Assembly (NCBI GenBank): GCA_001586195.1
Contig: CP014609.1
Span: forward strand, 3,004,501 to 3,068,500
Reading direction: 5' to 3'
DNA from: Solibacillus silvestris
Lineage (GTDB): Bacteria; Bacillota; Bacilli; Bacillales_A; Planococcaceae
DNA length: 64,000 nucleotides
Shown: piece by piece, positions 1-64,000 of the stretch
Position numbering within the stretch: position 1 is the first letter of the stretch
Layout: every line of letters begins with the position of its first letter
Notes under the pieces: model-generated
Told to the model about the DNA's origin: nothing
The model's input: the letters and a program-made list of their open reading frames with translations, nothing else
The model's database searches: none
Position numbers and translations under genes: made by a program

Positions 1-264
1 CGGATGCATGCCCACGATTTCTTTTGCTGAATTTGTTGCGACATACCATGTATGGAAGTACGGTAAAATCCCGCCCGATACAATCGAGTTCACTTCAACG
101 GGAATCGTTACTTCTGTACCTGCCTGATCGATGACAATTTTCTCTTCTGCAGTCGTTTGTACTTCTCCGTCTGAAGTTGAAGTTGTTGCCTCTTTATCTG
201 AACATGCTGCTAGCGCCATTGCTGCTAGTGCCAGCGTTGTCAAAATTGCCTTACGTCCTGCCAT
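1..264 (-). CDS. Iron/siderophore-type ABC transporter binding lipoprotein (partial, C-terminus outside window)
   Basis: The first 88 codons are visible on the minus strand; the rest lies beyond the window edge. The start ATG is preceded by AAGGAGAG. A short basic N-terminus, a hydrophobic stretch and LAAC (Cys at residue 21) mark a lipoprotein signal. A Ser/Thr/Glu-rich linker follows, then residues of the form VTIPVEVNSIVSGG, which resemble the start of the periplasmic-binding fold used for siderophores and cobalamin. The Fur-box-like palindrome about 90 bp upstream supports an iron role. The substrate cannot be read from this fragment. It is divergent from the gene pair beginning at 443. 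Confidence 0.75.
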   Translation of the reverse strand, partial: MAGRKAILTTLALAAMALAACSDKEATTSTSDGEVQTTAEEKIVIDQAGTEVTIPVEVNSIVSGGILPYFHTWYVATNSAKEIVGMHP

Positions 265-352
265 TGTTTTCTCTCCTTAGATATCATCCGTTTTCACGAA
301 ATTATTATTTTAATAAAATATTATTTGATTTCTTAACAAGATTGAGTATAAT

Positions 353-399
353 TGATAATGATTTTCAATGTCAATGAGAATTCGGTTCTCAAATGAGAA
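353..399. promoter_or_regulatory. Fur box and adjacent hexamer array between divergent genes
   Basis: TGATAAT-G-ATTTTCA at 353-367 fits the Bacillus 7-1-7 Fur consensus (TGATAAT-N-ATTATCA) with one mismatch. Beside it, TGAGAA (375-380), TTCTCA (386-391) and TGAGAA (394-399) form two further perfect inverted pairs. The site lies between the lipoprotein gene at 1-264 and the gene starting at 443, so it could repress both under iron-replete conditions. The assignment to Fur is by consensus only. Confidence 0.7.
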
Positions 400-442
400 T
401 TTGTATCAATTAATTAAATTTACAGGATTAAAGGAGATTTTT

Positions 443-1087
443 ATGTCTGAATATAAAATTGTAAAACTGGACGGCGGACATGCATTCAGCCTAGAGGGAC
501 GTGCTATGAATGTTTCCAATGAACCAATGGACCATGTAACATTCCTCGACCAGTATGAAATTTCGACTGCCGACCTTTCCGAGTACAATGTGATGGTCGT
601 AACGGACTTTATCGATCAGGAACATCTTTATGAGCACAAACAAGTAATTGAAAACTTCTTGAATGAAGGGAAAATTATTATTGCCAACACACATATTTTC
701 CGTCCTTGGCTGCCAGGTGCCGGTCTGTTTATGCCAAAGGAAATTAAGTCACATGCGGATTATGTAATGGAGCCTGCAGCGGAAGGTACATTTTATGACG
801 GTGTTGATATGATGGAGCTCACATACCGTAAAGGCGTTTCCGGCTTCTATGCACGCGGGTCTCATCCGGTTGTCAACAAGGAATCGGAAATCGTGCTGCA
901 ATATACGGACGGCACACCAATCGTCTTCATCGACCGCACTGCAACAAAAGGAACGGTTGTCGCAGCATCTTGCCGTGATTTCCTGACGTACGCAACAGGC
1001 GAAAACTCAACGCAGCTGATTGCACCGCAGTTTTCAGCTTGGCTTGATCAAGAATTACTACGTTTGAAAGAAGGATCTGAAAGATGA
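443..1087 (+). CDS. GATase1-like protein of unknown function, Fur-box associated
   Basis: 214 residues, starting at ATG 443 with AAGGAG seven bases upstream; the frame is open further upstream but without a ribosome site. No signal peptide or membrane segment. The pattern of a buried beta strand (VMVVTDFI), a helix and IIIANTHIF resembles the class I glutamine amidotransferase-like (flavodoxin-like) fold. I see no clear catalytic Cys-His-Glu triad, so enzymatic activity is uncertain. It overlaps the next gene by four bases (ATGA), so the two are translationally coupled. The upstream Fur-like box suggests iron control. Function not recognised. Confidence 0.72.
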   Translation: MSEYKIVKLDGGHAFSLEGRAMNVSNEPMDHVTFLDQYEISTADLSEYNVMVVTDFIDQEHLYEHKQVIENFLNEGKIIIANTHIFRPWLPGAGLFMPKEIKSHADYVMEPAAEGTFYDGVDMMELTYRKGVSGFYARGSHPVVNKESEIVLQYTDGTPIVFIDRTATKGTVVAASCRDFLTYATGENSTQLIAPQFSAWLDQELLRLKEGSER

Positions 1088-1695
1088 GAAAAATAGCCGT
1101 TTTATATAGTGGTCACGCGCCTCATTACGTGACATTCAATACGCCGAAATTCAAACAGTACTTCGAGAAAATCATCTATTTACCGCGCTTTGTCGAAGAA
1201 GATTTGGAAGGTATGGACGTACTGATCGTGCCTTCTCAATTGCACAACAAATTATTGCTGGAAGCAGCACCGGCAATTCGACGCTTTACGGATAACGGTG
1301 GGATTGTCGTAGCATTCGGTCCTCAGCCATGGCAATGGATTCCGGGCCAAAACTGGGAAACACGCCCTACTAACTTCTGGTGGTGGCTCGAAAAAGATGC
1401 GGACAGCGGCTTACGCATGGTCGCACCGGAGTACCCGTTATTCCGTGATGGTTTCCTGGATGAAGCTAGCTGCACATGGCATCAGCACGGCGTCTTCCAC
1501 TTACAGGACGGTATGCAGTCTCTAATTGATATGAAGGACGGCGGTTCATTACTGTATGTCGACAAAGTCAGCTCAAAAGGTACATGGATCGTGACGACAC
1601 TTGATCCGGACTTCCATTTCGGCTCATACTTCATGCCGGCAACAGAGAAGTTCATGGACGGCTTCTTCCCGTGGTTAGCCTTCGGGGAAATTTAA
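1084..1695 (+). CDS. GATase1-like protein of unknown function, partner of the preceding gene
   Basis: 203 residues. Its ATG overlaps the upstream stop in ATGA. The N-terminus (KIAVLYSGHAPHY) and the segment VLIVPSQLHNKLLLEAA followed by GGIVVAFGPQPW again suggest a class I amidotransferase-like Rossmann-type fold, unusually rich in tryptophan in the middle (PWQWIPG, NFWWWLEK). Probably a distant paralogue or heterodimer partner of the protein encoded just upstream. Cytoplasmic by sequence. A strong terminator follows immediately, so the operon is just these two genes. No function can be assigned; iron-related work is inferred only from the Fur-like site. Confidence 0.72.
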   Translation: MRKIAVLYSGHAPHYVTFNTPKFKQYFEKIIYLPRFVEEDLEGMDVLIVPSQLHNKLLLEAAPAIRRFTDNGGIVVAFGPQPWQWIPGQNWETRPTNFWWWLEKDADSGLRMVAPEYPLFRDGFLDEASCTWHQHGVFHLQDGMQSLIDMKDGGSLLYVDKVSSKGTWIVTTLDPDFHFGSYFMPATEKFMDGFFPWLAFGEI

Positions 1696-1701
1696 GGAAT
1701 T

Positions 1702-1748
1702 AAAAAAAGCATGGTACCCGCAATTGAATGCGAGCACCATGCTTTTTT
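1702..1748. terminator. Bidirectional Rho-independent terminator
   Basis: AGCATGGT and ACCATGCT form a stem flanked by an A-run on the left and a T-run on the right. It can serve both the plus-strand pair ending at 1695 and the minus-strand lipoprotein ending at 1754. Confidence 0.85.
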
Positions 1749-1753
1749 ATTTA

Positions 1754-2035
1754 TTAGTCGTTGCTGTTGTCATCTTTGTTGTCGTCTGTATTGTCGTCAA
1801 CAGTGCCATCAGTGTTGTCGTCTGTATTGTCATCTAAGTTGTCATCAGTGTTGTTGTCGTCGCCGTCAACGTCTAACTCGACATTTGTGTCGTCATTGTT
1901 GTCTTCCATTAGACCGTCATCCGTACCATCGTCAACATTGTTGTCGATGTTCGTATCATCTTCATCATTACATGCTGCAAGCGATAATGATAGTAATAAC
2001 GTCATCATCAGAGTAGGTGTCTTTTTAAGTTTCAT
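1754..2035 (-). CDS. Small Asp/Asn-rich lipoprotein
   Basis: 93 residues with AAAGGAGG upstream of the ATG. The N-terminus is a textbook lipoprotein signal: KLKK, a hydrophobic core and LAAC with Cys at residue 22. The rest is almost entirely Asp, Asn and Thr in imperfect repeats of DDNTDDN type, with no hydrophobic core, so it should be a disordered, strongly acidic surface tail. Calcium or cation binding is possible but only inferred. The matching DNA is a tract of imperfect 15-bp repeats that could change length by slippage. It has its own terminator and stands alone. Confidence 0.75.
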   Translation of the reverse strand: MKLKKTPTLMMTLLLSLSLAACNDEDDTNIDNNVDDGTDDGLMEDNNDDTNVELDVDGDDNNTDDNLDDNTDDNTDGTVDDNTDDNKDDNSND

Positions 2036-2187
2036 ATTGAATAGCCTCCTTTGGTGTATGCTTTATGTTTCCCCGATTTTTAAAAGAAAAACATTTTTAG
2101 TAATTTTCTTCGCAAAAAGATATTTTCAGGCATTTTATTTTCTTCTCGATTTACATTCGCTATAGTGAAATAGAGGAGGTGAAAATC

Positions 2188-3118
2188 GTGCAGCAATCAA
2201 GGCATTATTTATTTGTAAAAACATTGATGAATCGCATAAAAATGGATGATTTGGATGCACCGGCAATCGAGCAGGAATTTTACCGATTGGAAGCCGGCTT
2301 ATCAGGAGAACAAAAGTTGAAACGGCTGCTCTCTGACTATCATTTTAAATCCGCTTCCCATATTTTTTATAATTTCGAGTGCATCAATTCAAAAGGTTTT
2401 ACTCATCAAATGGACGCTTTGCTCATTACGCCGCATTTTGTCGTCGTCATGGAAGTAAAACAAATCTCCGGTACCCTTTTCTACAAACCGGTCCTCCATG
2501 AATTTTCCCGTGTCCAGGATAATGTCAGCGAAAACTTCCCCAACCCGTTTGACCAAGCATATCGTCACCAGCTTTTTTTGGAGCATCAATTTAAAGCGTG
2601 GCAAATTTCCATCCCCGTTCACCACATCGTCGTACTCGCCAATCACCGCGCCACACTTGACCATTCGCTCACCAATTTCCCGATTATGCATATGAGCGGC
2701 ACCCCGAGATTCATCGAAAAACTGTATAGACAGCATCCAAATCCTCGTGCGAATATTACTTTTCTGCAAAACCAATTAGAACAGCTTTACGAACAACTTC
2801 CCCCCTCGCCGTACGATTGAAAGACACCGGTTACGCAATGGGGTTCTCTGTAAGGCATGCGATTATGTTAATGAAATGCATTATAGGCAAGGCTATTTTA
2901 TTTGTCCGGTGTGCGGAGGGAAAAGTAAAGAAGCGTTGTACGAAACTTTTCTGCAATACCGAATTTTAGTAGGTCCCCGCATAACGAATATAGAGTTCCG
3001 TGAGTTTTTTAATATTCCGTGTATCCATATAGCTTCGAAACTGTTGGCGAAAGCCGGCTTGGAAAAGCACGGGGTGAATAAAGGAGCGTATTATTTGATT
3101 CCGGAGAAGTTTGAGTAG
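2188..3118 (+). pseudogene. NERD-domain protein gene with a +1 frameshift at a C6 run
   Basis: GAGGAGG precedes GTG 2188. The first frame encodes about 210 residues: a helical N-terminus, then a NERD (nuclease-related) domain with GEQKLKRLL, the MDALLITPHFVVVMEVK strand pattern and a FDQAYRHQ helix. It stops at 2820 after PPSPYD. From a run of six C (2800-2805) another frame stays open to 3118, giving a typical NERD C-terminus: a zinc ribbon (CKAC...CPVC), then KEALYETFLQYRIL and a helical end. Removing one C joins them into about 317 residues, the usual family length. Either the gene is broken, the C-run varies between cells, or the read has an error. Confidence 0.8.
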
Positions 3119-3148
3119 ATGTACAATATAGAAAAGGATGTGACGAAT

Positions 3149-3439
3149 ATGATGGAAAAAAAGAACCGTAAGCGATTGGATGCGGCAACTAAAGAGCTCA
3201 TTATAAAATCTGTTGCAGAAGAAGGTGCACAAGTTTCCGACATAGCTGGTCGATATGATGTAGGCCCTTCAACCGTTCATCGATGGGTGAAAGAATACCG
3301 TGAGTCACTGACAGGCTTGGTATCAGAAAGCGAAGCGAAAAAAATAACGGCAGCATACGAAAAGAAAATACGCGCATTGGAAGAAGAGAATGAAATCTTG
3401 AGAAAAGCGATTCGAGGATTTTCGGACATTGAACGGTAG
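3149..3439 (+). CDS. Orphan IS3 OrfA-type helix-turn-helix/leucine-zipper protein
   Basis: About 96 residues from ATG 3149 (AGGATG eight bases upstream); a start at 3119, abutting the NERD stop, is also possible. The layout matches the OrfA half of IS3-family transposases: a basic N-terminus, an HTH (VSDIAGRYDVGPSTVHRWV) and a C-terminal coiled coil (KKIRALEEENEILRKAI). No OrfB catalytic DDE partner, frameshift signal or terminal inverted repeats are visible nearby, so this is either an IS remnant or a domesticated DNA-binding protein. A GC-rich hairpin follows. Confidence 0.65.
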   Translation: MMEKKNRKRLDAATKELIIKSVAEEGAQVSDIAGRYDVGPSTVHRWVKEYRESLTGLVSESEAKKITAAYEKKIRALEEENEILRKAIRGFSDIER

Positions 3440-3449
3440 TTTGAGAGGT

Positions 3450-3478
3450 AGCCCCCACATTCCGTATGCGGGGGGCTT
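3450..3478 (+). terminator. GC-rich hairpin, likely terminator
   Basis: AGCCCCCACAT and the complementary GCGGGGGGCT half form a strong stem after the HTH gene. The following T-run is weak (TTGTCATT), so termination is likely but not certain. Confidence 0.6.
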
Positions 3479-3494
3479 GTCATTGCATGTGATT

Positions 3495-3937
3495 TTCTAA
3501 TATATCCTTAAAAGTTCTAATATAATTTTATTTGTTCTAATAAATTTGCGATTTTCTAATATAAGTGCGATTTGTTCTAATAAAAGTTCTAGATGTTCAA
3601 ATAAAGTACCTACTTCTTCTAATATCCTTATGCCATTTTCTAATAAACGACTCAAATGTTCTAATAAAATCCAAGAAAGCTTTCTCCCGGCCCTTTCCAT
3701 CCGGAATAAAGCCTCTCCTACACTTAAAATTCAAGGAACTTCTAATATCCATCCCAGTTCTTCTAATATCACCCGGCTTTCTTCTAATAACCCACTCAAT
3801 TGTTCTAATAAATTCATGGCACGCTATCTCCTAACCTATTTCACCGCCAATAAAAGCTCTTTTGCACCTCAAAATTAAGGAACTTCTAATATCCCCCGTA
3901 CTACTTCTAATAAAAGGCTCAATTGTTCTAATAAAAT
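3495..3937 (+). repeat. TTCTAATA array 1 (nine-box block A plus two B blocks)
   Basis: Boxes of the form TTCTAATA(A/T) begin at 3495, 3515, 3535, 3554, 3575, 3596 (variant TTCAAATA), 3617, 3638 and 3659: spacings 20, 20, 19, then 21 five times. After an 81-bp step come boxes at 3740, 3761, 3782 and 3803, and after another 81-bp step 3884, 3905 and 3926. The two spacer-plus-B segments are recognisably similar, offset by 144 bp, so they look like a local duplication. The array fills the space between convergent genes and ends about 20 bp from the A/T run of the MFS gene terminator. Unknown function. Confidence 0.85.
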
Positions 3938-3957
3938 CCTCGCCTCCCCACCCCAAA

Positions 3958-3993
3958 CAAAAAACAGCACCGGCAAATTCCCGATGCTGTCCC
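3958..3993 (-). terminator. Terminator of the MFS transporter gene
   Basis: On the minus strand CAGCATCGG...CCGGTGCTG is followed by TTTTTT. TTCTAATA array 1 starts just past the T-run. Confidence 0.85.
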
Positions 3994-4040
3994 ATAAACG
4001 ATTCACTAAAAATGTGAGCAGTTCATTCGTAGCTATTAAA

Positions 4041-5456
4041 TTAATTCCCAACCTGCTTGCTGTTCTTCACGAAAAACGAACCAACCAGACCTAATACTGC
4101 AACGACGGTCACGACGATGAATGCTGAGTGTACACCGTGTGCTAAAAATTCTGCCGGTAAGGCGTTGTTGAATTTTTCGATGTAGTTTTGCTGACCGATT
4201 GTGAACATTGTAATGGCAACCGCAGTACCTGAAGCACCCGCGATTTGCGTTAGGGTGTTCAATGCCGCTGAACCGTCAGCAAATTTATGTGGTGCCAACG
4301 AGTTCATCGCATTTGTTTGTGCCGGCATGATTGTCATCGATACCCCGACAAAGAATACACATAAGTTAACGATAATGATCCAAGTTGCTGTTGTTGCCGA
4401 AATCGTCGTTAAGAACACGATCATTGACACTAAAATCAGTGTAAAGCCAATCCGTGTGAAGATTTTCGCTCCGACTTTATCGAAGTTTGTCCCAACGATC
4501 GGTGACATGATGATATTTAAGATATTACCTGGCAACATACATAAACCTGCAGTTAAAGCTGCGAAACCTAATACTGTTTTCAGGAACATCGGCACTAAGA
4601 TCGCCACTGAAAGAATCATGAACATTGTCGCAACCATCAATGCGACACCTAAAGAGAACATTGGTGATTTGAATACCGATAAGTCGATCATTGGCTCATC
4701 CATTTTTGTTTGGCGAATGCCGAAGACTACTAATAAAACGAAACCAACGACAAGTGGCACCCAAACGATTGGTTTTGTAATCGATTGCTCCGCTAACGTT
4801 GCTAACGCGAATACAACACCACCGAAACCGAATGTAGAAGTAATTAATGATAATAAATCAATTTTTGGACGTGTTACGTTTGATACATTGTCCACTTTAG
4901 AAAGTGCTAAAACGATTACAACGGCATACACAACGACCATGATCCAGAAAATATATCTCCAGCTTAATGAAGATACGATTAAACCTGCAATTGATGGGCC
5001 TAATGCCGGACCTGCCGTTAAAATAATCCCGACGATTCCCATGACGGCACCGCGCTTTTGAACCGGGAAAATCAGCATTACAACACTGAACATTAACGGT
5101 AAAATAATCCCTGTTGCGAGTGCTTGTACGAAACGACCTGCCAGTAATACCGCAAAGTTCGGTGCTAATGCGCCTAATAACGAACCGATCACCGCGAATA
5201 CAACGGCTGCCACTACTAATTGACGTGTTGTAAACCAGCGTACTAAATAAGATGATAATGGAACTAATACGGCTAATACTAATAAATAGCCCGTTGTTAA
5301 CCATGCCGCTGATGCTGCTGATACACCGAAGTCATCCATAATATTTGTTAGCGCCATGTTTAATGCCGTTTCACCAAATAAACCAACGAATGTACTGATC
5401 ATCAGAACAGCTGCCATGCCTTTTGGGCTTTTCACATTGAATATAGGTGCTTCCAT
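4041..5456 (-). CDS. DHA2-family multidrug efflux MFS transporter (LmrB/EmrB-like)
   Basis: 471 residues, starting at the ATG six bases after GGAGGAG; the frame is open 10 codons further up. A proton-driven drug exporter of the inner membrane by family: about 14 hydrophobic segments, the early acidic motif around NMALTNIMDDFGV typical of DHA2 proteins, and the antiporter motif C region (GPALGPSIAGLI) near residue 150. Upstream at 5609 lies a site nearly the same as one in front of the TetR gene at 5919-6503, matching the B. subtilis lmrAB pattern of a repressor controlling its pump. Drug range unknown. It has its own terminator. Confidence 0.88.
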   Translation of the reverse strand: MEAPIFNVKSPKGMAAVLMISTFVGLFGETALNMALTNIMDDFGVSAASAAWLTTGYLLVLAVLVPLSSYLVRWFTTRQLVVAAVVFAVIGSLLGALAPNFAVLLAGRFVQALATGIILPLMFSVVMLIFPVQKRGAVMGIVGIILTAGPALGPSIAGLIVSSLSWRYIFWIMVVVYAVVIVLALSKVDNVSNVTRPKIDLLSLITSTFGFGGVVFALATLAEQSITKPIVWVPLVVGFVLLVVFGIRQTKMDEPMIDLSVFKSPMFSLGVALMVATMFMILSVAILVPMFLKTVLGFAALTAGLCMLPGNILNIIMSPIVGTNFDKVGAKIFTRIGFTLILVSMIVFLTTISATTATWIIIVNLCVFFVGVSMTIMPAQTNAMNSLAPHKFADGSAALNTLTQIAGASGTAVAITMFTIGQQNYIEKFNNALPAEFLAHGVHSAFIVVTVVAVLGLVGSFFVKNSKQVGN

Positions 5457-5882
5457 TTTTTTCTCCTCCAATTTCATAAGACTCATTTATGAAAGATGAT
5501 AATTGCTGCGTATCATGCTTTTTGCTGTTATAGAACAATTTTTCAAACAGCACGCTTTAAAATATATCAAATTTTTTCATGGAAATTCAATCGCTCAGGA
5601 GAAAAATATTAGACCGGTCGTTATAATTGTGAACACCCATTATCCATTTTTAACCTTAACTGGGCCTATCTTTCGTAGACATTTTTTAACATATTTTCAT
5701 GAAAACGATTGCACTTTTTTCAATAAATTATAGAGAGAAACAATAAGAACGTTGCTACATCAACATTTGCAAACGATTCCAACTCCATTGCTATGAAAAA
5801 CAATAAATTTGCAAGAGTTTTCTACACACTTATTTCGAAAATCAGGCTAATTGTGAACAACTTTTATTTGCAACAACAACAA
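5457..5882. other. Intergenic region upstream of the MFS gene
   Basis: AT-rich, no gene. It holds the LmrA-like operator at 5609-5628. Two sequences resemble CcpA cre sites: TGAAAACGATTGCA at 5700-5713 (one mismatch from TGWAANCGNTNWCA) and TGCAAACGATTCCA at 5768-5781 (two mismatches). The cre calls are weak because they lie well upstream of the presumed promoter. Confidence 0.4.
5609..5628 (+). promoter_or_regulatory. LmrA/YxaF-like operator upstream of the MFS gene
   Basis: TTAGACCGGTCGTTATAATT resembles the ATAGACC(A/G)GTC-type operator known for B. subtilis LmrA/YxaF. A second copy with a similar sequence lies in front of the TetR gene (6518-6537). Confidence 0.65.
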
Positions 5883-5883
5883 A

Positions 5884-5919
5884 AAGGCCTGTCCAGAAAT
5901 CCTATTCCGGACAAGCCTT
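5884..5919 (-). terminator. Terminator of the TetR gene
   Basis: On the minus strand AAGGCTTGTCC...GGACAGGCCTT is followed by TTT and a TTG-rich stretch. The stem begins at the stop codon. Confidence 0.8.
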
Positions 5920-6503
5920 TACTTATATTGTGCAAGCAACGCAGGGATGACTTTGCTTATGTTTAATAACGGTTCATTCGATCGCTGGGACAATGACAGT
6001 GTAACGGCCCCTTCAATCATCGCACTTACCGCCTTACTAAGTGTGACCGCCGCTTCATCACTAAACCCGTTGGCAATCAATTTTGTATAGTAGATTGATT
6101 CCCAGTACTTATACGTATCGCCGCAAACTTTCCGCAAACGCTCATTCATAAAGGCCGATTCCGCCGCAAGCAGCCCGAATGGCATCATCGTATAGGAATG
6201 CTCCTCTAGTCCATTTTCCACATCAAATAAGTCGGCCATCGCCAAAATATGGGCATTCAGTGCTGCTCCTACATCCACGAACTCATTCATATAATGCTGA
6301 ATAACCGCGCCGATCCGCCGTTTTGACAGTACGATCGCTTCTTCCGCAAGCTGCTCTTTCCCCTCAGGAAAATAGTGATACAGAGACCCTTTTGGTGATC
6401 CCGATTCGCTTATAATCTGATTCAAGCCGGTCCCATGGAAACCTTGAAAGTAAAACAACCGCGTAGCTGTTTCCAAAATCTTATCCTTCGTTTGATTAGA
6501 CAT
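5919..6503 (-). CDS. TetR-family repressor (LmrA/YxaF-like)
   Basis: 194 residues. The N-terminal HTH is classic TetR: KDKILETATRLFYFQGFHGTGLNQI, then GSPKGSLYHYFPEGKEQL, which closely matches LmrA/YxaF/QacR-type repressors. The C-terminal helical domain would bind a drug or flavonoid-like ligand. Its own promoter contains TTAGACCAGTTGTTATAGAA, and the MFS gene downstream has a similar site, so autorepression plus control of the pump is likely. Its terminator separates it from the pump gene, so the two are a regulon, not one operon. Confidence 0.88.
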   Translation of the reverse strand: MSNQTKDKILETATRLFYFQGFHGTGLNQIISESGSPKGSLYHYFPEGKEQLAEEAIVLSKRRIGAVIQHYMNEFVDVGAALNAHILAMADLFDVENGLEEHSYTMMPFGLLAAESAFMNERLRKVCGDTYKYWESIYYTKLIANGFSDEAAVTLSKAVSAMIEGAVTLSLSQRSNEPLLNISKVIPALLAQYK

Positions 6504-6517
6504 ATCGTTCTCCCACC

Positions 6518-6537
6518 TTCTATAACAACTGGTCTAA
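6518..6537 (-). promoter_or_regulatory. LmrA/YxaF-like operator upstream of the TetR gene
   Basis: On the minus strand TTAGACCAGTTGTTATAGAA ends about 14 bases before the start codon region and ribosome site. It matches the site at 5609 in 15 of 20 positions by hand count. Confidence 0.65.
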
Positions 6538-6656
6538 TTGATACCGATCAAATTTGAATAGCTTAAACATATCACAAATTCTCCCGCTTATATAATAACC
6601 TGATGCCAACGTTCACAAATTTTCAATAACTCCACGGAATGTGTTGCCCCAGGACT

Positions 6657-6984
6657 TTCTAATATATCCGAAAATGTTCTAATATAAATTTATTTGTTCT
6701 AATATATTGCGGATTTTCTAATATAGGTGCCCAATGTGCTAATAAGTCCTCCGAAAGTTCTAATAAAGCTTCTACATGTTCTAATATCGTATCCTCCTCT
6801 TCTAATAAACCACTCAATTGTTCTAATAAAATCAAAGCACGGCTTCTTCTCCGCGAAATTTAACTTTCCACACCGACAAATTCAGCTCCCTCTCCCTCCA
6901 ATTCACAGAACTTCTAATATCCCAGCCGTTTCTTCTAATATCATCTAAAAATCTTCTAATAACCCGCCCTAATCTTCTAATAAA
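6657..6984 (+). repeat. TTCTAATA array 2 (nine-box block A plus one B block)
   Basis: Boxes begin at 6657, 6677, 6697, 6716, 6737 (TGCTAATA), 6758, 6779, 6800 and 6821, the same spacing series as array 1 (20, 20, 19, then 21 five times). A 91-bp step leads to four boxes at 6912, 6933, 6954 and 6975. Boxes 1-4 are also alike outside the core in arrays 1, 2 and 4 (an AT-rich filler TATTTG between boxes 2 and 3, and a G-GATT filler before box 4). The array fills the gap between the TetR gene and eno and ends about 20 bp from the eno terminator T-tract. Confidence 0.85.
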
Positions 6985-7004
6985 ACCCACGCCCCCCACC
7001 ACAC

Positions 7005-7036
7005 AAAAAAGCACCCGCCATAAAGCGAGTGCTCGT
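7005..7036 (-). terminator. Terminator of the glycolytic operon after eno
   Basis: On the minus strand AGCACTCGC...GGCGGGTGCT is followed by TTTTTT. TTCTAATA array 2 lies immediately beyond. Confidence 0.88.
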
Positions 7037-7047
7037 TCATCAAACAG

Positions 7048-8400
<1,353 letters not shown>

Positions 8401-8416
8401 TTAACCCCGCGATCAA

Positions 8417-9958
8417 TTACTGTTCGCTTGGCATAACTAACGATTTCCCTGTCATCTCTGCAGGCTGGGCAATATTAAGTAATTCAAGCATCGTCGGTGC
8501 CAGATCGGCTAAAATGCCGTCTTCATAAAGCATGACACCAGGCTTCGTCACAATCACCGGTACCGGGTTTGTCGTATGTGCTGTCATTGGCTTGTCATCC
8601 AGTGTCACCACTTCATCTGAGTTGCCATGATCAGCTGTAATGATCGCATAACCGCCTTTAGCAGTAATCGCATCAACGATTTTACCTAGGCACTCATCCA
8701 CTGTTTCGATTGCTTTAATCGTTGGTTTAAGCATTCCGGAATGTCCGACCATATCCGGGTTTGCAAAGTTTAAAATGATCGCATCGAACTTCTCTCCTGC
8801 AATAGCTTCCAGTAAAGAATCCGTCACTTCATACGCACTCATTTCAGGCTTCAAGTCGTAAGTCGCCACTTTTGGAGAGGCGATTAAAATACGCTCCTCG
8901 CCAGCAAATGTTTCTTCACGTCCACCGCTCATAAAGAACGTGACATGCGGATATTTTTCCGTTTCCGCAATGCGCAGTTGTGTTTTGCCAGCTTTTGAAA
9001 TAACCTCACCGACTGTATTAACTAAATTATCATTTTCGTATGCTACATCTGCTACGACATCATCGCTGTAATGTGTAAAAGTAACAAATTTCAGATTCGT
9101 CGGATGATTTTCAGAGCGTGGCATTGCATCAAATTTTTCATTTGTCAATAAAGACGATAATTGAATCGCACGGTCCGGACGGAAGTTAAAGAAAATGACC
9201 GCATCGTTCGTGCTGATCGTTGCGGCAGGTCGGCCTTCTTCAGTCACGACAAACGGCACAACGAATTCATCATGTAGTTCACGTTCATAGGAAGACTGGA
9301 CACCTGCTGTTGCGGAAGAAGCTGTTTGTCCGATTCCATCAACTAATGCATTGTACGTTAAGCCGACACGTTCCCAGCGACGGTCACGGTCCATTGCATA
9401 GTAACGGCCATGAATCGATGCGAACTTCCCGATCCCAATTTCTTTCATCTGTTTTTCTGTTTCCAAAATATATTCAAGTGCTGTCGTTGGACCGACATCG
9501 CGGCCATCCAGAAAGCCGTGAACATATACTTGCTCAAGACCATTTGCTTTAGCCAATTTCAATAAGGCAAATAGATGCTCATAGTGACTATGAACACCGC
9601 CATCTGAAAGAAGACCCATCAAATGGAGCTTCGAACCATGTGCTTTTGCATGTTCAACAGCTGCAAGAAACGATTCATTACGGAAGAAATCCCCATCACG
9701 AATCGATTTGTGAATACGTGTCAGGGACTGGTACACAATGCGTCCAGCCCCGATATTCAAGTGTCCAACTTCAGAGTTCCCCATTTGGCCTTCCGGTAGA
9801 CCTACCGCTTCACCACTTGCTATTAAAGTTGCATGTGGGTAGGCTTGCCAGTAACGGTCGAAATTCGGTTTATTTGCTTGTGCTACGGCATTACCTTTTA
9901 CTTCATCACGAAAGGCAAAGCCGTCTAAAATTATTAATGCTACCGGTTGTTTAGGCAT
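8417..9958 (-). CDS. gpmI: 2,3-bisphosphoglycerate-independent phosphoglycerate mutase
   Basis: 513 residues, of the alkaline-phosphatase superfamily. Isomerises 3- and 2-phosphoglycerate using two Mn ions. The metal site begins with LIILDGF (Asp12) and the phospho-serine is in GNSEVGH (Ser62). [15 protein letters not shown] binds substrate; [13 protein letters not shown] and [10 protein letters not shown] supply the remaining metal ligands near the C-terminus. The start overlaps the tpiA stop by eight bases, so the two are coupled. In spore formers this enzyme is known to be pH/Mn sensitive, which stores 3-PGA in the forespore; that is family knowledge, not visible here. Confidence 0.97.
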
Positions 9959-10712
9959 TTGCTGCCGCCTCCAATAATTTCATGAATGATGCTGGTTGTA
10001 GGCTTGCTCCTCCTACTAATGCGCCATCGATATGTTCTTGTGATAAAAGCTCTTCAATGTTCTCAGGCTTTACACTGCCACCGTATTGAATGCGCACTTT
10101 TTCAGCTGTATCTTTTCCGTATAATGTTTCAACCGCCAGACGGATTGCACAGCATACTGTATTCGCATCTTCCGCAGTAGCTGTTTTCCCTGTTCCGATT
10201 GCCCAGATTGGTTCATACGCAATGACCATATGCTCAACTTCAATTGGAGCAAAGTCTTTTAACGCTTTTGTAATTTGGCGTGCTACTTTTGCTTCGGTTT
10301 GACCCGCTTCACGCTCTTCCAATGTTTCGCCGCAGCAAATAATCGGTACAATACCGTAATTAAGAGCAGCACGGACTTTTTTGTTGATCGCTTCGTCTGT
10401 TTCGTTGAATAGCTCACGACGCTCCGAATGTCCTAAAATGACATAATCGACATTGACATTCGAAAGCATTTTCGGGCTGATCTCGCCTGTAAATGCTCCT
10501 TCGTCTTCAAAGTGCATGTTTTGCGCGCCAATTGCCAGGCTTGAATCTTCTGCCCCTACGACAAGTGTCGGTAAATATAATGCAGGTGCACAGATGACCG
10601 CATCAACTTTATCCGGAGAAGGAACCTCTTGTTGGATTTCTTCGATAAAATCAACTGCCTCATCAAAGGACTTATACATTTTCCAGTTTCCTGCTATGAT
10701 CGGTTTTCTCAT
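9951..10712 (-). CDS. tpiA: Triosephosphate isomerase
   Basis: 253 residues. Interconverts dihydroxyacetone phosphate and glyceraldehyde 3-phosphate. TIM-barrel signatures: GNWKMYKS (Asn/Lys active site), GHSERRELF (catalytic His), [14 protein letters not shown] (catalytic Glu and loop 6), YGGSVKPEN and GALVGGASL for phosphate binding. Start [11 protein letters not shown] fits the family. It overlaps gpmI. The 185 bases between it and pgk contain a REP-like palindromic repeat, which is unusual inside a highly expressed operon. Confidence 0.97.
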
Positions 10713-10752
10713 TCAAAACCCTCCGTTTTTAAAAGATTCTGTTCAATCATGC

Positions 10753-10857
10753 CGTTGTTTTCCGCTACGGCGGACGCTTTCCCCGGGCGCGGCTCAAGCC
10801 TATAGTCTCGAGCGTCGCGCTTTTCCCGGTGGAGTCGCCGCCTTCGCTCCAAACAAC
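10753..10857. repeat. REP-like palindromic repeat, copy 1 (between pgk and tpiA)
   Basis: An imperfect palindrome with ends GTTGTTTTCCGCTACGGCGG and its complement CCGCCTTCGCTCCAAACAAC, plus the shared core GGACGCTTTCC and GTCTCGAGCGTCGCGC. It is the most divergent of five copies in the window (others at 32856, 34007, 50908 and 52418). Confidence 0.75.
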
Positions 10858-10897
10858 TAACATCCTGTAGTCACAGATAATTTATCCTATTAATGAT

Positions 10898-12082
10898 TTA
10901 TTTATCGTTTAACGCAACAATTCCCGGTAATTCTTTACCCTCCATTAACTCTAATGAAGCACCGCCGCCTGTTGAAATATGGTCCATTTTCGAAGCGACT
11001 TCGAATTTTTCTACCGCTGCAGCAGAGTCACCGCCGCCGATAATTGTGTAGCCGTCTGTTGTTGCCATTGCATCCGCTACTGTTTTCGTACCGTTTGCGA
11101 ATTTTTCCATTTCGAATACACCCATTGGTCCGTTCCAAATGATTAATTTTGATTGCTTAATAACTTCTGCATAGTTTTCAGCCGTTTTCGGTCCGATATC
11201 CAGTCCCATCCAATCAGATGGAATTGCATCGATTGCCACAACTTGAGTTTCCGCATCTTTAGAAAACTCGTTTGCTACGACAGCATCGACCGGCATATGC
11301 AGCTGTACACCTTTTTCTTTCGCTTGTTCGATAAAGCTTTTTGCCAGCTCGATTTTATCTTCTTCCAGCAATGACTTCCCGATATCGTGACCCATCGCTT
11401 TTACGAACGTAAATACTAAACCGCCGCCGATAATCAGGTGATCCACTTTATCCAACAGGTTTTCAATAACCCCGATTTTATCTTTAACTTTCGCTCCACC
11501 AATAATCGCTGTGAACGGGCGCTCCGGATTGGATAAAGCTTTTCCTAATACGTCCAGTTCTTTTTCCATTAATAGACCTGATACAGCCGGTACATGTTTT
11601 GCAATGCCCTCTGTTGAAGCATGTGCACGGTGAGCTGCGCCAAACGCATCGTTTACATAAAGATCCGCTAATTTCGCAAACTCTTCTGCCAATGCTTCGT
11701 CGTTTTTCTCTTCGCCTTTATGGAAACGAACATTTTCAAGCAGGATAATTTCGCCGTCTTGCATATTGTTAACCGCTGCTTCTACATCTGAACCAATTGA
11801 TTCATCCAATTTTTTGACTGGCTTGTCCATCAATTCCGAAAGACGCTCGCCGACTGCTGTTAAGCGCATGTCCTCATTCACTTCGCCTTTTGGACGGCCA
11901 AGATGTGAAGCTAAAATTACTTTTGCTCCAGCGTTTACTAATTGTTCAATTGTTGGAATAGCTGCACGAATACGCGTTTCGTCGGTAATGCGGCCCTCAT
12001 CCATCGGCACATTAAAATCGACACGCACAAATACGCGTTTTCCTTTTACATCTACATCGTTCATTGATTTCTTTAAAAACAT
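10898..12082 (-). CDS. pgk: Phosphoglycerate kinase
   Basis: 394 residues. Transfers phosphate between 1,3-bisphosphoglycerate and ADP. Start at the ATG nine bases after GGAGG, giving [17 protein letters not shown]; an in-frame ATG three codons earlier overlaps the ribosome site. Signatures: [60 protein letters not shown] and [12 protein letters not shown] (nucleotide site). It is separated from gap by a terminator, so it is expressed by read-through or from its own promoter. Confidence 0.97.
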
Positions 12083-12210
12083 ACTGAACATCCTCCTTCA
12101 TACTCGTTCGTCAATTATTGTGGATTGTATACTCGTTAGTTAAGATAGTAACAAAATTCGATAAGGCTGTCTTGATATCGCCTCTGTTTTGTATATTTTC
12201 CTTATATCCG

Positions 12211-12249
12211 AAAAAAGAGCGGTCCGGGTGAGTCCCTGCCGCTCTTTTA
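12211..12249. terminator. Terminator between gap and pgk
   Basis: AAGAGCGG...CCGCTCTT stem with A/T runs on both sides. It would lower transcription from gap into pgk-tpiA-gpmI-eno. The remainder of the 285-bp gap-pgk spacer holds no gene. Confidence 0.82.
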
Positions 12250-12367
12250 CCCTTATTTATTATAAGGTTTACCTGTATTAAAGGCTATACTTTTTATGCC
12301 CATTTCCTTTTAATATGTCACACTTTTTCTTTAATTCCGAAAAAGTATGTCACATTTTATCGAAATA

Positions 12368-13381
12368 TTATGCTTTTTCGATTCCTTGTTTAGCGATATA
12401 TAAAGCTAAATCCATTAAACGAGTAGAGTAGCCGATTTCGTTATCATACCAAGAAACAACTTTTGCCATACGACCTTCCATTACCATTGTTGATAAACCG
12501 TCAATTGTAGATGAAGCCGGGTTACCATTGTAGTCGATTGATACTAATGGTAATTCGTTGTATGCAAGAATGCCTTTTAAATCGCCTTCAGATGCTTCTT
12601 TTAATGCTGCGTTAATTGAATCTGTTGTTACGTCTTTATCCAATTCAACAACTAAGTCAACACATGAAACGTTTGGTGTTGGAACACGCATTGAGAAACC
12701 ATCCAATTTGCCTTTTAATTGTGGCAATACTTTTGATACCGCAATTGCTGCACCAGTAGTTGTCGGAATCATTGATACCGCGCCTGCACGTGCACGACGT
12801 GGGTCAGAGTGCGGGAAGTCAAGGATACGTTGGTCATTTGTATAAGAGTGAATTGTTGTCATCATACCACGTTTGATGCCGAACTTTTCATCCAACACTT
12901 TTGCAAGTGGTGCTAAGCAGTTTGTCGTACAAGAAGCATTTGAAATAACATTTTGTGCTGGGTCATATTCCGTATGGTTAACACCCATTACATATGTTGG
13001 CATATCGCCTTGTGCTGGTGCAGAAAGGATTGCTTTTTTCGCGCCGGCTTCGATATGTTTTGATACTTCTTCCATTGAACGCCATCTACCTGTACATTCT
13101 AAAACTACATCTACACCAAGTTCACCCCATGGTAAATTTGCAGGATCTTTTTCTGAAAGCACTTGAATGCGTTTGCCGTTTACGATAAATGCATCTTCTT
13201 CCGCTTGAACGTCTGCATCATACACTCCATGTACTGAGTCATATTTTAATAAATGTGCAAGTTGTTTCGCATCAGTTAAATCATTTACTGCAACTACTTC
13301 AAATTCCTCGTGCTTCATTGCTTCACGGAATACTAAACGTCCGATTCGTCCAAAACCATTGATTGCTAATTGTAATGCCAT
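12368..13381 (-). CDS. gap: Glyceraldehyde-3-phosphate dehydrogenase (glycolytic, NAD type)
   Basis: 337 residues. Oxidises glyceraldehyde 3-phosphate to 1,3-bisphosphoglycerate with NAD. Start at the ATG after GGAGGAATTACAC (MALQLAINGFGRIGR). Motifs: GFGRIGR dinucleotide fold, AVNDLTDAKQ (typical of the glycolytic GapA class), catalytic Cys151 in SNASCTTNCLAPL, HSYTNDQ, and SWYDNEIGYS at the end. Lies 67 bases downstream of cggR and is presumably cotranscribed and CggR-controlled, as in B. subtilis. Confidence 0.97.
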   Translation of the reverse strand: MALQLAINGFGRIGRLVFREAMKHEEFEVVAVNDLTDAKQLAHLLKYDSVHGVYDADVQAEEDAFIVNGKRIQVLSEKDPANLPWGELGVDVVLECTGRWRSMEEVSKHIEAGAKKAILSAPAQGDMPTYVMGVNHTEYDPAQNVISNASCTTNCLAPLAKVLDEKFGIKRGMMTTIHSYTNDQRILDFPHSDPRRARAGAVSMIPTTTGAAIAVSKVLPQLKGKLDGFSMRVPTPNVSCVDLVVELDKDVTTDSINAALKEASEGDLKGILAYNELPLVSIDYNGNPASSTIDGLSTMVMEGRMAKVVSWYDNEIGYSTRLMDLALYIAKQGIEKA

Positions 13382-13447
13382 GTGTAATTCCTCCAATAAC
13401 TTTATTATTAAAATAGTATGGGTAAAATCATACTTTTAAAAACATAT

Positions 13448-14476
13448 TTAATTTTTAAGGATTGTCCTTGCAGTTTGCTCATCTGTAATCAAAATCGTTT
13501 GCGGTGCAGCGTTTTTAAAATACGCCTGAATCGCTGCAGCCTTATTTCTGCCTGCCGCAATGGCAAGAACATGCTGCGCTTTGTTAACTTGATGACGCTG
13601 AATTCCAATTGTCCTCAGATGATGGACAATGTCGCCATCTGCATTGAAATAGTAGCCAAATGCTTCGGCAACCGCGCCTTTTTCTTCAAGTATTTGCTGC
13701 TCCTGCTGTGAGCTTTTACGACGAAGTGCCATTTCCTGTGCTGCACCGATTCCGTGAATCACGATATCCACCTGTTCATAAAGTGTAATCATCTCCCGGA
13801 TAATCGGTTCATCCTTCATCGCTTCATATGCGTGCTCACTTAAATGCTCCGGCAAAAACAATGTGCGGTATGTTGCCCCGCATCTTTTTGAAAACTTCGA
13901 AACAATTGTATTCGCCTGGAATGTCATCTCATCGCCCATACCACCGCGTGCCGCAATAAAGTTTGCGTCGCTCAGCACCGGGACATCCGATAAATATTCC
14001 TTCATCGAAGCAACACTGCTGCCGCCTGTCACCGCAATTTTCGCTTTTGCAGGTGCAATCTGCTGTAGTACTTGTGCCGCAACTTTACCGAGCTGCTGCT
14101 TTACAGTTTCATCCTGTTCGGCATCACCTGGCACAATGATGACACGTGCAATGCCAAAGATGTTTGTAAGCTGCTGTTCCATCGCTACAATACCGGAAAG
14201 CTCACGATACAGTTCGTAAAGCTGCTCTATTACTTCATACCCTTTTGGCGTGCAAATCATGCCTTTTTTTTGAATCAAGATCAATTGCTGTTCGCTCAGG
14301 ACCGTTGTTTCATTACGGATATCACGCTCTGTCATCTGAAGCTGTTCTCCTAAAGCACGTCTGCCAATCGGGCTAAATGTCGCAATTGCTTGTAAAACTC
14401 GAAACCTCTTTTGAAAAAGAGCATCAATTTCAGGCATTAGTTTACGCTCAGCTGCAAAAAATGAAATATCCGTCAA
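13448..14476 (-). CDS. cggR: Central glycolytic genes regulator CggR (SorC family)
   Basis: 342 residues if started at TTG 14476 (GGTAGG seven bases upstream). The upstream in-frame ATG at 14521 would put the start inside the operator, so it is rejected. N-terminal winged helix (KRFRVLQAIATFSPIGRRALGEQL...ERDIRNE), then a SorC sugar-binding domain: ITGGSSVA-like VTGGSSVASMKEYL, FIAARGGMG, FLPEHLSEHAYEAM. It represses the gap operon and is relieved by fructose-1,6-bisphosphate in B. subtilis. First gene of the glycolytic cluster with its own sigma-A promoter and CggR-type operator. Confidence 0.93.
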   Translation of the reverse strand: MTDISFFAAERKLMPEIDALFQKRFRVLQAIATFSPIGRRALGEQLQMTERDIRNETTVLSEQQLILIQKKGMICTPKGYEVIEQLYELYRELSGIVAMEQQLTNIFGIARVIIVPGDAEQDETVKQQLGKVAAQVLQQIAPAKAKIAVTGGSSVASMKEYLSDVPVLSDANFIAARGGMGDEMTFQANTIVSKFSKRCGATYRTLFLPEHLSEHAYEAMKDEPIIREMITLYEQVDIVIHGIGAAQEMALRRKSSQQEQQILEEKGAVAEAFGYYFNADGDIVHHLRTIGIQRHQVNKAQHVLAIAAGRNKAAAIQAYFKNAAPQTILITDEQTARTILKN

Positions 14477-14503
14477 AAAACCACCTACCTGATTTATCTT
14501 GTT

Positions 14504-14540
14504 GGACAATATATGTCCCACATAAATATTTTATGTCCCA
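14504..14540 (-). promoter_or_regulatory. CggR operator
   Basis: On the minus strand GGGAC-ATATAT-TGTCC exactly fits the CGGGACN6TGTCC core known for CggR, except for the first base. A second TGGGACATA half-site lies one step upstream, giving the tandem layout of the B. subtilis operator. Confidence 0.85.
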
Positions 14541-14570
14541 CATGGGGTAAAAAAAAGAATTTCTGACTTC

Positions 14571-14599
14571 ATTATAGATCGTCTCGGAGTGATTTGCAA
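14571..14599 (-). promoter_or_regulatory. Sigma-A promoter of cggR-gap
   Basis: TTGCAA (14599-14594) and TATAAT (14576-14571) with a 17-bp spacer on the minus strand, just upstream of the CggR operator. Confidence 0.82.
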
Positions 14600-14647
14600 C
14601 TTTTATGACGGAATTATTCGCAAAAAATAGCGAACAGGCACCGATGG

Positions 14648-14881
14648 CTAGTCCACCAGCGCCTCGTACAATGTCGCATAATCGAGCTGTCCGTATTGCA
14701 CAACATCCCCGTTATGCTCAACGACAGGAATCATGAGCATATACTTTTCATGCGCTTCATCATCTTCTTCTATATTGTAATGCTCAATCGTAAAGTCGAT
14801 GTCTTCCTGCACAATTTTTAACGTATGGAGTCCTTCTATGCAAAGTCCGCAGTCCGGTTTTGAATAAAATTTGATGATCAT
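14648..14881 (-). CDS. Glutaredoxin-like thiol protein (DUF836 type)
   Basis: 77 residues with GGGAGG upstream of the ATG. MIIKFYSKPDCGLC carries a CxxC motif after the first beta strand, followed by a helix and IEEDDEAHEKYMLMIPVVEHNG, with the cis-proline (IPVV) of the thioredoxin fold. A small cytosolic thiol-disulfide protein of the glutaredoxin family; partner unknown. It sits between cggR, which it follows in no obvious operon, and TTCTAATA array 3. Confidence 0.82.
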   Translation of the reverse strand: MIIKFYSKPDCGLCIEGLHTLKIVQEDIDFTIEHYNIEEDDEAHEKYMLMIPVVEHNGDVVQYGQLDYATLYEALVD

Positions 14882-14942
14882 TGGCAGTTCCTCCCTTTTT
14901 TTATTATTATAGCTGATGATGCTGGGGATGGCGGGGATTTTA

Positions 14943-15112
14943 TTAGAAGATTTTTTGATTTATTGGAACATCCGGGTGGCATATTAGAAGTTCTCGAATG
15001 CTTATTAGAAGATCCAGACCACTTATTTGAACATCGGCCACTTATATTAGAAGTTCCGTGTTTTATTAGAACTTTTACTGGTTTATTAGAACATCACGCT
15101 AACTTATTAGAA
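14943..15112 (-). repeat. TTCTAATA array 3 (single nine-box block, inverted orientation)
   Basis: On the plus strand the box reads TTAGAA, at 14943, 14963 (TTGGAA), 14984, 15005, 15026 (TTTGAA), 15047, 15066, 15086 and 15107. Read on the minus strand the spacings are 21, 20, 19, 21, 21, 21, 21, 20, the same irregular series as arrays 1, 2 and 4. It has no B block and is inverted relative to the other three. Box 1 lies about 20 bp from the T-tract of the TPM gene terminator. Confidence 0.85.
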
Positions 15113-15130
15113 AACCGCCGCCACCCGCAC

Positions 15131-15164
15131 AAAAAAGCATCCCACCCGCAAAGAGTGAGATGCC
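15131..15164 (-). terminator. Terminator of the TPM/LemA unit
   Basis: On the minus strand GCATCTCAC...GGTGGGATGC then TTTTTT. TTCTAATA array 3 begins immediately after it. Confidence 0.85.
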
Positions 15165-15182
15165 TGATGCCTTGCCTTAAAC

Positions 15183-15953
15183 CTAGAACTTCCTGCCCGC
15201 GCCTCCGCCGAACGAGCCGCCTCCACCGAAGCCGCCAAAGCCGCCCGATGAACCGCCGCCACCGCCGAAGCCGCCTCCAAAACCACCGAAACCGCCACTA
15301 CGGTATACCCGGCGTGCTGTGCGTCGGCGTCCACCTGGGCCACCGCCACCACCAAACTTCGTAATGATGAAGTAAATAATAATGATCATTATAATGAAAC
15401 CGATTGAAATCCCATCATCCTCATTTGATGCAACAGGCTGTACTAGATCCGCGCCGCCTGCTTCACCACCCATTTCATCATAAAAAGCGGAGAAGATACT
15501 GGCAAACGCATTCGTATAATCACCATCAGCTAGATATGGCATCATATACGTATCGATCATACTGCCGAGCTTTCCGTCCGGATATTCTCCTTCCAGACCG
15601 CCGCCGACCGTAATCCACACATCATTTTGCCCCGGTCCTTGCTCGGTTGTCGCAAAAATAAGCATCCCGTTATCAAGCGCTTCATCACCGATTCCCCAGC
15701 TGCGCATCGTCTCCGTACCAAACTCAAACGCATCCATTCCATCGATCGTATCAATCGTCATCATAACAATGACATTTCCCGTTGAACCTTCAAGCGCTTT
15801 TGCCGACTGAATCAAGTTTTGTTCCACATCATCGGACAAAACGTTAGCGTAATCATAAACGTAAGAATTGTAGGCTGGTTTTTCCGGTATGGCTGCCATC
15901 GCCTGGAGTGGTACGAGCATTACCCATATTAAAAGCGATACCATTAGTCTCAC
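15183..15953 (-). CDS. TPM-domain membrane protein with glycine-rich tail
   Basis: 256 residues. Signal peptide (MRLMVSLLIWVMLVPLQAMAA), then an extracytoplasmic TPM_phosphatase domain (YVYDYANVLSDDVEQNL, GNVIVMMTIDT, RSWGIGDEALDNGMLIF, DVWITVGGGLEGEYPD), one membrane segment (GISIGFIIMIIIIYFIITKF) and a long Gly/Phe/Arg-rich tail ending in GAGRKF. The family is linked to membrane stress and photosystem repair in other organisms; its biochemical role here is unknown. It follows lemA by 60 bases with no terminator between, the usual TPM-LemA pairing. Confidence 0.85.
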   Translation of the reverse strand: MRLMVSLLIWVMLVPLQAMAAIPEKPAYNSYVYDYANVLSDDVEQNLIQSAKALEGSTGNVIVMMTIDTIDGMDAFEFGTETMRSWGIGDEALDNGMLIFATTEQGPGQNDVWITVGGGLEGEYPDGKLGSMIDTYMMPYLADGDYTNAFASIFSAFYDEMGGEAGGADLVQPVASNEDDGISIGFIIMIIIIYFIITKFGGGGGPGGRRRTARRVYRSGGFGGFGGGFGGGGGSSGGFGGFGGGGSFGGGAGRKF

Positions 15954-16013
15954 ATACAGTCCCCCTTTTCAGAAGCTTCGGTCATGCCGAAAAGCTCCTC
16001 ATGACTCCCATCA

Positions 16014-16604
16014 TTAATCGCCAAAATCGACAGCCGGTGCTTCTTCCACACCTTCTTTAATTTCGAAGTAGTCTTTTTGTTCAAAGCTGAACATACCCGC
16101 GATTAAGTTTCCTGGGAAGCGGCGAACATCATTATTAAACTGCTGAACCGTGTCATTATAATCTTTACGCGCTACCGTTAGACGATTTTCCGTCCCTGCC
16201 AATTCATCCATTAACCTCGTAAATTGTACATCCGCTTTTAAATTCGGATAGTTTTCAACTACAACGAGTAAACGGGACAATGCAGAAGATAGCTCATTAT
16301 TAGCATTCGCCGTTTCTTCTACTGTATTGGCATTCCCATATTGTGTTCGGGCATCTGCAATCTGTGTGAAAATTTCTTCCTCATGTTCGGCATAGCCTTT
16401 AACCGTATTTACTAAGTTCGGCACTAAATCAAATCGACGCTGCAGCTGGTTTTCGACTTGCGCCCATGCTGCGTCCACCGTTTCTTCACCTGTTACCAGT
16501 TTATTGTATTTTGGCACGACAAGCATTGCCGCAATGACGATCAATGCAACAATTGCAATAAGGGCGACCAATACCGCACTGCCTCGTTCATTTTTTTTAA
16601 ACAT
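16014..16604 (-). CDS. lemA: LemA family protein
   Basis: 196 residues from the ATG nine bases after GAGAGG. One N-terminal membrane helix (VLVALIAIVALIVIAAMLVV), then a helical bundle with the LemA signature YNKLVTGEETVDAAWAQVE, QRRFDLVPNLVNTVKGYA, and NRLTVARKDYNDTVQQFN...FPGNLIAGMF. The role of the family is poorly known; it is often co-encoded with TPM proteins, as here. Divergent from the CotF-family gene at 16702. Confidence 0.9.
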   Translation of the reverse strand: MFKKNERGSAVLVALIAIVALIVIAAMLVVPKYNKLVTGEETVDAAWAQVENQLQRRFDLVPNLVNTVKGYAEHEEEIFTQIADARTQYGNANTVEETANANNELSSALSRLLVVVENYPNLKADVQFTRLMDELAGTENRLTVARKDYNDTVQQFNNDVRRFPGNLIAGMFSFEQKDYFEIKEGVEEAPAVDFGD

Positions 16605-16701
16605 TTGCCCCATCCTCTCTTTTTTAAAATTAGCGTATAAAATTACGGTTCGTTTCCACAATAAGAGCGTACGAAATTTCTTACTATGGAGGTTTTTATT
16701 A

Positions 16702-17313
16702 ATGTATACCCAATCATCTCAATCTCAAGACAATCAAATGCCCCTTTCAACAAATCATGGTGCCCATGAACTTCTGGATGTTCATGAAGTACTAAGCGCT
16801 ATGATCGGCGGATTAAACCAATATGTTTTACTTCGCGACCAAGTTCAAGATAGCGAGCTTCTTTCTATTATGGATCGCCAGTATGCGTTTATGCTTGATG
16901 AGTATAATATTACTGTGGAAGCCTTTAAAACAGGTCATGATCCAAAACATCCTACACGCACCTACAATATGAATATGGGCAACGATACTATTTACGGCTT
17001 AAAACCAGGTGAGCCGAAAAAGCCGATCACTTCGGCAAGTGAAATTAATGATGGCATTATTTCAGGTTTCTTGCTCAGCTGCCATAAAGCTGGGGCTACA
17101 GGAAAAACAGGTGCTGCTTTAGAAAGCACAAACCCGGTAGTACGTCGCGTGCTACAAGATTCAGTACCAAACTGCATTGAAATGGCCTATGAAATTTCAT
17201 TGTACCAAAACAAAAAAGGCTATTATCAAGTGCCACAACTATCTCCACAGGACATGAGCGCAATGCTCAATATGTATGGCAAAGCAGATCAAGCGAAAAA
17301 CATGCCTAACTAG
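16702..17313 (+). CDS. CotF-family spore coat protein
   Basis: 203 residues, ATG after TGGAGG. A four-helix, ferritin-like coat protein with the CotF pattern: ELLDVHEVLSAMIGGLNQYVLLRDQVQDSELL, RQYAFMLDEYNITVEAF, ISGFLLSCHKAGATGKTGAALE, and NCIEMAYEISLYQNKKGYYQVP. Presumably assembled in the spore coat or outer spore layers, showing the organism forms endospores. An extended N-terminal frame upstream has no ribosome site and was not used. Confidence 0.85.
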   Translation: MYTQSSQSQDNQMPLSTNHGAHELLDVHEVLSAMIGGLNQYVLLRDQVQDSELLSIMDRQYAFMLDEYNITVEAFKTGHDPKHPTRTYNMNMGNDTIYGLKPGEPKKPITSASEINDGIISGFLLSCHKAGATGKTGAALESTNPVVRRVLQDSVPNCIEMAYEISLYQNKKGYYQVPQLSPQDMSAMLNMYGKADQAKNMPN

Positions 17314-17459
17314 TATGCCCAATAAACTATACGAACGAATCATTGTATAGTTTCAATTTTTAAATAATTCATCCAATATTTACAACAAATATTTCAGGTG
17401 GATATACAAACAATAAGAACGGTGCTCGTTTCACCTACTACGATGAAGGAGGGGCTTTT

Positions 17460-17636
17460 ATGAAAAATATTCGTGAAGGTTTAATTCCGACTGTACTTGG
17501 ATCAGCTGTCACTGCAACGGGGTATGCAATGAAACAAAAAATCGGTACGAACAAGATGCTTGCCAATACCATTTTCGGTTTCGGCCTTGCCCATATTGTA
17601 TTAGGAGCAATTGACCTTGTAGAACATCGTAAGTAA
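17460..17636 (+). CDS. Small hydrophobic protein of unknown function (58 aa)
   Basis: 58 residues with AAGGAGGGG seven bases before the ATG. Two hydrophobic stretches (LIPTVLGSAVTATGYAM and TIFGFGLAHIVLGAIDLV) around a short basic loop, ending EHRK. Similar small Bacillus proteins exist that databases have sometimes labelled asparagine synthase, which cannot be right at this size. It follows the CotF-family gene by 146 bases and is closed by a hairpin terminator. Function unknown; membrane association likely. Confidence 0.7.
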   Translation: MKNIREGLIPTVLGSAVTATGYAMKQKIGTNKMLANTIFGFGLAHIVLGAIDLVEHRK

Positions 17637-17637
17637 G

Positions 17638-17706
17638 AGCAGGATATCCTGCTTAGAAAAAGTTGGCTTAAAGAATCTTTACGGTTCTTTATGGCCGGCT
17701 TTTTTA
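17638..17706 (+). terminator. Perfect palindrome and terminator after the 58-aa gene
   Basis: AGCAGGATATCCTGCT is a perfect 16-bp palindrome. Immediately after, AAAGAA...TTCTTT inside GTTGGC...GCCGGC forms a second stem followed by TTTTTT. Confidence 0.75.
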
Positions 17707-17822
17707 CTCTTTTCTCTCCCTTTATTGAATTTCGCAACATACGAAGATACTTTCATTCAATCGTGATATTATTTACATAAATTGTTTTGCGCGTAGAAAT
17801 TTACCTAAGGGGGAACTGTAAA

Positions 17823-18509
17823 ATGTTTAAAGCTGCATTATTTGATTTAGATGGAACGTTATTGAATCGTGATCAATCGGTTGAGCTTTTTATAAACGAG
17901 CAATATGAAAGATTGTATGAGTTACTTTCTCATGTCCCAAAAGAGCAATATATTTCAAGGTTTATCGAATTAGATAATCACGGATATGTTTGGAAGGATA
18001 AAGTATACCAACAACTGATCGATGAATTTAAAATATCTTCAATAACTTGGGAAGAACTCCTCCAAGATTATATTGAAGAATTCAAACATCATTGTGTAGC
18101 ATTTCCTCATATTCATGAAATGTTGGAGGAGCTAAAAAACAATAAAATCGCTTTGGGCATGATTACAAATGGGTACGGTCAGTTCCAGATGGATAACATG
18201 AAAGCTTTGGACATCGAGAAATATTTTGACGTAATATTAGTATCCGAGTGGGAAGGTATCAAGAAACCTAATCCCCAAATCTTTAGGAATGCATTAAAAA
18301 AATTAAACGTGGAACCTTCAGAAAGTGTATTTATTGGTGACCATCCTGATAATGATGTGAAAGCCGCCCAAAATGTAGGAATGAAGGGAATTTGGAAAAA
18401 AGATAATCAATGGACTTGTGTAGAAGCAGATGCAATAATTGATGATTATTTAGAACTTCCTTTGATATTGAAGAAATTAGATTTTAGCATACATAGTCAT
18501 ACAAAATAA
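17823..18509 (+). CDS. HAD-superfamily phosphohydrolase
   Basis: 228 residues, ATG after AAGGGGG. All four HAD motifs are present: FDLDGTLLN (nucleophile Asp), ITNGYG (Thr/Ser motif II), KPNPQIF (Lys motif III) and GDHPDNDV (motif IV). A helical cap follows motif I, as in subfamily I phosphoglycolate/pyrimidine-nucleotidase-like enzymes. The substrate is not evident; YjjG-like nucleotidase activity is one possibility. A single-gene unit with its own terminator. Confidence 0.85.
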   Translation: MFKAALFDLDGTLLNRDQSVELFINEQYERLYELLSHVPKEQYISRFIELDNHGYVWKDKVYQQLIDEFKISSITWEELLQDYIEEFKHHCVAFPHIHEMLEELKNNKIALGMITNGYGQFQMDNMKALDIEKYFDVILVSEWEGIKKPNPQIFRNALKKLNVEPSESVFIGDHPDNDVKAAQNVGMKGIWKKDNQWTCVEADAIIDDYLELPLILKKLDFSIHSHTK

Positions 18510-18540
18510 CATCCCTTAACAAATGCTTGCAAACATACTA

Positions 18541-18577
18541 AAAAAAGCACAAACGCTGTTATATCAGTGTTTGTGCC
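18541..18577 (+). terminator. Terminator of the HAD gene
   Basis: GCACAAACGCTG and CAGTGTTTGTGC stem with an A-run before it; T-run on the right is weak. The next 200 bases up to 18782 hold no gene that I can support. Confidence 0.65.
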
Positions 18578-18782
18578 CTATCCTATAGAACATCCTTTAT
18601 ACACCTTTTTATACAATCCCCACAAACCCTGATTACACGGTATTTTCACTGAAAGATCTGGTGGAACTCTCCGCTTGTCTTTTGGTCGCTCCTTTTTAGT
18701 TGTAATATAGTGAAGTAGAAATCACTGTTCGCCAGCACACCCCCTGAATGTTAAGCTAAAGGTCAACCCCCTTCAGCCCGAT

Positions 18783-19238
18783 TTAATCCATGTTATAACC
18801 ACACTCCTCGCAAAACTTTTTCGGTTCATCGTAGCATTCATTGCAGTTGGCGCAATTATATATATATGACGCCGTAATATCATCAATCGTTTGCTTTGCT
18901 TTATAGTCGGGCACTAATTCCTCCTCTTCGACACCCGCTAATTTACTAAGTTCATTTAATTCTTCAATATCTTTTTCCAGCTGCGCAATCGCGTTTTCTT
19001 TCGCCTCAATTTGTGCGAGCTGATAATTCACCATGCTGACCGAAAACAGGCTGTTGCGGTTCAAATTGACGATTTCCCCGATTTGCTGTTTCAGTATTTT
19101 GATTTCTTCTTCAATTCCATTGATTTGTTTTCGCAGTTTGGACCGGTCGACCGCAAAAGACGTTTTACTGCTAAGCGTTGTCACCTTCTTGTTGACTTTC
19201 TTCCTCCATTTCTGAAATGTGCCTTTCCCTTCACCCAT
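18783..19238 (-). CDS. Coiled-coil protein with C-terminal zinc ribbon
   Basis: 151 residues from ATG 19238 (GGAGG six bases upstream). Basic N-terminus (FQKWRKKVNKKV), a long heptad coiled coil (RKQINGIEEEIKILKQQIGEI ... QIEAKENAIAQLEKDIEELNEL, each part shortened here), and a C-terminal four-cysteine ribbon CANCNECY...CEEC with two extra Cys. The design fits a zinc-binding scaffold or membrane-proximal adaptor. Family not recognised; no operon partner beyond the small gene at 19473 upstream. Confidence 0.65.
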   Translation of the reverse strand: MGEGKGTFQKWRKKVNKKVTTLSSKTSFAVDRSKLRKQINGIEEEIKILKQQIGEIVNLNRNSLFSVSMVNYQLAQIEAKENAIAQLEKDIEELNELSKLAGVEEEELVPDYKAKQTIDDITASYIYNCANCNECYDEPKKFCEECGYNMD

Positions 19239-19421
19239 AAAAACCCTCCACTTCAATCAGAAATTTTTCTGGATTCAACTGGTGCATCCACTTGTTCTTC
19301 TTCACAATATGTATTTCCATGTCGAAATATGCCTTTGTTATAAAATGAAATTTCAGTCAGTGTGGATTTTTCATCCCCCACGGAGTAGAAGGAACTCAAG
19401 CTAACTACCCGTTCCCCGTAA

Positions 19422-19456
19422 AATAATAAAAGGCGCATCCCGTAAAGAAATGCGCC
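19422..19456 (-). terminator. Terminator after the permease/small-gene unit
   Basis: On the minus strand GGCGCAT...ATGCGCC then TTTTATTATTTT. It ends the transcript that carries the 70-aa gene and the NCS1 permease. Confidence 0.8.
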
Positions 19457-19472
19457 CGCACGATTCAAATTT

Positions 19473-19685
19473 TCAACTGCTTATTTGTTCCAATAATTTA
19501 CTGGAGAAATATTTCCGCGTATCTGCCATTTTAATATGCAGTAAACGCTCTTCAAGGCTTACCGGATGGATAAACGTAACGAAAGCCCCTTCCAGATTTT
19601 CATCGATCGTTTTAATCATATAATTTTCAGCAAGCAGTTCATCAATTTGCTGAATTTCTTTTTCTACAAACTGAAATTCTGACAT
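19473..19685 (-). CDS. Hypothetical 70-aa protein downstream of the NCS1 permease
   Basis: 70 residues with GAGGTG five bases before the ATG. Starts 21 bases after the permease stop, so it is cotranscribed. Sequence is soluble, mixed alpha/beta (FVEKEIQQIDELLAENYMIK, GAFVTFIHPVSLEERLLHI), with no Cys or clear motif. Not recognised; its position suggests a role tied to pyrimidine uptake or degradation, but that is inference from context only. Confidence 0.65.
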   Translation of the reverse strand: MSEFQFVEKEIQQIDELLAENYMIKTIDENLEGAFVTFIHPVSLEERLLHIKMADTRKYFSSKLLEQISS

Positions 19686-19705
19686 GATTGCACCTCGTTT
19701 ACAAT

Positions 19706-21187
19706 TTAATCTGTGGAAGCTGTTTGTTGAACACCAATCGGTTCTGGAACAGCGTCAATTTCCCAGCTGCGTCCTGCTGTAATACCTAAATATTCATCAT
19801 CGCTCGGATTCACGATTTCAGCTTGCGGATACTTTTTGAACCACCAGTATTTCGCCAGCACATAATAGATTGCCGCCCCTACAAAGAAGCCGACAAGCGA
19901 AGAAAATGAAGGCCAAATATTCGCGATCAGACCGCCAAGCACCCAAGCAATAATACCCGCTACATTGACACCTTTCAAATAGCGATATTGCCCTTCCACC
20001 TCATAAAGGTCCTTTACATTTACTCGTCGCTTACGGAGCAAGTAATAGTCAGCGAATAAAATACCGACAATGGAAGAAAGGATTCCGCCGACAACGAGCA
20101 GAACGCTATTTAAAATATCGAACAAACTCCAAGGCTGCACAATCGTCCCGACAATACCGGCAATGACTACACCTATCCAGAACGGTACTTTCGGTCCGCC
20201 GATATTCGAGAAAATCGTCGCGGCCGGAATAACGTTCGCGGACGTATTTGTCGACCACTGTGCCAGTACGATCATCGATAACAGCATCACCAGGACAAAA
20301 CCGCCCGCCGCTTGCTGAAGTGCGTTGATCGGATCACCTGAACCAGTCGCCATATAACATACCGCACCAATGACGATCATCAGTGTATTGAAAATTGGCT
20401 GAACGACAAGGGAACCTAGTAACTGTGTCTTATTTCGTTTGAACCAGTTACGCTCATTTTTCGGTGCTTTGAAGTGACGGGAAAGTGTCGGCATATCCGC
20501 AGCCAATGTAGCCCAGAAGCCCATAATCGCCATTGCGACAACCATGAATGCCGTAAACTGTTCAAAACCGGTTTGCGGTGCTTCCACCCAAGACCATACT
20601 GCTTTCCCTTGCTCTTTCGCTTCAGCAGATAATTGCAAATACATCCAAATAGAAATAAAGATAATAATCGGTGCAGCGAAATCCGCGAAACGTTCAATCG
20701 ATTTAATCCCTAAAGACACATTGAACAACTGCAATGTCGCAAATACAAGGAAGCAAATAAACCAGTTGTCAAAGCCGAACATAATATTCAGAATGCCGTT
20801 GATCGCCAATGCCCCGAAATACGTGTTAATCCCGAACCAGCACGACGCTGTAAACGCACGGGCAAATGACGGGAAGTGCGTACCGATCGTTCCGAATGGG
20901 GCACGCATATAAACAGGAAACGATAATCCGTGTTCAACACCGATATCCCCGATGACGACCATGAAAATCCCGATCAGAATCGAGCCAACCAGTGTCGCCA
21001 GGATGAGCATCGGCATACTTAAATTAACAATTCCTCCTGCACCGATCGCAAATGCGGCGAGTACGATGGCCATCCCTACCCAGATGACGCCAAAGCCCAT
21101 CATACTAATACTGCGATTCTCATATGTGACAGGAAGTAAGTCTGGTGATTTTAAATAGTTACTACTTGTGCTTTTTCTGTCTGACAT
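19706..21187 (-). CDS. NCS1-family nucleobase:cation symporter
   Basis: 493 residues with about 12 membrane segments and the NCS1 family pattern. N-terminal PVTYENRSISMMGFGVIWVGM, HGLSFPVYMRAPFG, and a polar loop FWATLAADMPTLSRHF. C-terminal tail is soluble. Members carry uracil, cytosine, allantoin, hydantoin or thiamine precursors. Placement beside preAT and dihydropyrimidinase makes uracil/thymine or a dihydropyrimidine the likely substrate. A 96-bp inverted repeat lies between this gene and preA. Confidence 0.9.
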   Translation of the reverse strand: MSDRKSTSSNYLKSPDLLPVTYENRSISMMGFGVIWVGMAIVLAAFAIGAGGIVNLSMPMLILATLVGSILIGIFMVVIGDIGVEHGLSFPVYMRAPFGTIGTHFPSFARAFTASCWFGINTYFGALAINGILNIMFGFDNWFICFLVFATLQLFNVSLGIKSIERFADFAAPIIIFISIWMYLQLSAEAKEQGKAVWSWVEAPQTGFEQFTAFMVVAMAIMGFWATLAADMPTLSRHFKAPKNERNWFKRNKTQLLGSLVVQPIFNTLMIVIGAVCYMATGSGDPINALQQAAGGFVLVMLLSMIVLAQWSTNTSANVIPAATIFSNIGGPKVPFWIGVVIAGIVGTIVQPWSLFDILNSVLLVVGGILSSIVGILFADYYLLRKRRVNVKDLYEVEGQYRYLKGVNVAGIIAWVLGGLIANIWPSFSSLVGFFVGAAIYYVLAKYWWFKKYPQAEIVNPSDDEYLGITAGRSWEIDAVPEPIGVQQTASTD

Positions 21188-21210
21188 CGCTACACCTCTC
21201 TTTATTCAAT

Positions 21211-21306
21211 TTTTAGGCCAACAGGAAATGGGTCAGTCAGCCGTTGTCGCACGATGCGACGCTGTTAGGCTGACATCCATTCCTTTAAAAATCAGTGATA
21301 TCCGCC
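21211..21306 (+). repeat. Inverted repeat IR-L flanking preA-preT
   Basis: A ~96-bp segment beginning TTTTAGGCCAACAGGAAATG and ending near ATATCCGCC. Its reverse complement recurs at 24081-24177 with about 85-90% identity by hand. It contains a nested hairpin: GTCAGCC...GGCTGAC around GTCGCA-CGA-TGCGAC. Confidence 0.85.
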
Positions 21307-21312
21307 AAAACC

Positions 21313-22596
21313 CTACCTCGCAATACTTGAACTGCTTGGAGCAAAACCTGCAATTAATGTCTGTCTTTCATTCCATGTCATCGGCGGCTGTGTCGGAATA
21401 AGTTCCTTCATCGTAATCGCACCTTCAGCCGGACAAACAATGGAACATAAGTTACAGCCAACGCAGTCTTCCTCACGCACTTTCAGCATCGGACGGCCAT
21501 CTTCTGTATACAGATCGATACATTGATGGGACGTATCTTCACAGGCAATATGGCACTTATTACAGTTAATGCAAACATCATTATTAATCTCTGCAACAAC
21601 TTTATAATTTAAGTCCAAATCTCCCCAATCCGAATATTTCGGTACTGTTTTCCCAACAAGATCCGTGACCGATGCTAAGCCTTTATCGTCTAAATAGTTG
21701 TTTAAACCATCAATCATATCTTCAACAATGCCAAAGCCATGATGCATTGCCGCTGTACAAACTTGCACACTCGTCGAACCCATTAAGATGAACTCAGCAG
21801 CGTCCTGCCAGTTCGAAATACCGCCAATTCCGGAAATCGGTAAATTGATATACGGACTTCTTGCACATTCACCAACCATGTTCAGAGCAATTGGCTTAAC
21901 GGCCGGTCCGCAATAACCGCCGTGCGCCCCTTTATTGCCAACATGCGGAATCGTGTTCCAAGAGTTCAAATCAACACCAGCCAAACTATTGATCGTGTTG
22001 ATCATACTAATCGCATCAGCACCGCCGCGCACTGCCGCTTCCGCCGTTACAGTAATATCCGTAATATTCGGTGTCAATTTGACGATGACCGGTACTTCAG
22101 CATATTCTTTCGCCCAATAGGTCTGCTTTTCCACCAGTTCAGGCACTTGACCCGAAGCGGCTCCCATGCCACGTTCCGCCATACCATGTGGGCAGCCGAA
22201 GTTTAATTCGAAGCCATCTACCCCAACATCCTGTACTCTTTTTACAATTTCATGCCATTTTTCTGCTTTCGGCTCCACCATTAACGATGCGATGATCGTA
22301 TGATTCGGGAACCGTTTTTTCGTTTCATAAATTTCCTTTAAGTTCACTTCGAGCGGTCGGTCAGTGATGAGCTCAATATTGTTGAAACCCGCCACCTTTT
22401 GCCCATTAAAACTGACAGCAGCAAAACGTGAAGAAACGTTTAAAATAGGATCCCCCAACGTTTTCCACACAGCGCCGCCCCAACCCGCTTCAAATGCGCG
22501 CTGCACTTGATAGCCGGAGTTTGTCGGTGGTGCCGATGCCAACCAAAAAGGATTCGGTGACTTAATACCAGCAAAATCTATTCGTAAATCTGCCAT
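21313..22596 (-). CDS. preA: NAD-dependent dihydropyrimidine dehydrogenase subunit PreA
   Basis: 427 residues. Reduces uracil/thymine to 5,6-dihydro forms with PreT (NAD type). N-terminal dihydroorotate-dehydrogenase-like TIM barrel binding FMN (IKSPNPFWLASAPPTNSG, GFELNFGCPHGM, PVIVKLTPNITDI, SGIGGISNWQDAAEFI). C-terminal 2x[4Fe-4S] ferredoxin domain with CINCNKCHIAC and CVGCNLCSIVCP. Starts 11 bases after preT; the two form the enzyme as in E. coli PreTA. First dedicated step of reductive pyrimidine breakdown. Confidence 0.95.
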   Translation of the reverse strand: MADLRIDFAGIKSPNPFWLASAPPTNSGYQVQRAFEAGWGGAVWKTLGDPILNVSSRFAAVSFNGQKVAGFNNIELITDRPLEVNLKEIYETKKRFPNHTIIASLMVEPKAEKWHEIVKRVQDVGVDGFELNFGCPHGMAERGMGAASGQVPELVEKQTYWAKEYAEVPVIVKLTPNITDITVTAEAAVRGGADAISMINTINSLAGVDLNSWNTIPHVGNKGAHGGYCGPAVKPIALNMVGECARSPYINLPISGIGGISNWQDAAEFILMGSTSVQVCTAAMHHGFGIVEDMIDGLNNYLDDKGLASVTDLVGKTVPKYSDWGDLDLNYKVVAEINNDVCINCNKCHIACEDTSHQCIDLYTEDGRPMLKVREEDCVGCNLCSIVCPAEGAITMKELIPTQPPMTWNERQTLIAGFAPSSSSIAR

Positions 22597-22607
22597 TTCA
22601 ATTCCCC

Positions 22608-23945
22608 CTATGCAATTTCTGAATTTGCGTTTAGTTCATAATGAATCGCGTAAGCCGAATCTTTGCCTTGCTGCGCCGCTGATACAACAGTCGCCTCACC
22701 GTACCCGTTGCCGTAAATCGCATCACCGCAAGCGTAAATTTTCGGATTCGATGTCTTCAGGCTATTATGATCTACATCAATCACACCACGTGTATTTGCC
22801 AACCCTAAATGCTCAATCAGCTCATACTGTTTTGTTTGACCGATCGCCCGAATAACCGCATCCGCCTCAATGACAAATTCAGAACCAGGAATCTCCATTA
22901 ATGTCCCTTTTCCATTTTCGATGTCCGTCAGTTTCATTTTGATGCATTCCATTCCGATCACTTTCCCATTATCGTCGCCAATAATGCGCTTCGGTAATGT
23001 CAGCCACCTGAACTCAACACCGTCCTGCTTCGCAAAATCAAACTCAAAATCGTACGCCGTCATTTCGTTTGATGTACGACGGTAAACGATTTGTACTTGC
23101 TCAGCACCCAATCTTACAGAACATGTCGCTGCATCAATCGCCGTATTACCGGCACCGATAACTAGCACTTTTTTGCCTAACACTCGATCAGTGAATGAAG
23201 ATTTTGATTCCTTCACAAAATCAATCGCATCATACACGCCGTCCAAGTTTTCGCCCTCAACGCCAAGCATCGGTACTTTGCCCATACCAACCGCCACAAT
23301 GATGCGGTCATAATTTGCAAGCAGTTCATCTACCAGTACATCTTCGCCGATTTTCGTACTCGTTTTAATTTCAACGCCGAGGTTTTGTACTTGCTGCACT
23401 TCCCACTCCACAACATCCTGCGGTAAGCGGAATGAAACGATACCGTAATAATTCAGGCCGCCCGCTTTTTCATCTGCTTCGTAAATCGTCACACCGTACC
23501 CAAGCAATGCCAGTTCACGAGCAGCAGATAACCCTGCCGGCCCGCTTCCGATAATCGCGACTTTCTTGCCGTTTGCCGGTTGTGGTGTAAACAGATTGAC
23601 ATTCGACTCGCGCAGCCAATCCGTTGCATAGCGCTGTAGATGACCAATTTGAATCGGCTTTTCCTCACTGTTCAACACACAAGCCCCCTCACAAAGCTCG
23701 ATTGTTGGACAAACACGTGCACAACTTGCGCCTACGGGATTTGACTCCATAATGACACGAGCTGAACCTTTCATATTATTCGAAGCAATCTTCTTAATAA
23801 AGCTCGGAATATTAATGCTCGTTGGACATGCCTTCACACAAGGTGGATCGTAGCAATACAAACAACGATTCGCTTCAACAGTTGCCGCGTATGTTGTTAA
23901 GCCACCAAATATTTCTTCAAAGTTTTTCGCTAAACTATTGCTCAT
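22608..23945 (-). CDS. preT: NAD-dependent dihydropyrimidine dehydrogenase subunit PreT
   Basis: 445 residues, GltD/PreT-type flavoprotein partner of PreA. N-terminal Fe-S region (CLYCYDPPCVKACPTSINI; CARVCPTIELCEGAC), then FAD fold (GSGPAGLSAARELALLGYG) and NAD fold (IGAGNTAIDAATCSVRLGA). ACGDAIYGNGYGEATVVSAA near the C-terminus is the FAD-binding GD motif. Carries electrons from NADH to the PreA flavin through the Fe-S clusters. Together with preA it is bracketed by the inverted repeats at 21211 and 24081. Confidence 0.94.
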   Translation of the reverse strand: MSNSLAKNFEEIFGGLTTYAATVEANRCLYCYDPPCVKACPTSINIPSFIKKIASNNMKGSARVIMESNPVGASCARVCPTIELCEGACVLNSEEKPIQIGHLQRYATDWLRESNVNLFTPQPANGKKVAIIGSGPAGLSAARELALLGYGVTIYEADEKAGGLNYYGIVSFRLPQDVVEWEVQQVQNLGVEIKTSTKIGEDVLVDELLANYDRIIVAVGMGKVPMLGVEGENLDGVYDAIDFVKESKSSFTDRVLGKKVLVIGAGNTAIDAATCSVRLGAEQVQIVYRRTSNEMTAYDFEFDFAKQDGVEFRWLTLPKRIIGDDNGKVIGMECIKMKLTDIENGKGTLMEIPGSEFVIEADAVIRAIGQTKQYELIEHLGLANTRGVIDVDHNSLKTSNPKIYACGDAIYGNGYGEATVVSAAQQGKDSAYAIHYELNANSEIA

Positions 23946-24080
23946 TTCATAACAACCCTCTCCAGTTTGATTTGTTATTACTTTTAGCTATATCTTCGTT
24001 AACCTTTACAGATGATTTGAAAGCTTGTTTTATTAAATTCAGCCGATGCCCCAACCACCTGCTGAATGAAGATAAGCCCC

Positions 24081-24177
24081 GGCGGATGTCACAGATTTTT
24101 TAATGGAATGGATGTCAGCCTTAAAACGTCGCATTGTGCAACAAAGGCTGACTGACCCACGTCCTGTGGGCCTAAAA
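24081..24177 (-). repeat. Inverted repeat IR-R flanking preA-preT
   Basis: Inverted copy of the element at 21211-21306. It lies between the preT start and the dihydropyrimidinase stop. It keeps the GTCAGCC...GGCTGAC stem but the inner GTCGCA/TGCAAC stem has a mismatch. The interval between the two copies contains exactly preA and preT. Confidence 0.85.
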
Positions 24178-24212
24178 TCTGGACGCAATTACGCAAAAGC
24201 GAATTGATTGTG

Positions 24213-25610
24213 TTATGAAGTTACTTTAGTGGAACCTTTGACTTCACGACGGATATACTTGCCGCTTCCAAGCTGTCCGACGAATTTTTTATCTTGAATG
24301 ACATATTCACCGCGCACAAGCACACTTGTCGGCTCGCCCGTCACTTCAAGCCCTTCAAATGCGTTGTAGTCCACATTCATATGATGCGTTTCTGCTGAGA
24401 TTGTACGTTTTACTGTTGGATCGAATAATACGATATCCGCATCCGAACCGACCGCGATCGTTCCTTTTTTAGGGAATAGCCCAAAAATTTTCGCAGACTG
24501 CGTTGAAATCATATCAACAAACTCATTTTCTGTAATACGGCCTTTCGCAACACCTTCCGAATACAGTACAGAGAAACGGTCTTCGATAAACGGCCCGCCA
24601 TTCGGGATTTTCGAGAAGTCATCTTTCCCTAATGTTTTCTTGCCGTTGAAGCTGAATGAACATTGGTCTGAGCCAATCGTTTGCAGCTGTTTCGCTTTCA
24701 GTGCATTCCACAATACTTCCTGATGCTCTACCGGACGTAACGGTGGTGACCATACATATTTCGCGCCTTCAAAATTCGGCTTTTCCAATGCCGTCTGGTC
24801 AAGCACTAAATACGGCGGACAAGTTTCCCCTAACACGTTGTAGCCTTTATTACGTGCCGAAATGATTTCATCGACCGCTTCTTTACACGTTACATGCACG
24901 ACATATAATTGCGCTCCCGCTAAGTTCGCCAGTTCAATCGCACGTTTCGTCGCTTCCCCTTCTACTTCAGGCGGACGAGTAAGCGCATGATAAATCGGCT
25001 CCGTCTGGCCATTCGCTTTCGCTTCTTCTACTAGCTCATCGATAACCGATCCGTTCTCACAATGAACCATCACCGTTGCGCCCAGCTTCTTCCCGACTTT
25101 AAATGCCTGGAATAACGTACGATCCGTCGCCTGGAACTCCTTCGCATAAGCAAGGAACACTTTGATCGAGCTGATCCCGCCTCTCTCCAATGCTTCCGGT
25201 AATTCCTGCAGCCGCTGCTCATTCAAATCACCGATCATTAAGTGGAAGCCATAGTCGATTACGGCCTTATCTTGTGCCTTGCCATGCCACGTATCAATCG
25301 CATCCATCAATGTTGGCGAGCCTGCACTAATACAGAAATCGATAATCGTCGTTGTTCCTCCGTATGCTGCAGCAATCGTTCCTGATTGCCAGTCATCATC
25401 AGTTACCGTATTGTTGAACGGCATATCAAGATGGGTATGAGGGTCAATACCACCCGGGAATAAAAGCTTTCCTGTTGCATCAATAATTTCTGCTTCCGCA
25501 TCTTCTATTTTTGCTGCAATTTGAGTGATGATCCCGTCCTCAATCAGCACATCCCCTTTAAACGTATCCGCAGCAGTAACAATTGTTCCCCCAGTAATAA
25601 TCTTTTTCAT
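24213..25610 (-). CDS. hydA: Dihydropyrimidinase / D-hydantoinase
   Basis: 465 residues of the cyclic amidohydrolase family. Opens 5,6-dihydrouracil/dihydrothymine to N-carbamoyl-beta-amino acids. Binuclear metal site: HTHLDMPF (two His), SSIKVFLAYAKEF (Lys to be carboxylated), MVHCENGSVI and VVHVTCKEAV (His ligands), and GSDQCSF (Asp). The substrate-loop Tyr region (EERFSVLYSEGV-type, here IEDRFSVLYSEGV) fits dihydropyrimidinase. Second step of the pathway; upstream lies a long AT-rich leader and TTCTAATA array 4. Confidence 0.94.
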   Translation of the reverse strand: MKKIITGGTIVTAADTFKGDVLIEDGIITQIAAKIEDAEAEIIDATGKLLFPGGIDPHTHLDMPFNNTVTDDDWQSGTIAAAYGGTTTIIDFCISAGSPTLMDAIDTWHGKAQDKAVIDYGFHLMIGDLNEQRLQELPEALERGGISSIKVFLAYAKEFQATDRTLFQAFKVGKKLGATVMVHCENGSVIDELVEEAKANGQTEPIYHALTRPPEVEGEATKRAIELANLAGAQLYVVHVTCKEAVDEIISARNKGYNVLGETCPPYLVLDQTALEKPNFEGAKYVWSPPLRPVEHQEVLWNALKAKQLQTIGSDQCSFSFNGKKTLGKDDFSKIPNGGPFIEDRFSVLYSEGVAKGRITENEFVDMISTQSAKIFGLFPKKGTIAVGSDADIVLFDPTVKRTISAETHHMNVDYNAFEGLEVTGEPTSVLVRGEYVIQDKKFVGQLGSGKYIRREVKGSTKVTS

Positions 25611-26012
25611 ATGAACCCTCCTAGTTTTCTAGTAATTTCTATTGAAAAAATGAAAAACCAAAGCGCAGATTAATTTCGATTCTAGTACTATTAACTTTTG
25701 AGAATATTTACTAGTTTTTAAGCATATAATTTAATATATAGTATTATATGTAACAATTAGTAACATAATATCTAATTAACGGAAAAAATTAAAATAAATA
25801 TTTTCTGTTAATAAAACCCTTGTAAATTCTTCATATACATAACTTTACTGAATATTTAGAATAAAATTAATATACAAAAGGTAATTTTTTCCGTAAATAT
25901 TTTAGACAAAAGGTTAAAAGTTGTAAGGAAATATACTGTATTTATGTAAGTTTTTCTAACATAATGTATTGTTTTTGTCGGGTATCTAGTAGGAGGAAGC
26001 TTCGGTGAAGAG
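25611..26012. other. AT-rich leader region upstream of dihydropyrimidinase
   Basis: 400 bp with no gene, very AT-rich (long runs such as TATATAGTATTATATG near 25736). It probably holds the promoter of hydA-preT-preA and the permease, but no single -35/-10 pair stands out. No convincing riboswitch or operator match. Confidence 0.4.
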
Positions 26013-26014
26013 TT

Positions 26015-26323
26015 TTCTAATATGTTATGGAGTTGTTCTAATATATTTTTATTTGTTCTAATAAAGTTTGGATTTTCTAATATATCCTTCTCTTGTTCTA
26101 ATATGTGACCGCCATGTTCTAATTTCTCCCCGCAATCTTCAAATATCCATTCTGTTTCTTCTAATATCCGTTGGCAATGTTCTAATAAAACTATAACCCG
26201 TTTACTCACCCGTCCAAATCAGTACTTGCAGAAACCATTACCGCCCAATCTTCTAATAAACACCCCAACTTTTCTAATAACCGACCCACTTCTTCTAACA
26301 ACCGCTCTCATTGTTCTAATAAA
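26015..26323 (+). repeat. TTCTAATA array 4 (nine-box block A plus one B block)
   Basis: Boxes begin at 26015, 26036, 26056, 26075, 26096, 26117, 26138 (TTCAAATA), 26159 and 26180: spacings 21, 20, 19, then 21 five times. A 71-bp step leads to 26251, 26272, 26293 (TTCTAACA) and 26314. The text following block A (ATAAAACTATAACCCG ... CAAATCAGTA) is repeated after block B, showing the block-plus-spacer unit is itself duplicated. Lies between dihydropyrimidinase and the terminator of the semialdehyde dehydrogenase. Confidence 0.85.
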
Positions 26324-26381
26324 ACTATAAACCCGCCTTCACCAAGCCCAAATCAGTATCCACCCACCCCATCATCCCAAC

Positions 26382-26420
26382 AAAAAACAGCCTAACCCCA
26401 TATCCGGAATTAGGCTGTTA
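26382..26420 (-). terminator. Terminator of the semialdehyde dehydrogenase gene
   Basis: On the minus strand AACAGCCTAAT...GTTAGGCTGTT then TTTTT. It precedes TTCTAATA array 4. Confidence 0.88.
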
Positions 26421-26432
26421 TTTGCATATATT

Positions 26433-27950
26433 TTAGTTGTTGCTAGGGAAAGCGAATGTCGATGCTGTCGTTTCTGTTGTGTCTGGCCAGCGTTCCGATA
26501 CCGTTTTCGTTTTTGTAAAGAATCGGGCCTGATCCGGACCAAACATATGCCCTTCACCAAAGCGCGAACCTTTAAAGCCGGCAAAGTTATGATAGCCAAC
26601 AGGGATTGGAATCGGCACATTGACGCCTACCATACCTACATCAATCTCCGTTGTAAACTTGCGCGCTGCCGCCCCATCATTTGTGAAGATCGTAACCCCG
26701 TTCGCCAAGTCCTGACCGTTAATGAAATCAATGGCCTCCGAAAGCGAGTTTACACGCACAACATTACGAGCCGGACCGAAAACTTCCTCATCGAAAATCT
26801 CCATCTCCTTCGTAATATTATCCAGTAATGTCGGACCAACGAAGAAGCCTTCCGCGTTTTTCACGATATCCAGTTCACGGCCGTCGACTACAACCGTCGC
26901 CCCTTGACGTTCCGCTAAATCGATCGCTTTTAAAATATTCTCTTTCGACTCTTTTGAAATGACCGGACCAAAATCCGTGCCTTCTTCTTTATAGCTGCCC
27001 ACTTTTAAGCTGCTGATTTTCTCTTTCAAAATCGCCACAAGTCGATCAGCCGTTTCTTCGCCAACCGGCATAATTGTAGAAATCGCCATACAACGTTGGG
27101 AAGCCGCGCCATATGCAGCACCGATAAACGCGTTCGCCACTTGCTCTAAATCAGCGTCCGGCATAACAACCATATTATTTTTCCCGCCGCCTAATGCCGT
27201 AACGCGCTTACCGTATTTCGAACCCGTTTCGTAAATATATTTCGCAACAGGTGTCGAACCGACAAATGAAATCGCTTGAACAGTCGGATTTTCCAGCAGC
27301 TCATTAACCGCATCTTTACTGCCGTTTACCACTGTCCAGATCCCGTCCGGCAATCCTGCCTTTTTCCATAACTCACTGACAAACAGCGAAGTCATCGGCA
27401 CCTTTTCGGATGCTTTTAAAATAACCGCGTTCCCTACAGCGACTGCCATCGATGTTTGCGCTAACGGCACCATAATTGGGAAATTGAATGGCGAGATAGC
27501 CGCTACAACACCTAAAGGGTACTTCGCAGAGTAGGCATTAATTTGACCACCTACATTTACCGAATATTCCCCTTTCACAAGATGAGGCGCACCGATTGCC
27601 AAGTCAACCGATTCCAGTGCACGTGTCACTTCACCGCGCGCGTCCTCCAACGTTTTCCCGCTCTCCGTACAAATAATATCCAACAGCTGCTCCATATTTT
27701 CTGTCAGTAAAAATCGGAAACGCATCAACACTTCCGCACGCTTCGCAACAGACAGATCACGCCATGCCGGAAAAGCCGCTTTTGCTGCTGCAATGGCTTC
27801 ACGTGTTTCTTCAGCTGTCGCAATCGGAACTTCAGCAATTACTTCGCCTGTCGTCGGGTTATAAACTTTCGAATAGTTGTTGCTCTTCCCTTCGACCAAT
27901 TCACCATTGATAAAATGTGTTAACTTTTTTACCGAAACTGCTTCTGTCAT
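26433..27950 (-). CDS. mmsA: CoA-acylating (methyl)malonate-semialdehyde dehydrogenase
   Basis: 505 residues, aldehyde dehydrogenase fold. Converts malonate/methylmalonate semialdehyde to acetyl-/propionyl-CoA with NAD and CoA. Motifs: FINGELVEGKSNNYSKVYNP, ISPFNFPIMVPLAQ, FVGSTPVAKYIYETGS (NAD), and the catalytic Cys in ASQRCMAIST, which is the MmsA/IolA signature; no general-base Glu at the usual site, also typical of this class. It takes the semialdehyde made by the aminotransferase 15 bases upstream, finishing uracil/thymine breakdown. The C-terminus (TTETTASTFAFPSNN) is characteristic. Confidence 0.92.
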   Translation of the reverse strand: MTEAVSVKKLTHFINGELVEGKSNNYSKVYNPTTGEVIAEVPIATAEETREAIAAAKAAFPAWRDLSVAKRAEVLMRFRFLLTENMEQLLDIICTESGKTLEDARGEVTRALESVDLAIGAPHLVKGEYSVNVGGQINAYSAKYPLGVVAAISPFNFPIMVPLAQTSMAVAVGNAVILKASEKVPMTSLFVSELWKKAGLPDGIWTVVNGSKDAVNELLENPTVQAISFVGSTPVAKYIYETGSKYGKRVTALGGGKNNMVVMPDADLEQVANAFIGAAYGAASQRCMAISTIMPVGEETADRLVAILKEKISSLKVGSYKEEGTDFGPVISKESKENILKAIDLAERQGATVVVDGRELDIVKNAEGFFVGPTLLDNITKEMEIFDEEVFGPARNVVRVNSLSEAIDFINGQDLANGVTIFTNDGAAARKFTTEIDVGMVGVNVPIPIPVGYHNFAGFKGSRFGEGHMFGPDQARFFTKTKTVSERWPDTTETTASTFAFPSNN

Positions 27951-27965
27951 TATGATGATCCCCCT

Positions 27966-29321
27966 TTATTTAATACTGTTTACTGCTTCAATCACTGTAT
28001 TGGCAATCAGGTCCTTTTCTTCCACTGAAATTGAAAGCGGTGGTGACAGCGTTAATATATTGTTGAAGTTCGCGACCGTTACACCGTTTTTCCCGATAAT
28101 GACGCCCTTTTTCTTACAGTAGCCAATCACTGCATTCACGCGCTCAACATCAAGCGGTGCCTTCGTTTCTTTATTTTCCACAAGCTCAATACCGATCAAT
28201 AATCCTTTTCCTCGAATATCGCCTACGAATGGATGATTATTTAAATTTTCTTGCAATGTGCGCTTAAGCGATTCGCCAAGGACGACGGATTGCTCAAATA
28301 AATTTTCGCGCTCCATAATTTCAATGTTTTTCAATGCGACAGCACATGCGACCGGTGAACCGCCAAATGTATTAATATGACGGAAAAACTCATAGTCCCC
28401 GTTCGCGACAAACTGCTCGTAAATTTCACGGCGGATTGCAGTTGCTGATAATGGCATGTAGGCACTTGTTAACCCTTTTGCCATCGTCACAATATCCGGC
28501 TTAATGCCATAGTTCTGGAAGCCGAACGCCGTACCTGTACGTCCGAAGCCACAGATTACTTCGTCAACGATTAACAGCGCACCATGTTTCTCGCACACCT
28601 CTTTTACGCCTTTCAAGTAATCTTCGTTCGGCACGATGACACCGCCACCTGTAATGATCGGCTCCATAATAACCGCGGCGATCGTTTCGGACATTTCCCA
28701 CGTCATTACTTGATCAATGTTTTTCACACTAGGCAATGTTGTAGCATCGCCGTTTTCCGCTTGTTCCGGATTCCGGTATTGATCAGGTGGTGCCACATGT
28801 AAAAAGCCAGGTGCAAGCGGCTCGTATTTATATTTGCGTTGCGCTTGGCCTGTTGCTGCTAAAGCGCCCATTGAACTCCCATGATAAGCACGGTAGCGGG
28901 AAATGATTTTATAACGGGTCGTATCACCTTTTTGCTGATGATATTGTCTTGCCACTTTAAATGCGACTTCATTTGCTTCCGATCCGCTGTTTGAATAGAA
29001 GACAACATATTCGTCCCCAAGCAGCTCACTGATCTTCTGGCTCAGTAAAATTGCCGGCGTGTGCCCATTCGTCAGCGGTGTATAAGAATTTTTAAGCATT
29101 TGCTCGTAAGCTGTGTCGGCAATTTCCTTACGACCATAACCAATATTCGTACACCAAAGCCCTGCCATTGCATCCAAATATTTATTGCCATCGATGTCTG
29201 TCAGCCAAGCCCCTTCCGCTCGTTCAACAATAAATGTTGCTTCCGGGTTATACGGCTTCATCGAGTGCCATACATGTTTTTCGTCATTTGCTTTCCAGTT
29301 ATACTCTACATATTGGCTCAT
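27966..29321 (-). CDS. Class III omega-aminotransferase (beta-alanine:pyruvate type)
   Basis: 451 residues, fold type I PLP enzyme. PLP lysine in MAKGLTSAYMP; VDEVICGFGRTGTAFGF is the conserved Asp/aromatic region; YSNSGSEANEVAFKVARQYHQ is the cofactor phosphate region. Transaminates beta-alanine or beta-aminoisobutyrate to the semialdehyde used by the next enzyme (15 bases downstream). Substrate assignment rests on the cluster: pyrimidine-derived beta-amino acids are the natural donors. Pyruvate versus 2-oxoglutarate preference cannot be read. Confidence 0.88.
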   Translation of the reverse strand: MSQYVEYNWKANDEKHVWHSMKPYNPEATFIVERAEGAWLTDIDGNKYLDAMAGLWCTNIGYGRKEIADTAYEQMLKNSYTPLTNGHTPAILLSQKISELLGDEYVVFYSNSGSEANEVAFKVARQYHQQKGDTTRYKIISRYRAYHGSSMGALAATGQAQRKYKYEPLAPGFLHVAPPDQYRNPEQAENGDATTLPSVKNIDQVMTWEMSETIAAVIMEPIITGGGVIVPNEDYLKGVKEVCEKHGALLIVDEVICGFGRTGTAFGFQNYGIKPDIVTMAKGLTSAYMPLSATAIRREIYEQFVANGDYEFFRHINTFGGSPVACAVALKNIEIMERENLFEQSVVLGESLKRTLQENLNNHPFVGDIRGKGLLIGIELVENKETKAPLDVERVNAVIGYCKKKGVIIGKNGVTVANFNNILTLSPPLSISVEEKDLIANTVIEAVNSIK

Positions 29322-29458
29322 GCATTTCCCTCCTACATTCCTAAACTCTATTTCTATTTTCGCTTATTGGAAGATTAAGGGCATTATACATAGTGTCAAA
29401 TGGATGTTTGCCTTGATTTCACATTTAGCACATGAGGATATCCTGATCAGGCAAGGGG

Positions 29459-29480
29459 ATTGATTTCCATTTCAATCAAC
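29459..29480. repeat. REP-like minimal end-to-end scar
   Basis: ATTGATTTCC directly joined through CATTTC to TCAATCAAC: the left and right ends of the REP-like element with all of its ~100-bp interior missing. Compare full copies at 34007-34114 and 50908-51046. It lies between the aminotransferase start and the PucR gene stop. Confidence 0.65.
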
Positions 29481-29519
29481 GCATTTGATATTTAATTGCA
29501 TCATCTTCAATCACGGCAT

Positions 29520-31058
29520 CTACACCTTCACACCCTCATAATAATTATGCTTCGTCATGAGCAGCATGATTTCCAGGCAGAGCCGGTTTTCGTACTTCAT
29601 AAAATCACTGCCGATGATCTGTTCCACTTTTTCCAGGCGGTGATAAAGAGTTTGGCGGACGATAAACAGTTTTTCGGCAGTTTCCTTTTTTAGTCCATTA
29701 CACTGAAAATAAACATCGAGTGTTTGAATTAAATTCGCGTTGTGCTTGCTGTCATACTGGCTGAGTTTTTCGATTTTTTCCATTGCCGCCTGCATAAGAC
29801 TACTGTTGTTTTGCAGAACTTTCACCATATGGTACAACACCAGTTCATCGTAAAAATACGAAAGCTCTGTATGTTTCATCCGGATTTGTAGGGTTTCCTG
29901 CGCTGTTTGATAGCTTTCTTTCAATTCATTGTAATGCGTAACATATTTCCCAACAGCAATAAGCATGTCCTGTTTACTTTGATGTATCATCTCATTCATT
30001 ACGCGGTTCATCCGCTCTTTATACGTAGCTCCCTGCGCCAAATCGTTAATGATAAAAATTAAATATTGGGACTGCTCGACAATAAATGTGTAAAACCCTT
30101 CTTTCTGCAGCGCCTGGCGAAGATTGATTTTATAATTCGTTAAATCCTTTATGGCATTCTTTCTTCTAAGCTGATGAATCATGACCATCCAGCCATTGTG
30201 CTTCAGTTTTTGATCGAACTCTTCGATAAAATAAAGCAATTCATCATCGCTGTTTTCACCTTCGAGCCATTTCTCAAAAAACTTCCGGTTTTCGCTTTCC
30301 AATTTTTCTTCAATATATAAATCTCTTAAAATAAACTGAGACAGCGTAACTACAGTGCGGTCCAAAATAAGTAAATCCAATTCCGTCATTTCTCTTTTTT
30401 CGGAGTATATATAGACCGTCCCGTACAACTGATCAAATAAATTCACTTCGATCTTCGCTTTATGTTTACTACCTAAAAGATCGATGTACTTTTTGCAATT
30501 TTCAATCTTTTTATCCGGGATTGCGAGACTTGTTCCTTTGTTCACATCAAAATAAATATCCACGTTTAAATACTTTTGCATATACTGCAAAATCTTCACT
30601 TTGTCGTTCACTTTCAAAACATAGTTGTTGATCTTCTGGGAATAATCTTCGAGCTGCCTTAAAATATCGTACTGCTGATGAATGATCGCTGTATGCAAAT
30701 CTTGCGTAATACCGACAAACGGGACAATTTCCTGAAAAACGATGAGCGGAAAATCCAGTTGATCCGCCAGTTTAATGACACTTTCCGGAATCGTTTGAAT
30801 GTACATACCTAACTCAATACACAGCCCGGCTACATTTAAATCATTAAGTTGCCTTACAAAATTCAGAAAGCCTTGTTCATTATCTTTTAAAATGACGCCC
30901 GTTGTCAGAATGAGCTCATTTCCTTTTATCAGCTGCTTCACATCGGTAACTTCCAATATATGAATCCATTTGATCGCATGGCTTAAGCCAGTTTGACCTG
31001 CGACGACCTTCGCCGATTCAAAGTATTTTCGATTTAGAACTTCTTTTACGGTTAACAT
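29520..31058 (-). CDS. PucR-family transcriptional regulator of the pyrimidine cluster
   Basis: 512 residues from the ATG after GGGGGC; 12 further codons upstream lack a ribosome site. N-terminal PucR (purine catabolism regulator) domain (LTVKEVLNRKYFESAKVVAG, WIHILEVTDVKQLIKGNELILTTG), a long sensor/GGDEF-like middle, and C-terminal HTH_30 (VYFQCNGLKKETAEKLFIVRQTLYHRLEKVE). Divergent from the N-carbamoyl-beta-alanine amidase gene, with a 15-bp palindrome between. Probably an activator responding to a pyrimidine intermediate; ligand inferred only. Confidence 0.9.
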   Translation of the reverse strand: MLTVKEVLNRKYFESAKVVAGQTGLSHAIKWIHILEVTDVKQLIKGNELILTTGVILKDNEQGFLNFVRQLNDLNVAGLCIELGMYIQTIPESVIKLADQLDFPLIVFQEIVPFVGITQDLHTAIIHQQYDILRQLEDYSQKINNYVLKVNDKVKILQYMQKYLNVDIYFDVNKGTSLAIPDKKIENCKKYIDLLGSKHKAKIEVNLFDQLYGTVYIYSEKREMTELDLLILDRTVVTLSQFILRDLYIEEKLESENRKFFEKWLEGENSDDELLYFIEEFDQKLKHNGWMVMIHQLRRKNAIKDLTNYKINLRQALQKEGFYTFIVEQSQYLIFIINDLAQGATYKERMNRVMNEMIHQSKQDMLIAVGKYVTHYNELKESYQTAQETLQIRMKHTELSYFYDELVLYHMVKVLQNNSSLMQAAMEKIEKLSQYDSKHNANLIQTLDVYFQCNGLKKETAEKLFIVRQTLYHRLEKVEQIIGSDFMKYENRLCLEIMLLMTKHNYYEGVKV

Positions 31059-31088
31059 AAGCAGCCCCCTATCATTAACAATTCGTCC

Positions 31089-31103
31089 ATACAATTATTG
31101 TAT
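31089..31103. promoter_or_regulatory. Perfect 15-bp palindrome between PucR and ureidopropionase
   Basis: ATACAAT-T-ATTGTAT is a perfect inverted repeat in the intergenic region between the divergent genes. A candidate operator of the PucR-type regulator; no second full copy was seen near hydA or the aminotransferase. Confidence 0.55.
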
Positions 31104-31182
31104 CATTTTACATTAAGTATATATTAATTTGTTATATGCTAGTGCTAATGTTTATATATTATTGAATTTAAGGGGGAATTTT

Positions 31183-32430
31183 ATGTTAAAAACAAACCGC
31201 GAACGACTTCAAAACACTATTGATTTATTTAGCCAATTTGGGGCAACAGAAAATAATGGTGTCACACGTTTAAGCCTATCTCCCGAAGATATTCTCGCCC
31301 GCAACAAGTTCAAAGAAATTTGTGAACAGCTTGGCATGACGGTAACGGTTGACGATATGGGCACTATGTACGCAACACTGCCATCCAACTCCGATAACTT
31401 GCCGATTGTCATCGGCTCACATTTAGATTCTGTCATAAAGGGAGGACGCTTTGATGGGGTACTCGGTGTTTTAACTGCCCTGGAAGCTGTCCAAACTATT
31501 ATTGATGAAGAACTCGAACTAAATCACCCTATAACAATCGTAAACTTCACAAACGAAGAAGGTGCACGTTTTGAACCGTCCTTAATGGCTTCAGGTGTTC
31601 TTTCAGGAAAATTCGATAAGGAAAAGATGCTCGCTTCGACGGATCGAAAAGGGGTAACATTTGAACAAGCCTTGAAAGAAAGCGGCTATGAAGGCGATGT
31701 CGCAAACCGTCTAACCGAAGCGCATGCCTATTTGGAGCTTCATATTGAGCAAGGTCCCGTTTTGGAACATTATAAAAAAGAAATCGGGGTCGTAGAAGGC
31801 GTTCTTGGCATGGTATGCTATGACATTACATTAACCGGTGAATCGAACCATGCGGGCACTACCCCTATTTCCATGCGTAAAGACAGTATGTTTGCCGCGA
31901 TGCAGATCATTTCAATCCTGCAAAATAAATTAAAACAACTTCCTGAAGATCTTGTTTATACAATCGGACGTATCAATGCCTACCCGAATATTCATACGGT
32001 TATCCCGAGTAACGTAACTTTCTCGTTGGAGTCCCGCCACCAAGACCCTACAGTCATCCAGCAAGTAGAACAAATTATTTTTGACCTTCCTAAAGAAATC
32101 GAAAACTGCGAGCTGAGCTACCAAAAACTATGGAGCCGGGATACGGTCTATTTCGCACCGGAAGTTGTCCATGCTGTAGCAGCAAGTACAGATGAACTGG
32201 GCTATTCACGCCATCATATGTTCAGCGGCGCCGGCCACGATGCACAATTTATCGCAGGATATATTCCTTCTACAATGATTTTTGTTCCAAGTGCGAAAGG
32301 CTATAGTCACCGGGAAGATGAATTTACATCCTACGAAGAATGTTCAAAGGGTGCCGATGTCCTTGTTAATGCAATATTGAAAGTAGCCGAATCTTCGGTT
32401 TCACCCGTTAAGTCTGCTAGTGTAAAGTAA
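31183..32430 (+). CDS. N-carbamoyl-beta-alanine / N-carbamoyl-L-amino-acid hydrolase (M20 family)
   Basis: 415 residues, ATG after AGGGGGAATTTT. Zn-dependent amidohydrolase: metal ligands in GSHLDSVIKGGRFDG, NEEGARFEPS and HIEQGPVLE, dimerisation-domain ligand, and GAGHDAQFIAG near the C-terminus. Hydrolyses N-carbamoyl-beta-alanine or the methyl homologue to the beta-amino acid, CO2 and ammonia, the third step after dihydropyrimidinase. Allantoate or hydantoin-derived substrates are alternatives for this family, but neighbours favour ureidopropionase. Divergently transcribed from the PucR regulator. Confidence 0.9.
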   Translation: MLKTNRERLQNTIDLFSQFGATENNGVTRLSLSPEDILARNKFKEICEQLGMTVTVDDMGTMYATLPSNSDNLPIVIGSHLDSVIKGGRFDGVLGVLTALEAVQTIIDEELELNHPITIVNFTNEEGARFEPSLMASGVLSGKFDKEKMLASTDRKGVTFEQALKESGYEGDVANRLTEAHAYLELHIEQGPVLEHYKKEIGVVEGVLGMVCYDITLTGESNHAGTTPISMRKDSMFAAMQIISILQNKLKQLPEDLVYTIGRINAYPNIHTVIPSNVTFSLESRHQDPTVIQQVEQIIFDLPKEIENCELSYQKLWSRDTVYFAPEVVHAVAASTDELGYSRHHMFSGAGHDAQFIAGYIPSTMIFVPSAKGYSHREDEFTSYEECSKGADVLVNAILKVAESSVSPVKSASVK

Positions 32431-32515
32431 GGGTTTTTATGATGAAATCAATAGGTTTGCCCTCCTCTTCTTATTAGGTGAACATACTATATGGTATCTA
32501 GTAGAAGGAGGTGGG

Positions 32516-32779
32516 ATGATGAGACGTCCTGCAATGGGGTTCTGCTTCCCTGGTTACCGTTACTGCGGACCTGGTTGCAGCGGACCTGGTGCACCAACGA
32601 ATGCAGTCGATAATTGCTGTCTGCACCACGATGCTTGTTATGCAAGTGGCTACGATAAAAGATATTGTGACGCAATTTTTCAACAATGTTTAAATCAATA
32701 CAAAAACCCCTCAACGAAAATGGGGAGGGACGCAAATTTATTTTCCAGAGCGATTCGGCTAAAGAATTTTCTAATATAG
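32516..32779 (+). CDS. Small phospholipase A2-like protein
   Basis: 87 residues (86 if the second ATG is used), AAGGAGG upstream. The core NAVDNCCLHHDACYASG contains the PLA2 catalytic signature CC-x-H-H-D-x-C with His-Asp, preceded by a Gly/Pro-rich calcium-loop-like stretch (YCGPGCSGPGAP) and followed by YDKRYCDAIFQQCLNQ with more Cys. No signal peptide. Similar compact PLA2-like proteins occur in other Bacillaceae, some in spores; activity and site are not known here. Closed by a long perfect hairpin terminator; no operon partner. Confidence 0.75.
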   Translation: MMRRPAMGFCFPGYRYCGPGCSGPGAPTNAVDNCCLHHDACYASGYDKRYCDAIFQQCLNQYKNPSTKMGRDANLFSRAIRLKNFLI

Positions 32780-32802
32780 TCCTTATAAACTTGAACAAAA
32801 CG

Positions 32803-32842
32803 AAACACCTCAATTTTCTCTGGGAGAAAATTGAGGTGTTTC
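32803..32842 (+). terminator. Terminator after the phospholipase-like gene
   Basis: AACACCTCAATTTTCTC and its complement around a TGG loop: a 17-bp perfect stem, then TTTCTGCTT. Confidence 0.82.
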
Positions 32843-32855
32843 TGCTTACTCTAGA

Positions 32856-33017
32856 ATTGATTTCCGTTCCGGGGACGCTTTCCAGGGGCGTGGCGTGAGG
32901 CCAACACGATGTTGGTCACAAAAGCGTTGCCACAGGATGTGGCGCTCTTAGCTTTTGTTCCTAAGTCTCAGGCGTCACGCTATTTCCCTAGGAGTCGCCC
33001 CTGCACTCCATTCAATT
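32856..33017. repeat. REP-like palindromic repeat, copy 2 (with 60-bp insert)
   Basis: Ends AATTGATTTCCGTTCC and CCATTCAATT with the shared GGGACGCTTTCC and GTCTCAGGCGTCACGC core. About 60 bp of extra sequence inside carries two small hairpins (CCAACACGATGTTGG and CCACAGGATGTGG). Confidence 0.75.
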
Positions 33018-33069
33018 CATAAAGTTTAAGTTTCAAAATACCGGTTTTATCATATTTTTCACTTATAAA

Positions 33070-33864
33070 TTAATCGATCTTCTGCCCTGTAATTTCTTCT
33101 AATTTATCGTTTTCTTTAATCTTCGCTAGGCCTTCATTTAAACGGTTCAGTAACTCAGTGTTCCCCTTTTTCACCATGAAGCCGTAATATTCTTTTTCAA
33201 ACTGATCCGATTCAATCGCTTTCAGTCCTGAATCCGGATTGTTCTTTAAGTACTCGATAACAACCGCATTATCGCCAAACGCTGCTGCTGTTGCACCATT
33301 GATTACTTCCTGGAATGCTATCGGCTGGTTTTCATACGCTAAAATTTTTGAACTTGATTTTCCTTGCAGGTTTTGTGCTGCAATATGCCCTGTTGTATTA
33401 ATTTGAACAGATACTTTTTGATCTTTCAATTCATCCAATGTTTTGATTGGTGAGTCTTCTTTCACAACAATCATTAATGATGCTTCATAATATGGATCTG
33501 TGAAATCATACGTCTCTTTACGCTCATCTGTAATGGTAATGCCTGATGCACCTAAGTCCAGTTCACCGTTCGTAATTTGCTGGAATACCGGCTCCCAACC
33601 TACATTTCGGAATTCTACTTCTGAACCGATTTCTTCACCGATTGCGTTCATAATATCTACATCGATTCCAACAATTTCACCTTTGTCATTCATTGATTCA
33701 AATGGGGCAAATGTTGCTTCCGTTCCTACTAACAGCTTTTTACCGCCACCTTCTCCGGATGTTGCGCTTCCTGATGTTTCATCATCCGCTGTACCACATG
33801 CGGCTAAAATGATTGTTAATGCCATTAGCAGCATCGTTATGAAAAACTTCTTCGTTTTGAACAT
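33070..33864 (-). CDS. Polar amino-acid ABC transporter binding lipoprotein (copy 2)
   Basis: 264 residues from the ATG after GGGGG. Lipobox IILAAC with a Gly/Ser linker. SBP_bac_3 fold: VGTEATFAPFESMNDKGEIVGIDVDIM, GASGITITDERKETYDFTDPYYEA, and the second lobe VSVQINTTGHIAAQNLQG. Highly similar to the binding protein at 35667-36446 in the same region, so a paralogous pair serves one permease/ATPase set. The two copies flank the membrane genes with a REP-like element in between; ligand specificity may differ. Cystine, glutamine or a related polar amino acid is likely. Confidence 0.88.
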   Translation of the reverse strand: MFKTKKFFITMLLMALTIILAACGTADDETSGSATSGEGGGKKLLVGTEATFAPFESMNDKGEIVGIDVDIMNAIGEEIGSEVEFRNVGWEPVFQQITNGELDLGASGITITDERKETYDFTDPYYEASLMIVVKEDSPIKTLDELKDQKVSVQINTTGHIAAQNLQGKSSSKILAYENQPIAFQEVINGATAAAFGDNAVVIEYLKNNPDSGLKAIESDQFEKEYYGFMVKKGNTELLNRLNEGLAKIKENDKLEEITGQKID

Positions 33865-34006
33865 TATAAAACCCCCTCTATTTTTGTTAAGATTATACAT
33901 TTTTTAGTAGAGCCACACAATATTTAATTCTAAATCTTCTGATATTTTAGGTGATAAAAATTCCCCCAATAATTTATGCTACTAAAATATCTACTACTCA
34001 TATAGT

Positions 34007-34114
34007 GTTGATTTCCATTTCGGGTCGGACGCTTTCCGCGGGCACGGCCTGAGCCTGTAGTCTCAGGCGTCGTGCTATTCCCGCTGGAGTCGCCTTCCCT
34101 ACATTCCAATCAAC
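34007..34114. repeat. REP-like palindromic repeat, copy 3
   Basis: Complete ~108-bp copy: ends GTTGATTTCCATTTC and CATTCCAATCAAC, core GGACGCTTTCCGCGGGC and GTCTCAGGCGTCGTGC. It sits between the ATPase gene and the second binding protein. Confidence 0.8.
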
Positions 34115-34161
34115 GCCTTATATATGTTTGTGCATTCTTCTAAACTTAGTAAGACGCAATA

Positions 34162-34203
34162 TAAAAACTACCTTCTACTACTCAACATAATAGAAGATAG
34201 TTT
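34162..34203 (-). terminator. Terminator of the ABC transporter operon
   Basis: On the minus strand AACTATCTTCTA...TAGAAGGTAGTT then TTTATATT. It follows the ATPase gene, so the downstream binding protein gene needs its own promoter or read-through. Confidence 0.75.
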
Positions 34204-34211
34204 ACCTACAT

Positions 34212-34934
34212 TTATAGTACTTTTCCTAAAAATGCTTTTGTCCGTTCGTTTTGCGGGTTGCCGAATACTTCATCCGGGTGGCCCTGCTCTACGATATAAC
34301 CGCCATCCATAAACAGGACACGGTCACCTACTTCACGTGCGAAGCCCATTTCATGTGTTACGACAACCATTGTCATGCCTTCTTTAGCAAGGTTTTTCAT
34401 TACTTCCAAAACCTCTTTTACCATTTCGGGGTCAAGGGCTGACGTTGGTTCATCAAACAGCATTACTTTCGGCTTCATCGCTAATGCGCGGGCAATCGCG
34501 ACACGCTGCTGCTGACCGCCTGATAATTGCTGCGGATAGTTATCTGCTTTTTCACGCAAACCGACCTTATCCAATAGCTCGAGTGCCAATTTTTCGGCAT
34601 CGGCTTTGTTCAGTTGGCGAATTTGCATTGGCGCCATTGTAATATTATCGATGACCGACATATGCGGGAATAAATTGAACTGTTGGAACACCATCCCCAC
34701 TTCTGTACGGATATCATTAATGTTTGTTTTCGGATCATTGATTTTGACACCTTGAATATAAATCGCACCATCCGTTACTTCCTCCAGCAAATTCATGCAG
34801 CGAAGAAACGTTGATTTCCCAGAACCAGATGGCCCGATGACACAAACTACTTCCTTTTCATGTACTTCATAATCGATTCCTTTTAACACTTCGAGCTTGC
34901 CAAAATGCTTGTGTAAGTTTTCTACTTTAATCAT
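34212..34934 (-). CDS. Polar amino-acid ABC transporter ATPase
   Basis: 240 residues. Walker [11 protein letters not shown]-loop [10 protein letters not shown], signature [16 protein letters not shown], Walker [14 protein letters not shown] and the H-loop. Typical GlnQ/TcyC-like ATPase driving import with the permease encoded one base upstream (stop and start abut). Inner-face membrane complex. Confidence 0.95.
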
Positions 34935-35636
34935 TTACGCGCGCTCCTTTTTCTTACGTGGGTTGTAATTAATATCAACTCGTTTTTCGATAAATGCAAT
35001 AAGCTTCGTTACAGCATACGTCAATACAAGATATAGGAACGCTGCGAATAAATAAGGCTCCCAGAAACGCTGATACGTTCCGGCTACTACTTTACTTACA
35101 TATAAAATCTCGGCCCCGGCGATTACCGTTACAAGTGAAGAATCCTTTAACAATGCGATAAATTCATTCCCTAATGGCGGAATCATACGACGGAACGCCT
35201 GTGGTAAAATAACTTTGCGCATCGCCTGGCCCTGTGTTAACCCTAATGACCTTGCAGCTTCCATTTGCCCTTTGTCGATCGACTGGATCCCTGCACGGAA
35301 AATTTCCGCATTGTATGCGGCACTGTTTAAAATCAGACCGACAATACCCGATACCCACCAACCTTGCGATGTTCCAAAAATAGTTGGAATAACAGCTAAG
35401 TGAATTAATAATAATTGTACGAGCATTGGCGTACCACGGAATACGTCGACATATATTTTAGCCGGCCAGTAAATCCATTTTTTTGTTGAAACCTGGCCTA
35501 ATCCTAAAACTAGACCGAATATGATACCACCAATATAACCACATGCTGTTAAAACAATAGTCGCCCAAAGTCCTTTTGCATATAGTTCACGGTAGTTCCA
35601 GATTATATCCCAACGGAAAAAATCAAAAAAATCCAT
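34935..35636 (-). CDS. Polar amino-acid ABC transporter permease
   Basis: 233 residues, His/Glu/Gln/Arg/opine family permease with about five membrane segments and the cytoplasmic EAA-type loop EAARSLGLTQGQAMRKVILPQAF. N-terminus starts near the first helix. Forms the channel with the ATPase encoded immediately downstream; likely a homodimer as only one permease is present. Two binding proteins in the locus feed it. Confidence 0.93.
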   Translation of the reverse strand: MDFFDFFRWDIIWNYRELYAKGLWATIVLTACGYIGGIIFGLVLGLGQVSTKKWIYWPAKIYVDVFRGTPMLVQLLLIHLAVIPTIFGTSQGWWVSGIVGLILNSAAYNAEIFRAGIQSIDKGQMEAARSLGLTQGQAMRKVILPQAFRRMIPPLGNEFIALLKDSSLVTVIAGAEILYVSKVVAGTYQRFWEPYLFAAFLYLVLTYAVTKLIAFIEKRVDINYNPRKKKERA

Positions 35637-35666
35637 CTGAAACCCTCCAATAAATTAAAATAAAGC

Positions 35667-36446
35667 TTATTCGATTTCCGTACCTGTAATTTCAGCTAAC
35701 TTGCCATTGTCTTTAATTTTTTGAAGACCTTCATTTAAAATATCCAATAGCTCTTTGTTGCCCTTTTTCACCATAAAGCCGAAGTAGTCTTTCTCAAATG
35801 AGTTATCTTCCACTGCTTTTAAGCCAGAATCAGGATTGTTTTCAAGGTAATCTAAAATAACTGCATTATCACCGATTGCGGCATCTGCAGCACCTGTCAG
35901 CACTTCCGTTAACGCAACAGAGAAGTTTTCATATGCTAAAATTTTTGAGCTTGCAACGCCTTGCAATTCCTGTGCTGCGATGTGGCCTGTTGTATTAATC
36001 TGTACTGCAATTTTTTTGTCTTTAATATCTTCCAAAGATGCCACTGTCGAGCCTTCTTTTGTCACGATCAGTAAAGTTGCTTCATAGTAAGGATCTGTAA
36101 AGTCATATGATTCTTTACGCTCATCTGTAATTGTAATAGCCGCTGCACCCATATCCACTTCGCCAGTTGTTACTTGGCTCATCATTGAGTCCCAGCCTAC
36201 ATTTTTCACTTCTGTTTCAATGCCCATCTCTTCGCCGATCGCTGCTAAAATCTCTGAATCTAAGCCGACAACATTTCCTTTATCATCTAAGTATTCAAAT
36301 GGTGCATATGTAGCTTCCGTACCTGCAACAATTTTCTTATATTCTTTATCCCCTGTAGATGTCGATTCGTCCGCTCCACATGCTGTTAAAATCATTGAAG
36401 CTGCAGCTAAAGGTGCTGCCCATTTAAATAATTTTCTAGTACTCAT
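35667..36446 (-). CDS. Polar amino-acid ABC transporter binding lipoprotein (copy 1)
   Basis: 259 residues from the ATG nine bases after AGGAGG; 27 extra upstream codons lack a ribosome site. Lipobox MILTAC. Domains as in copy 2: VAGTEATYAPFEYLDDKGNVVGLDSEIL, AAITITDERKESYDFTDPYYEATL, VQINTTGHIAAQELQGVASSK. First gene of the operon. Upstream stretch contains three consecutive hairpins (see separate entry), which may control expression. Confidence 0.9.
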   Translation of the reverse strand: MSTRKLFKWAAPLAAASMILTACGADESTSTGDKEYKKIVAGTEATYAPFEYLDDKGNVVGLDSEILAAIGEEMGIETEVKNVGWDSMMSQVTTGEVDMGAAAITITDERKESYDFTDPYYEATLLIVTKEGSTVASLEDIKDKKIAVQINTTGHIAAQELQGVASSKILAYENFSVALTEVLTGAADAAIGDNAVILDYLENNPDSGLKAVEDNSFEKDYFGFMVKKGNKELLDILNEGLQKIKDNGKLAEITGTEIE

Positions 36447-36732
36447 TATGAATATCCTCCTGGATGTAGTAGTTTTTTTGTTAATAACATGTTCAATTAT
36501 ATTAATTCCGCAATTAATATACAACATTTAATTTTTAAAAAATTGATTATTATTGCAGTATGATGAATTATTATAACAAAATTAACGGTATATTTGCATA
36601 TAATTTAATATTTATTCACTCTATTACTATTTCATTATTGTATTCCCCTCTTCAAAAGGATTCTCGTACTATTACATATATTCCCTGTTTTTCATAATAT
36701 ATGTTAATCTGATAGGTAATTTTTAACTAAAA

Positions 36733-36894
36733 TAAAAAAGACTGCACAAGAGGAACTCCCTCTCATGCAGCCTTGAATTATTATTTTTAGGTAGAGAACG
36801 AATGAAGGATAAAAAGAACCGGTACAGTGATTCTTTTTATCCTAATAAAACTTCATTCTCTATTGCAAAAAAACCTCAGATGATTTTTTGCAAT
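36733..36894 (-). promoter_or_regulatory. Three stacked hairpins upstream of the amino-acid ABC operon
   Basis: In order: a GC-rich stem with T-run on the minus strand (GGCTGCATGAGAGG...CCTCTTGTGCAGTC, terminator-like, 36733-36773); a long stem with GGATAAAAAGAA / TTCTTTTTATCC plus outer AGAGAA...TTCTCT arms (36793-36861); and ATTGCAAAAAA / TTTTTTGCAAT (36862-36894). They lie between the tRNA-Arg gene and the binding-protein gene. No known riboswitch consensus was recognised. The rest of the 740-bp gap (36447-37189) has no gene. Confidence 0.55.
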
Positions 36895-37139
36895 TGATAT
36901 TGAAACGTATATTAAAACAGTAAAATGGTGCCCCCTAAAGGACATGATAATATAGTCTATCTAACTAGTTTTGTGAAAACACAACATTTAATAATGTACT
37001 AATTTTTCACATATAATTCAAGTATAAATTATGATTTTTAATAAAGAATTTTATTTTTTATAGGAAGAGCGTTTAAATTAGAATGGTTTAGGAAATTTAT
37101 AGTGTAGCGCCAAAAATAAACTGTAGAAAAATGGAAGAG

Positions 37140-37181
37140 AAAGATTATTTTAACTCTATATAGATCAGTAATAATCTTTAA
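37140..37181 (-). terminator. Hairpin after the tRNA gene
   Basis: AAAGATTATT...AATAATCTTT stem 3' of the tRNA on the minus strand, followed by CTCTTCC rather than a clean T-run. Probably the tRNA terminator. Confidence 0.5.
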
Positions 37182-37189
37182 AAAGAAAG

Positions 37190-37261
37190 CGCCCTCGGAG
37201 GGAATCGAACCCCCAGCCTCAGAACCGGAATCTGAAGTGTTATCCATTACACCACGAGGAC
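37190..37261 (-). tRNA. tRNA-Arg (anticodon CCG)
   Basis: 72 nt on the minus strand, starting GTCCTCGTGGTGTAATGG. Acceptor stem GTCCTCG pairs with CGAGGGC (one G-U), followed by a discriminator G; CCA is not encoded. Anticodon loop TTCCGGT reads CCG, decoding CGG. T-arm GGGGGTTCGATTCCCTC is standard. Confidence 0.93.
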
Positions 37262-37341
37262 ATATAAATAATAATATGTGCAACTTTTTTCATTATACAG
37301 ATGGAACACCTTATTTTCAACTGTAAAAATCAGAGTTTATA

Positions 37342-37372
37342 TTTGACCATAACTGACTAATACGTGTATGAT
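37342..37372 (+). promoter_or_regulatory. clpP promoter with CtsR box
   Basis: TTTGACC-ATA-ACTGACT (37342-37358) is, on the opposite strand, AGTCAGT-TAT-GGTCAAA, close to the CtsR heptad repeat. TTGACC at 37343 and TATGAT at 37367 form a sigma-A promoter with an 18-bp spacer, so the CtsR site overlaps the -35. Confidence 0.75.
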
Positions 37373-37448
37373 AGGTTTACAGCTGAAATATTTGTCATTT
37401 TCAGCAAAAGTAATCGAATATAAGCTTTAACAAAGGGAGGATTTTTCA

Positions 37449-38039
37449 ATGAACTTAATTCCTACAGTTATTGAACAAACAAACCGCGGCGAGCGTGCAT
37501 ATGACATTTATTCACGTTTACTTAAAGACCGCATCATTTTATTAGGTAGTGGGATTGACGACAATGTTGCGAACTCAATCGTAGCACAGCTATTATTTTT
37601 AGAAGCTGAAGATCCAGATAAAGATATCTACCTATATATCAACTCACCAGGTGGCTCTATCACTTCAGGTATGGCGATCTACGATACGATGAACTTCATC
37701 AAACCTGATGTATCAACAATCTGTATCGGTATGGCTGCATCAATGGGTGCATTCCTGCTTTCTGCTGGTGCAAAAGGCAAACGTGTTTCTTTACCAAACG
37801 CAGAAGTAATGATTCACCAACCACTTGGCGGTGCACAAGGTCAAGCAACAGAAATCGAAATCGCTGCAAAACGTATTTTACACTTACGTGAAAAACTAAA
37901 CCGCATCATGGCTGAAAACAGTGGCCAAGATTACGAAACGTTAGCACGCGACACAGATCGTGACAACTTCATGTCTGCAGAGCAAGCATTGGAATACGGT
38001 CTTATCGATAAAATTTATGAGCGTAACCAATTAAAATAA
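37449..38039 (+). CDS. clpP: ATP-dependent Clp protease proteolytic subunit
   Basis: 196 residues, AAAGGGAGG upstream. Serine protease of the ClpXP/ClpCP complexes: catalytic Ser98 in GMAASMGAF, His123 in VMIHQPLGG, Asp in DTDRDNF. N-terminus [25 protein letters not shown] is nearly invariant in Bacillales. Regulated by CtsR as judged by the overlapping operator. Single-gene unit with its own terminator. Confidence 0.98.
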
Positions 38040-38050
38040 TCGATCCATTC

Positions 38051-38083
38051 GAGCATACAAGATTCATCTTGTATGCTTTTTTG
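38051..38083 (+). terminator. clpP terminator
   Basis: AGCATACAAGAT and ATCTTGTATGCT stem followed by TTTTTTG. Confidence 0.85.
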
Positions 38084-38096
38084 TATTTTAAAAAAT

Positions 38097-38136
38097 AAGC
38101 ACAGCCGTTCATATAAACTGAACTGGCTGTGCTTTT
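38097..38136 (-). terminator. crh terminator
   Basis: AGCACAGCC...GGCTGTGCT on the minus strand ending the crh-side transcript, convergent with clpP. Confidence 0.82.
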
Positions 38137-38139
38137 GCT

Positions 38140-38397
38140 TTAATCCGCTTTTTCAATAAGTAGTTGTAATGCGTTGATTGCTTTTTCTTCGTCATGGCCG
38201 TCTGCCCATAATGTGACAACCGTGCCTTTTGCAACGGCAAGGCTCATAATGCCCATGATCGACTTCGCATTCACTTTTTTCGTATCCTTTTGTAAATAGA
38301 CGTCCGCTTTATAACGATTCGCCTCTTGGACGAACAAAGCCGCCTGTCTTGCTTGTAAGCCCGATTTTAACTTTACTTCTACTTGTTTTTCAATCAT
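38140..38397 (-). CDS. crh: HPr-like catabolite repression protein Crh
   Basis: 85 residues. HPr fold, but position 15 is Gln (GLQARQA) instead of the phospho-acceptor His, so it cannot carry PTS phosphate. Ser46 (AKSIMGIM) is present, the site phosphorylated by HprK; P-Ser-Crh is a CcpA corepressor. Start at the ATG of MIEKQ, which has AAAGGGAG upstream; 25 further upstream codons lack support. Last gene of the whiA group. Confidence 0.95.
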   Translation of the reverse strand: MIEKQVEVKLKSGLQARQAALFVQEANRYKADVYLQKDTKKVNAKSIMGIMSLAVAKGTVVTLWADGHDEEKAINALQLLIEKAD

Positions 38398-38551
38398 CTT
38401 GAAATACTCCCTTTCACAACCGTTCATCGCTTCTATGTTTATCTTAACGAAATTGTCCGAAAAGAACAACAATTGGAAACATCTTTTATGAAATCGTTAC
38501 CAATTTTTTCTATTACGCCATGACGTATGTGCTCCATATGCGCAAGTGGAT

Positions 38552-39493
38552 TTAAATATTCTCTCCACGACGGAGCGCATCCGCGATTTCATCGATTTTG
38601 CGCAGACGATGATTGACACCTGATTTACTGACAACGCCAGTTGAAACCATTTCACCGAGCTCTTTTAATGTCACGTCCTGATATTCTACACGAAGACGTG
38701 CAATTTCCCGCAGTTTTTCCGGTAGCTGATCAAGCCCTACCGCATTATCGATATAGCGGATATTTTCCACTTGCCTCAATGCAGCGCCAATTGTTTTATT
38801 TAAGTTGGCCGTTTCACAGTTTACGATACGGTTTACACTGTTCCGCATATCTCTAATAATCCGAACATCTTCAAACTTCAGCATCGCCTGAACAGCACCG
38901 ACTAAATTCATAAAATCCGAAATCTTCTCAGCTTCTTTTAAATACGTGACAAAGCCTTTTTTCCGTTCAATTGTTTTCGCATTTAGATCATAGCGGTTCA
39001 TGAGCTCTGCCAACGCTTCCCCGTGCTCCTTATATAAAGAATAAATCTCCAAATGGTAGGAAGAGGTTTCCGGATTGTTTACCGAGCCTCCTGCCAAAAA
39101 GGCTCCACGTAAATAGGCACGGCGTTCATTTTCTTTCGGTATGATTGATTTGGCGATTGTATGATTAAACTCAAATGAATTTGAGACAATTTCTAAATCC
39201 GCAAGAATTTCCCGCGCACCTTCCCGTACACGGCATATATACACATTGTTCTTTTTAAGACGCATCTTCTTTCGAACAAGCAACTCTACATTATATGGAT
39301 AAAGCTTTTTTACAATTGTATAAAGCCGACGTGCGATTGCCGCATTTTCTGTCTGTACGTCTAAGCTTAATTGGCGATTCGCAAAACTTAACGAACCGTT
39401 CATCCGTATAAGAGCAGAAACTTCTGCCTTTAAACTACTATCACCTGCTTCTACTTGCGTCAGTTCTTTCTTTGTTTCAGATGCAAATGACAT
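38552..39493 (-). CDS. whiA: DNA-binding protein WhiA
   Basis: 313 residues. N-terminal LAGLIDADG-type domain (degenerate, [15 protein letters not shown]..., [19 protein letters not shown]) and C-terminal WhiA HTH ([23 protein letters not shown]). In B. subtilis it affects cell division and chromosome segregation, in Streptomyces sporulation. Located between yvcK and crh as in B. subtilis. Confidence 0.95.
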
Positions 39494-39543
39494 GGATTCG
39501 CTCCCCCTTTCCTAGCAACCTATGTAGTGTTTGTTTCATACTA

Positions 39544-40521
39544 CTATTCTTGCATCGTTTGTCTTTTCTTTACTGTATATTCAAAAAGCCATTCAGCGAG
39601 ATTTACCGCATCATGACGTACTGTTCCATTTTCAATAAGCGCAATCTCTTTTGGAATAATATTAATGCCCATTTCTTGCAATCTTTCAATATCAAACTTA
39701 ACAGGCTCAGCATTTTCCTCCCGATAATTTTCGTAAATCGAAGGAGGTAGCTCCTTTTCATTGATCAGTACCGATTCGATAAATGCTTCTCCCACATGCT
39801 CATGGATTGCTTCTATATGCTGTGAGGCAGTAAAGCTTCTCGTTTCACCTTGCTGTGTCATTAAATTTGCAATATAGATTTTTTCGCCTTTCGCACGAAT
39901 AACCGCCTGCCCAATTCCTTTAACCAATAAATTCGGAATAATGCTCGTATAAAGGCTGCCAGGTCCAATCAAAATAAAATCTGCTCGTTCAATCGCATGA
40001 ACTGCAGCAGGTAATGGTTTGAGGTTACTAGGCTCCAAGTATACCCGTTTAATCGGTGCATGGCCTGATGGAATTTTCGACTCGCCGATAATGTCCGATC
40101 CATCCGATAATTCGGCATGTAATGTAACCTTTTTATTGGCTGCCGGGATAACCTTTCCGTGCACATTGAGTACTTTGCTCATCTCAGCAATCGCATGGTT
40201 AAAATCACCTGTAATTTCCGTTAAAGCGGTCAACATTAAATTCCCGAGCGAATGTCCGCCTAAATCATTTGATTGGGAGAAGCGATATTGAAACATCTGC
40301 TCCACTAACGGCTCTACATCAGAAAGCGCGGCAATTACATTTCGCACATCTCCGGGCGGCGGGATATCATAGTCATCCCGCAAACGTCCGGAAGAGCCAC
40401 CGTCATCTGCAACCGTAACGATGGCCGTGATATCAAAAGGATGCTGCTTTAAACCGCGTAATATTGTAGAAAGGCCTGTCCCCCCGCCAATTACGACGAT
40501 TCTTGTTCTCTTTTTTTTCAT
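39544..40521 (-). CDS. yvcK: Gluconeogenesis/peptidoglycan factor YvcK (GlmR)
   Basis: 325 residues from the ATG after AGGAAGG; an upstream extension of 51 codons runs into rapZ and lacks a ribosome site. CofD/UPF0052 fold: RIVVIGGGTGLSTILRGLK, VTVADDGGSSGRLR, DVRNVIAAL, GPGSLYTSIIPNLLV, which bind UDP-GlcNAc-type ligands. In Bacillus it stimulates GlmS to keep cell-wall precursor supply on gluconeogenic carbon. Starts five bases after rapZ stop, so coupled. Confidence 0.95.
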   Translation of the reverse strand: MKKKRTRIVVIGGGTGLSTILRGLKQHPFDITAIVTVADDGGSSGRLRDDYDIPPPGDVRNVIAALSDVEPLVEQMFQYRFSQSNDLGGHSLGNLMLTALTEITGDFNHAIAEMSKVLNVHGKVIPAANKKVTLHAELSDGSDIIGESKIPSGHAPIKRVYLEPSNLKPLPAAVHAIERADFILIGPGSLYTSIIPNLLVKGIGQAVIRAKGEKIYIANLMTQQGETRSFTASQHIEAIHEHVGEAFIESVLINEKELPPSIYENYREENAEPVKFDIERLQEMGINIIPKEIALIENGTVRHDAVNLAEWLFEYTVKKRQTMQE

Positions 40522-40525
40522 CTCA

Positions 40526-41407
40526 TCAATCCTTCCTATGATTGATATCTCTATGTGTAACGATGACTTGATCATTTTTTGCCAATAGCTTCCCGAAGTA
40601 TTCAGCAAGTGTAACGGAGCGATGTTGCCCGCCCGTACAGCCGAAAGCGATGACAAGCTGTGATTTGCCTTCATTACGGTAATGAGGAATCATGAATGTG
40701 AACAAGTCAGTCAGTTTGGCAATTAGCTGTTGTGTTTCTTCTGTTGCTAGTACGTAAGAGGATACTTCTGTTTGTAGCCCTGTTTTATGTCGCAATTCTT
40801 CAACATAGTAAGGATTTTTCAAAAAGCGAACATCGAATACTAAATCTGCATCAATCGGCAGCCCATGCTTAAATCCAAATGACATAATGTTTAACGAAAA
40901 CGTAGGACTGCTCATATTGCTGAATTCCTGGGCGATACGTTCACGTAATTCCCGTGGTTTTAACTGGGAAGTATTGACGATCGATTTGGCACGCCCTTTT
41001 ACTTCAGAGAGCAGTTCGCGCTCCATTTGAATCCCTTCCAGCGGTAATCCCTGAGGTGCAAGCGGATGTGATCGGCGTGATTCTTTATAGCGCCGAACTA
41101 ATGTGGCATCATCGGATTCCAAAAATAAAATACGGAGTAAAATATCTTCTTCGTCCAGTAGTGCGTCGAGCGATTCGATCAATGAGCCAAAAAATTCTCT
41201 CCCACGTAAATCCATAACAACTGCCATACGTGAAATCTTTTTTTCGGAATCCTTCATTAGCGCTAAAAAAGTAGTTAAAAGCTCCGGAGGTAAGTTATCT
41301 ACACAGTAATAACCTAGATCCTCAAAACTTTGAACTGCAACCGTTTTGCCCGCCCCTGACATTCCTGTAATAATCACTAACTCATGTGTATAGCTCGAAC
41401 TAGCCAC
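40526..41407 (-). CDS. rapZ: RNase adapter / nucleotide-binding protein RapZ (YvcJ)
   Basis: 293 residues. Walker A GMSGAGKT (15-22), [10 protein letters not shown], and C-terminal [17 protein letters not shown] motif. YvcJ in Bacillus binds and hydrolyses ATP and GTP; the E. coli orthologue controls GlmS mRNA through GlmZ. Its partner RNA in Bacillales is not established. Upstream of yvcK and downstream of the Nudix gene. Confidence 0.95.
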
Positions 41408-41421
41408 TTATTTCATCTCCT

Positions 41422-41892
41422 CTAGTTTTGTTCCGTCGAGTTTTGAATTTTTTCGCTGATTAGCTCAAAATCCTCTGTATATTCAAATGTACCATATTGC
41501 GTACCTTGATTTAATGCTGCAAATAATAAATTCGTACGGTCACCTGCCGCCATCGGAAGATCCTTTAAACGTTCAATTTCATACCAGCTTAAAATGCCTT
41601 CCCGCGTTTCGACGAATGGTGTTCCTTCAACATCAGTTGCGATAAATGTGTACAGCATCCACTCATCGACGACTGTATCTCCATTTTTGATAACCATTGT
41701 GTATACACCTTTTAAATGAACGTCTTTTGGTGTTAGATTCGTCTCTTCCTGAAATTCGCGTATAGCGGAGTCATAGATGGATTCTCCTGGCTCCATTTTC
41801 CCACCGGGTGCCACAAACCAGCCTCTTCTCGGTTTTTGCAGCAGTAACACTTGACCATCTTTAATAGCGAGTAAATTTGTAATACGTTGCAT
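41422..41892 (-). CDS. Nudix hydrolase (YvcI-like)
   Basis: 156 residues from the ATG six bases after GAGGTG; an in-frame GTG three codons earlier is less good. Nudix box GGKMEPGESIYDSAIREF followed by QEETNL fits GX5EX7REUXEEXGU. MutT/8-oxo-dGTPase-like family, true substrate unknown. First gene of the rapZ-yvcK-whiA-crh unit, 14 bases from rapZ. Confidence 0.92.
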   Translation of the reverse strand: MQRITNLLAIKDGQVLLLQKPRRGWFVAPGGKMEPGESIYDSAIREFQEETNLTPKDVHLKGVYTMVIKNGDTVVDEWMLYTFIATDVEGTPFVETREGILSWYEIERLKDLPMAAGDRTNLLFAALNQGTQYGTFEYTEDFELISEKIQNSTEQN

Positions 41893-41966
41893 ACACAACA
41901 CCTCAACTTTTTCATTTAATGGGATAAGTGAATAACTAATATTTCACGAATTCCACATAAGTAAAG

Positions 41967-42003
41967 ACACAATTTCGCTATATGCAGCGAATTGTGTTTT
42001 TCT
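41967..42003. terminator. Bidirectional hairpin upstream of the Nudix gene
   Basis: ACACAATTTCGCT / AGCGAATTGTGT stem, followed by TTTTTC on the plus strand. With the trxB terminator below, it fills the 330-bp trxB-nudix gap, which contains no gene. Confidence 0.55.
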
Positions 42004-42090
42004 AAAGCTTATTTCTATTATACCTTGTCCTATGCATTCCGTAAAAGCAAGCGTTTCATTTATAAAGTCAACATTTGTGCCGGAAAGCCA

Positions 42091-42135
42091 CAAAAAAAGA
42101 GGTTGCTTCAGCGCAAGCACGCTTGAAACAACCTT
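42091..42135 (-). terminator. trxB terminator
   Basis: AGGTTGTTTCAAGCG / CGCTGAAGCAACCT with two mismatches, then CTTTTTTTG on the minus strand. Confidence 0.8.
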
Positions 42136-42221
42136 AGGATAAAAAATAAGGGGGTTAAAACAAATTCCACTTTTAGTATACCCTTATTTTGTAACGATAT
42201 GATTACATTTATATTAAAGAA

Positions 42222-43202
<981 letters not shown>

Positions 43203-43242
43203 TCATCGTATAAGATTGCTTGTATAAATACAAATATACTGC

Positions 43243-44769
43243 CTATTCAAAGTCCGACGGTACAAATTCATATAATTCATCATTGTACTTCGATAATGTT
43301 GCAGTTGAAATATTATATTTGCCCGCTATTGCTTTTTTCGTCACTTTGTTTTCCAGTGCTACATGGAACGAATATTCAACAGCAGCAGCCAGAGCCGCGC
43401 TGTTTTTAAACGAATAGCCTTGTTCGAATGCAATTTCCCCAAGTGCAAACCATGTACTTAACACTTGCGCGACCTCTAAAGAAATCGAATCATTTACTTC
43501 TGTAATCTGCTCAGCTACTTCCATAAAACGCAGGAATTGCTTTTCTTCTTTGCTTCCATTACTGAAGTCATAGTCCAGTGCATATGCCAGGCAAAGTTTT
43601 TCGATAGCCGTAAAATTTGAGACATTTAAAATAGAAGGGTGCGCGACAATTTCCTGTTTATGTGCCGAACGCTTCAATAAAAACATGCCAAATAATCGGC
43701 TTGACTGGTGCTCATCTGTTAGTTGACGAATGATGAAGTCACGATGATTTTCCGCGGAATTTCGTAAAATAGAGCCTTCACCATTTGCCCACGGTTCCAT
43801 CCCTTCTTTTGATGGATCCAACTGTATGAGCATTTTCCACGCTTCTTTAGCAATCGTTTCATGTCCTGAGAAGTAGGCTGACTGGGCAAGCCAGAAATAA
43901 AAGCCAGGCTCTCCATCATAACCTTTCTTACTCATAGAGCGCAGCCATTTATAGGCTTCTTCATACTGCCCGATTAACGCAAATGTCGCACCGAGCTTAT
44001 AACGGTTTTCCCAATCGAACGGTTGGATTTTCTTCAATAAACCGACCAGTTCATTCAGCTCTTCACTGCTTTTTTCGTAATATGCAAAGACAGCCAAGTT
44101 GCAAAGTGCGTGAAGATTGCCTTGGTTTTCACGCAGCACTCGATATAGAAGTGCGCGTGCCTGTTCTGCCTCACCGACATAAAAATAGGCTAACGCCAGA
44201 TTATTATACGCATTCCAAAGGTCTGGATACTCTTCAATGATTTGCTCCAGCATTTCGATTGCTGTTTTAAAATCGCCCTGCTCCATATGGCGGCGGGCTT
44301 TTTCCTGTGCCACATGCTTCGCCCCATCAAATTCATCCATGTCATCCATATCTTCGCCCACATAATCGACAAACTCCAATATTTCGGAGGCGTCTTCCGT
44401 ATATGTGCCATTAGGTTCCATTTCTAAATATTGGGCTGCGTATTTTTGGGCATCAGCAATATGACCCATACAGCCTGACACTTCCGCCATCATAAAGATG
44501 ATTTCGGATTCATTCGGCTCTAAACTATAGGCTGTGTGAATCAACTCATATGCATGCTCGAAATTTTGCAGTTCCATTTCAAGAATTCCGTACTGTAATA
44601 ACACATGCGCGTCATCCGGACTTAAATCCGCCGCGCGCTTAATAAATTTATATGCTTTATCCATTTCGTCTCGTTCAATTGCCTTTAAAGCTTTATTGTA
44701 ATAATAATCACCATTCGGAACAAACGACACGACATTAGTAACTTTTGTTTTTAAACGTTTATTTTCCAA
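43243..44769 (-). CDS. yvcD: TPR-repeat protein YvcD-like
   Basis: 508 residues, TTG start seven bases after GGAGG. Repeated TPR helices: DYYYNKALKAIERDEMDKAYKFI, AHVLLQYGILEMELQNFEHAYELIH, and EQIIEEYPDLWNAYNNLALAYFYVGEAEQA. A helical C-terminus has an HTH-like end (ITGKYNISTATLSKYNDE-type, here AIAGKYNISTATLSKYNDEL). Scaffold protein, partner unknown; its position between trxB and the his operon is conserved with B. subtilis. Confidence 0.88.
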   Translation of the reverse strand: MENKRLKTKVTNVVSFVPNGDYYYNKALKAIERDEMDKAYKFIKRAADLSPDDAHVLLQYGILEMELQNFEHAYELIHTAYSLEPNESEIIFMMAEVSGCMGHIADAQKYAAQYLEMEPNGTYTEDASEILEFVDYVGEDMDDMDEFDGAKHVAQEKARRHMEQGDFKTAIEMLEQIIEEYPDLWNAYNNLALAYFYVGEAEQARALLYRVLRENQGNLHALCNLAVFAYYEKSSEELNELVGLLKKIQPFDWENRYKLGATFALIGQYEEAYKWLRSMSKKGYDGEPGFYFWLAQSAYFSGHETIAKEAWKMLIQLDPSKEGMEPWANGEGSILRNSAENHRDFIIRQLTDEHQSSRLFGMFLLKRSAHKQEIVAHPSILNVSNFTAIEKLCLAYALDYDFSNGSKEEKQFLRFMEVAEQITEVNDSISLEVAQVLSTWFALGEIAFEQGYSFKNSAALAAAVEYSFHVALENKVTKKAIAGKYNISTATLSKYNDELYEFVPSDFE

Positions 44770-44913
44770 TAATATTCCTCCGAGTCATTCCGTTCAATAC
44801 ATTCTATATCATCAAATACGCAGGTCATTTGTTTGTAAACAAAGAAATAAGGAACGCACAGGTGTGGTCCCTTAATCAATTCTAACTATTATAGCATATC
44901 CGGCACATATGTA

Positions 44914-44948
44914 CTAAAAACACGTCTGACAAAGCGGTGTTATTTTTC
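44914..44948 (-). terminator. his operon terminator (weak)
   Basis: AACAC-CG...CGTGTT with one bulge, followed by TTTTAG on the minus strand. Confidence 0.55.
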
Positions 44949-44954
44949 CAGTAG

Positions 44955-45572
44955 TTACTGCTTCTTTCCTTCATGGCGTTTTTGCAATACATCCAGCACT
45001 TCATAAACATCGACTTTTTGCTCTTGAAGAAGAACTAATAAGTGATAAAGAAGATCTGCCGATTCCCATTTCACTTCTTCTGCGTCACGGTTTTTCGCAC
45101 CGATTACAACTTCTGTAGCTTCTTCGCCGACTTTTTTACAGATTTTATCGATTCCTTTATCGAATAAATATGTTGTGTACGCCCCTTCAGGCATATCGAT
45201 TTCACGCTGTTTAATCACTTCTACTAGCTGCGGAAGAATCGCGACAGAACCTGGACGTTCGTTTTCTACCAAGCTTTCAGTAAAGCATGAAGTCGTTCCG
45301 TTATGACAAGCTGGGCCAGCTGGAATCACTTCAATAACGAGCGCATCCTTGTCACAGTCTGTTTTAATCGAAACTACTTTTTGCGTGTTGCCACTCGTTT
45401 CCCCTTTATGCCAAAGCTCCTGACGAGAACGTGAATAGAACCATGTTTCATTCGTTTCAATCGTTTTTTGGAGTGACTCTTCGTTCATATAAGCTACTGT
45501 TAATACTTCTTTTGACTGTGCATCTTGTACTACGGCTGTAATTAAGCCTTGATCATTAAATTTTACGTTCAT
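44955..45572 (-). CDS. hisI: Bifunctional phosphoribosyl-AMP cyclohydrolase / phosphoribosyl-ATP diphosphatase
   Basis: 205 residues, fused HisI-HisE. HisI half: [30 protein letters not shown] with the zinc/His signature [21 protein letters not shown] and HNGTTSCF. HisE half: [21 protein letters not shown]-type ([19 protein letters not shown]) and [12 protein letters not shown]. Catalyses steps 2 and 3 of histidine synthesis. ATGA overlap with hisF; last gene of the operon. Confidence 0.95.
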
Positions 45573-46327
45573 CGTACACGAACCCCTTTTTCTTTTAAGT
45601 AGCTTTTCACTTCTGCTACGCTTGTTTCTTTATAGTGGAAAATACTCGCTGCCAATGCGGCATCTGTATCAACATCTTGCAATACTGCACGGAAGTGTTC
45701 GGCATTCCCTGCTCCGCCGCTAGCGATGACAGGTACAGTTACCGCATCACGTACCGCTTTCGTTAATTCCAGGTCAAAGCCGGATTTCTCGCCGTCTTGA
45801 TTCATCGATGTAAGAAGAATTTCTCCGGCACCTAGTCGTACCGCTTCTTTCGCCCAATCGACTGCTGTCCATGTCGTTTTATTGCGGCCGCCATGAGTAT
45901 ATACCATCCATGTGCCGTCTTCTTCGCTGTACCTCGCATCGATTGCACAAACGATACATTGTGCCCCGAAGTGATCCGCACCTTCTTTTATGAGCTGCGG
46001 GCGTTCCAGTGCAGATGTGTTGACCGATACTTTATCGGCACCCGCACGTAAAATACGTTTCATATCATCGATCGTTCGGATTCCACCGCCTACTGTAAAC
46101 GGAATCGCCAATGTTGCTGCCGTTTGACGGACAACATCGACCATCGTTTCCCGTCCTTCATGTGAAGCGGAAATATCGAGAAATACGAGCTCATCGGCGC
46201 CTTGCTCATCATAAAATTTAGCTAACTCGACAGGATCGCCTGCATCACGCAACTCTACAAACTGTACCCCTTTTACAACTCGTCCTTCTTTAACATCAAG
46301 ACATGGAATAATTCGTTTTGTTAACAT
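45569..46327 (-). CDS. hisF: Imidazole glycerol phosphate synthase cyclase subunit HisF
   Basis: 252 residues from the ATG of [13 protein letters not shown]; the nine codons upstream overlap hisH. Half of the ImGP synthase. TIM barrel with catalytic Asp11 (CLDV) and Asp130 (AIDARYSE); phosphate sites FTVGGGIRT and VIASGGAG. Follows hisH directly with a 7-bp overlap, where B. subtilis has hisA. Confidence 0.96.
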
Positions 46328-46941
46328 ACGCCCTCTTTCACTCCCTGTGTCCAAGCCGTCAATAAATACACACCAAACGGCCCTGACTTTTCTGGATGGA
46401 ACTGCATACCTGTAAAATTATCTTTTGCCACGATGCCTGGTACTTGTACGTGCTCATAATCAGCTGAGGCGATCAGCTCCATCTCATCGATGCCGCTCGC
46501 ATAGTACGAGTGAACAAAGTAGACATGGCGTTCTTGCGGCAAGTCTTCTTTATCTAACCATTCTGGTGTTTGCTTTAATTTCAGCTCATTCCAGCCCATA
46601 TGCGGTATGCGGGTAACATCAGTAAAGCGCTGAATACGTCCTTTGAAAATACCAAGACCTTTCGTTTGCTCCACTTCATCACTTTCTTCAAACAATAGCT
46701 GCATCCCAAGGCAAATGCCAAGCAGCGGCTTTTTCGTCTTTTTAATGAAATCGATGAATCCCGTTTCTTCCAGGCGCTTCATCGCATCCGGAAATGCACC
46801 TACACCCGGTAGTACATAAGCATCCGCCGCTTCCAGCTGTTCAATATTACTTGAAACAATTACTTGTACATCCAATCGTTTTAATGCCTGCTCGACACTA
46901 AACAGATTGCCCATTCCATAATCAATTACACCTATTTTCAC
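46321..46941 (-). CDS. hisH: Imidazole glycerol phosphate synthase glutaminase subunit HisH
   Basis: 206 residues, GTG start overlapping the hisB stop as GTGA. Class I amidotransferase: nucleophile in [11 protein letters not shown], triad His/Glu in MQFHPEKS. N-terminal [14 protein letters not shown] is diagnostic. Provides ammonia to HisF, to which it is directly adjacent. Confidence 0.96.
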
Positions 46942-47531
46942 GTTAACAGCCCCTTTGTTGATGGCACACCTTTTACACGTGGGTCGATTTCTACCGCTGC
47001 ATCCAATGCACGTGCCGTTGCTTTAAAAATAGCTTCAATAATATGGTGTGTATTATGGCCATAAGGAACGATGACATGCAGGTTAATGCGGGCTTCCAGT
47101 GCAAATTTCCATAAAAATTCATGGACGAGCTCTGTATCAAAGTTCCCTACTTTCGCATTGAGTTCCGGTGTAACGCGGTATTCCAAATGCGGGCGGTTTG
47201 AACAGTCAACGACAACTTGTGCTAACGCGTCATCCATCGGTACAAATGCAGTACCGTAGCGTTTGATTCCTTTTTTATCGCCTAACGCTTCACGGAATGC
47301 TTGTCCTAACACAATTCCGATATCTTCTGTCGTATGGTGATCATCAATCCATGTATCCCCATCCGCCAGTATTTTGCCGTCAAACAATCCATGCTTTATA
47401 AATAAATCAAGCATATGGTCCATAAAGCCAACACCTGTTTTAATGTCGGCTTGACCTGTACCGTCCAAGTTGAGCTCTACTTTAATTTTTGTTTCATTTG
47501 TATCGCGTTCGATTTTTGAAAAACGTGTCAT
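46938..47531 (-). CDS. hisB: Imidazoleglycerol-phosphate dehydratase HisB
   Basis: 197 residues, monofunctional dehydratase. Mn-binding HDNH-type motifs: GVGFMDHMLDLFIKHGLFDG, WIDDHHTTEDIGIVLGQAF, HVIVPYGHNTHHIIEAIFKA. Start and hisD stop share TAATG. Fifth gene of the operon. Confidence 0.96.
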   Translation of the reverse strand: MTRFSKIERDTNETKIKVELNLDGTGQADIKTGVGFMDHMLDLFIKHGLFDGKILADGDTWIDDHHTTEDIGIVLGQAFREALGDKKGIKRYGTAFVPMDDALAQVVVDCSNRPHLEYRVTPELNAKVGNFDTELVHEFLWKFALEARINLHVIVPYGHNTHHIIEAIFKATARALDAAVEIDPRVKGVPSTKGLLT

Positions 47532-48811
47532 TATTCTTCTCCTTTATCCCAGCCGCGCGATTCTACCGCTCTTGCATGTCCTTCCAACCCTTCCAGTCGT
47601 GCAAGACGCGCAATCTTCGGCGCATTTTGTTGCCATGTTTTTTCGCTATAATAAACAACGCTCGTGCGCTTAATGAAATCATCGACATTTAAGCCACTTG
47701 CAAAGCGCGCTGTTGAGTTTGTCGGTAATACGTGGTTCGTGCCTGCAAAGTAATCTCCTACCGGCTCCGAGCTATAGCGGCCGATAAAAATCGCACCCGC
47801 ATGCGTAATCATCTCCGAAACCTTTTCAGCATTTTCCGTAATGACTTCCAAATGTTCAGGTGCCAATGAATTGACAGCACGTACCGCATCTTTAATAGAT
47901 TCTGCTACGTAAATATGACCGAAGTTTTCAATCGATTTTCGAGCAATCGCCTGTCGCGGTAATTTTGACAATTGAATCTCGACTTGATCTGCCACTGCAT
48001 CTGCCAAGTCATCGCTTGTTGTGATCAGGACAGCACATGCTAATGTGTCATGCTCTGCCTGTGACAGAAGGTCTGCAGCAATCTCATCAGCATAGGCACT
48101 TTCATCCGCTAAAATACAAATTTCAGATGGGCCGGCAATCATATCAATCGCCACTTCACCGAATACTTCACGCTTTGCCAATGCTACAAATATATTTCCC
48201 GGACCTGTAATTTTATCCACAGGGGCAATCGTTTCCGTTCCGTATGCTAGTGCTGCAATCGCCTGTGCACCGCCTACTTTATAAATTTCCGTCACACCTA
48301 AAATATGAGCCGCAACAAGTACAGCGTCCGGCAATTTCCCGTCATTTCCTGCAGGTGATGTAATGACAATGCGTTTCACTCCCGCAACTTGTGCCGGGAT
48401 GACATTCATTAATACAGAAGATGGATAAGCCGCAGATCCGCCAGGTACATATAACCCTACTGCATCAAGCGGTGTAATTCGTTGCCCTAAATACGAACCG
48501 TCTTCTAACGGCAACTGGAAGCCCGTACGTTTTTGTTCATTATGATAACGATAAATATTATCTGCTGCTTCTTGTAAATCGCCGTATAATTGCGGATCAA
48601 AACTTTTAACCGCTTCGATGATTTCACATTCGGCTACGCGTAAGTTTTCAGGCGCAAAACCGTCCCATTTTTCACTGTAATATTTAATCGCCGCATCACC
48701 TTTCGCACGTACATCCTGAATGACTTCACGTACCGTTTGCAGCTGTTGTTCATTGCCTTGCTCGAGTTGGCGTTTTAAAGAAATATCGTTATCCAAAATT
48801 GTTATTTTCAT
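47531..48811 (-). CDS. hisD: Histidinol dehydrogenase HisD
   Basis: 426 residues, ATG after GAGGGG. Oxidises histidinol to histidine in two steps using NAD. Motifs: VGLYVPGGSAAYPSSVLMN, GPSEICILADESAYADEIA, DLLSQAEHDTLACAVLIT (zinc/His), and APEHLEV. Typical length. Confidence 0.96.
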   Translation of the reverse strand: MKITILDNDISLKRQLEQGNEQQLQTVREVIQDVRAKGDAAIKYYSEKWDGFAPENLRVAECEIIEAVKSFDPQLYGDLQEAADNIYRYHNEQKRTGFQLPLEDGSYLGQRITPLDAVGLYVPGGSAAYPSSVLMNVIPAQVAGVKRIVITSPAGNDGKLPDAVLVAAHILGVTEIYKVGGAQAIAALAYGTETIAPVDKITGPGNIFVALAKREVFGEVAIDMIAGPSEICILADESAYADEIAADLLSQAEHDTLACAVLITTSDDLADAVADQVEIQLSKLPRQAIARKSIENFGHIYVAESIKDAVRAVNSLAPEHLEVITENAEKVSEMITHAGAIFIGRYSSEPVGDYFAGTNHVLPTNSTARFASGLNVDDFIKRTSVVYYSEKTWQQNAPKIARLARLEGLEGHARAVESRGWDKGEE

Positions 48812-48825
48812 CTCATTGGCCCCTC

Positions 48826-49449
48826 TTATTTCACACATTTTTTCAAGCGTGTCACTAAATCTTGAATGCGGTCACTTTTCATGCGATAGCTTACAGGATT
48901 GGCGATTAAACGGGATGAAACTTCGGCAATATGCTCATATTCCACTAAGCCGTTTTCCTTCAATGTACGACCCGTTGAAACGATATCGACAATGCGATCT
49001 GCCAGGCCGATCATCGGTGCCAGTTCAATCGATCCGTTCAGCTCAATAATCTCAACCTGCTCGCCGATTCCTTTATAATACTTCATCGCAATATTCGGAT
49101 ATTTCGTTGCAATGCGCGGCGCAATTTCGTTAATTGTTGTGTTCGGCAAACCTGCTGAAGCAATATAGCATTCGCTAATTTTTAAATCGAGCAGCTCATG
49201 GACCGTTCGACGTTGCTCCAGTAATACATCTTTACCCGCAATTCCGATATCTGCCACCCCATGCTCGACATAAACCGGTACGTCCATCGGTTTCGCTAAA
49301 ATAAAGCTGATGTTTTCCTCAGGTATTTCAATCATGAGTTTACGCGACATTTCCACTTCTTCAGGAAGGTTAAAGCCAGCTTCAAGCAACATTTCATAAG
49401 CTTCTTCAAAAATACGGCCTTTTGGCATCGCAATTGTTAGCTGTGTCAT
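48826..49449 (-). CDS. hisG: ATP phosphoribosyltransferase HisG (short form)
   Basis: 207 residues: the short type without C-terminal regulatory domain, therefore needing His[15 protein letters not shown] at the start, [10 protein letters not shown], and [18 protein letters not shown] (PRPP site). First committed step of histidine synthesis. Confidence 0.95.
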
Positions 49450-49452
49450 TAA

Positions 49453-50613
49453 TTACGCCTCCCTGCTATTGTATTCATTAATTATTTTAAAGTGTGCTTT
49501 TAATGCCTCGATATTTTCGATGCCTTCATAGGATTGGAATGTCACTTGCTTTCCTTGCGCGCGCATCTGTTGTACTGCATCCAGTGCTTCCGCAAAACGC
49601 TCTGCCGTGAACAATACAAGCACTTCATCTTTTTCGACTTTGATTTTTGGCATTGCTTCAAAGACACGGTCAACGCGTAAGCCAAAGCCTGTTGCCCCAA
49701 CTTGTGAGCCAAAGTGCTGCATTAAGCCGTCATAACGTCCGCCATTTCCTAACGGGAACCCACTGCCTGAAGCAAACACTTCAAATAACATTCCTGTGTA
49801 ATAACTCATATGGCTTGATAATGTAAAATCAAATGCGATGTACTCTTCATAACCGGCAGCATCCAAAATTCTTGCCAAGTTTCGCATATATTCCAGCGCA
49901 TCATTTTTGCGCACATATTTTTCAATTGCTTCAATAGAAGGTAGGCTGATTGCATCTGCAATATAGGCTAACAGCGCATCGGATTTAGTTTTCGGTAAAT
50001 CAAATGCCAGTACCGCTTCTTCAAACCCGACAAAATTTCGTTGAACGAGAAGATCATTTAAATCATCTGCCTGTGCATCACTTTCTGTATAGTCCTTTAA
50101 AATGCAGCTCAATACACCTGCATGTCCAATTGTTACTTTGAAATCTGTAATTTGATACGCCTTTACTAAATCGATTGCCGTCATGATGACTTCCGCATCG
50201 GCATACACAGAATTGTCACCGATCAGTTCGATTCCCATTTGATCAAATTCAGCCGGGCGTCCCCCTTCACGCTGCTGCGCACGGAATACATTGGCAAAAT
50301 AGGCAAGACGTTGCGGAATTTTCTCTTTCAGTAATTTCGAAGTCGCAACACGGGCAATCGGTGTTGTCATATCAGGTCGTAGTACAAGCGTATTCCCTTG
50401 GCTGTCCACCAATTTAAAAAGTCGGGCATCGGAAATTGCAGATGCTTTCCCGACCGTATCATAATATTCTACAGATGGTGTTTTAATTAATTCATAGCCG
50501 CGTTCACGCAGCAGTGCTCGACCTGTCGAGCGGATTAATTCTAGTTTTTCATAGATTTCCGGTAACGTATCACGCATTCCAAGTGGCTTTTCAAACATTT
50601 TAATCGATGACAT
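49453..50613 (-). CDS. hisZ: ATP phosphoribosyltransferase regulatory subunit HisZ
   Basis: 386 residues from ATG 50613 (AGGATG seven bases upstream; an in-frame GTG two codons earlier is possible). Class II aminoacyl-tRNA-synthetase-like fold related to HisRS: LRPDMTTPIARVATS motif, FDQMGIELIG, and GNGGRYDGLM motif 3. Activates short HisG and gives His feedback. First gene of the operon with a strong promoter upstream. Confidence 0.94.
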   Translation of the reverse strand: MSSIKMFEKPLGMRDTLPEIYEKLELIRSTGRALLRERGYELIKTPSVEYYDTVGKASAISDARLFKLVDSQGNTLVLRPDMTTPIARVATSKLLKEKIPQRLAYFANVFRAQQREGGRPAEFDQMGIELIGDNSVYADAEVIMTAIDLVKAYQITDFKVTIGHAGVLSCILKDYTESDAQADDLNDLLVQRNFVGFEEAVLAFDLPKTKSDALLAYIADAISLPSIEAIEKYVRKNDALEYMRNLARILDAAGYEEYIAFDFTLSSHMSYYTGMLFEVFASGSGFPLGNGGRYDGLMQHFGSQVGATGFGLRVDRVFEAMPKIKVEKDEVLVLFTAERFAEALDAVQQMRAQGKQVTFQSYEGIENIEALKAHFKIINEYNSREA

Positions 50614-50650
50614 TTTCACACATCCTAATTTTTATACTTGGTAAAAGTCT

Positions 50651-50730
50651 GTATACTACACTTTAGTATACTAGAGTGTTAAATCACTAGTGTATGAAAG
50701 TATTTTACTGCTACTTATGTTTGTAGTCAA
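50651..50730 (-). promoter_or_regulatory. Promoter and operator-like palindromes of the his operon
   Basis: On the minus strand TTGACT (50730-50725), 17-bp spacer, TAAAAT (50707-50702). Just downstream of +1 lie CACTAGTG (50685-50692, palindrome) and GTATACTA...TAGTATAC (50651-50658 / 50664-50671). A repressor of the YerC/HisR type, predicted for Bacillales his operons, is a plausible binder; no T-box is visible. Confidence 0.7.
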
Positions 50731-50853
50731 TGGATTCATACAAATATTTAGTTAATTTAATTTTCTGATATATTTTTATATTATACATCATATTTTGGCA
50801 ATTTAATTTTACTGGTGGAAAAGACATAAAAAAATGAGCGTAAGCACATAACC

Positions 50854-50895
50854 AAAAAATGCTACTTTTCTTTGAAAAGAAAAATAGCATTTTTT
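50854..50895. terminator. Bidirectional terminator between his promoter and yvoF
   Basis: AAAAAATGCTACTTTTC / GAAAAATAGCATTTTTT type stem. Ends the hprK-lgt-ppaX-yvoF transcript before the his promoter. Confidence 0.8.
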
Positions 50896-50907
50896 CTGAG
50901 CGTTAAA

Positions 50908-51046
50908 AATTGATTTCCATTACGGGACGCTTTCCGCGGGCGTGGCCTGAGCCTGTAGTCTCAGGCGTCACGCTATTCCCGCAGGAAGCTTGCTTGTAGC
51001 GAAAGGCATAGCCGTCAGCTACACTCGCCCTACATTTCAATCAATT
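50908..51046. repeat. REP-like palindromic repeat, copy 4
   Basis: Ends AATTGATTTCCATTACG and CATTTCAATCAATT, with core GGGACGCTTTCCGCGGGC and GTCTCAGGCGTCACGC. An extra ~40-bp stem-like insert (AGCTTGCTTGTAGCG ... GTCAGCTACAC) before the right end. Confidence 0.78.
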
Positions 51047-51126
51047 TTATAAAATATCCATTTCTTAATAAGGGTTTTCTTCTTAATAAACGGTATTTCT
51101 ACTTCTGTCCTAACCTCATTCTGCAT

Positions 51127-51657
51127 TCAATTATGCCAAACCGGCTTGTCATTCATTTTTCTTTCTGCCATTTGTTCCGCGGTAAAAATAATACGCATCG
51201 GGTTGCCGCCTGCCATTGCGCCAGCCGGTACGTCTTTATGAACCAATGTCGCGGCAGAAACGATTGCCCCATCTCCAATTTTCACACCCGGTAAAATGGT
51301 GGAATTTGCACCAACCATCACATTGCTGCCAATTTCGACATCACCTAGCCGGTATTCTTCAATTAAATATTCATGCGCTAAAATGGTCGTATTAAAGCCA
51401 ATGATCGAATTATCACCAACTGAAATGCGTTCCGGAAACATGGAATCCGGCATTACCATCAATGCCAAGGATGTCTGCTTGCCGATTTTCATTTTTAAAA
51501 ACGAGCGGTACAGCCAGTTTTTCCAGGCCATAACCGGAGTAACCCGTCCAATTTGAATAACAATAAAACATTTCATTACTTTCCAAAAGGAAACGGTATT
51601 ATAAACTTTCCATAATGAATTCGCACCTTGAACTTTGTAGCGTTCTGTTCTGCGCAT
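51127..51657 (-). CDS. yvoF: Left-handed beta-helix acetyltransferase YvoF-like
   Basis: 176 residues. Hexapeptide repeats of LbetaH type: ISVGDNSIIGFNTTIL, VEIGSNVMVGANSTIL, VKIGDGAIVSAATLV, then GNPMRIIF, which is the maltose/galactoside acetyltransferase signature. N-terminus is basic and aromatic, perhaps membrane associated. Acceptor unknown. Directly upstream of ppaX (2 bases), same order as in B. subtilis. Confidence 0.88.
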   Translation of the reverse strand: MRRTERYKVQGANSLWKVYNTVSFWKVMKCFIVIQIGRVTPVMAWKNWLYRSFLKMKIGKQTSLALMVMPDSMFPERISVGDNSIIGFNTTILAHEYLIEEYRLGDVEIGSNVMVGANSTILPGVKIGDGAIVSAATLVHKDVPAGAMAGGNPMRIIFTAEQMAERKMNDKPVWHN

Positions 51658-51659
51658 GC

Positions 51660-52301
51660 CTACTCCCCTTTCACAATTTCCAATAAATCACGCATATGAT
51701 GAAGCATATAGGTTGGCTCATAGGACATTAAATAATCGACACCTTTGGCAGACCACGCAACCCCCGCTGTTCGGACACCTGCATTTTGTCCGCCCTCAAT
51801 ATCATGTGAATTGTCGCCAATCATAATCGCTTCCTCTTTTTCAATACCTAGCTTTTGCAATGCTAATAGAACCGGTTCCGGATGTGGTTTCACATGCTCC
51901 ACGTCATCTAACCCGACAATAACATCAAAGAACTGTTCCGCACAAAGTACTTTTAAACCACGGGCAAGACTTTCTCTGCTCTTCGTTGAAACAATCGCCA
52001 TTTTGATTCCTAATTTATGGAGCTCTTCCAATGTTTCGACTACTGCATCATAGCTTGTTACTAAACGGTCGTGGTTGATGGCGTTCCACTCTTTATATTT
52101 CCCGATCATGACATCAGTTTCACCAGGTGTTAATTCGTCAAATGTCTGTTTTAATGACGGACCAATGAATCTTAGGCAGTCTTCTGTCGAATATTGCCCG
52201 GGAAATTTTTCGTCAAAAATATACATGAATGTCTGGATGATTAAATCGTTTGTATTTAATAATGTGCCGTCAAAATCAAACAGCAATGCTTTTGTTTTCA
52301 T
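51660..52301 (-). CDS. ppaX: Pyrophosphatase PpaX
   Basis: 213 residues, HAD family. LLFDFDGTLLNTND (nucleophile Asp), VSTKSRESLARGLK, KPHPEPVLLAL and GDNSHDIEGG motifs. Removes pyrophosphate produced by HprK-mediated dephosphorylation of P-Ser-HPr/Crh; it forms a functional group with hprK upstream. Between it and lgt lies a REP-like copy. Confidence 0.92.
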   Translation of the reverse strand: MKTKALLFDFDGTLLNTNDLIIQTFMYIFDEKFPGQYSTEDCLRFIGPSLKQTFDELTPGETDVMIGKYKEWNAINHDRLVTSYDAVVETLEELHKLGIKMAIVSTKSRESLARGLKVLCAEQFFDVIVGLDDVEHVKPHPEPVLLALQKLGIEKEEAIMIGDNSHDIEGGQNAGVRTAGVAWSAKGVDYLMSYEPTYMLHHMRDLLEIVKGE

Positions 52302-52417
52302 ATTGAAGAATGCTCCCTTTTAAAAAACCGCTCGCACTAATGCAAACGGTGTTAACTAGTATTTCCCTAAATGGCGGTGATTTTTATTTCAAGAATTATT
52401 TCCCTACTTAATAGGGG

Positions 52418-52563
52418 GTTGATTTCCATTTCAGGTAGGACGCTTTCCGCGGGCACGGCCTGAGCCTGTAGTCTCAGGCGTCGGTGCTCCTGCCGCTTCG
52501 CTTTCGTCGCAAAATAAATTTTGCTGTTCCCGCAGGAGTCGCCTCCCCTCCATTCAAATCAAC
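52418..52563. repeat. REP-like palindromic repeat, copy 5 (in lgt-ppaX spacer)
   Basis: Ends GTTGATTTCCATTTC and CATTCAAATCAAC with core GGACGCTTTCCGCGGGC. Insert GTGCTCCTGCCGCTTCGC... is similar to part of the 60.3-kb structured region (GTCGCTACGCTTTCGTCGC on the minus strand). The lgt-ppaX gap holds nothing else. Confidence 0.8.
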
Positions 52564-52609
52564 CAGCTTTTTTATTTATTTCGCTTACTTACTTAACTTC
52601 TAACAAAAA

Positions 52610-53482
52610 TTACTTCTTCTTGCTCTTCTTATTTTTATTATTATTTTTCGTCGCAGCAGGTTTTTCCTCATCTAAATAGTGGATAACCGGTTTTACTTTC
52701 ATACGGCGATAAACAATGGCAATAATACCGACCGTAATACCGATGATTGAAACAACTTGAGCAGAGCGCAAATCGCCCACTAAGTATAAGCTATCTGTTC
52801 GTAAGCCTTCGATGTAGAAACGTCCGATTGAATACCAGATTAAATAGAAGAAAAACATTTCGCCGCGTCGCCAGTTTAATTTGCGGGCAAACAGCAAAAT
52901 GACTAAACCGACTACATTCCATAATGATTCATACAAGAAAGTCGGATGTACATAGTTCCCATCTTCACTAATGTACATTTGTTCGATCAGCCAATTCGGT
53001 AAAAACAAGCCTTCCAAAAATTCTCGTGATACAGGGCCGCCATAAGCTTCCTGATTTACGAAATTGCCCCATCGCCCAATAATTTGACCAACGAGAATAC
53101 TTGGTGCCGCAATATCGGCCAGTTTCAAGAAGCTCACTTTACGCTTTTTCGTAAATATGTATGCTGTAATAAACGCACCAATTAATGCACCATGGATCGC
53201 AATACCGCCATTCCAAATTTGAATGATACTACCCGGATGTTGACTATAGTAGTCCCACTTCATCACAACGTAATACACGCGGGCTGAAAGGATTGAAATC
53301 GGAATCGCCCAAATGAGCAGGTCGGCGAAAAACTCAGGATCTAATCCACGGCGAACCGACTCTTTTTGTGCGAGAAAATAGGCAACGACAATACCGAGCC
53401 CGATAATAATTCCGTACCAGTTCACCGGTATTGGTCCTAAGTGGAATGCCACCGGATTAATTGCTAATAAATTTGTAACCAT
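52610..53482 (-). CDS. lgt: Prolipoprotein diacylglyceryl transferase
   Basis: 290 residues, seven-TM membrane enzyme transferring diacylglyceryl to the lipobox Cys. Signature [17 protein letters not shown]; also [15 protein letters not shown] (catalytic region) and [11 protein letters not shown], with GLRTDSLY near the end. A lysine-rich tail [17 protein letters not shown] is cytosolic. Serves the lipoproteins encoded elsewhere in this window. Directly follows hprK. Confidence 0.95.
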
Positions 53483-53505
53483 AAACTTCTCCCTTCAACT
53501 ACATA

Positions 53506-54444
53506 TTAATAATCGTCTATTTCATCATTCGGAACAAGCATATCGTCCAGACGACGTGAAAATTCCTCAGCTGCATTGACTCCCATTTTCTTCAGACGGT
53601 AATTCATCGCAGCTACTTCAATAATTACAGATACATTTCGACCAGGCTGTACTGGAATTGTCAGCTTCGTTACTTCTGAATCAATAATTTTCATTTTTTC
53701 CTCATCCAAACCTAGACGATCATAAAACTTATCCGGATCCCAATTTTCAAGCTCTATTATCAAAGTAATACGCTTGTATGGACGTACCGCACTCGCACCG
53801 AACAATGTCATAATATCAATAATACCAATACCTCGAATTTCCAGCAGATGTTCCAATAATGGAGGCGGGAAACCAACAAGCATGTTTTCGCCTTCCTGAC
53901 GAATTTCCACACTATCATCTGCTACTAACCGATGCCCTTTTTTCACAAGCTCGAGTGCCGTCTCACTTTTACCGACACCACTTTTACCAATGATAAGTAC
54001 ACCAATTCCATAAACATCAACGAGAACCCCATGAATGGCAGTTGTTGGCGCAAGCTTGCTTTCCAAAAAGTTCGTCAACCGGCTTGAAAACCTAGTCGTC
54101 GTCAGCTTTGTCACGAGCACAGGGACATGATTTTCATTCGATGCATCAATCAGTTCCTGAGGCACGTCCAAATCACGCGAAATAATAATCGCTGGTGTTT
54201 CATCCGAACAAAGTTGCTTCATCCGGCTTCTTTTTTCCTCTTCAGGCAACATTTCGAAAAATGAGAGCTCTGTTTTACCTAACAGCTGAACACGATCAGC
54301 TGGATAATGTGTAAAATAGCCGGCCATTTCCAAACCTGGGCGGGATATATCACTCGTCGTTATGTATCGCCCAACTCCGGCTTCCCCGCTGACTAGCTCC
54401 AAATTAAACTTTTCCATAACATCTTTCGCAATTACTTGAATCAT
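53506..54444 (-). CDS. hprK: HPr kinase/phosphorylase
   Basis: 312 residues. N-terminal helical domain and C-terminal kinase with Walker [16 protein letters not shown] and the K3 signature [17 protein letters not shown]. Phosphorylates Ser46 of HPr and Crh (crh is at 38140) in response to FBP, the signal for CcpA catabolite repression; same order hprK-lgt-ppaX as in B. subtilis. Confidence 0.96.
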
Positions 54445-54571
54445 AAATTTGGTACGCTCCTATCTTCTAGCATCTCCACTGTATTTTATCATGTCTATCC
54501 CATTTCCAATATATAACGCGCTTAGTTTTTTAAATTATCAATCACATCGTTTAGCAATTCGCTGAAAAGGT

Positions 54572-54606
54572 AAAAAAAGATGAAGCAAAAAAGCTCCATC
54601 TTTTTT
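54572..54606 (-). terminator. Terminator of the cytochrome c gene
   Basis: On the minus strand AAAAAAGATGGAGC / GCTTCATCTTTTTT with a TTTT loop, followed by a T-run. Confidence 0.82.
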
Positions 54607-54615
54607 ATGTATACA

Positions 54616-54927
54616 TTACTTTAATGTTGATAAATACTCTGCAGCCGCTTCCGCTTTTTCGCCTTTTACAATCCCTGGAGGCATACGATCTTTACCATTT
54701 AAAATAATATCCAAAATCTCTTCTTCCGAGTATTTCGCCCCTAATTGATTTAATGCCGGTGCACTGCCGCCTTGTAATTGACCGCCATGGCATGTTGCGC
54801 ATGATTGCTGAACGACATTTTTACCATCGATTTCAGCTGTTTCGCCGTTTGTTGCCGTATCGTCTCCACCACATGCAGCAAGAAAAATTGCCGAGCCGAA
54901 AACTAATGTAAGTAAACTCTTTTTCAT
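54616..54927 (-). CDS. Membrane-anchored cytochrome c551-like lipoprotein
   Basis: 103 residues from the ATG after GGAGGGG. N-terminal lipoprotein signal IFLAAC (Cys at residue 19), then one heme-binding CATCHG motif and a distal Met in [11 protein letters not shown]. Bacillus cccB/cytochrome c551 type: small electron carrier on the outer face of the membrane. Gene stands alone with its own terminator. Confidence 0.92.
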
Positions 54928-54978
54928 TCTGAACCCCTCCAAAAATGAACTGCTATTCCACTACCCATTATAACAAAC

Positions 54979-55833
54979 TTATACTTTTTTGAAACCTTCC
55001 CCTAGCACTTCATATGCGTCCGAAACGATGACAAATGCTTGAGGATCCACAGTTTTCAACACTTGTTTCAACCTTGTGAACTCTGTTTGATAAACTACTA
55101 CCATTAAAACCGGGCGCTCCTCACCTGTATACCCGCCAAATGCCGGAAGCCTTGTAATCCCGCGATTGATCTCTTTATAAATCGCATCGCGCACATCCGT
55201 TTCTTTTTGTGTAATAATGTAAACCATTTTCGATTGGCTAAAACCTAGCTGCACAATATCAATCGTTTTTGTCGTGACATATAGGCCGATTAACGCATAC
55301 AATCCTTTTTCAAGGTCAAACACAATTGCTGCACTTACCGCAATGAGGCCATCGATTAACAGTACGCTTGTCCCTAATGTTAAGCCTGTATACTTCGTAA
55401 TAATTTGGGCAAGCAAATCCGTACCACCAGTTGAAGCATTCCCTTTAAAAACAAGACCTATCCCTAAACCGACAACAATCCCGCCAAAAATAGCCCCTAA
55501 TAATGGATTCAGCGTCCAAGGATCCCAGCTCTCCGTTAATATAACGAAAAAAGGAAGGGTGATTGTACCAATAAAGGATTTAATCCCGAATTTTTTTCCT
55601 AATACAAGCACGCCAGCTATAAATAAAGGAATATTGAATGCATATTGAACAATCCCGGCATTCCATCCGAACATTCCATGCAAGATCGTACTGATCCCGC
55701 TTACTCCGCCGGATGCGACTTGGTTTGGAAATAGAAACACATTAAAGCCAAACGCAATAATTGCTGCGCCAACAATGACAAATACATATTCCATTACACT
55801 GTTTTTCAGTGAAGTCTGTGAGCTATATGTCAT
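54979..55833 (-). CDS. YitT-family membrane protein (DUF2179)
   Basis: 284 residues from the ATG six bases after GCGAGG; the ATG ten codons earlier lacks a good ribosome site. Five to six TM helices with the family pattern FLFPNQVASGGVSGISTILH and KGNASTGGTDLLAQIITKYT, and a C-terminal DUF2179 ligand-like domain (RGITRLPAFGGYTGEERPVLMVVV). Function unknown; members of this family affect resistance to some stresses. Confidence 0.9.
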   Translation of the reverse strand: MTYSSQTSLKNSVMEYVFVIVGAAIIAFGFNVFLFPNQVASGGVSGISTILHGMFGWNAGIVQYAFNIPLFIAGVLVLGKKFGIKSFIGTITLPFFVILTESWDPWTLNPLLGAIFGGIVVGLGIGLVFKGNASTGGTDLLAQIITKYTGLTLGTSVLLIDGLIAVSAAIVFDLEKGLYALIGLYVTTKTIDIVQLGFSQSKMVYIITQKETDVRDAIYKEINRGITRLPAFGGYTGEERPVLMVVVYQTEFTRLKQVLKTVDPQAFVIVSDAYEVLGEGFKKV

Positions 55834-55910
55834 ACAAATCCTCGCTTCTTTTGTAAATTCCATTGAATTATAACAAATCCTACATAAAATGAGAACTTCA
55901 TCAAACTAAA

Positions 55911-55943
55911 GGAAAAGCGCCCTACAAAAGGACGCCTTCTTTA
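55911..55943 (-). terminator. Terminator of the EAL-HDOD gene (weak stem)
   Basis: GGCGTCC / GGGCGC stem on the minus strand with following TTTTCC. Confidence 0.5.
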
Positions 55944-55950
55944 TTACTTT

Positions 55951-57189
55951 TTATTGGATTATTAGTGCCTCATCTACCCATGCTTTCACTTCTTCATACA
56001 TCGGCAATAGCCCTTCGACCGGTATGTTTAATTTACGAGATAATGGAATAATACTTTCCCAGTCCAATTTGCTTAAAGCCGTCCCAAATTGTAAATACGG
56101 CGTCATTTCCGTATGTTCACCTGAGATTGTTTCCAAAATCGTTTCCGATAGCGGCAACTGCGAAACAATTGCATTCATAGGCCGTTTTAATAAAGAATCA
56201 ATCAATGAAAACAGACCAACTAAAAAATATTCCGAGAAATTCTTTTTGTAGTTACGACGTGCAACTTTTTCACAGACTTTTGCTCTGAACAACGATGCAT
56301 ACATTAACTCCTGAAACACATCATTATTTCGATTCACGTCCGATTCCCGCATCGCCAGTAAATAAATCCATCTCCGCAACTCCGTTAAACCTAGTAATAA
56401 TATAGCCTGTTTAATCGAGCGGACTTTCGTTTTCGAACGTCTTGATGAACCATTGATTAATTTGAGCAACCGGTACGATAATGAAATTTCTCGTTCAATA
56501 TGATTCGCCAATACATCGATATTGGCCTCATCATCCCGCAACAACGAGATAATCTGAAAATATTGAAACAGATTTGCCGGTATGTCTGTCGCTGTCAGTA
56601 TTTGCGGCTTTTCAAAAAAATAGCCTTGAAATAAAGAATAGCCCGATTGTTTAGCAATATTATACTGCTCACGCGTCTCTACTTTTTCTGCCAATAGCTT
56701 AATATGAGGAAATTTCGATTTAATTGTATTTTCAATTGCAGTTCTCTCATGTTCACCACTATGTAAAAAATCGATTTTTATATAATCGATTTGCGGAAAG
56801 AGTTCATCATAGATCAAAACTTCATCATTAATGACAAAATCATCAAGCGCAATTTTATTTCCCGCATTTTTTAATTGTTTGAGCCGTTCGATCAATTCCA
56901 TTGTAATCGGAATATTTTCCAATATTTCAATGACAATTTGTTCGGGTTCAATAACGTCTATTGAATCCTGCATAATCAGGTTTTCCGTAAAGTTAATGAA
57001 AGATGGCTTTCCATTGGCCAGCTCCTTAATGCCAATCGAAAGAAATGAATTGATGATCAGCTCAACGGTTGCTTTATTTGCATCAATATTCGGAAACTGG
57101 TTGGTGTAATTATTTCGATACAACAACTCATATGCTACGATTTCTTCATGTTTGTTAAATATAGGTTGTCGCCCAACAAATACTTCCAT
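55951..57189 (-). CDS. Degenerate EAL-HDOD signalling protein (YuxH-like)
   Basis: 412 residues from ATG 57189; GGGG is 10 bases upstream. EAL domain: the usual EAL is ELL (AYELLYRN), the metal motif lacks the FGxG segment (IALDDFVIND), although the Glu/Lys/Gln positions (IEILE, IKIDF, AEKVE, FQGYFFEKP) remain. This suggests binding rather than hydrolysis of c-di-GMP. C-terminal HDOD (SLLRDDEANIDVLANHIEREISLSYRLLKLIN). Adapter or regulator; ligand and partner not known. Confidence 0.88.
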   Translation of the reverse strand: MEVFVGRQPIFNKHEEIVAYELLYRNNYTNQFPNIDANKATVELIINSFLSIGIKELANGKPSFINFTENLIMQDSIDVIEPEQIVIEILENIPITMELIERLKQLKNAGNKIALDDFVINDEVLIYDELFPQIDYIKIDFLHSGEHERTAIENTIKSKFPHIKLLAEKVETREQYNIAKQSGYSLFQGYFFEKPQILTATDIPANLFQYFQIISLLRDDEANIDVLANHIEREISLSYRLLKLINGSSRRSKTKVRSIKQAILLLGLTELRRWIYLLAMRESDVNRNNDVFQELMYASLFRAKVCEKVARRNYKKNFSEYFLVGLFSLIDSLLKRPMNAIVSQLPLSETILETISGEHTEMTPYLQFGTALSKLDWESIIPLSRKLNIPVEGLLPMYEEVKAWVDEALIIQ

Positions 57190-57308
57190 TTTGTAATTTC
57201 CCCAATACTCGTTTATTTTCTCTCTATTTATTATGGAAATTGCTGTTATTTTACAATCTTCCAATGTACTATAAAACTAGATTAACAAAATTCAAGGAGG
57301 CAGTAAAT

Positions 57309-58085
57309 GTGAACACTGTAAAATATGAGCAAAAAGACTTTATTGCATATGTAACACTTAATCGCCCCGATATGTTAAACGCCTTTAATTATGAAATGCT
57401 GGAACAATTACGCAATGTCATGGAATCCATACAAATTCATCCTGACATTCGTCTTGTCATCATTACAGGTTCCGGTGATAAAGCCTTTTCAGTTGGTGCG
57501 GATTTAAAAGAACGTAAAACATTGCCGGATACACTTGTAAAACGCAACTTAAATCGATTCGGGGAAGTATTTACGCTTATTGAGCAATTACCACAACCGA
57601 CAATTTGTGTATTAAACGGCTATGCCTTTGGCGGCGGACTTGAGCTTGCGCTTGCCTGTGATTTTCGTATTGCTGCTGATACAGTTTCACTTGGCTTAAC
57701 GGAAACAGGCTTAGGCATCATCCCGGGTGCAGGCGGAACACAGCGACTGCCGCGCTTAATCGGTGAAGCGAAAGCATTGGAGCTTATTTTGACAGCAAAA
57801 CGAATGACTGCGCATGAAGCACTTGACTATGGTGTCGTTACGAAAGTGGCACCGGTCGAAAGTTTACATGAAGTGACAGCCGACTTTGCCGCACTTTTTT
57901 TAAGAAATGCGCCGATTGCGATCCAGCAGGCTAAATTTGCTGTAAAACAAGGGATGAAAACAGATATTCAAACAGGTCTCCAAATTGAACGAAAAGCATA
58001 TGAACTGACAATTCCTACCGAAGACCGGATTGAAGCACTGAATGCCTTTGCTGAAAAAAGGCCACCTCAGTTTAAAGGTAGATAA
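57309..58085 (+). CDS. Enoyl-CoA hydratase/isomerase family protein
   Basis: 258 residues, GTG start eight bases after AAGGAGG; the longer frame begins inside the divergent gene. Crotonase fold: oxyanion hole GDKAFSVGADLKER and GYAFGGGLELALACD, catalytic Glu in LGLTETGLGIIPGAGGTQRL. Probable fatty-acid or branched-chain (methylglutaconyl-CoA-like) hydratase; substrate cannot be fixed. Divergent from the EAL-HDOD gene. Confidence 0.9.
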   Translation: MNTVKYEQKDFIAYVTLNRPDMLNAFNYEMLEQLRNVMESIQIHPDIRLVIITGSGDKAFSVGADLKERKTLPDTLVKRNLNRFGEVFTLIEQLPQPTICVLNGYAFGGGLELALACDFRIAADTVSLGLTETGLGIIPGAGGTQRLPRLIGEAKALELILTAKRMTAHEALDYGVVTKVAPVESLHEVTADFAALFLRNAPIAIQQAKFAVKQGMKTDIQTGLQIERKAYELTIPTEDRIEALNAFAEKRPPQFKGR

Positions 58086-58101
58086 ACCCCCTCATATAAA
58101 T

Positions 58102-58130
58102 AGGGTGCCCGCCAATGGGACACCCTGTTT
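58102..58130. terminator. Bidirectional terminator between crotonase and S9 peptidase
   Basis: AGGGTG...CACCCT stem around CCGCCAATGG, with T/A runs on both sides; the two genes converge here. Confidence 0.75.
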
Positions 58131-58135
58131 GTATT

Positions 58136-60109
58136 TTATAAATATTTCTCAAACCAGCCTGTAATTTGCTCAAGTCGTTCTAATCGTAAGTTCGGGATAC
58201 CTGTACGTGATAAGTTGTGGTCACATTCAGGGAAACGGACGAAACCGACCTCTTTGCCCATGCTCTTAAGCGTAATATAAAGTTGCTCAGCCTGCTCAAT
58301 CGGGCAGCGGAAATCACGTTCACTGTGTAAAATAAGCAGCGGTGTTTCCACATTAGCCGCATATTTTAATGGTGAATGGTGCCACAGTTTTTCCACATCA
58401 TTCATATCTGCGAGCATTTGCCATTCCGAGAAATAATATCCGATATCCGATACGCCGTAGAAGCTGATCCAGTTTGAGATTGAACGTTGGGTAACAGCTG
58501 CTTTAAAGCGGTTCGTATGACCAACAACCCAGTTCGTCATAAAGCCGCCATAGCTTCCGCCAGTAATCCCTAAACGCGACTCATCAATCCATGAATAATT
58601 TTCGAGTGCATAATCAACACCAGCCATGATATCTTCATAGTCTCCATCACCATAATTACCGCGCACACCATCAACAAATTCCTGACTGTAGCCATGACTG
58701 CCTCGTGGGTTTACATAAAGCACACCATATCCTTTCGCCGCCAATAGCTGCATCTCATGGAAAAACGTATTCGCATATAAAGTATGCGGTCCGCCGTGTA
58801 CCTCAACAATTAATGGATATTTTTCTCCTTCTGTATACTGTGCAGGCTTCATAATCCAGCCATGTACAGTCAAACCGTCATTTGATGTATACGAAATCGC
58901 TTCCGGTTCTGACAGCGTAGTCTCATTTAAAAACTTTTCGTTAAATGTTGTTAACTGCTTGCGCTCACCTGTTGTAATATCAAAGTCAAACAGCTCCCCA
59001 GGGAATGTTCCATTGGATACCGTCAATAATGCACGGTTGCCGTTTTTAAAGATTGCATAGCCATATACATGCTCATTTTCAGGTGACGCAGGATAAAGTG
59101 CGCCCTCTAACGTTGCATAATATAAGCGAATATCCCCTTGTGTAGATACTTGGAAATACAAATCATTGTTTTCCGTCCACATTACAGATGGAGCAGATAC
59201 ACCTTGCTGAATGTCTGCAACACCATAATCACCAACCGGCAAGTCCAGCATCTCTGTCAGCTTTTGTGTTGTTTTCGTTTCTGTATCATAAATATAGACA
59301 TGGCCATGTGTTGCATTTCTGAATGTATTATCCGAACCGCCAAATGCAATATAACGGTCATCGAATGAAAACTCAACACCACCAAAGTAGCCATCTTCCT
59401 CAATTAGTACCGTTTCTTCTTTCGTGTCTACATCTACTAGGTAAAGCGGTGTACGGAATACATTATCCGTATTTTCTTCACGATTCACACCGATCACCAA
59501 TGTTTTCCCGTCATGTGAAATGCCTTGTAGACTATGTGAATAATTTCCTACTGTAAAAGTATTCACTTCTTTTGTTGCCAAATCTACAGCAGCAATTTGT
59601 GAATAGCGGTCCTGCTTCAATAACCCGACACTATCTGCTTTGTATTTCATTTTGTCGACGACATAGGCTTTCGGGAATTTCGTATCTTCTTTTTCTTCCT
59701 CTTTCGTAATGTCCAACCCTTTTTTAACTGTGCTTGTGATCCAAACTTTCTCACCACAAGGACTCCATAAAAATGAATTGACGCCATTTGGAAGTGTCGT
59801 AATTTCCTGTGCTTCCCCGCCACGACGGTTTAATATGTATAGTTGCTGTTTTTCATTGCGTTTCACTAAAAATGCGACTTGTTTGCCGTCTGTTGACCAC
59901 TGTGGGCTTGAGACACGTTCATTACCGTAAGTCCATTGCGTTATTTCCCCTGATTCCAGGTCAATGTGGAACAGATGGGCATTGTAATTATTCTCTTTTT
60001 CATTAATATGTGTACGAATAAATACCGCCTCTTGCTCATTTGGCGCAAGTACCGGATTTGCAATGGATTGAATTTCGAATAAGCTTTCTTTTGTCATATA
60101 CTTTGTCAT
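58136..60109 (-). CDS. S9-family prolyl/acylaminoacyl peptidase (YuxL-like)
   Basis: 657 residues. N-terminal beta-propeller with repeated W/SPDG-type blades (WSTDGKQVAFLVKR, WSPCGEKVWI, SFDDRYIAFGG), C-terminal alpha/beta hydrolase with EVHGGPHTLY (oxyanion), nucleophile Ser in GGSYGGFM, Asp in LHSERDFRCP and His in ECDHNLSR. Cytosolic oligopeptidase. Good ribosome site GAGGTG. Confidence 0.93.
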   Translation of the reverse strand: MTKYMTKESLFEIQSIANPVLAPNEQEAVFIRTHINEKENNYNAHLFHIDLESGEITQWTYGNERVSSPQWSTDGKQVAFLVKRNEKQQLYILNRRGGEAQEITTLPNGVNSFLWSPCGEKVWITSTVKKGLDITKEEEKEDTKFPKAYVVDKMKYKADSVGLLKQDRYSQIAAVDLATKEVNTFTVGNYSHSLQGISHDGKTLVIGVNREENTDNVFRTPLYLVDVDTKEETVLIEEDGYFGGVEFSFDDRYIAFGGSDNTFRNATHGHVYIYDTETKTTQKLTEMLDLPVGDYGVADIQQGVSAPSVMWTENNDLYFQVSTQGDIRLYYATLEGALYPASPENEHVYGYAIFKNGNRALLTVSNGTFPGELFDFDITTGERKQLTTFNEKFLNETTLSEPEAISYTSNDGLTVHGWIMKPAQYTEGEKYPLIVEVHGGPHTLYANTFFHEMQLLAAKGYGVLYVNPRGSHGYSQEFVDGVRGNYGDGDYEDIMAGVDYALENYSWIDESRLGITGGSYGGFMTNWVVGHTNRFKAAVTQRSISNWISFYGVSDIGYYFSEWQMLADMNDVEKLWHHSPLKYAANVETPLLILHSERDFRCPIEQAEQLYITLKSMGKEVGFVRFPECDHNLSRTGIPNLRLERLEQITGWFEKYL

Positions 60110-60827
60110 TAAAACACCTCTTCATTTATTTCGATTTCCGTAATAACAATGTACCATCTTTTATTTGAAATTTCAAAATATAAATATATAAGAATAAAAG
60201 TTTAAGTCCTCTTCTCATAGAGCTTCTTATTTAGTTCCGGTTTATTTTGGGCGGAGAAGCCTAACTCGCATTCCGTTTTATGCGAGTTAGGCTTTGCGAC
60301 GAAAGCGTAGCGACAGGAGCACCCGCATTTCGGCTTGGGACTCCCGCCAAATCAATAGTGTCCGGCTCTAAACCGTTACGCTCTATAGTCGGCGCTTACA
60401 GTGGTAGGCAATAAAAATAGTGCATGTCTCATGATGCACTATTTTTATTTGCGCCGAGGATGGTCGCAACTTGTTGCTGCCACTGCAGAAGCACATTTTT
60501 TCCGGTTCTACGCATAGAGATAGTCTTTCTCTATAAAAAACAATAGCCCTTGATATCGTTATAAAAAATATTTCTCCTTTCTAAAAAAGGAGATACCCTA
60601 TGAGAAAGTAGGCGCCTTGCGAAGGCACAGCGCCTCCCGATTTAGAAACCGGTGAAATTAACACCGGGAGTTTGAATTGGCGGGCGTTTCACAAAGCACG
60701 AAGAAAAGTCGCAAAGACATGTGCAACATGGCTAGGTGACTTTTGTGCTTGCCCGCCAATACCCACCGGTACTTTTTTCTTTCCTATTTTAAAAACACCC
60801 GCCACAAATATGGCAGGTGTAGGAATG
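60110..60827. other. 718-bp non-coding structured region
   Basis: No gene. Contains at least six hairpins in order: GCCTAACTCGCAT / ATGCGAGTTAGGC (60260s, perfect); AATAAAAATAGTGCAT / ATGCACTATTTTTATT (60407-60448, perfect, terminator-like); ATAGAGA / TTTCTCTAT (60510s); GTAGGCGCC...GCGCCT and GCCTT-GCG-AAGGC (60608s); CCGGTG / CACCGG inside CTCCCG / CGGGAG (60630-60670); and TTGGCGGGC / GCCCGCCAA enclosing a long AAGCAC..AAAAGTC / GACTTTTGTGCTT stem (60674-60766). The fadD terminator is at the right edge. Not matched to any known RNA family by eye. Confidence 0.6.
60789..60821 (-). terminator. Terminator of the acyl-CoA ligase gene
   Basis: ACACCTGCC / GGCGGGTGT with a 7-base loop, then TTTTT on the minus strand. 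Confidence 0.82.
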
Positions 60828-62378
60828 TTATGTTCTTGCTATTTCTTTTAAAGAACGGCGCAGAATTTTGCCTGTTGTGTTTTTTGGCAGCTCGTCCAAA
60901 ATTTCGATGACAGTCGGTACTTTGTATTTCACAATACGGTCTGCACAAAATTCGCGAATTGCTTCTACTGTTAATGAAGGATCCTTCAAAACAACATAGG
61001 CATGTACCGCTTCACCAAAGTCCAAATCCGGGAAGCCTACTACTGCCGCTTCCACAATCCCTTCATGTGAGAACAATACTTCTTCTACTTCACGTGGGTA
61101 AACATTGTAACCGCCTACAATTATCATATCCTTTTTGCGGTCGACGATGTAGAAGTAACCTTCCTCGTCTTTTCTTGCCAAGTCACCTGTATATAACCAG
61201 CCGTCGCGAATCGCTACAGCAGTTTCTTCAGGCATGTTGTAATAGCCTTTCATGACATTCGGTCCGCGTACGATCAGCTCGCCTACTTCCCCAACGCCCA
61301 CTTCATCCCCATTTTCATCGACCACTTTATTTTCAACATTGCTGATCGATTGTCCGATTGAGCCTGGTTTACGCTCACGGTCTGTAGGGTTGAAACAAGT
61401 AACAGGTGAAGCTTCAGATAATCCGTATCCTTCAGAAATTCGTACATTGAACTTTTGCTCAAAGTTATGTAGCAATGATACAGGTAATGAAGCACCACCT
61501 GAAATCGCTAAACGGATTGTTGAGAATGCAGCAACATTCGCTTTGTCATATTGATAAAGGAAATTGTACATTGTCGGAACACCCGCAAATACTGTTGCTT
61601 TATACGTCGAAATTAACTCGAAAATTTCTCCCGGACTAAAGCGTGGCGCTAATAAGATCGTTGCACCTCGTGTTAACGGTGAATTGACAACGACCGTTAA
61701 TGCAAAGACGTGGAAAACCGGCAATGTTGCCACAATACGATCTTCTGATGTCATTTTTAAGTAATCGCCAATATCTCTTGCATTGGAGAATAAATTATTA
61801 TGTGTCAGCATGGCACCTTTCGGATGACCCGTCGTACCGGAAGTATATAAAATTATCGCCGTATCATCAGGCGCTACTTCTACTGGATCCGTTGTACGTG
61901 CTGTTGTTGCTAATACTTGTGAAAACAGCTTCGTTTTTTCTTTCGCCCCATCTGAAAGCGCGGCATACTTTTCACCGATATCTTCAGTCGTTTCGCAAAT
62001 GATATATTGTTCTACTTGTGGGAATCTATGCACCCCTGCCTCCACAAGCGGTAATAGTAAATCAAGTGCGATAACAACTTTTACATCACCATTTTGTATG
62101 ATGTATGAAATTTCATCTGCTGTATAGATTGGATTAATCGGAATTGCCACAGCACCAATACGCATTGACGCGTATAAACTGATGATGAAATGCGGTGTAT
62201 TACCTAATAGAAACGCGATATGATCGCCTTTTTTTACACCTAAATCTTCCAAAGCAGCTGCAAATCGTGCAACAGATTGCTCCAATTCACCGTAAGATGT
62301 GCCTTTACCTAAAAAGTAGTACGCTGTTTTTTCTGGTTGTTCGAAAGCTTGTTGTCTTACCTTTTCAACTAAATTCAA
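60828..62378 (-). CDS. lcfB: Long-chain fatty-acid-CoA ligase (LcfB-like)
   Basis: 516 residues if started at TTG, giving MNLVEKVRQQ, which lines up with B. subtilis LcfB; the ATG three codons earlier abuts GGGGG. AMP-binding family: P-loop YTSGTTGHPKGAML, GGASLP, YGLSEASP, YTGDLARKDEEGYFYIVDR (A8 hinge), and Lys in PKNTTGKILRR. Activates fatty acids to acyl-CoA for beta-oxidation or lipid synthesis. Monocistronic. Confidence 0.93.
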   Translation of the reverse strand: MNLVEKVRQQAFEQPEKTAYYFLGKGTSYGELEQSVARFAAALEDLGVKKGDHIAFLLGNTPHFIISLYASMRIGAVAIPINPIYTADEISYIIQNGDVKVVIALDLLLPLVEAGVHRFPQVEQYIICETTEDIGEKYAALSDGAKEKTKLFSQVLATTARTTDPVEVAPDDTAIILYTSGTTGHPKGAMLTHNNLFSNARDIGDYLKMTSEDRIVATLPVFHVFALTVVVNSPLTRGATILLAPRFSPGEIFELISTYKATVFAGVPTMYNFLYQYDKANVAAFSTIRLAISGGASLPVSLLHNFEQKFNVRISEGYGLSEASPVTCFNPTDRERKPGSIGQSISNVENKVVDENGDEVGVGEVGELIVRGPNVMKGYYNMPEETAVAIRDGWLYTGDLARKDEEGYFYIVDRKKDMIIVGGYNVYPREVEEVLFSHEGIVEAAVVGFPDLDFGEAVHAYVVLKDPSLTVEAIREFCADRIVKYKVPTVIEILDELPKNTTGKILRRSLKEIART

Positions 62379-62516
62379 TACACCCATCCCCCTATTGCGT
62401 AAAATGAAAAAATATTCACTCTATTAGCATTATAGAATAAGTATATTAATAAAACAATACGGAAATCTCGCTTATTCACAAATATTGTACTAAAATCATT
62501 TTTTCTCTATTTAAAC

Positions 62517-64000
62517 TCATCCGCGCACATGTGAAATATAACGCCAGCGAATTAAGAAAAAGTAAACAATTTGAATAAGGGCAAACATTGTAAATGAAAA
62601 TACGACCTCTTTTACAATCGATAAATTCATTACATCATTCAATACGGTTTGCACAACATAGAACGCAAATGCACTATGTACAAAGGCTAAACCCCACGGC
62701 AGGAAAAATTGAATCATTAAATTTCTCGTAATAAGGCGTTTCAGTTCTTTTCCGCTCAACCCTACTTTAACGAGCATATCAAACTGTTTTTTCTCACGGT
62801 CCAAGTTGGCATAGATTTTGAAATAAACGAAACTTCCGGACGCAAGTAGAAATACAGCTACTACTAATATACCGATGAGTGTTAATAAAGAATACGTAGC
62901 TAATATATAAGAATAATTTAATCCGGCATTTTCAAAATAAAACGGTAACGTATATTCTTTGTTGATCAGATAATCGCGGGCGACCATCTGCTGAATATCG
63001 ATTCCGATATTTTCCGTTTCGGTCCAGTTAGGAATATCAAATGTAAATAAATGATAGCCAGGCTCAACATATGGCGACATTTCAAACTCATTTTTCAGTT
63101 TTTCAAAGTCTTCATCACTAATGATAATGGAGTTGCTGCTAATAATAGCCGTCGGGAAAAACATTTTCGGATATACACTGTTAATCGTCAGGTCCACATT
63201 ATTTTCCTTTAGCACCGTCTTTACTTCCGTTTTCTCCAGCTTTTCAATCGAATCTTCCGAATAAGGGATGAACATTGCTTCCCCGCTTTTTAAATTCACA
63301 AGCGGGTATTTATACGAAAACAGCAGATGGTTAATATCTGTTTCCCGGAAAACTTCCACCGGATTCGATGTATACGATGATGTTTGGCGCATGACCGTAA
63401 AGCGTGTCATATGATAACTGATTCCATTAAATTCAAGCTCATCAATGACGGATAAAATATGTTCAATTTCATAAGGATTATCCATTTCCCCTTTATAGAG
63501 GAGGCCGATTGGATTGATCTTGTCATATTGTGAAGTATAGGAAGACATCGCCGATAAAACACCGACCGTTAAAAAGGCAAGTGTCGAGACGAGTGTCACA
63601 ATGAAAAACATGCGTGAGTTGAAACGTAAAATCTGCACTTGTTCAGCAATCGCCAGCATGCGTGCCTTTTTCCAGTAAAACTGCTTTCGCCCCTTCAACC
63701 GATCAATAATATAAAGCGTTGTATCCGTAAAGAAATAATAAGTTCCCAATGTCACGAAAACAGGGATCAATAATGTATACGAAAAAATAGATGACTTCGT
63801 TGTAATAAGTGCAAGACCGTATCCGCATAAAATAAGGATAATTCCTAAAATGGCATTACGCTTTGAATAGGTCACAGCAGCATCGACAAACTTCGGGCCT
63901 CTTATAAAGTTCCGTATTTTAATGTCCGGAGTAAACAGGGTACTCAACGTCGAGATGACAACAAATGCGCTTAAATAAACGAATAATGTCAGCACAAACG
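62517..64000 (-). CDS. BceB/FtsX-type ABC transporter permease (5' end outside window)
   Basis: At least 494 residues; the frame remains open past the right window edge, so the N-terminus with the first membrane helix is missing. Visible: several TM segments, the large extracytoplasmic domain (residues about 150-350), and a C-terminal FtsX block (LDREKKQFDMLVKVGLSGKELKRLITRNLMIQF). Permeases of this type work with a BceA ATPase and often a two-component system in bacitracin/antimicrobial peptide resistance. Partner genes lie outside the window. Confidence 0.8.
   Translation of the reverse strand, partial: FVLTLFVYLSAFVVISTLSTLFTPDIKIRNFIRGPKFVDAAVTYSKRNAILGIILILCGYGLALITTKSSIFSYTLLIPVFVTLGTYYFFTDTTLYIIDRLKGRKQFYWKKARMLAIAEQVQILRFNSRMFFIVTLVSTLAFLTVGVLSAMSSYTSQYDKINPIGLLYKGEMDNPYEIEHILSVIDELEFNGISYHMTRFTVMRQTSSYTSNPVEVFRETDINHLLFSYKYPLVNLKSGEAMFIPYSEDSIEKLEKTEVKTVLKENNVDLTINSVYPKMFFPTAIISSNSIIISDEDFEKLKNEFEMSPYVEPGYHLFTFDIPNWTETENIGIDIQQMVARDYLINKEYTLPFYFENAGLNYSYILATYSLLTLIGILVVAVFLLASGSFVYFKIYANLDREKKQFDMLVKVGLSGKELKRLITRNLMIQFFLPWGLAFVHSAFAFYVVQTVLNDVMNLSIVKEVVFSFTMFALIQIVYFFLIRWRYISHVRG

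Follow-up and report, generated by a model that had tools for sequence, protein, structure and literature searches.

The phased repeat arrays of a Solibacillus silvestris chromosome most probably serve as multi-site binding platforms of their cognate NERD proteins, set behind terminators, a reading to which we assign a probability of roughly three in four. Four observations underlie it: the anatomy of the arrays, the constraint on their boxes, their linkage to NERD genes, and the pairing of box dialects with these genes inside individual genomes. From them we infer that the NERD protein binds the boxes and multimerises on them. The original prediction had named a multi-site protein-binding array among the possible roles of the repeats, and this role gains support from the blueprint, the box constraint and the linked candidate DNA-binding protein. 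The window, that is, the whole 64-kb stretch of DNA that was analysed, covers bases 3,004,501-3,068,500 of CP014609.1, a single-contig genome of 3.99 Mb.

Arrays in the window and across the genome

Exact copies of the box TTCTAATA are found 45 times on the two strands of the window, where 3.37 are expected and 100 shuffles reach at most 8, and a de novo scan for any 8-mer repeated at least three times at steps of 19-22 bp returned TTCTAATA-type boxes only. The boxes build four nine-box modules. Array 1 (3495..3666, with TTCTAATA on the plus strand) begins about 0.38 kb past a NERD gene, array 2 (6657..6828, plus strand) lies downstream of eno, array 3 (14941..15112) carries TTCTAATA on the minus strand, and array 4 (26015..26187) is again on the plus strand. 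Side modules of three to four boxes accompany arrays 1 (four boxes at 3740..3810 and three at 3884..3933), 2 (four boxes, 6912..6982) and 4 (four boxes, 26251..26321), all on the plus strand. In the direction used by the original prediction, the steps are 20,20,19 followed by five of 21 in arrays 1 and 2, 21,20,19 followed by four of 21 and one of 20 in array 3, and 21,20,19 followed by five of 21 in array 4. The four blocks with a shared spacing series are therefore real when one mismatch is tolerated per box; the claim of exactly nine boxes stands at that tolerance and fails for exact boxes, of which arrays 1-4 hold 8/9, 8/9, 7/9 and 7/9, respectively.

A genome-wide search for spaced boxes, as had been suggested together with the prediction, gave 225 TTCTAATA pairs at steps of 18-22 bp and 0 for the reversed-pattern control. 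At least 38 nine-box modules are present in the window and 49 other loci of the same genome, a total that is a lower bound as these loci were chosen from listed pairs; a 50th locus repeats array 1 and was left out. The spacing series is held in the other copies: read on the TATTAGAA strand, 34 of the 38 modules follow the steps (20 or 21),21,21,21,21,19,20,(20 or 21), while three of the four deviating modules finish with 19,21,20 and one has 20 at step 4. Many nine-box modules are preceded, at about 144 bp, by a four-box module. Across the 38 modules, 245 of 342 boxes are exact and the variants are position-specific, such as TATTTGAA, which occupies box 4 in 20 of the 38.

Comparison with sister genomes, which carry arrays at orthologous sites, separates boxes from fillers. 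In the ortholog rows of G006 (n=34, three own loci entering two pairs each), 67 of 2448 box positions differ (2.7%), as do 811 of 3282 filler positions (24.7%), and in those of G008 (n=10) the counts are 23 of 720 and 240 of 966; box divergence is biased low in both sets because the modules were located by their boxes. A flank-based alignment, in which the partner is not conditioned on boxes except for boxes 6 and 7 and for which modules needed two flanks and a filler divergence of at most 0.5, gave 3.0% of box positions off consensus and 24.9% of filler positions differing in 31 G006 modules. Array boxes are thus far better conserved than fillers with respect to the sister genome G006. The repeats had been described as a defined, copied element and not a random AT repeat, a description borne out by a blueprint that recurs genome-wide and at orthologous sites of sister genomes, and by the constraint on the boxes.

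The arrays mostly lie directly behind terminators, an association that the original prediction had proposed to test. A terminator-like hairpin followed by a T-run is found between gene end and array at 44 of the 54 gene ends that face arrays, compared with 6 in shuffles, and its placement is alike in the two array orientations (23/29 and 21/25). At the 50 of 51 array loci with both neighbours called (on crude open reading frames), both genes run with the TATTAGAA strand in 19 cases and against it in 13, and the two genes converge in 16 and diverge in 2. Codon adaptation of array-adjacent genes is not raised (median 0.581 for 59 genes vs 0.568 for 127, p 0.18), leaving a placement behind highly expressed genes unsupported. 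Judged by eye, array positions look clustered rather than evenly spaced along the chromosome.

The signal of the arrays resides in the DNA and is neither coding nor that of a structured RNA. It is scarcely credible that the arrays encode small coiled-coil proteins with LLExxxx heptads, although 21 bp equal seven codons, the motif appears in one frame and four open reading frames of at least 80 aa overlap window arrays. Indeed, box changes avoid synonymous sites (TTA>TTG 5 and GAA>GAG 0, against TTA>TTT 37), the 19- and 20-bp steps disrupt the frame, a stop interrupts the LLExxxx frame in 28 of 38 modules, and some dialects use 20-bp steps. In addition, 8 of the 34 G006 ortholog rows contain one or more fillers with a one-base difference; phase is thus kept to one base, but the reading frame is not. 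On these synonymous-site, frame and stop counts the coding reading was largely refuted. The position of the arrays past gene ends could also fit a structured RNA or another transcript element, as the original prediction had allowed; this is very improbable and was rejected, since RNAalifold finds no structure on either strand, the mean single-sequence z over the 38 modules is +0.83, Rfam has no gathering-level match on the window arrays, and the two orientations are about equally frequent behind terminators.

The NERD gene, its linkage to arrays and the box dialects

The NERD gene beside array 1 is frame-broken in the window. The original prediction had noticed neither this gene nor the other box dialects, nor that most arrays follow terminators. 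Its N-terminal piece (2179..2820, plus strand; Pfam PF08378, E 3.6e-17) ends before the zinc-ribbon part, and the second piece (2876..3118, plus strand) holds the zinc-ribbon end and a C-terminal predicted winged-helix domain. Unbroken orthologs of about 312 aa are present in G001, G004, G006 and G008, and relatives of the C-terminal piece in 14 of the 16 genus genomes, own included. NERD (PF08378) is the only domain above the Pfam cut-off in the window piece and in 5/5 relatives. A Cys4 zinc ribbon and a conserved helix-turn-helix-like end are common to 17 NERD relatives, and D79 and E92-x-K94 are nearly invariant in 17 NERD sequences; the domain is assigned to the PD-(D/E)xK class in the available text of one study (PMC12458937), and the protein is a putative nuclease. 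The C-terminus was modelled by AlphaFold from a two-sequence alignment of the window piece and L081, the best of five models reaching a pLDDT of 80.7 and the others 71.6-52.1. Its order of elements (H18-31 E35-37 H38-45 H50-59 E63-65 E72-74) corresponds to a predicted winged helix of three helices and a beta wing. Foldseek returned weak matches (best E 0.04, none at E 0.001), many of them to winged-helix DNA binders. The full-length protein, modelled from a single sequence, has a pLDDT of 38, and a sequence search of the PDB gave nothing significant. No relative of the protein was found in viral and plasmid collections at the thresholds used, and profile matches to the defence proteins PglW and MAD6 are weak and limited to the NERD part.

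NERD genes and phased arrays are linked well beyond this locus. NERD loci were defined as matches at E 1e-10, all of them being taken from G061-G068 and the best ones from the other non-genus genomes; outside the genus, 23 of 26 genomes have such matches. Before counting, L080 (a copy of array 1) and L310 (the same gene as L357) were excluded, and 14 re-read loci were dropped (L309, L312, L315-L317, L321-L324, L328, L331, L334, L335 and L337). An array phased at 20-21 bp lies no more than 500 bp from the NERD open frame at 71 of 85 unique Bacillales loci, with 42 of 55 in other genera and 29 of 30 in the genus, where the arrays are downstream and shuffles give 0. With the proteins grouped at 50% identity, half or more of the members have arrays in 39 of 43 clusters, excluding a subfamily with another C-terminus, which has arrays in 0 of 2 clusters. 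Arrays are found in 3 of 86 shuffled NERD flanks, in 57 of 2000 random window pairs (2.9%) and in 304 of 2000 random pairs from loci chosen for having arrays; likewise, 6 of 123 windows of 500 bp at 0.9-1.5 kb from NERD genes contain one, compared with 82 of 167 adjacent windows. NERD paralogs with a different C-terminus have no array (0/6 by pattern, 0/8 when L343 and L376 are added by eye). Six loci with the usual C-terminus have none within 500 bp (L284, L311, L355, L364, L367 and L372). L354 has direct arrays on both sides, each with 25 units inside about 500 bp, and 62 overlapping copies overall.

NERD lineages mostly have different boxes. The TTCTAATA pair is found in 13 of 16 genus genomes and, as a single occurrence that does not exceed its control, in 1 of 45 others. 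In 3 of the 16 genus genomes, arrays downstream of eno keep the step and carry other boxes, namely TAATAGCC in G013, TTATGAGC/T in G011 and AAAGGACA in G014. Across the genus, TTATGAGC forms 7 pairs, in G011 only, AAAGGACA forms 4, in G014 only, and TAATAGCC forms 11 in G003 and one each in G006, G010 and G013. The TAATAGCC match of G010 looks like part of a gene. The S. silvestris genome itself has four NERD paralogs with four boxes, TTCTAATA, TTCTACTT, TGGCTAAA and TGAGGATT. TTCTACTT (AAGTAGAA) constitutes a second dispersed array family, and both TTCTAATA and TTCTACTT reappear in arrays of this genome away from their NERD genes.

The same pairing within genomes extends to other genera, where a 7-mer core links 7 of 14 dispersed arrays at gpmI loci to an array beside a NERD gene in the same genome. 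Against the other seven genomes the count is 1 of 98 (Fisher 7e-7), and against all other genomes it is 5 of 266. The other 7 of the 14 have, by this rule, no partner among all E 1e-10 NERD matches of the eight genomes, some of which lie at contig ends, G067 being a partial MAG. By eye, the Sporosarcina pair GGGCAACT / AGTTGCCC is an eighth same-genome match, missed by the rule.

Similarity of boxes correlates with similarity of proteins (Mantel r 0.40-0.46, p 0.0005; 60 of the 85 proteins, with L352 and proteins lacking an array or a complete zinc ribbon excluded), and the recognition segment keeps a correlation given the rest of the protein (r 0.16, p 0.0005). Correlations of equal strength are obtained for the NERD domain and for the C-terminus outside this segment, a pattern that common descent would by itself produce. 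Among distant proteins, some that resemble each other in the recognition segment have common box cores (L340 and L373, GTCCGATA; L332 and L319, CGCAA), and post hoc helix tables over 52 distinct segments give strong associations (D with GCG[AG], Y with CGCA, R/K-H/F with GAGC). In an unbiased scan of 66 positions the residues of the recognition helix do not stand out (the top position is 303, r 0.17), and a helix code is therefore a lead only.

Counts of box deviations are suggestive of a decay that follows the loss of the cognate NERD. G012, a draft genome (99% complete) with no detectable TTCTAATA-type NERD, has a median of 3.5 deviations in 56 box positions vs 1 in G006, a paired difference with p 0.019, or 0.15 without possibly misaligned modules. 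The S. silvestris genome, with its broken gene, has 2.32 deviations per module vs 1.68 in G006 (p 0.002), its own modules having been selected for good boxes. G008, whose NERD is unbroken, has a median of 2 of 56, equal to that of S. silvestris. The modules with at least nine deviations, 4 of 18 in G012 and 2 of 11 in G008, may be alignment breaks. Four relatives whose gene is unbroken have 320-410 exact pairs, S. silvestris has 225 and G012 has 128, yet G005 (61), G007 (76), G002 (12) and G015 (11) have few despite an unbroken TTCTAATA NERD. G013 has 13 TTCTAATA pairs, and its two NERD loci have other boxes.

Candidate mechanism and competing readings

In the proposed mechanism, the C-terminal winged helix would read one box of about 8-10 bp, and boxes two helical turns apart (20-21 bp) would let many protein copies align on one face of the DNA, the fixed steps of 19-20, close to one end of the nine-box module, marking a defined end of the assembly. 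The primary array would adjoin the NERD gene, with same-box arrays dispersed directly behind terminators and vertically inherited, and NERD lineages would have diverged to different boxes, so that protein and array would co-evolve. By analogy with what is thought for RAYT, one may speculate that the nuclease domain serves to copy and maintain the arrays, by cut-and-repair or gene conversion. The results on G013 and G008 weigh against the binding-platform reading. Whether the whole amounts to a two-part system widespread in Bacillales, in which a NERD nuclease, equipped with a winged helix as its modular reader, and a phased array form many orthogonal dialects within and between genomes, with a readable helix code and protein-driven spread or upkeep of arrays, is evenly poised.

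A tentative alternative, for which the odds are somewhat below even, is a selfish element resembling REPIN-RAYT, whose NERD protein would mobilise or convert arrays that spread from the gene-flanking one and persist only with a working NERD. The gene-side primary array with dispersed same-box copies, genes flanked by arrays on both sides such as L354, box decay above that of G006 where NERD is absent or broken, and a NERD protein without viral or plasmid relatives at the thresholds used, as with chromosomal RAYTs, are all consistent with it. However, neither an empty site for comparison nor any movement of arrays was observed, species share arrays at orthologous positions, a decaying repeat would not need so exact a nine-box blueprint, and G008 departs from the decay pattern. 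Vertical inheritance at orthologous sites would instead suit a host function in chromosome organisation, a role also named in the original prediction, with NERD-occupied docking or barrier sites (topological insulator, segregation, nucleoid anchoring) and a nuclease fold that is structural or rarely active. The strong box constraint, phased spacing, placement behind or between terminators and a weak resemblance of the C-terminal model to the centromere binder AspA point in the same direction, but dialect turnover among close relatives with several dialects per genome fits an essential organiser badly, as do species that lack NERD (G009 and G010 gave no match), array positions that seem clustered by eye and the ordinary codon bias of adjacent genes, and this reading is unlikely. 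A role in defence or self-recognition, in which arrays would serve as self-labels of the chromosome or as titrating sites for a nuclease attacking array-less DNA, is quite improbable: NERD domains are present in defence proteins (by the weak PglW and MAD6 profile matches) and lineage-specific marks resemble self-labels, whereas the similarity is confined to the NERD part and the roughly 50 array loci that were read mark little of the chromosome.

Among known systems, plasmid iterons have short direct-repeat cores about two helical turns apart that are bound by winged-helix proteins. The arrays described here are likewise short phased direct repeats with a candidate winged-helix binder, but they are dispersed over chromosomal loci behind terminators and have internal fixed 19-20 steps, and the adjacent gene encodes a NERD protein without plasmid match and not an initiator. 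The layout is also that of REP repeats, which in the available portions of two studies are dispersed, extragenic and near gene 3' ends, with RAYT genes flanked by the same repeat and different repeat groups adjoining specific RAYTs (PMC3116915, PMC3733652). In both cases a protein gene stands beside a cognate repeat that is also dispersed, and here a match was obtained for 7 of 14 dispersed arrays of other genera. REPs, however, are palindromic hairpins and RAYT is an HUH tyrosine transposase, whereas the present arrays are non-palindromic direct repeats, phased in fixed nine- or four-box modules, and the protein combines NERD, zinc ribbon and winged helix. The lack of a palindrome and of an HUH transposase makes this a different kind of system despite the like layout, although it possibly works in a comparable way. 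Extragenic repeats with a proposed role in supercoiling are likewise seen in the E. coli BIMEs and their gyrase sites, as far as the consulted excerpts go; those are made of palindromic REP units, while the genes adjacent to our arrays have no codon-bias excess.

Lineage-specific dialects of a short genomic motif are described, in the accessible text, for the DNA uptake sequences of Neisseriaceae (PMC3630211), and ComP is given as their cognate binding protein (PMC3868556, from the part available). The likeness lies in short-motif dialects with a cognate protein, a candidate here, and the difference in copy number, with thousands of copies there and, here, arrays at tens of loci with several dialects per genome. 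A NERD domain is shared with PglW of BREX (by profile matches only) and with S. aureus SmdA, a membrane protein with an N-terminal helix, a partial NERD and a role in cell division, in whose available description a DNA array is not mentioned (PMC9040797). A literature search, mostly outside subscription journals, found no description of a NERD-array pairing, and NERD with phased boxes may represent a new kind of protein-DNA partnership. Its protein-site pairs, diverging in parallel, are a natural library for decoding winged-helix specificity, and the paired dialects offer sets of orthogonal phased binding arrays; they would also let the origin and persistence of dispersed extragenic repeats in Gram-positive bacteria be tested directly.

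Phased arrays in other genomes

Chains of at least four 8-mers at 80 loci of other Firmicutes (879 kb) have periods of 21 (11 chains), 20 (2), 27 (2) and 40 (1), with none at other periods among 9-45 and none in shuffles. Downstream of eno, a chain of at least three is found at 18 of 79 testable loci vs 0.38 expected; eight of these are TTCTAATA, and the Clostridioides one is perhaps due to chance. In the NERD-free G009 and G010, 400 kb contain 0 chains of at least four vs 1 in 400 kb of G011 and G002, and 10 chains of at least three vs 14 (4 vs 2 in shuffles), a contrast that carries little information because low-copy genomes have few arrays. Finally, TTTGGCGGA forms 9 pairs in G065 and a single pair in G061; one of the G065 pairs adjoins a NERD gene, and the G061 pair lies directly behind one.

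NERD genes flanked by arrays and NERD genes of a second subfamily

At four of the loci read (L353, L354, L356 and L325), long direct arrays of phased boxes flank the gene for the nuclease-related (NERD) protein on both sides, with 11 to 25 units per side when counted within ~500 bp. The 20-bp periodic repeat of L354 is present in 62 overlapping copies and, among the copies listed, these are mostly 82-95% identical. Eight loci (L343, L344, L345, L359, L363, L369, L329 and L376) represent a second NERD subfamily whose C-terminus differs, and no adjacent arrays were found at any of these eight.

Box dialects

The genome of the window also contains arrays of a second dialect, AAGTAGAA, at ~327, 413 and 423 kb (L040, L041:3374 and L079), and these match the box beside the NERD gene located at 433 kb of the same genome. 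Among the congeneric genomes, G006, whose main dialect is TTCTAATA, also has one TAATAGCC-type array at L180. G013 contains TTCTAATA pairs (n = 13) yet carries other boxes at both NERD loci found there.

Surroundings of array 1 and other repeats

A small HTH_Tnp_1 (PF01527)/coiled-coil ORF (window 3119-3439) separates array 1 from the NERD gene. A similar stretch is present in G008 and G004, G006 and G001 have a shortened version, and none was seen at the corresponding place in G002 and G015.

The Bacillaceae-1 RNA (Rfam RF01690), a dispersed element separate from the box arrays, occurs three times in the window (21218-21284, 24104-24170 and 32901-32967), and a 36-bp tandem repeat (window 1765-1858) is located inside a small Asp/Asn-rich ORF.
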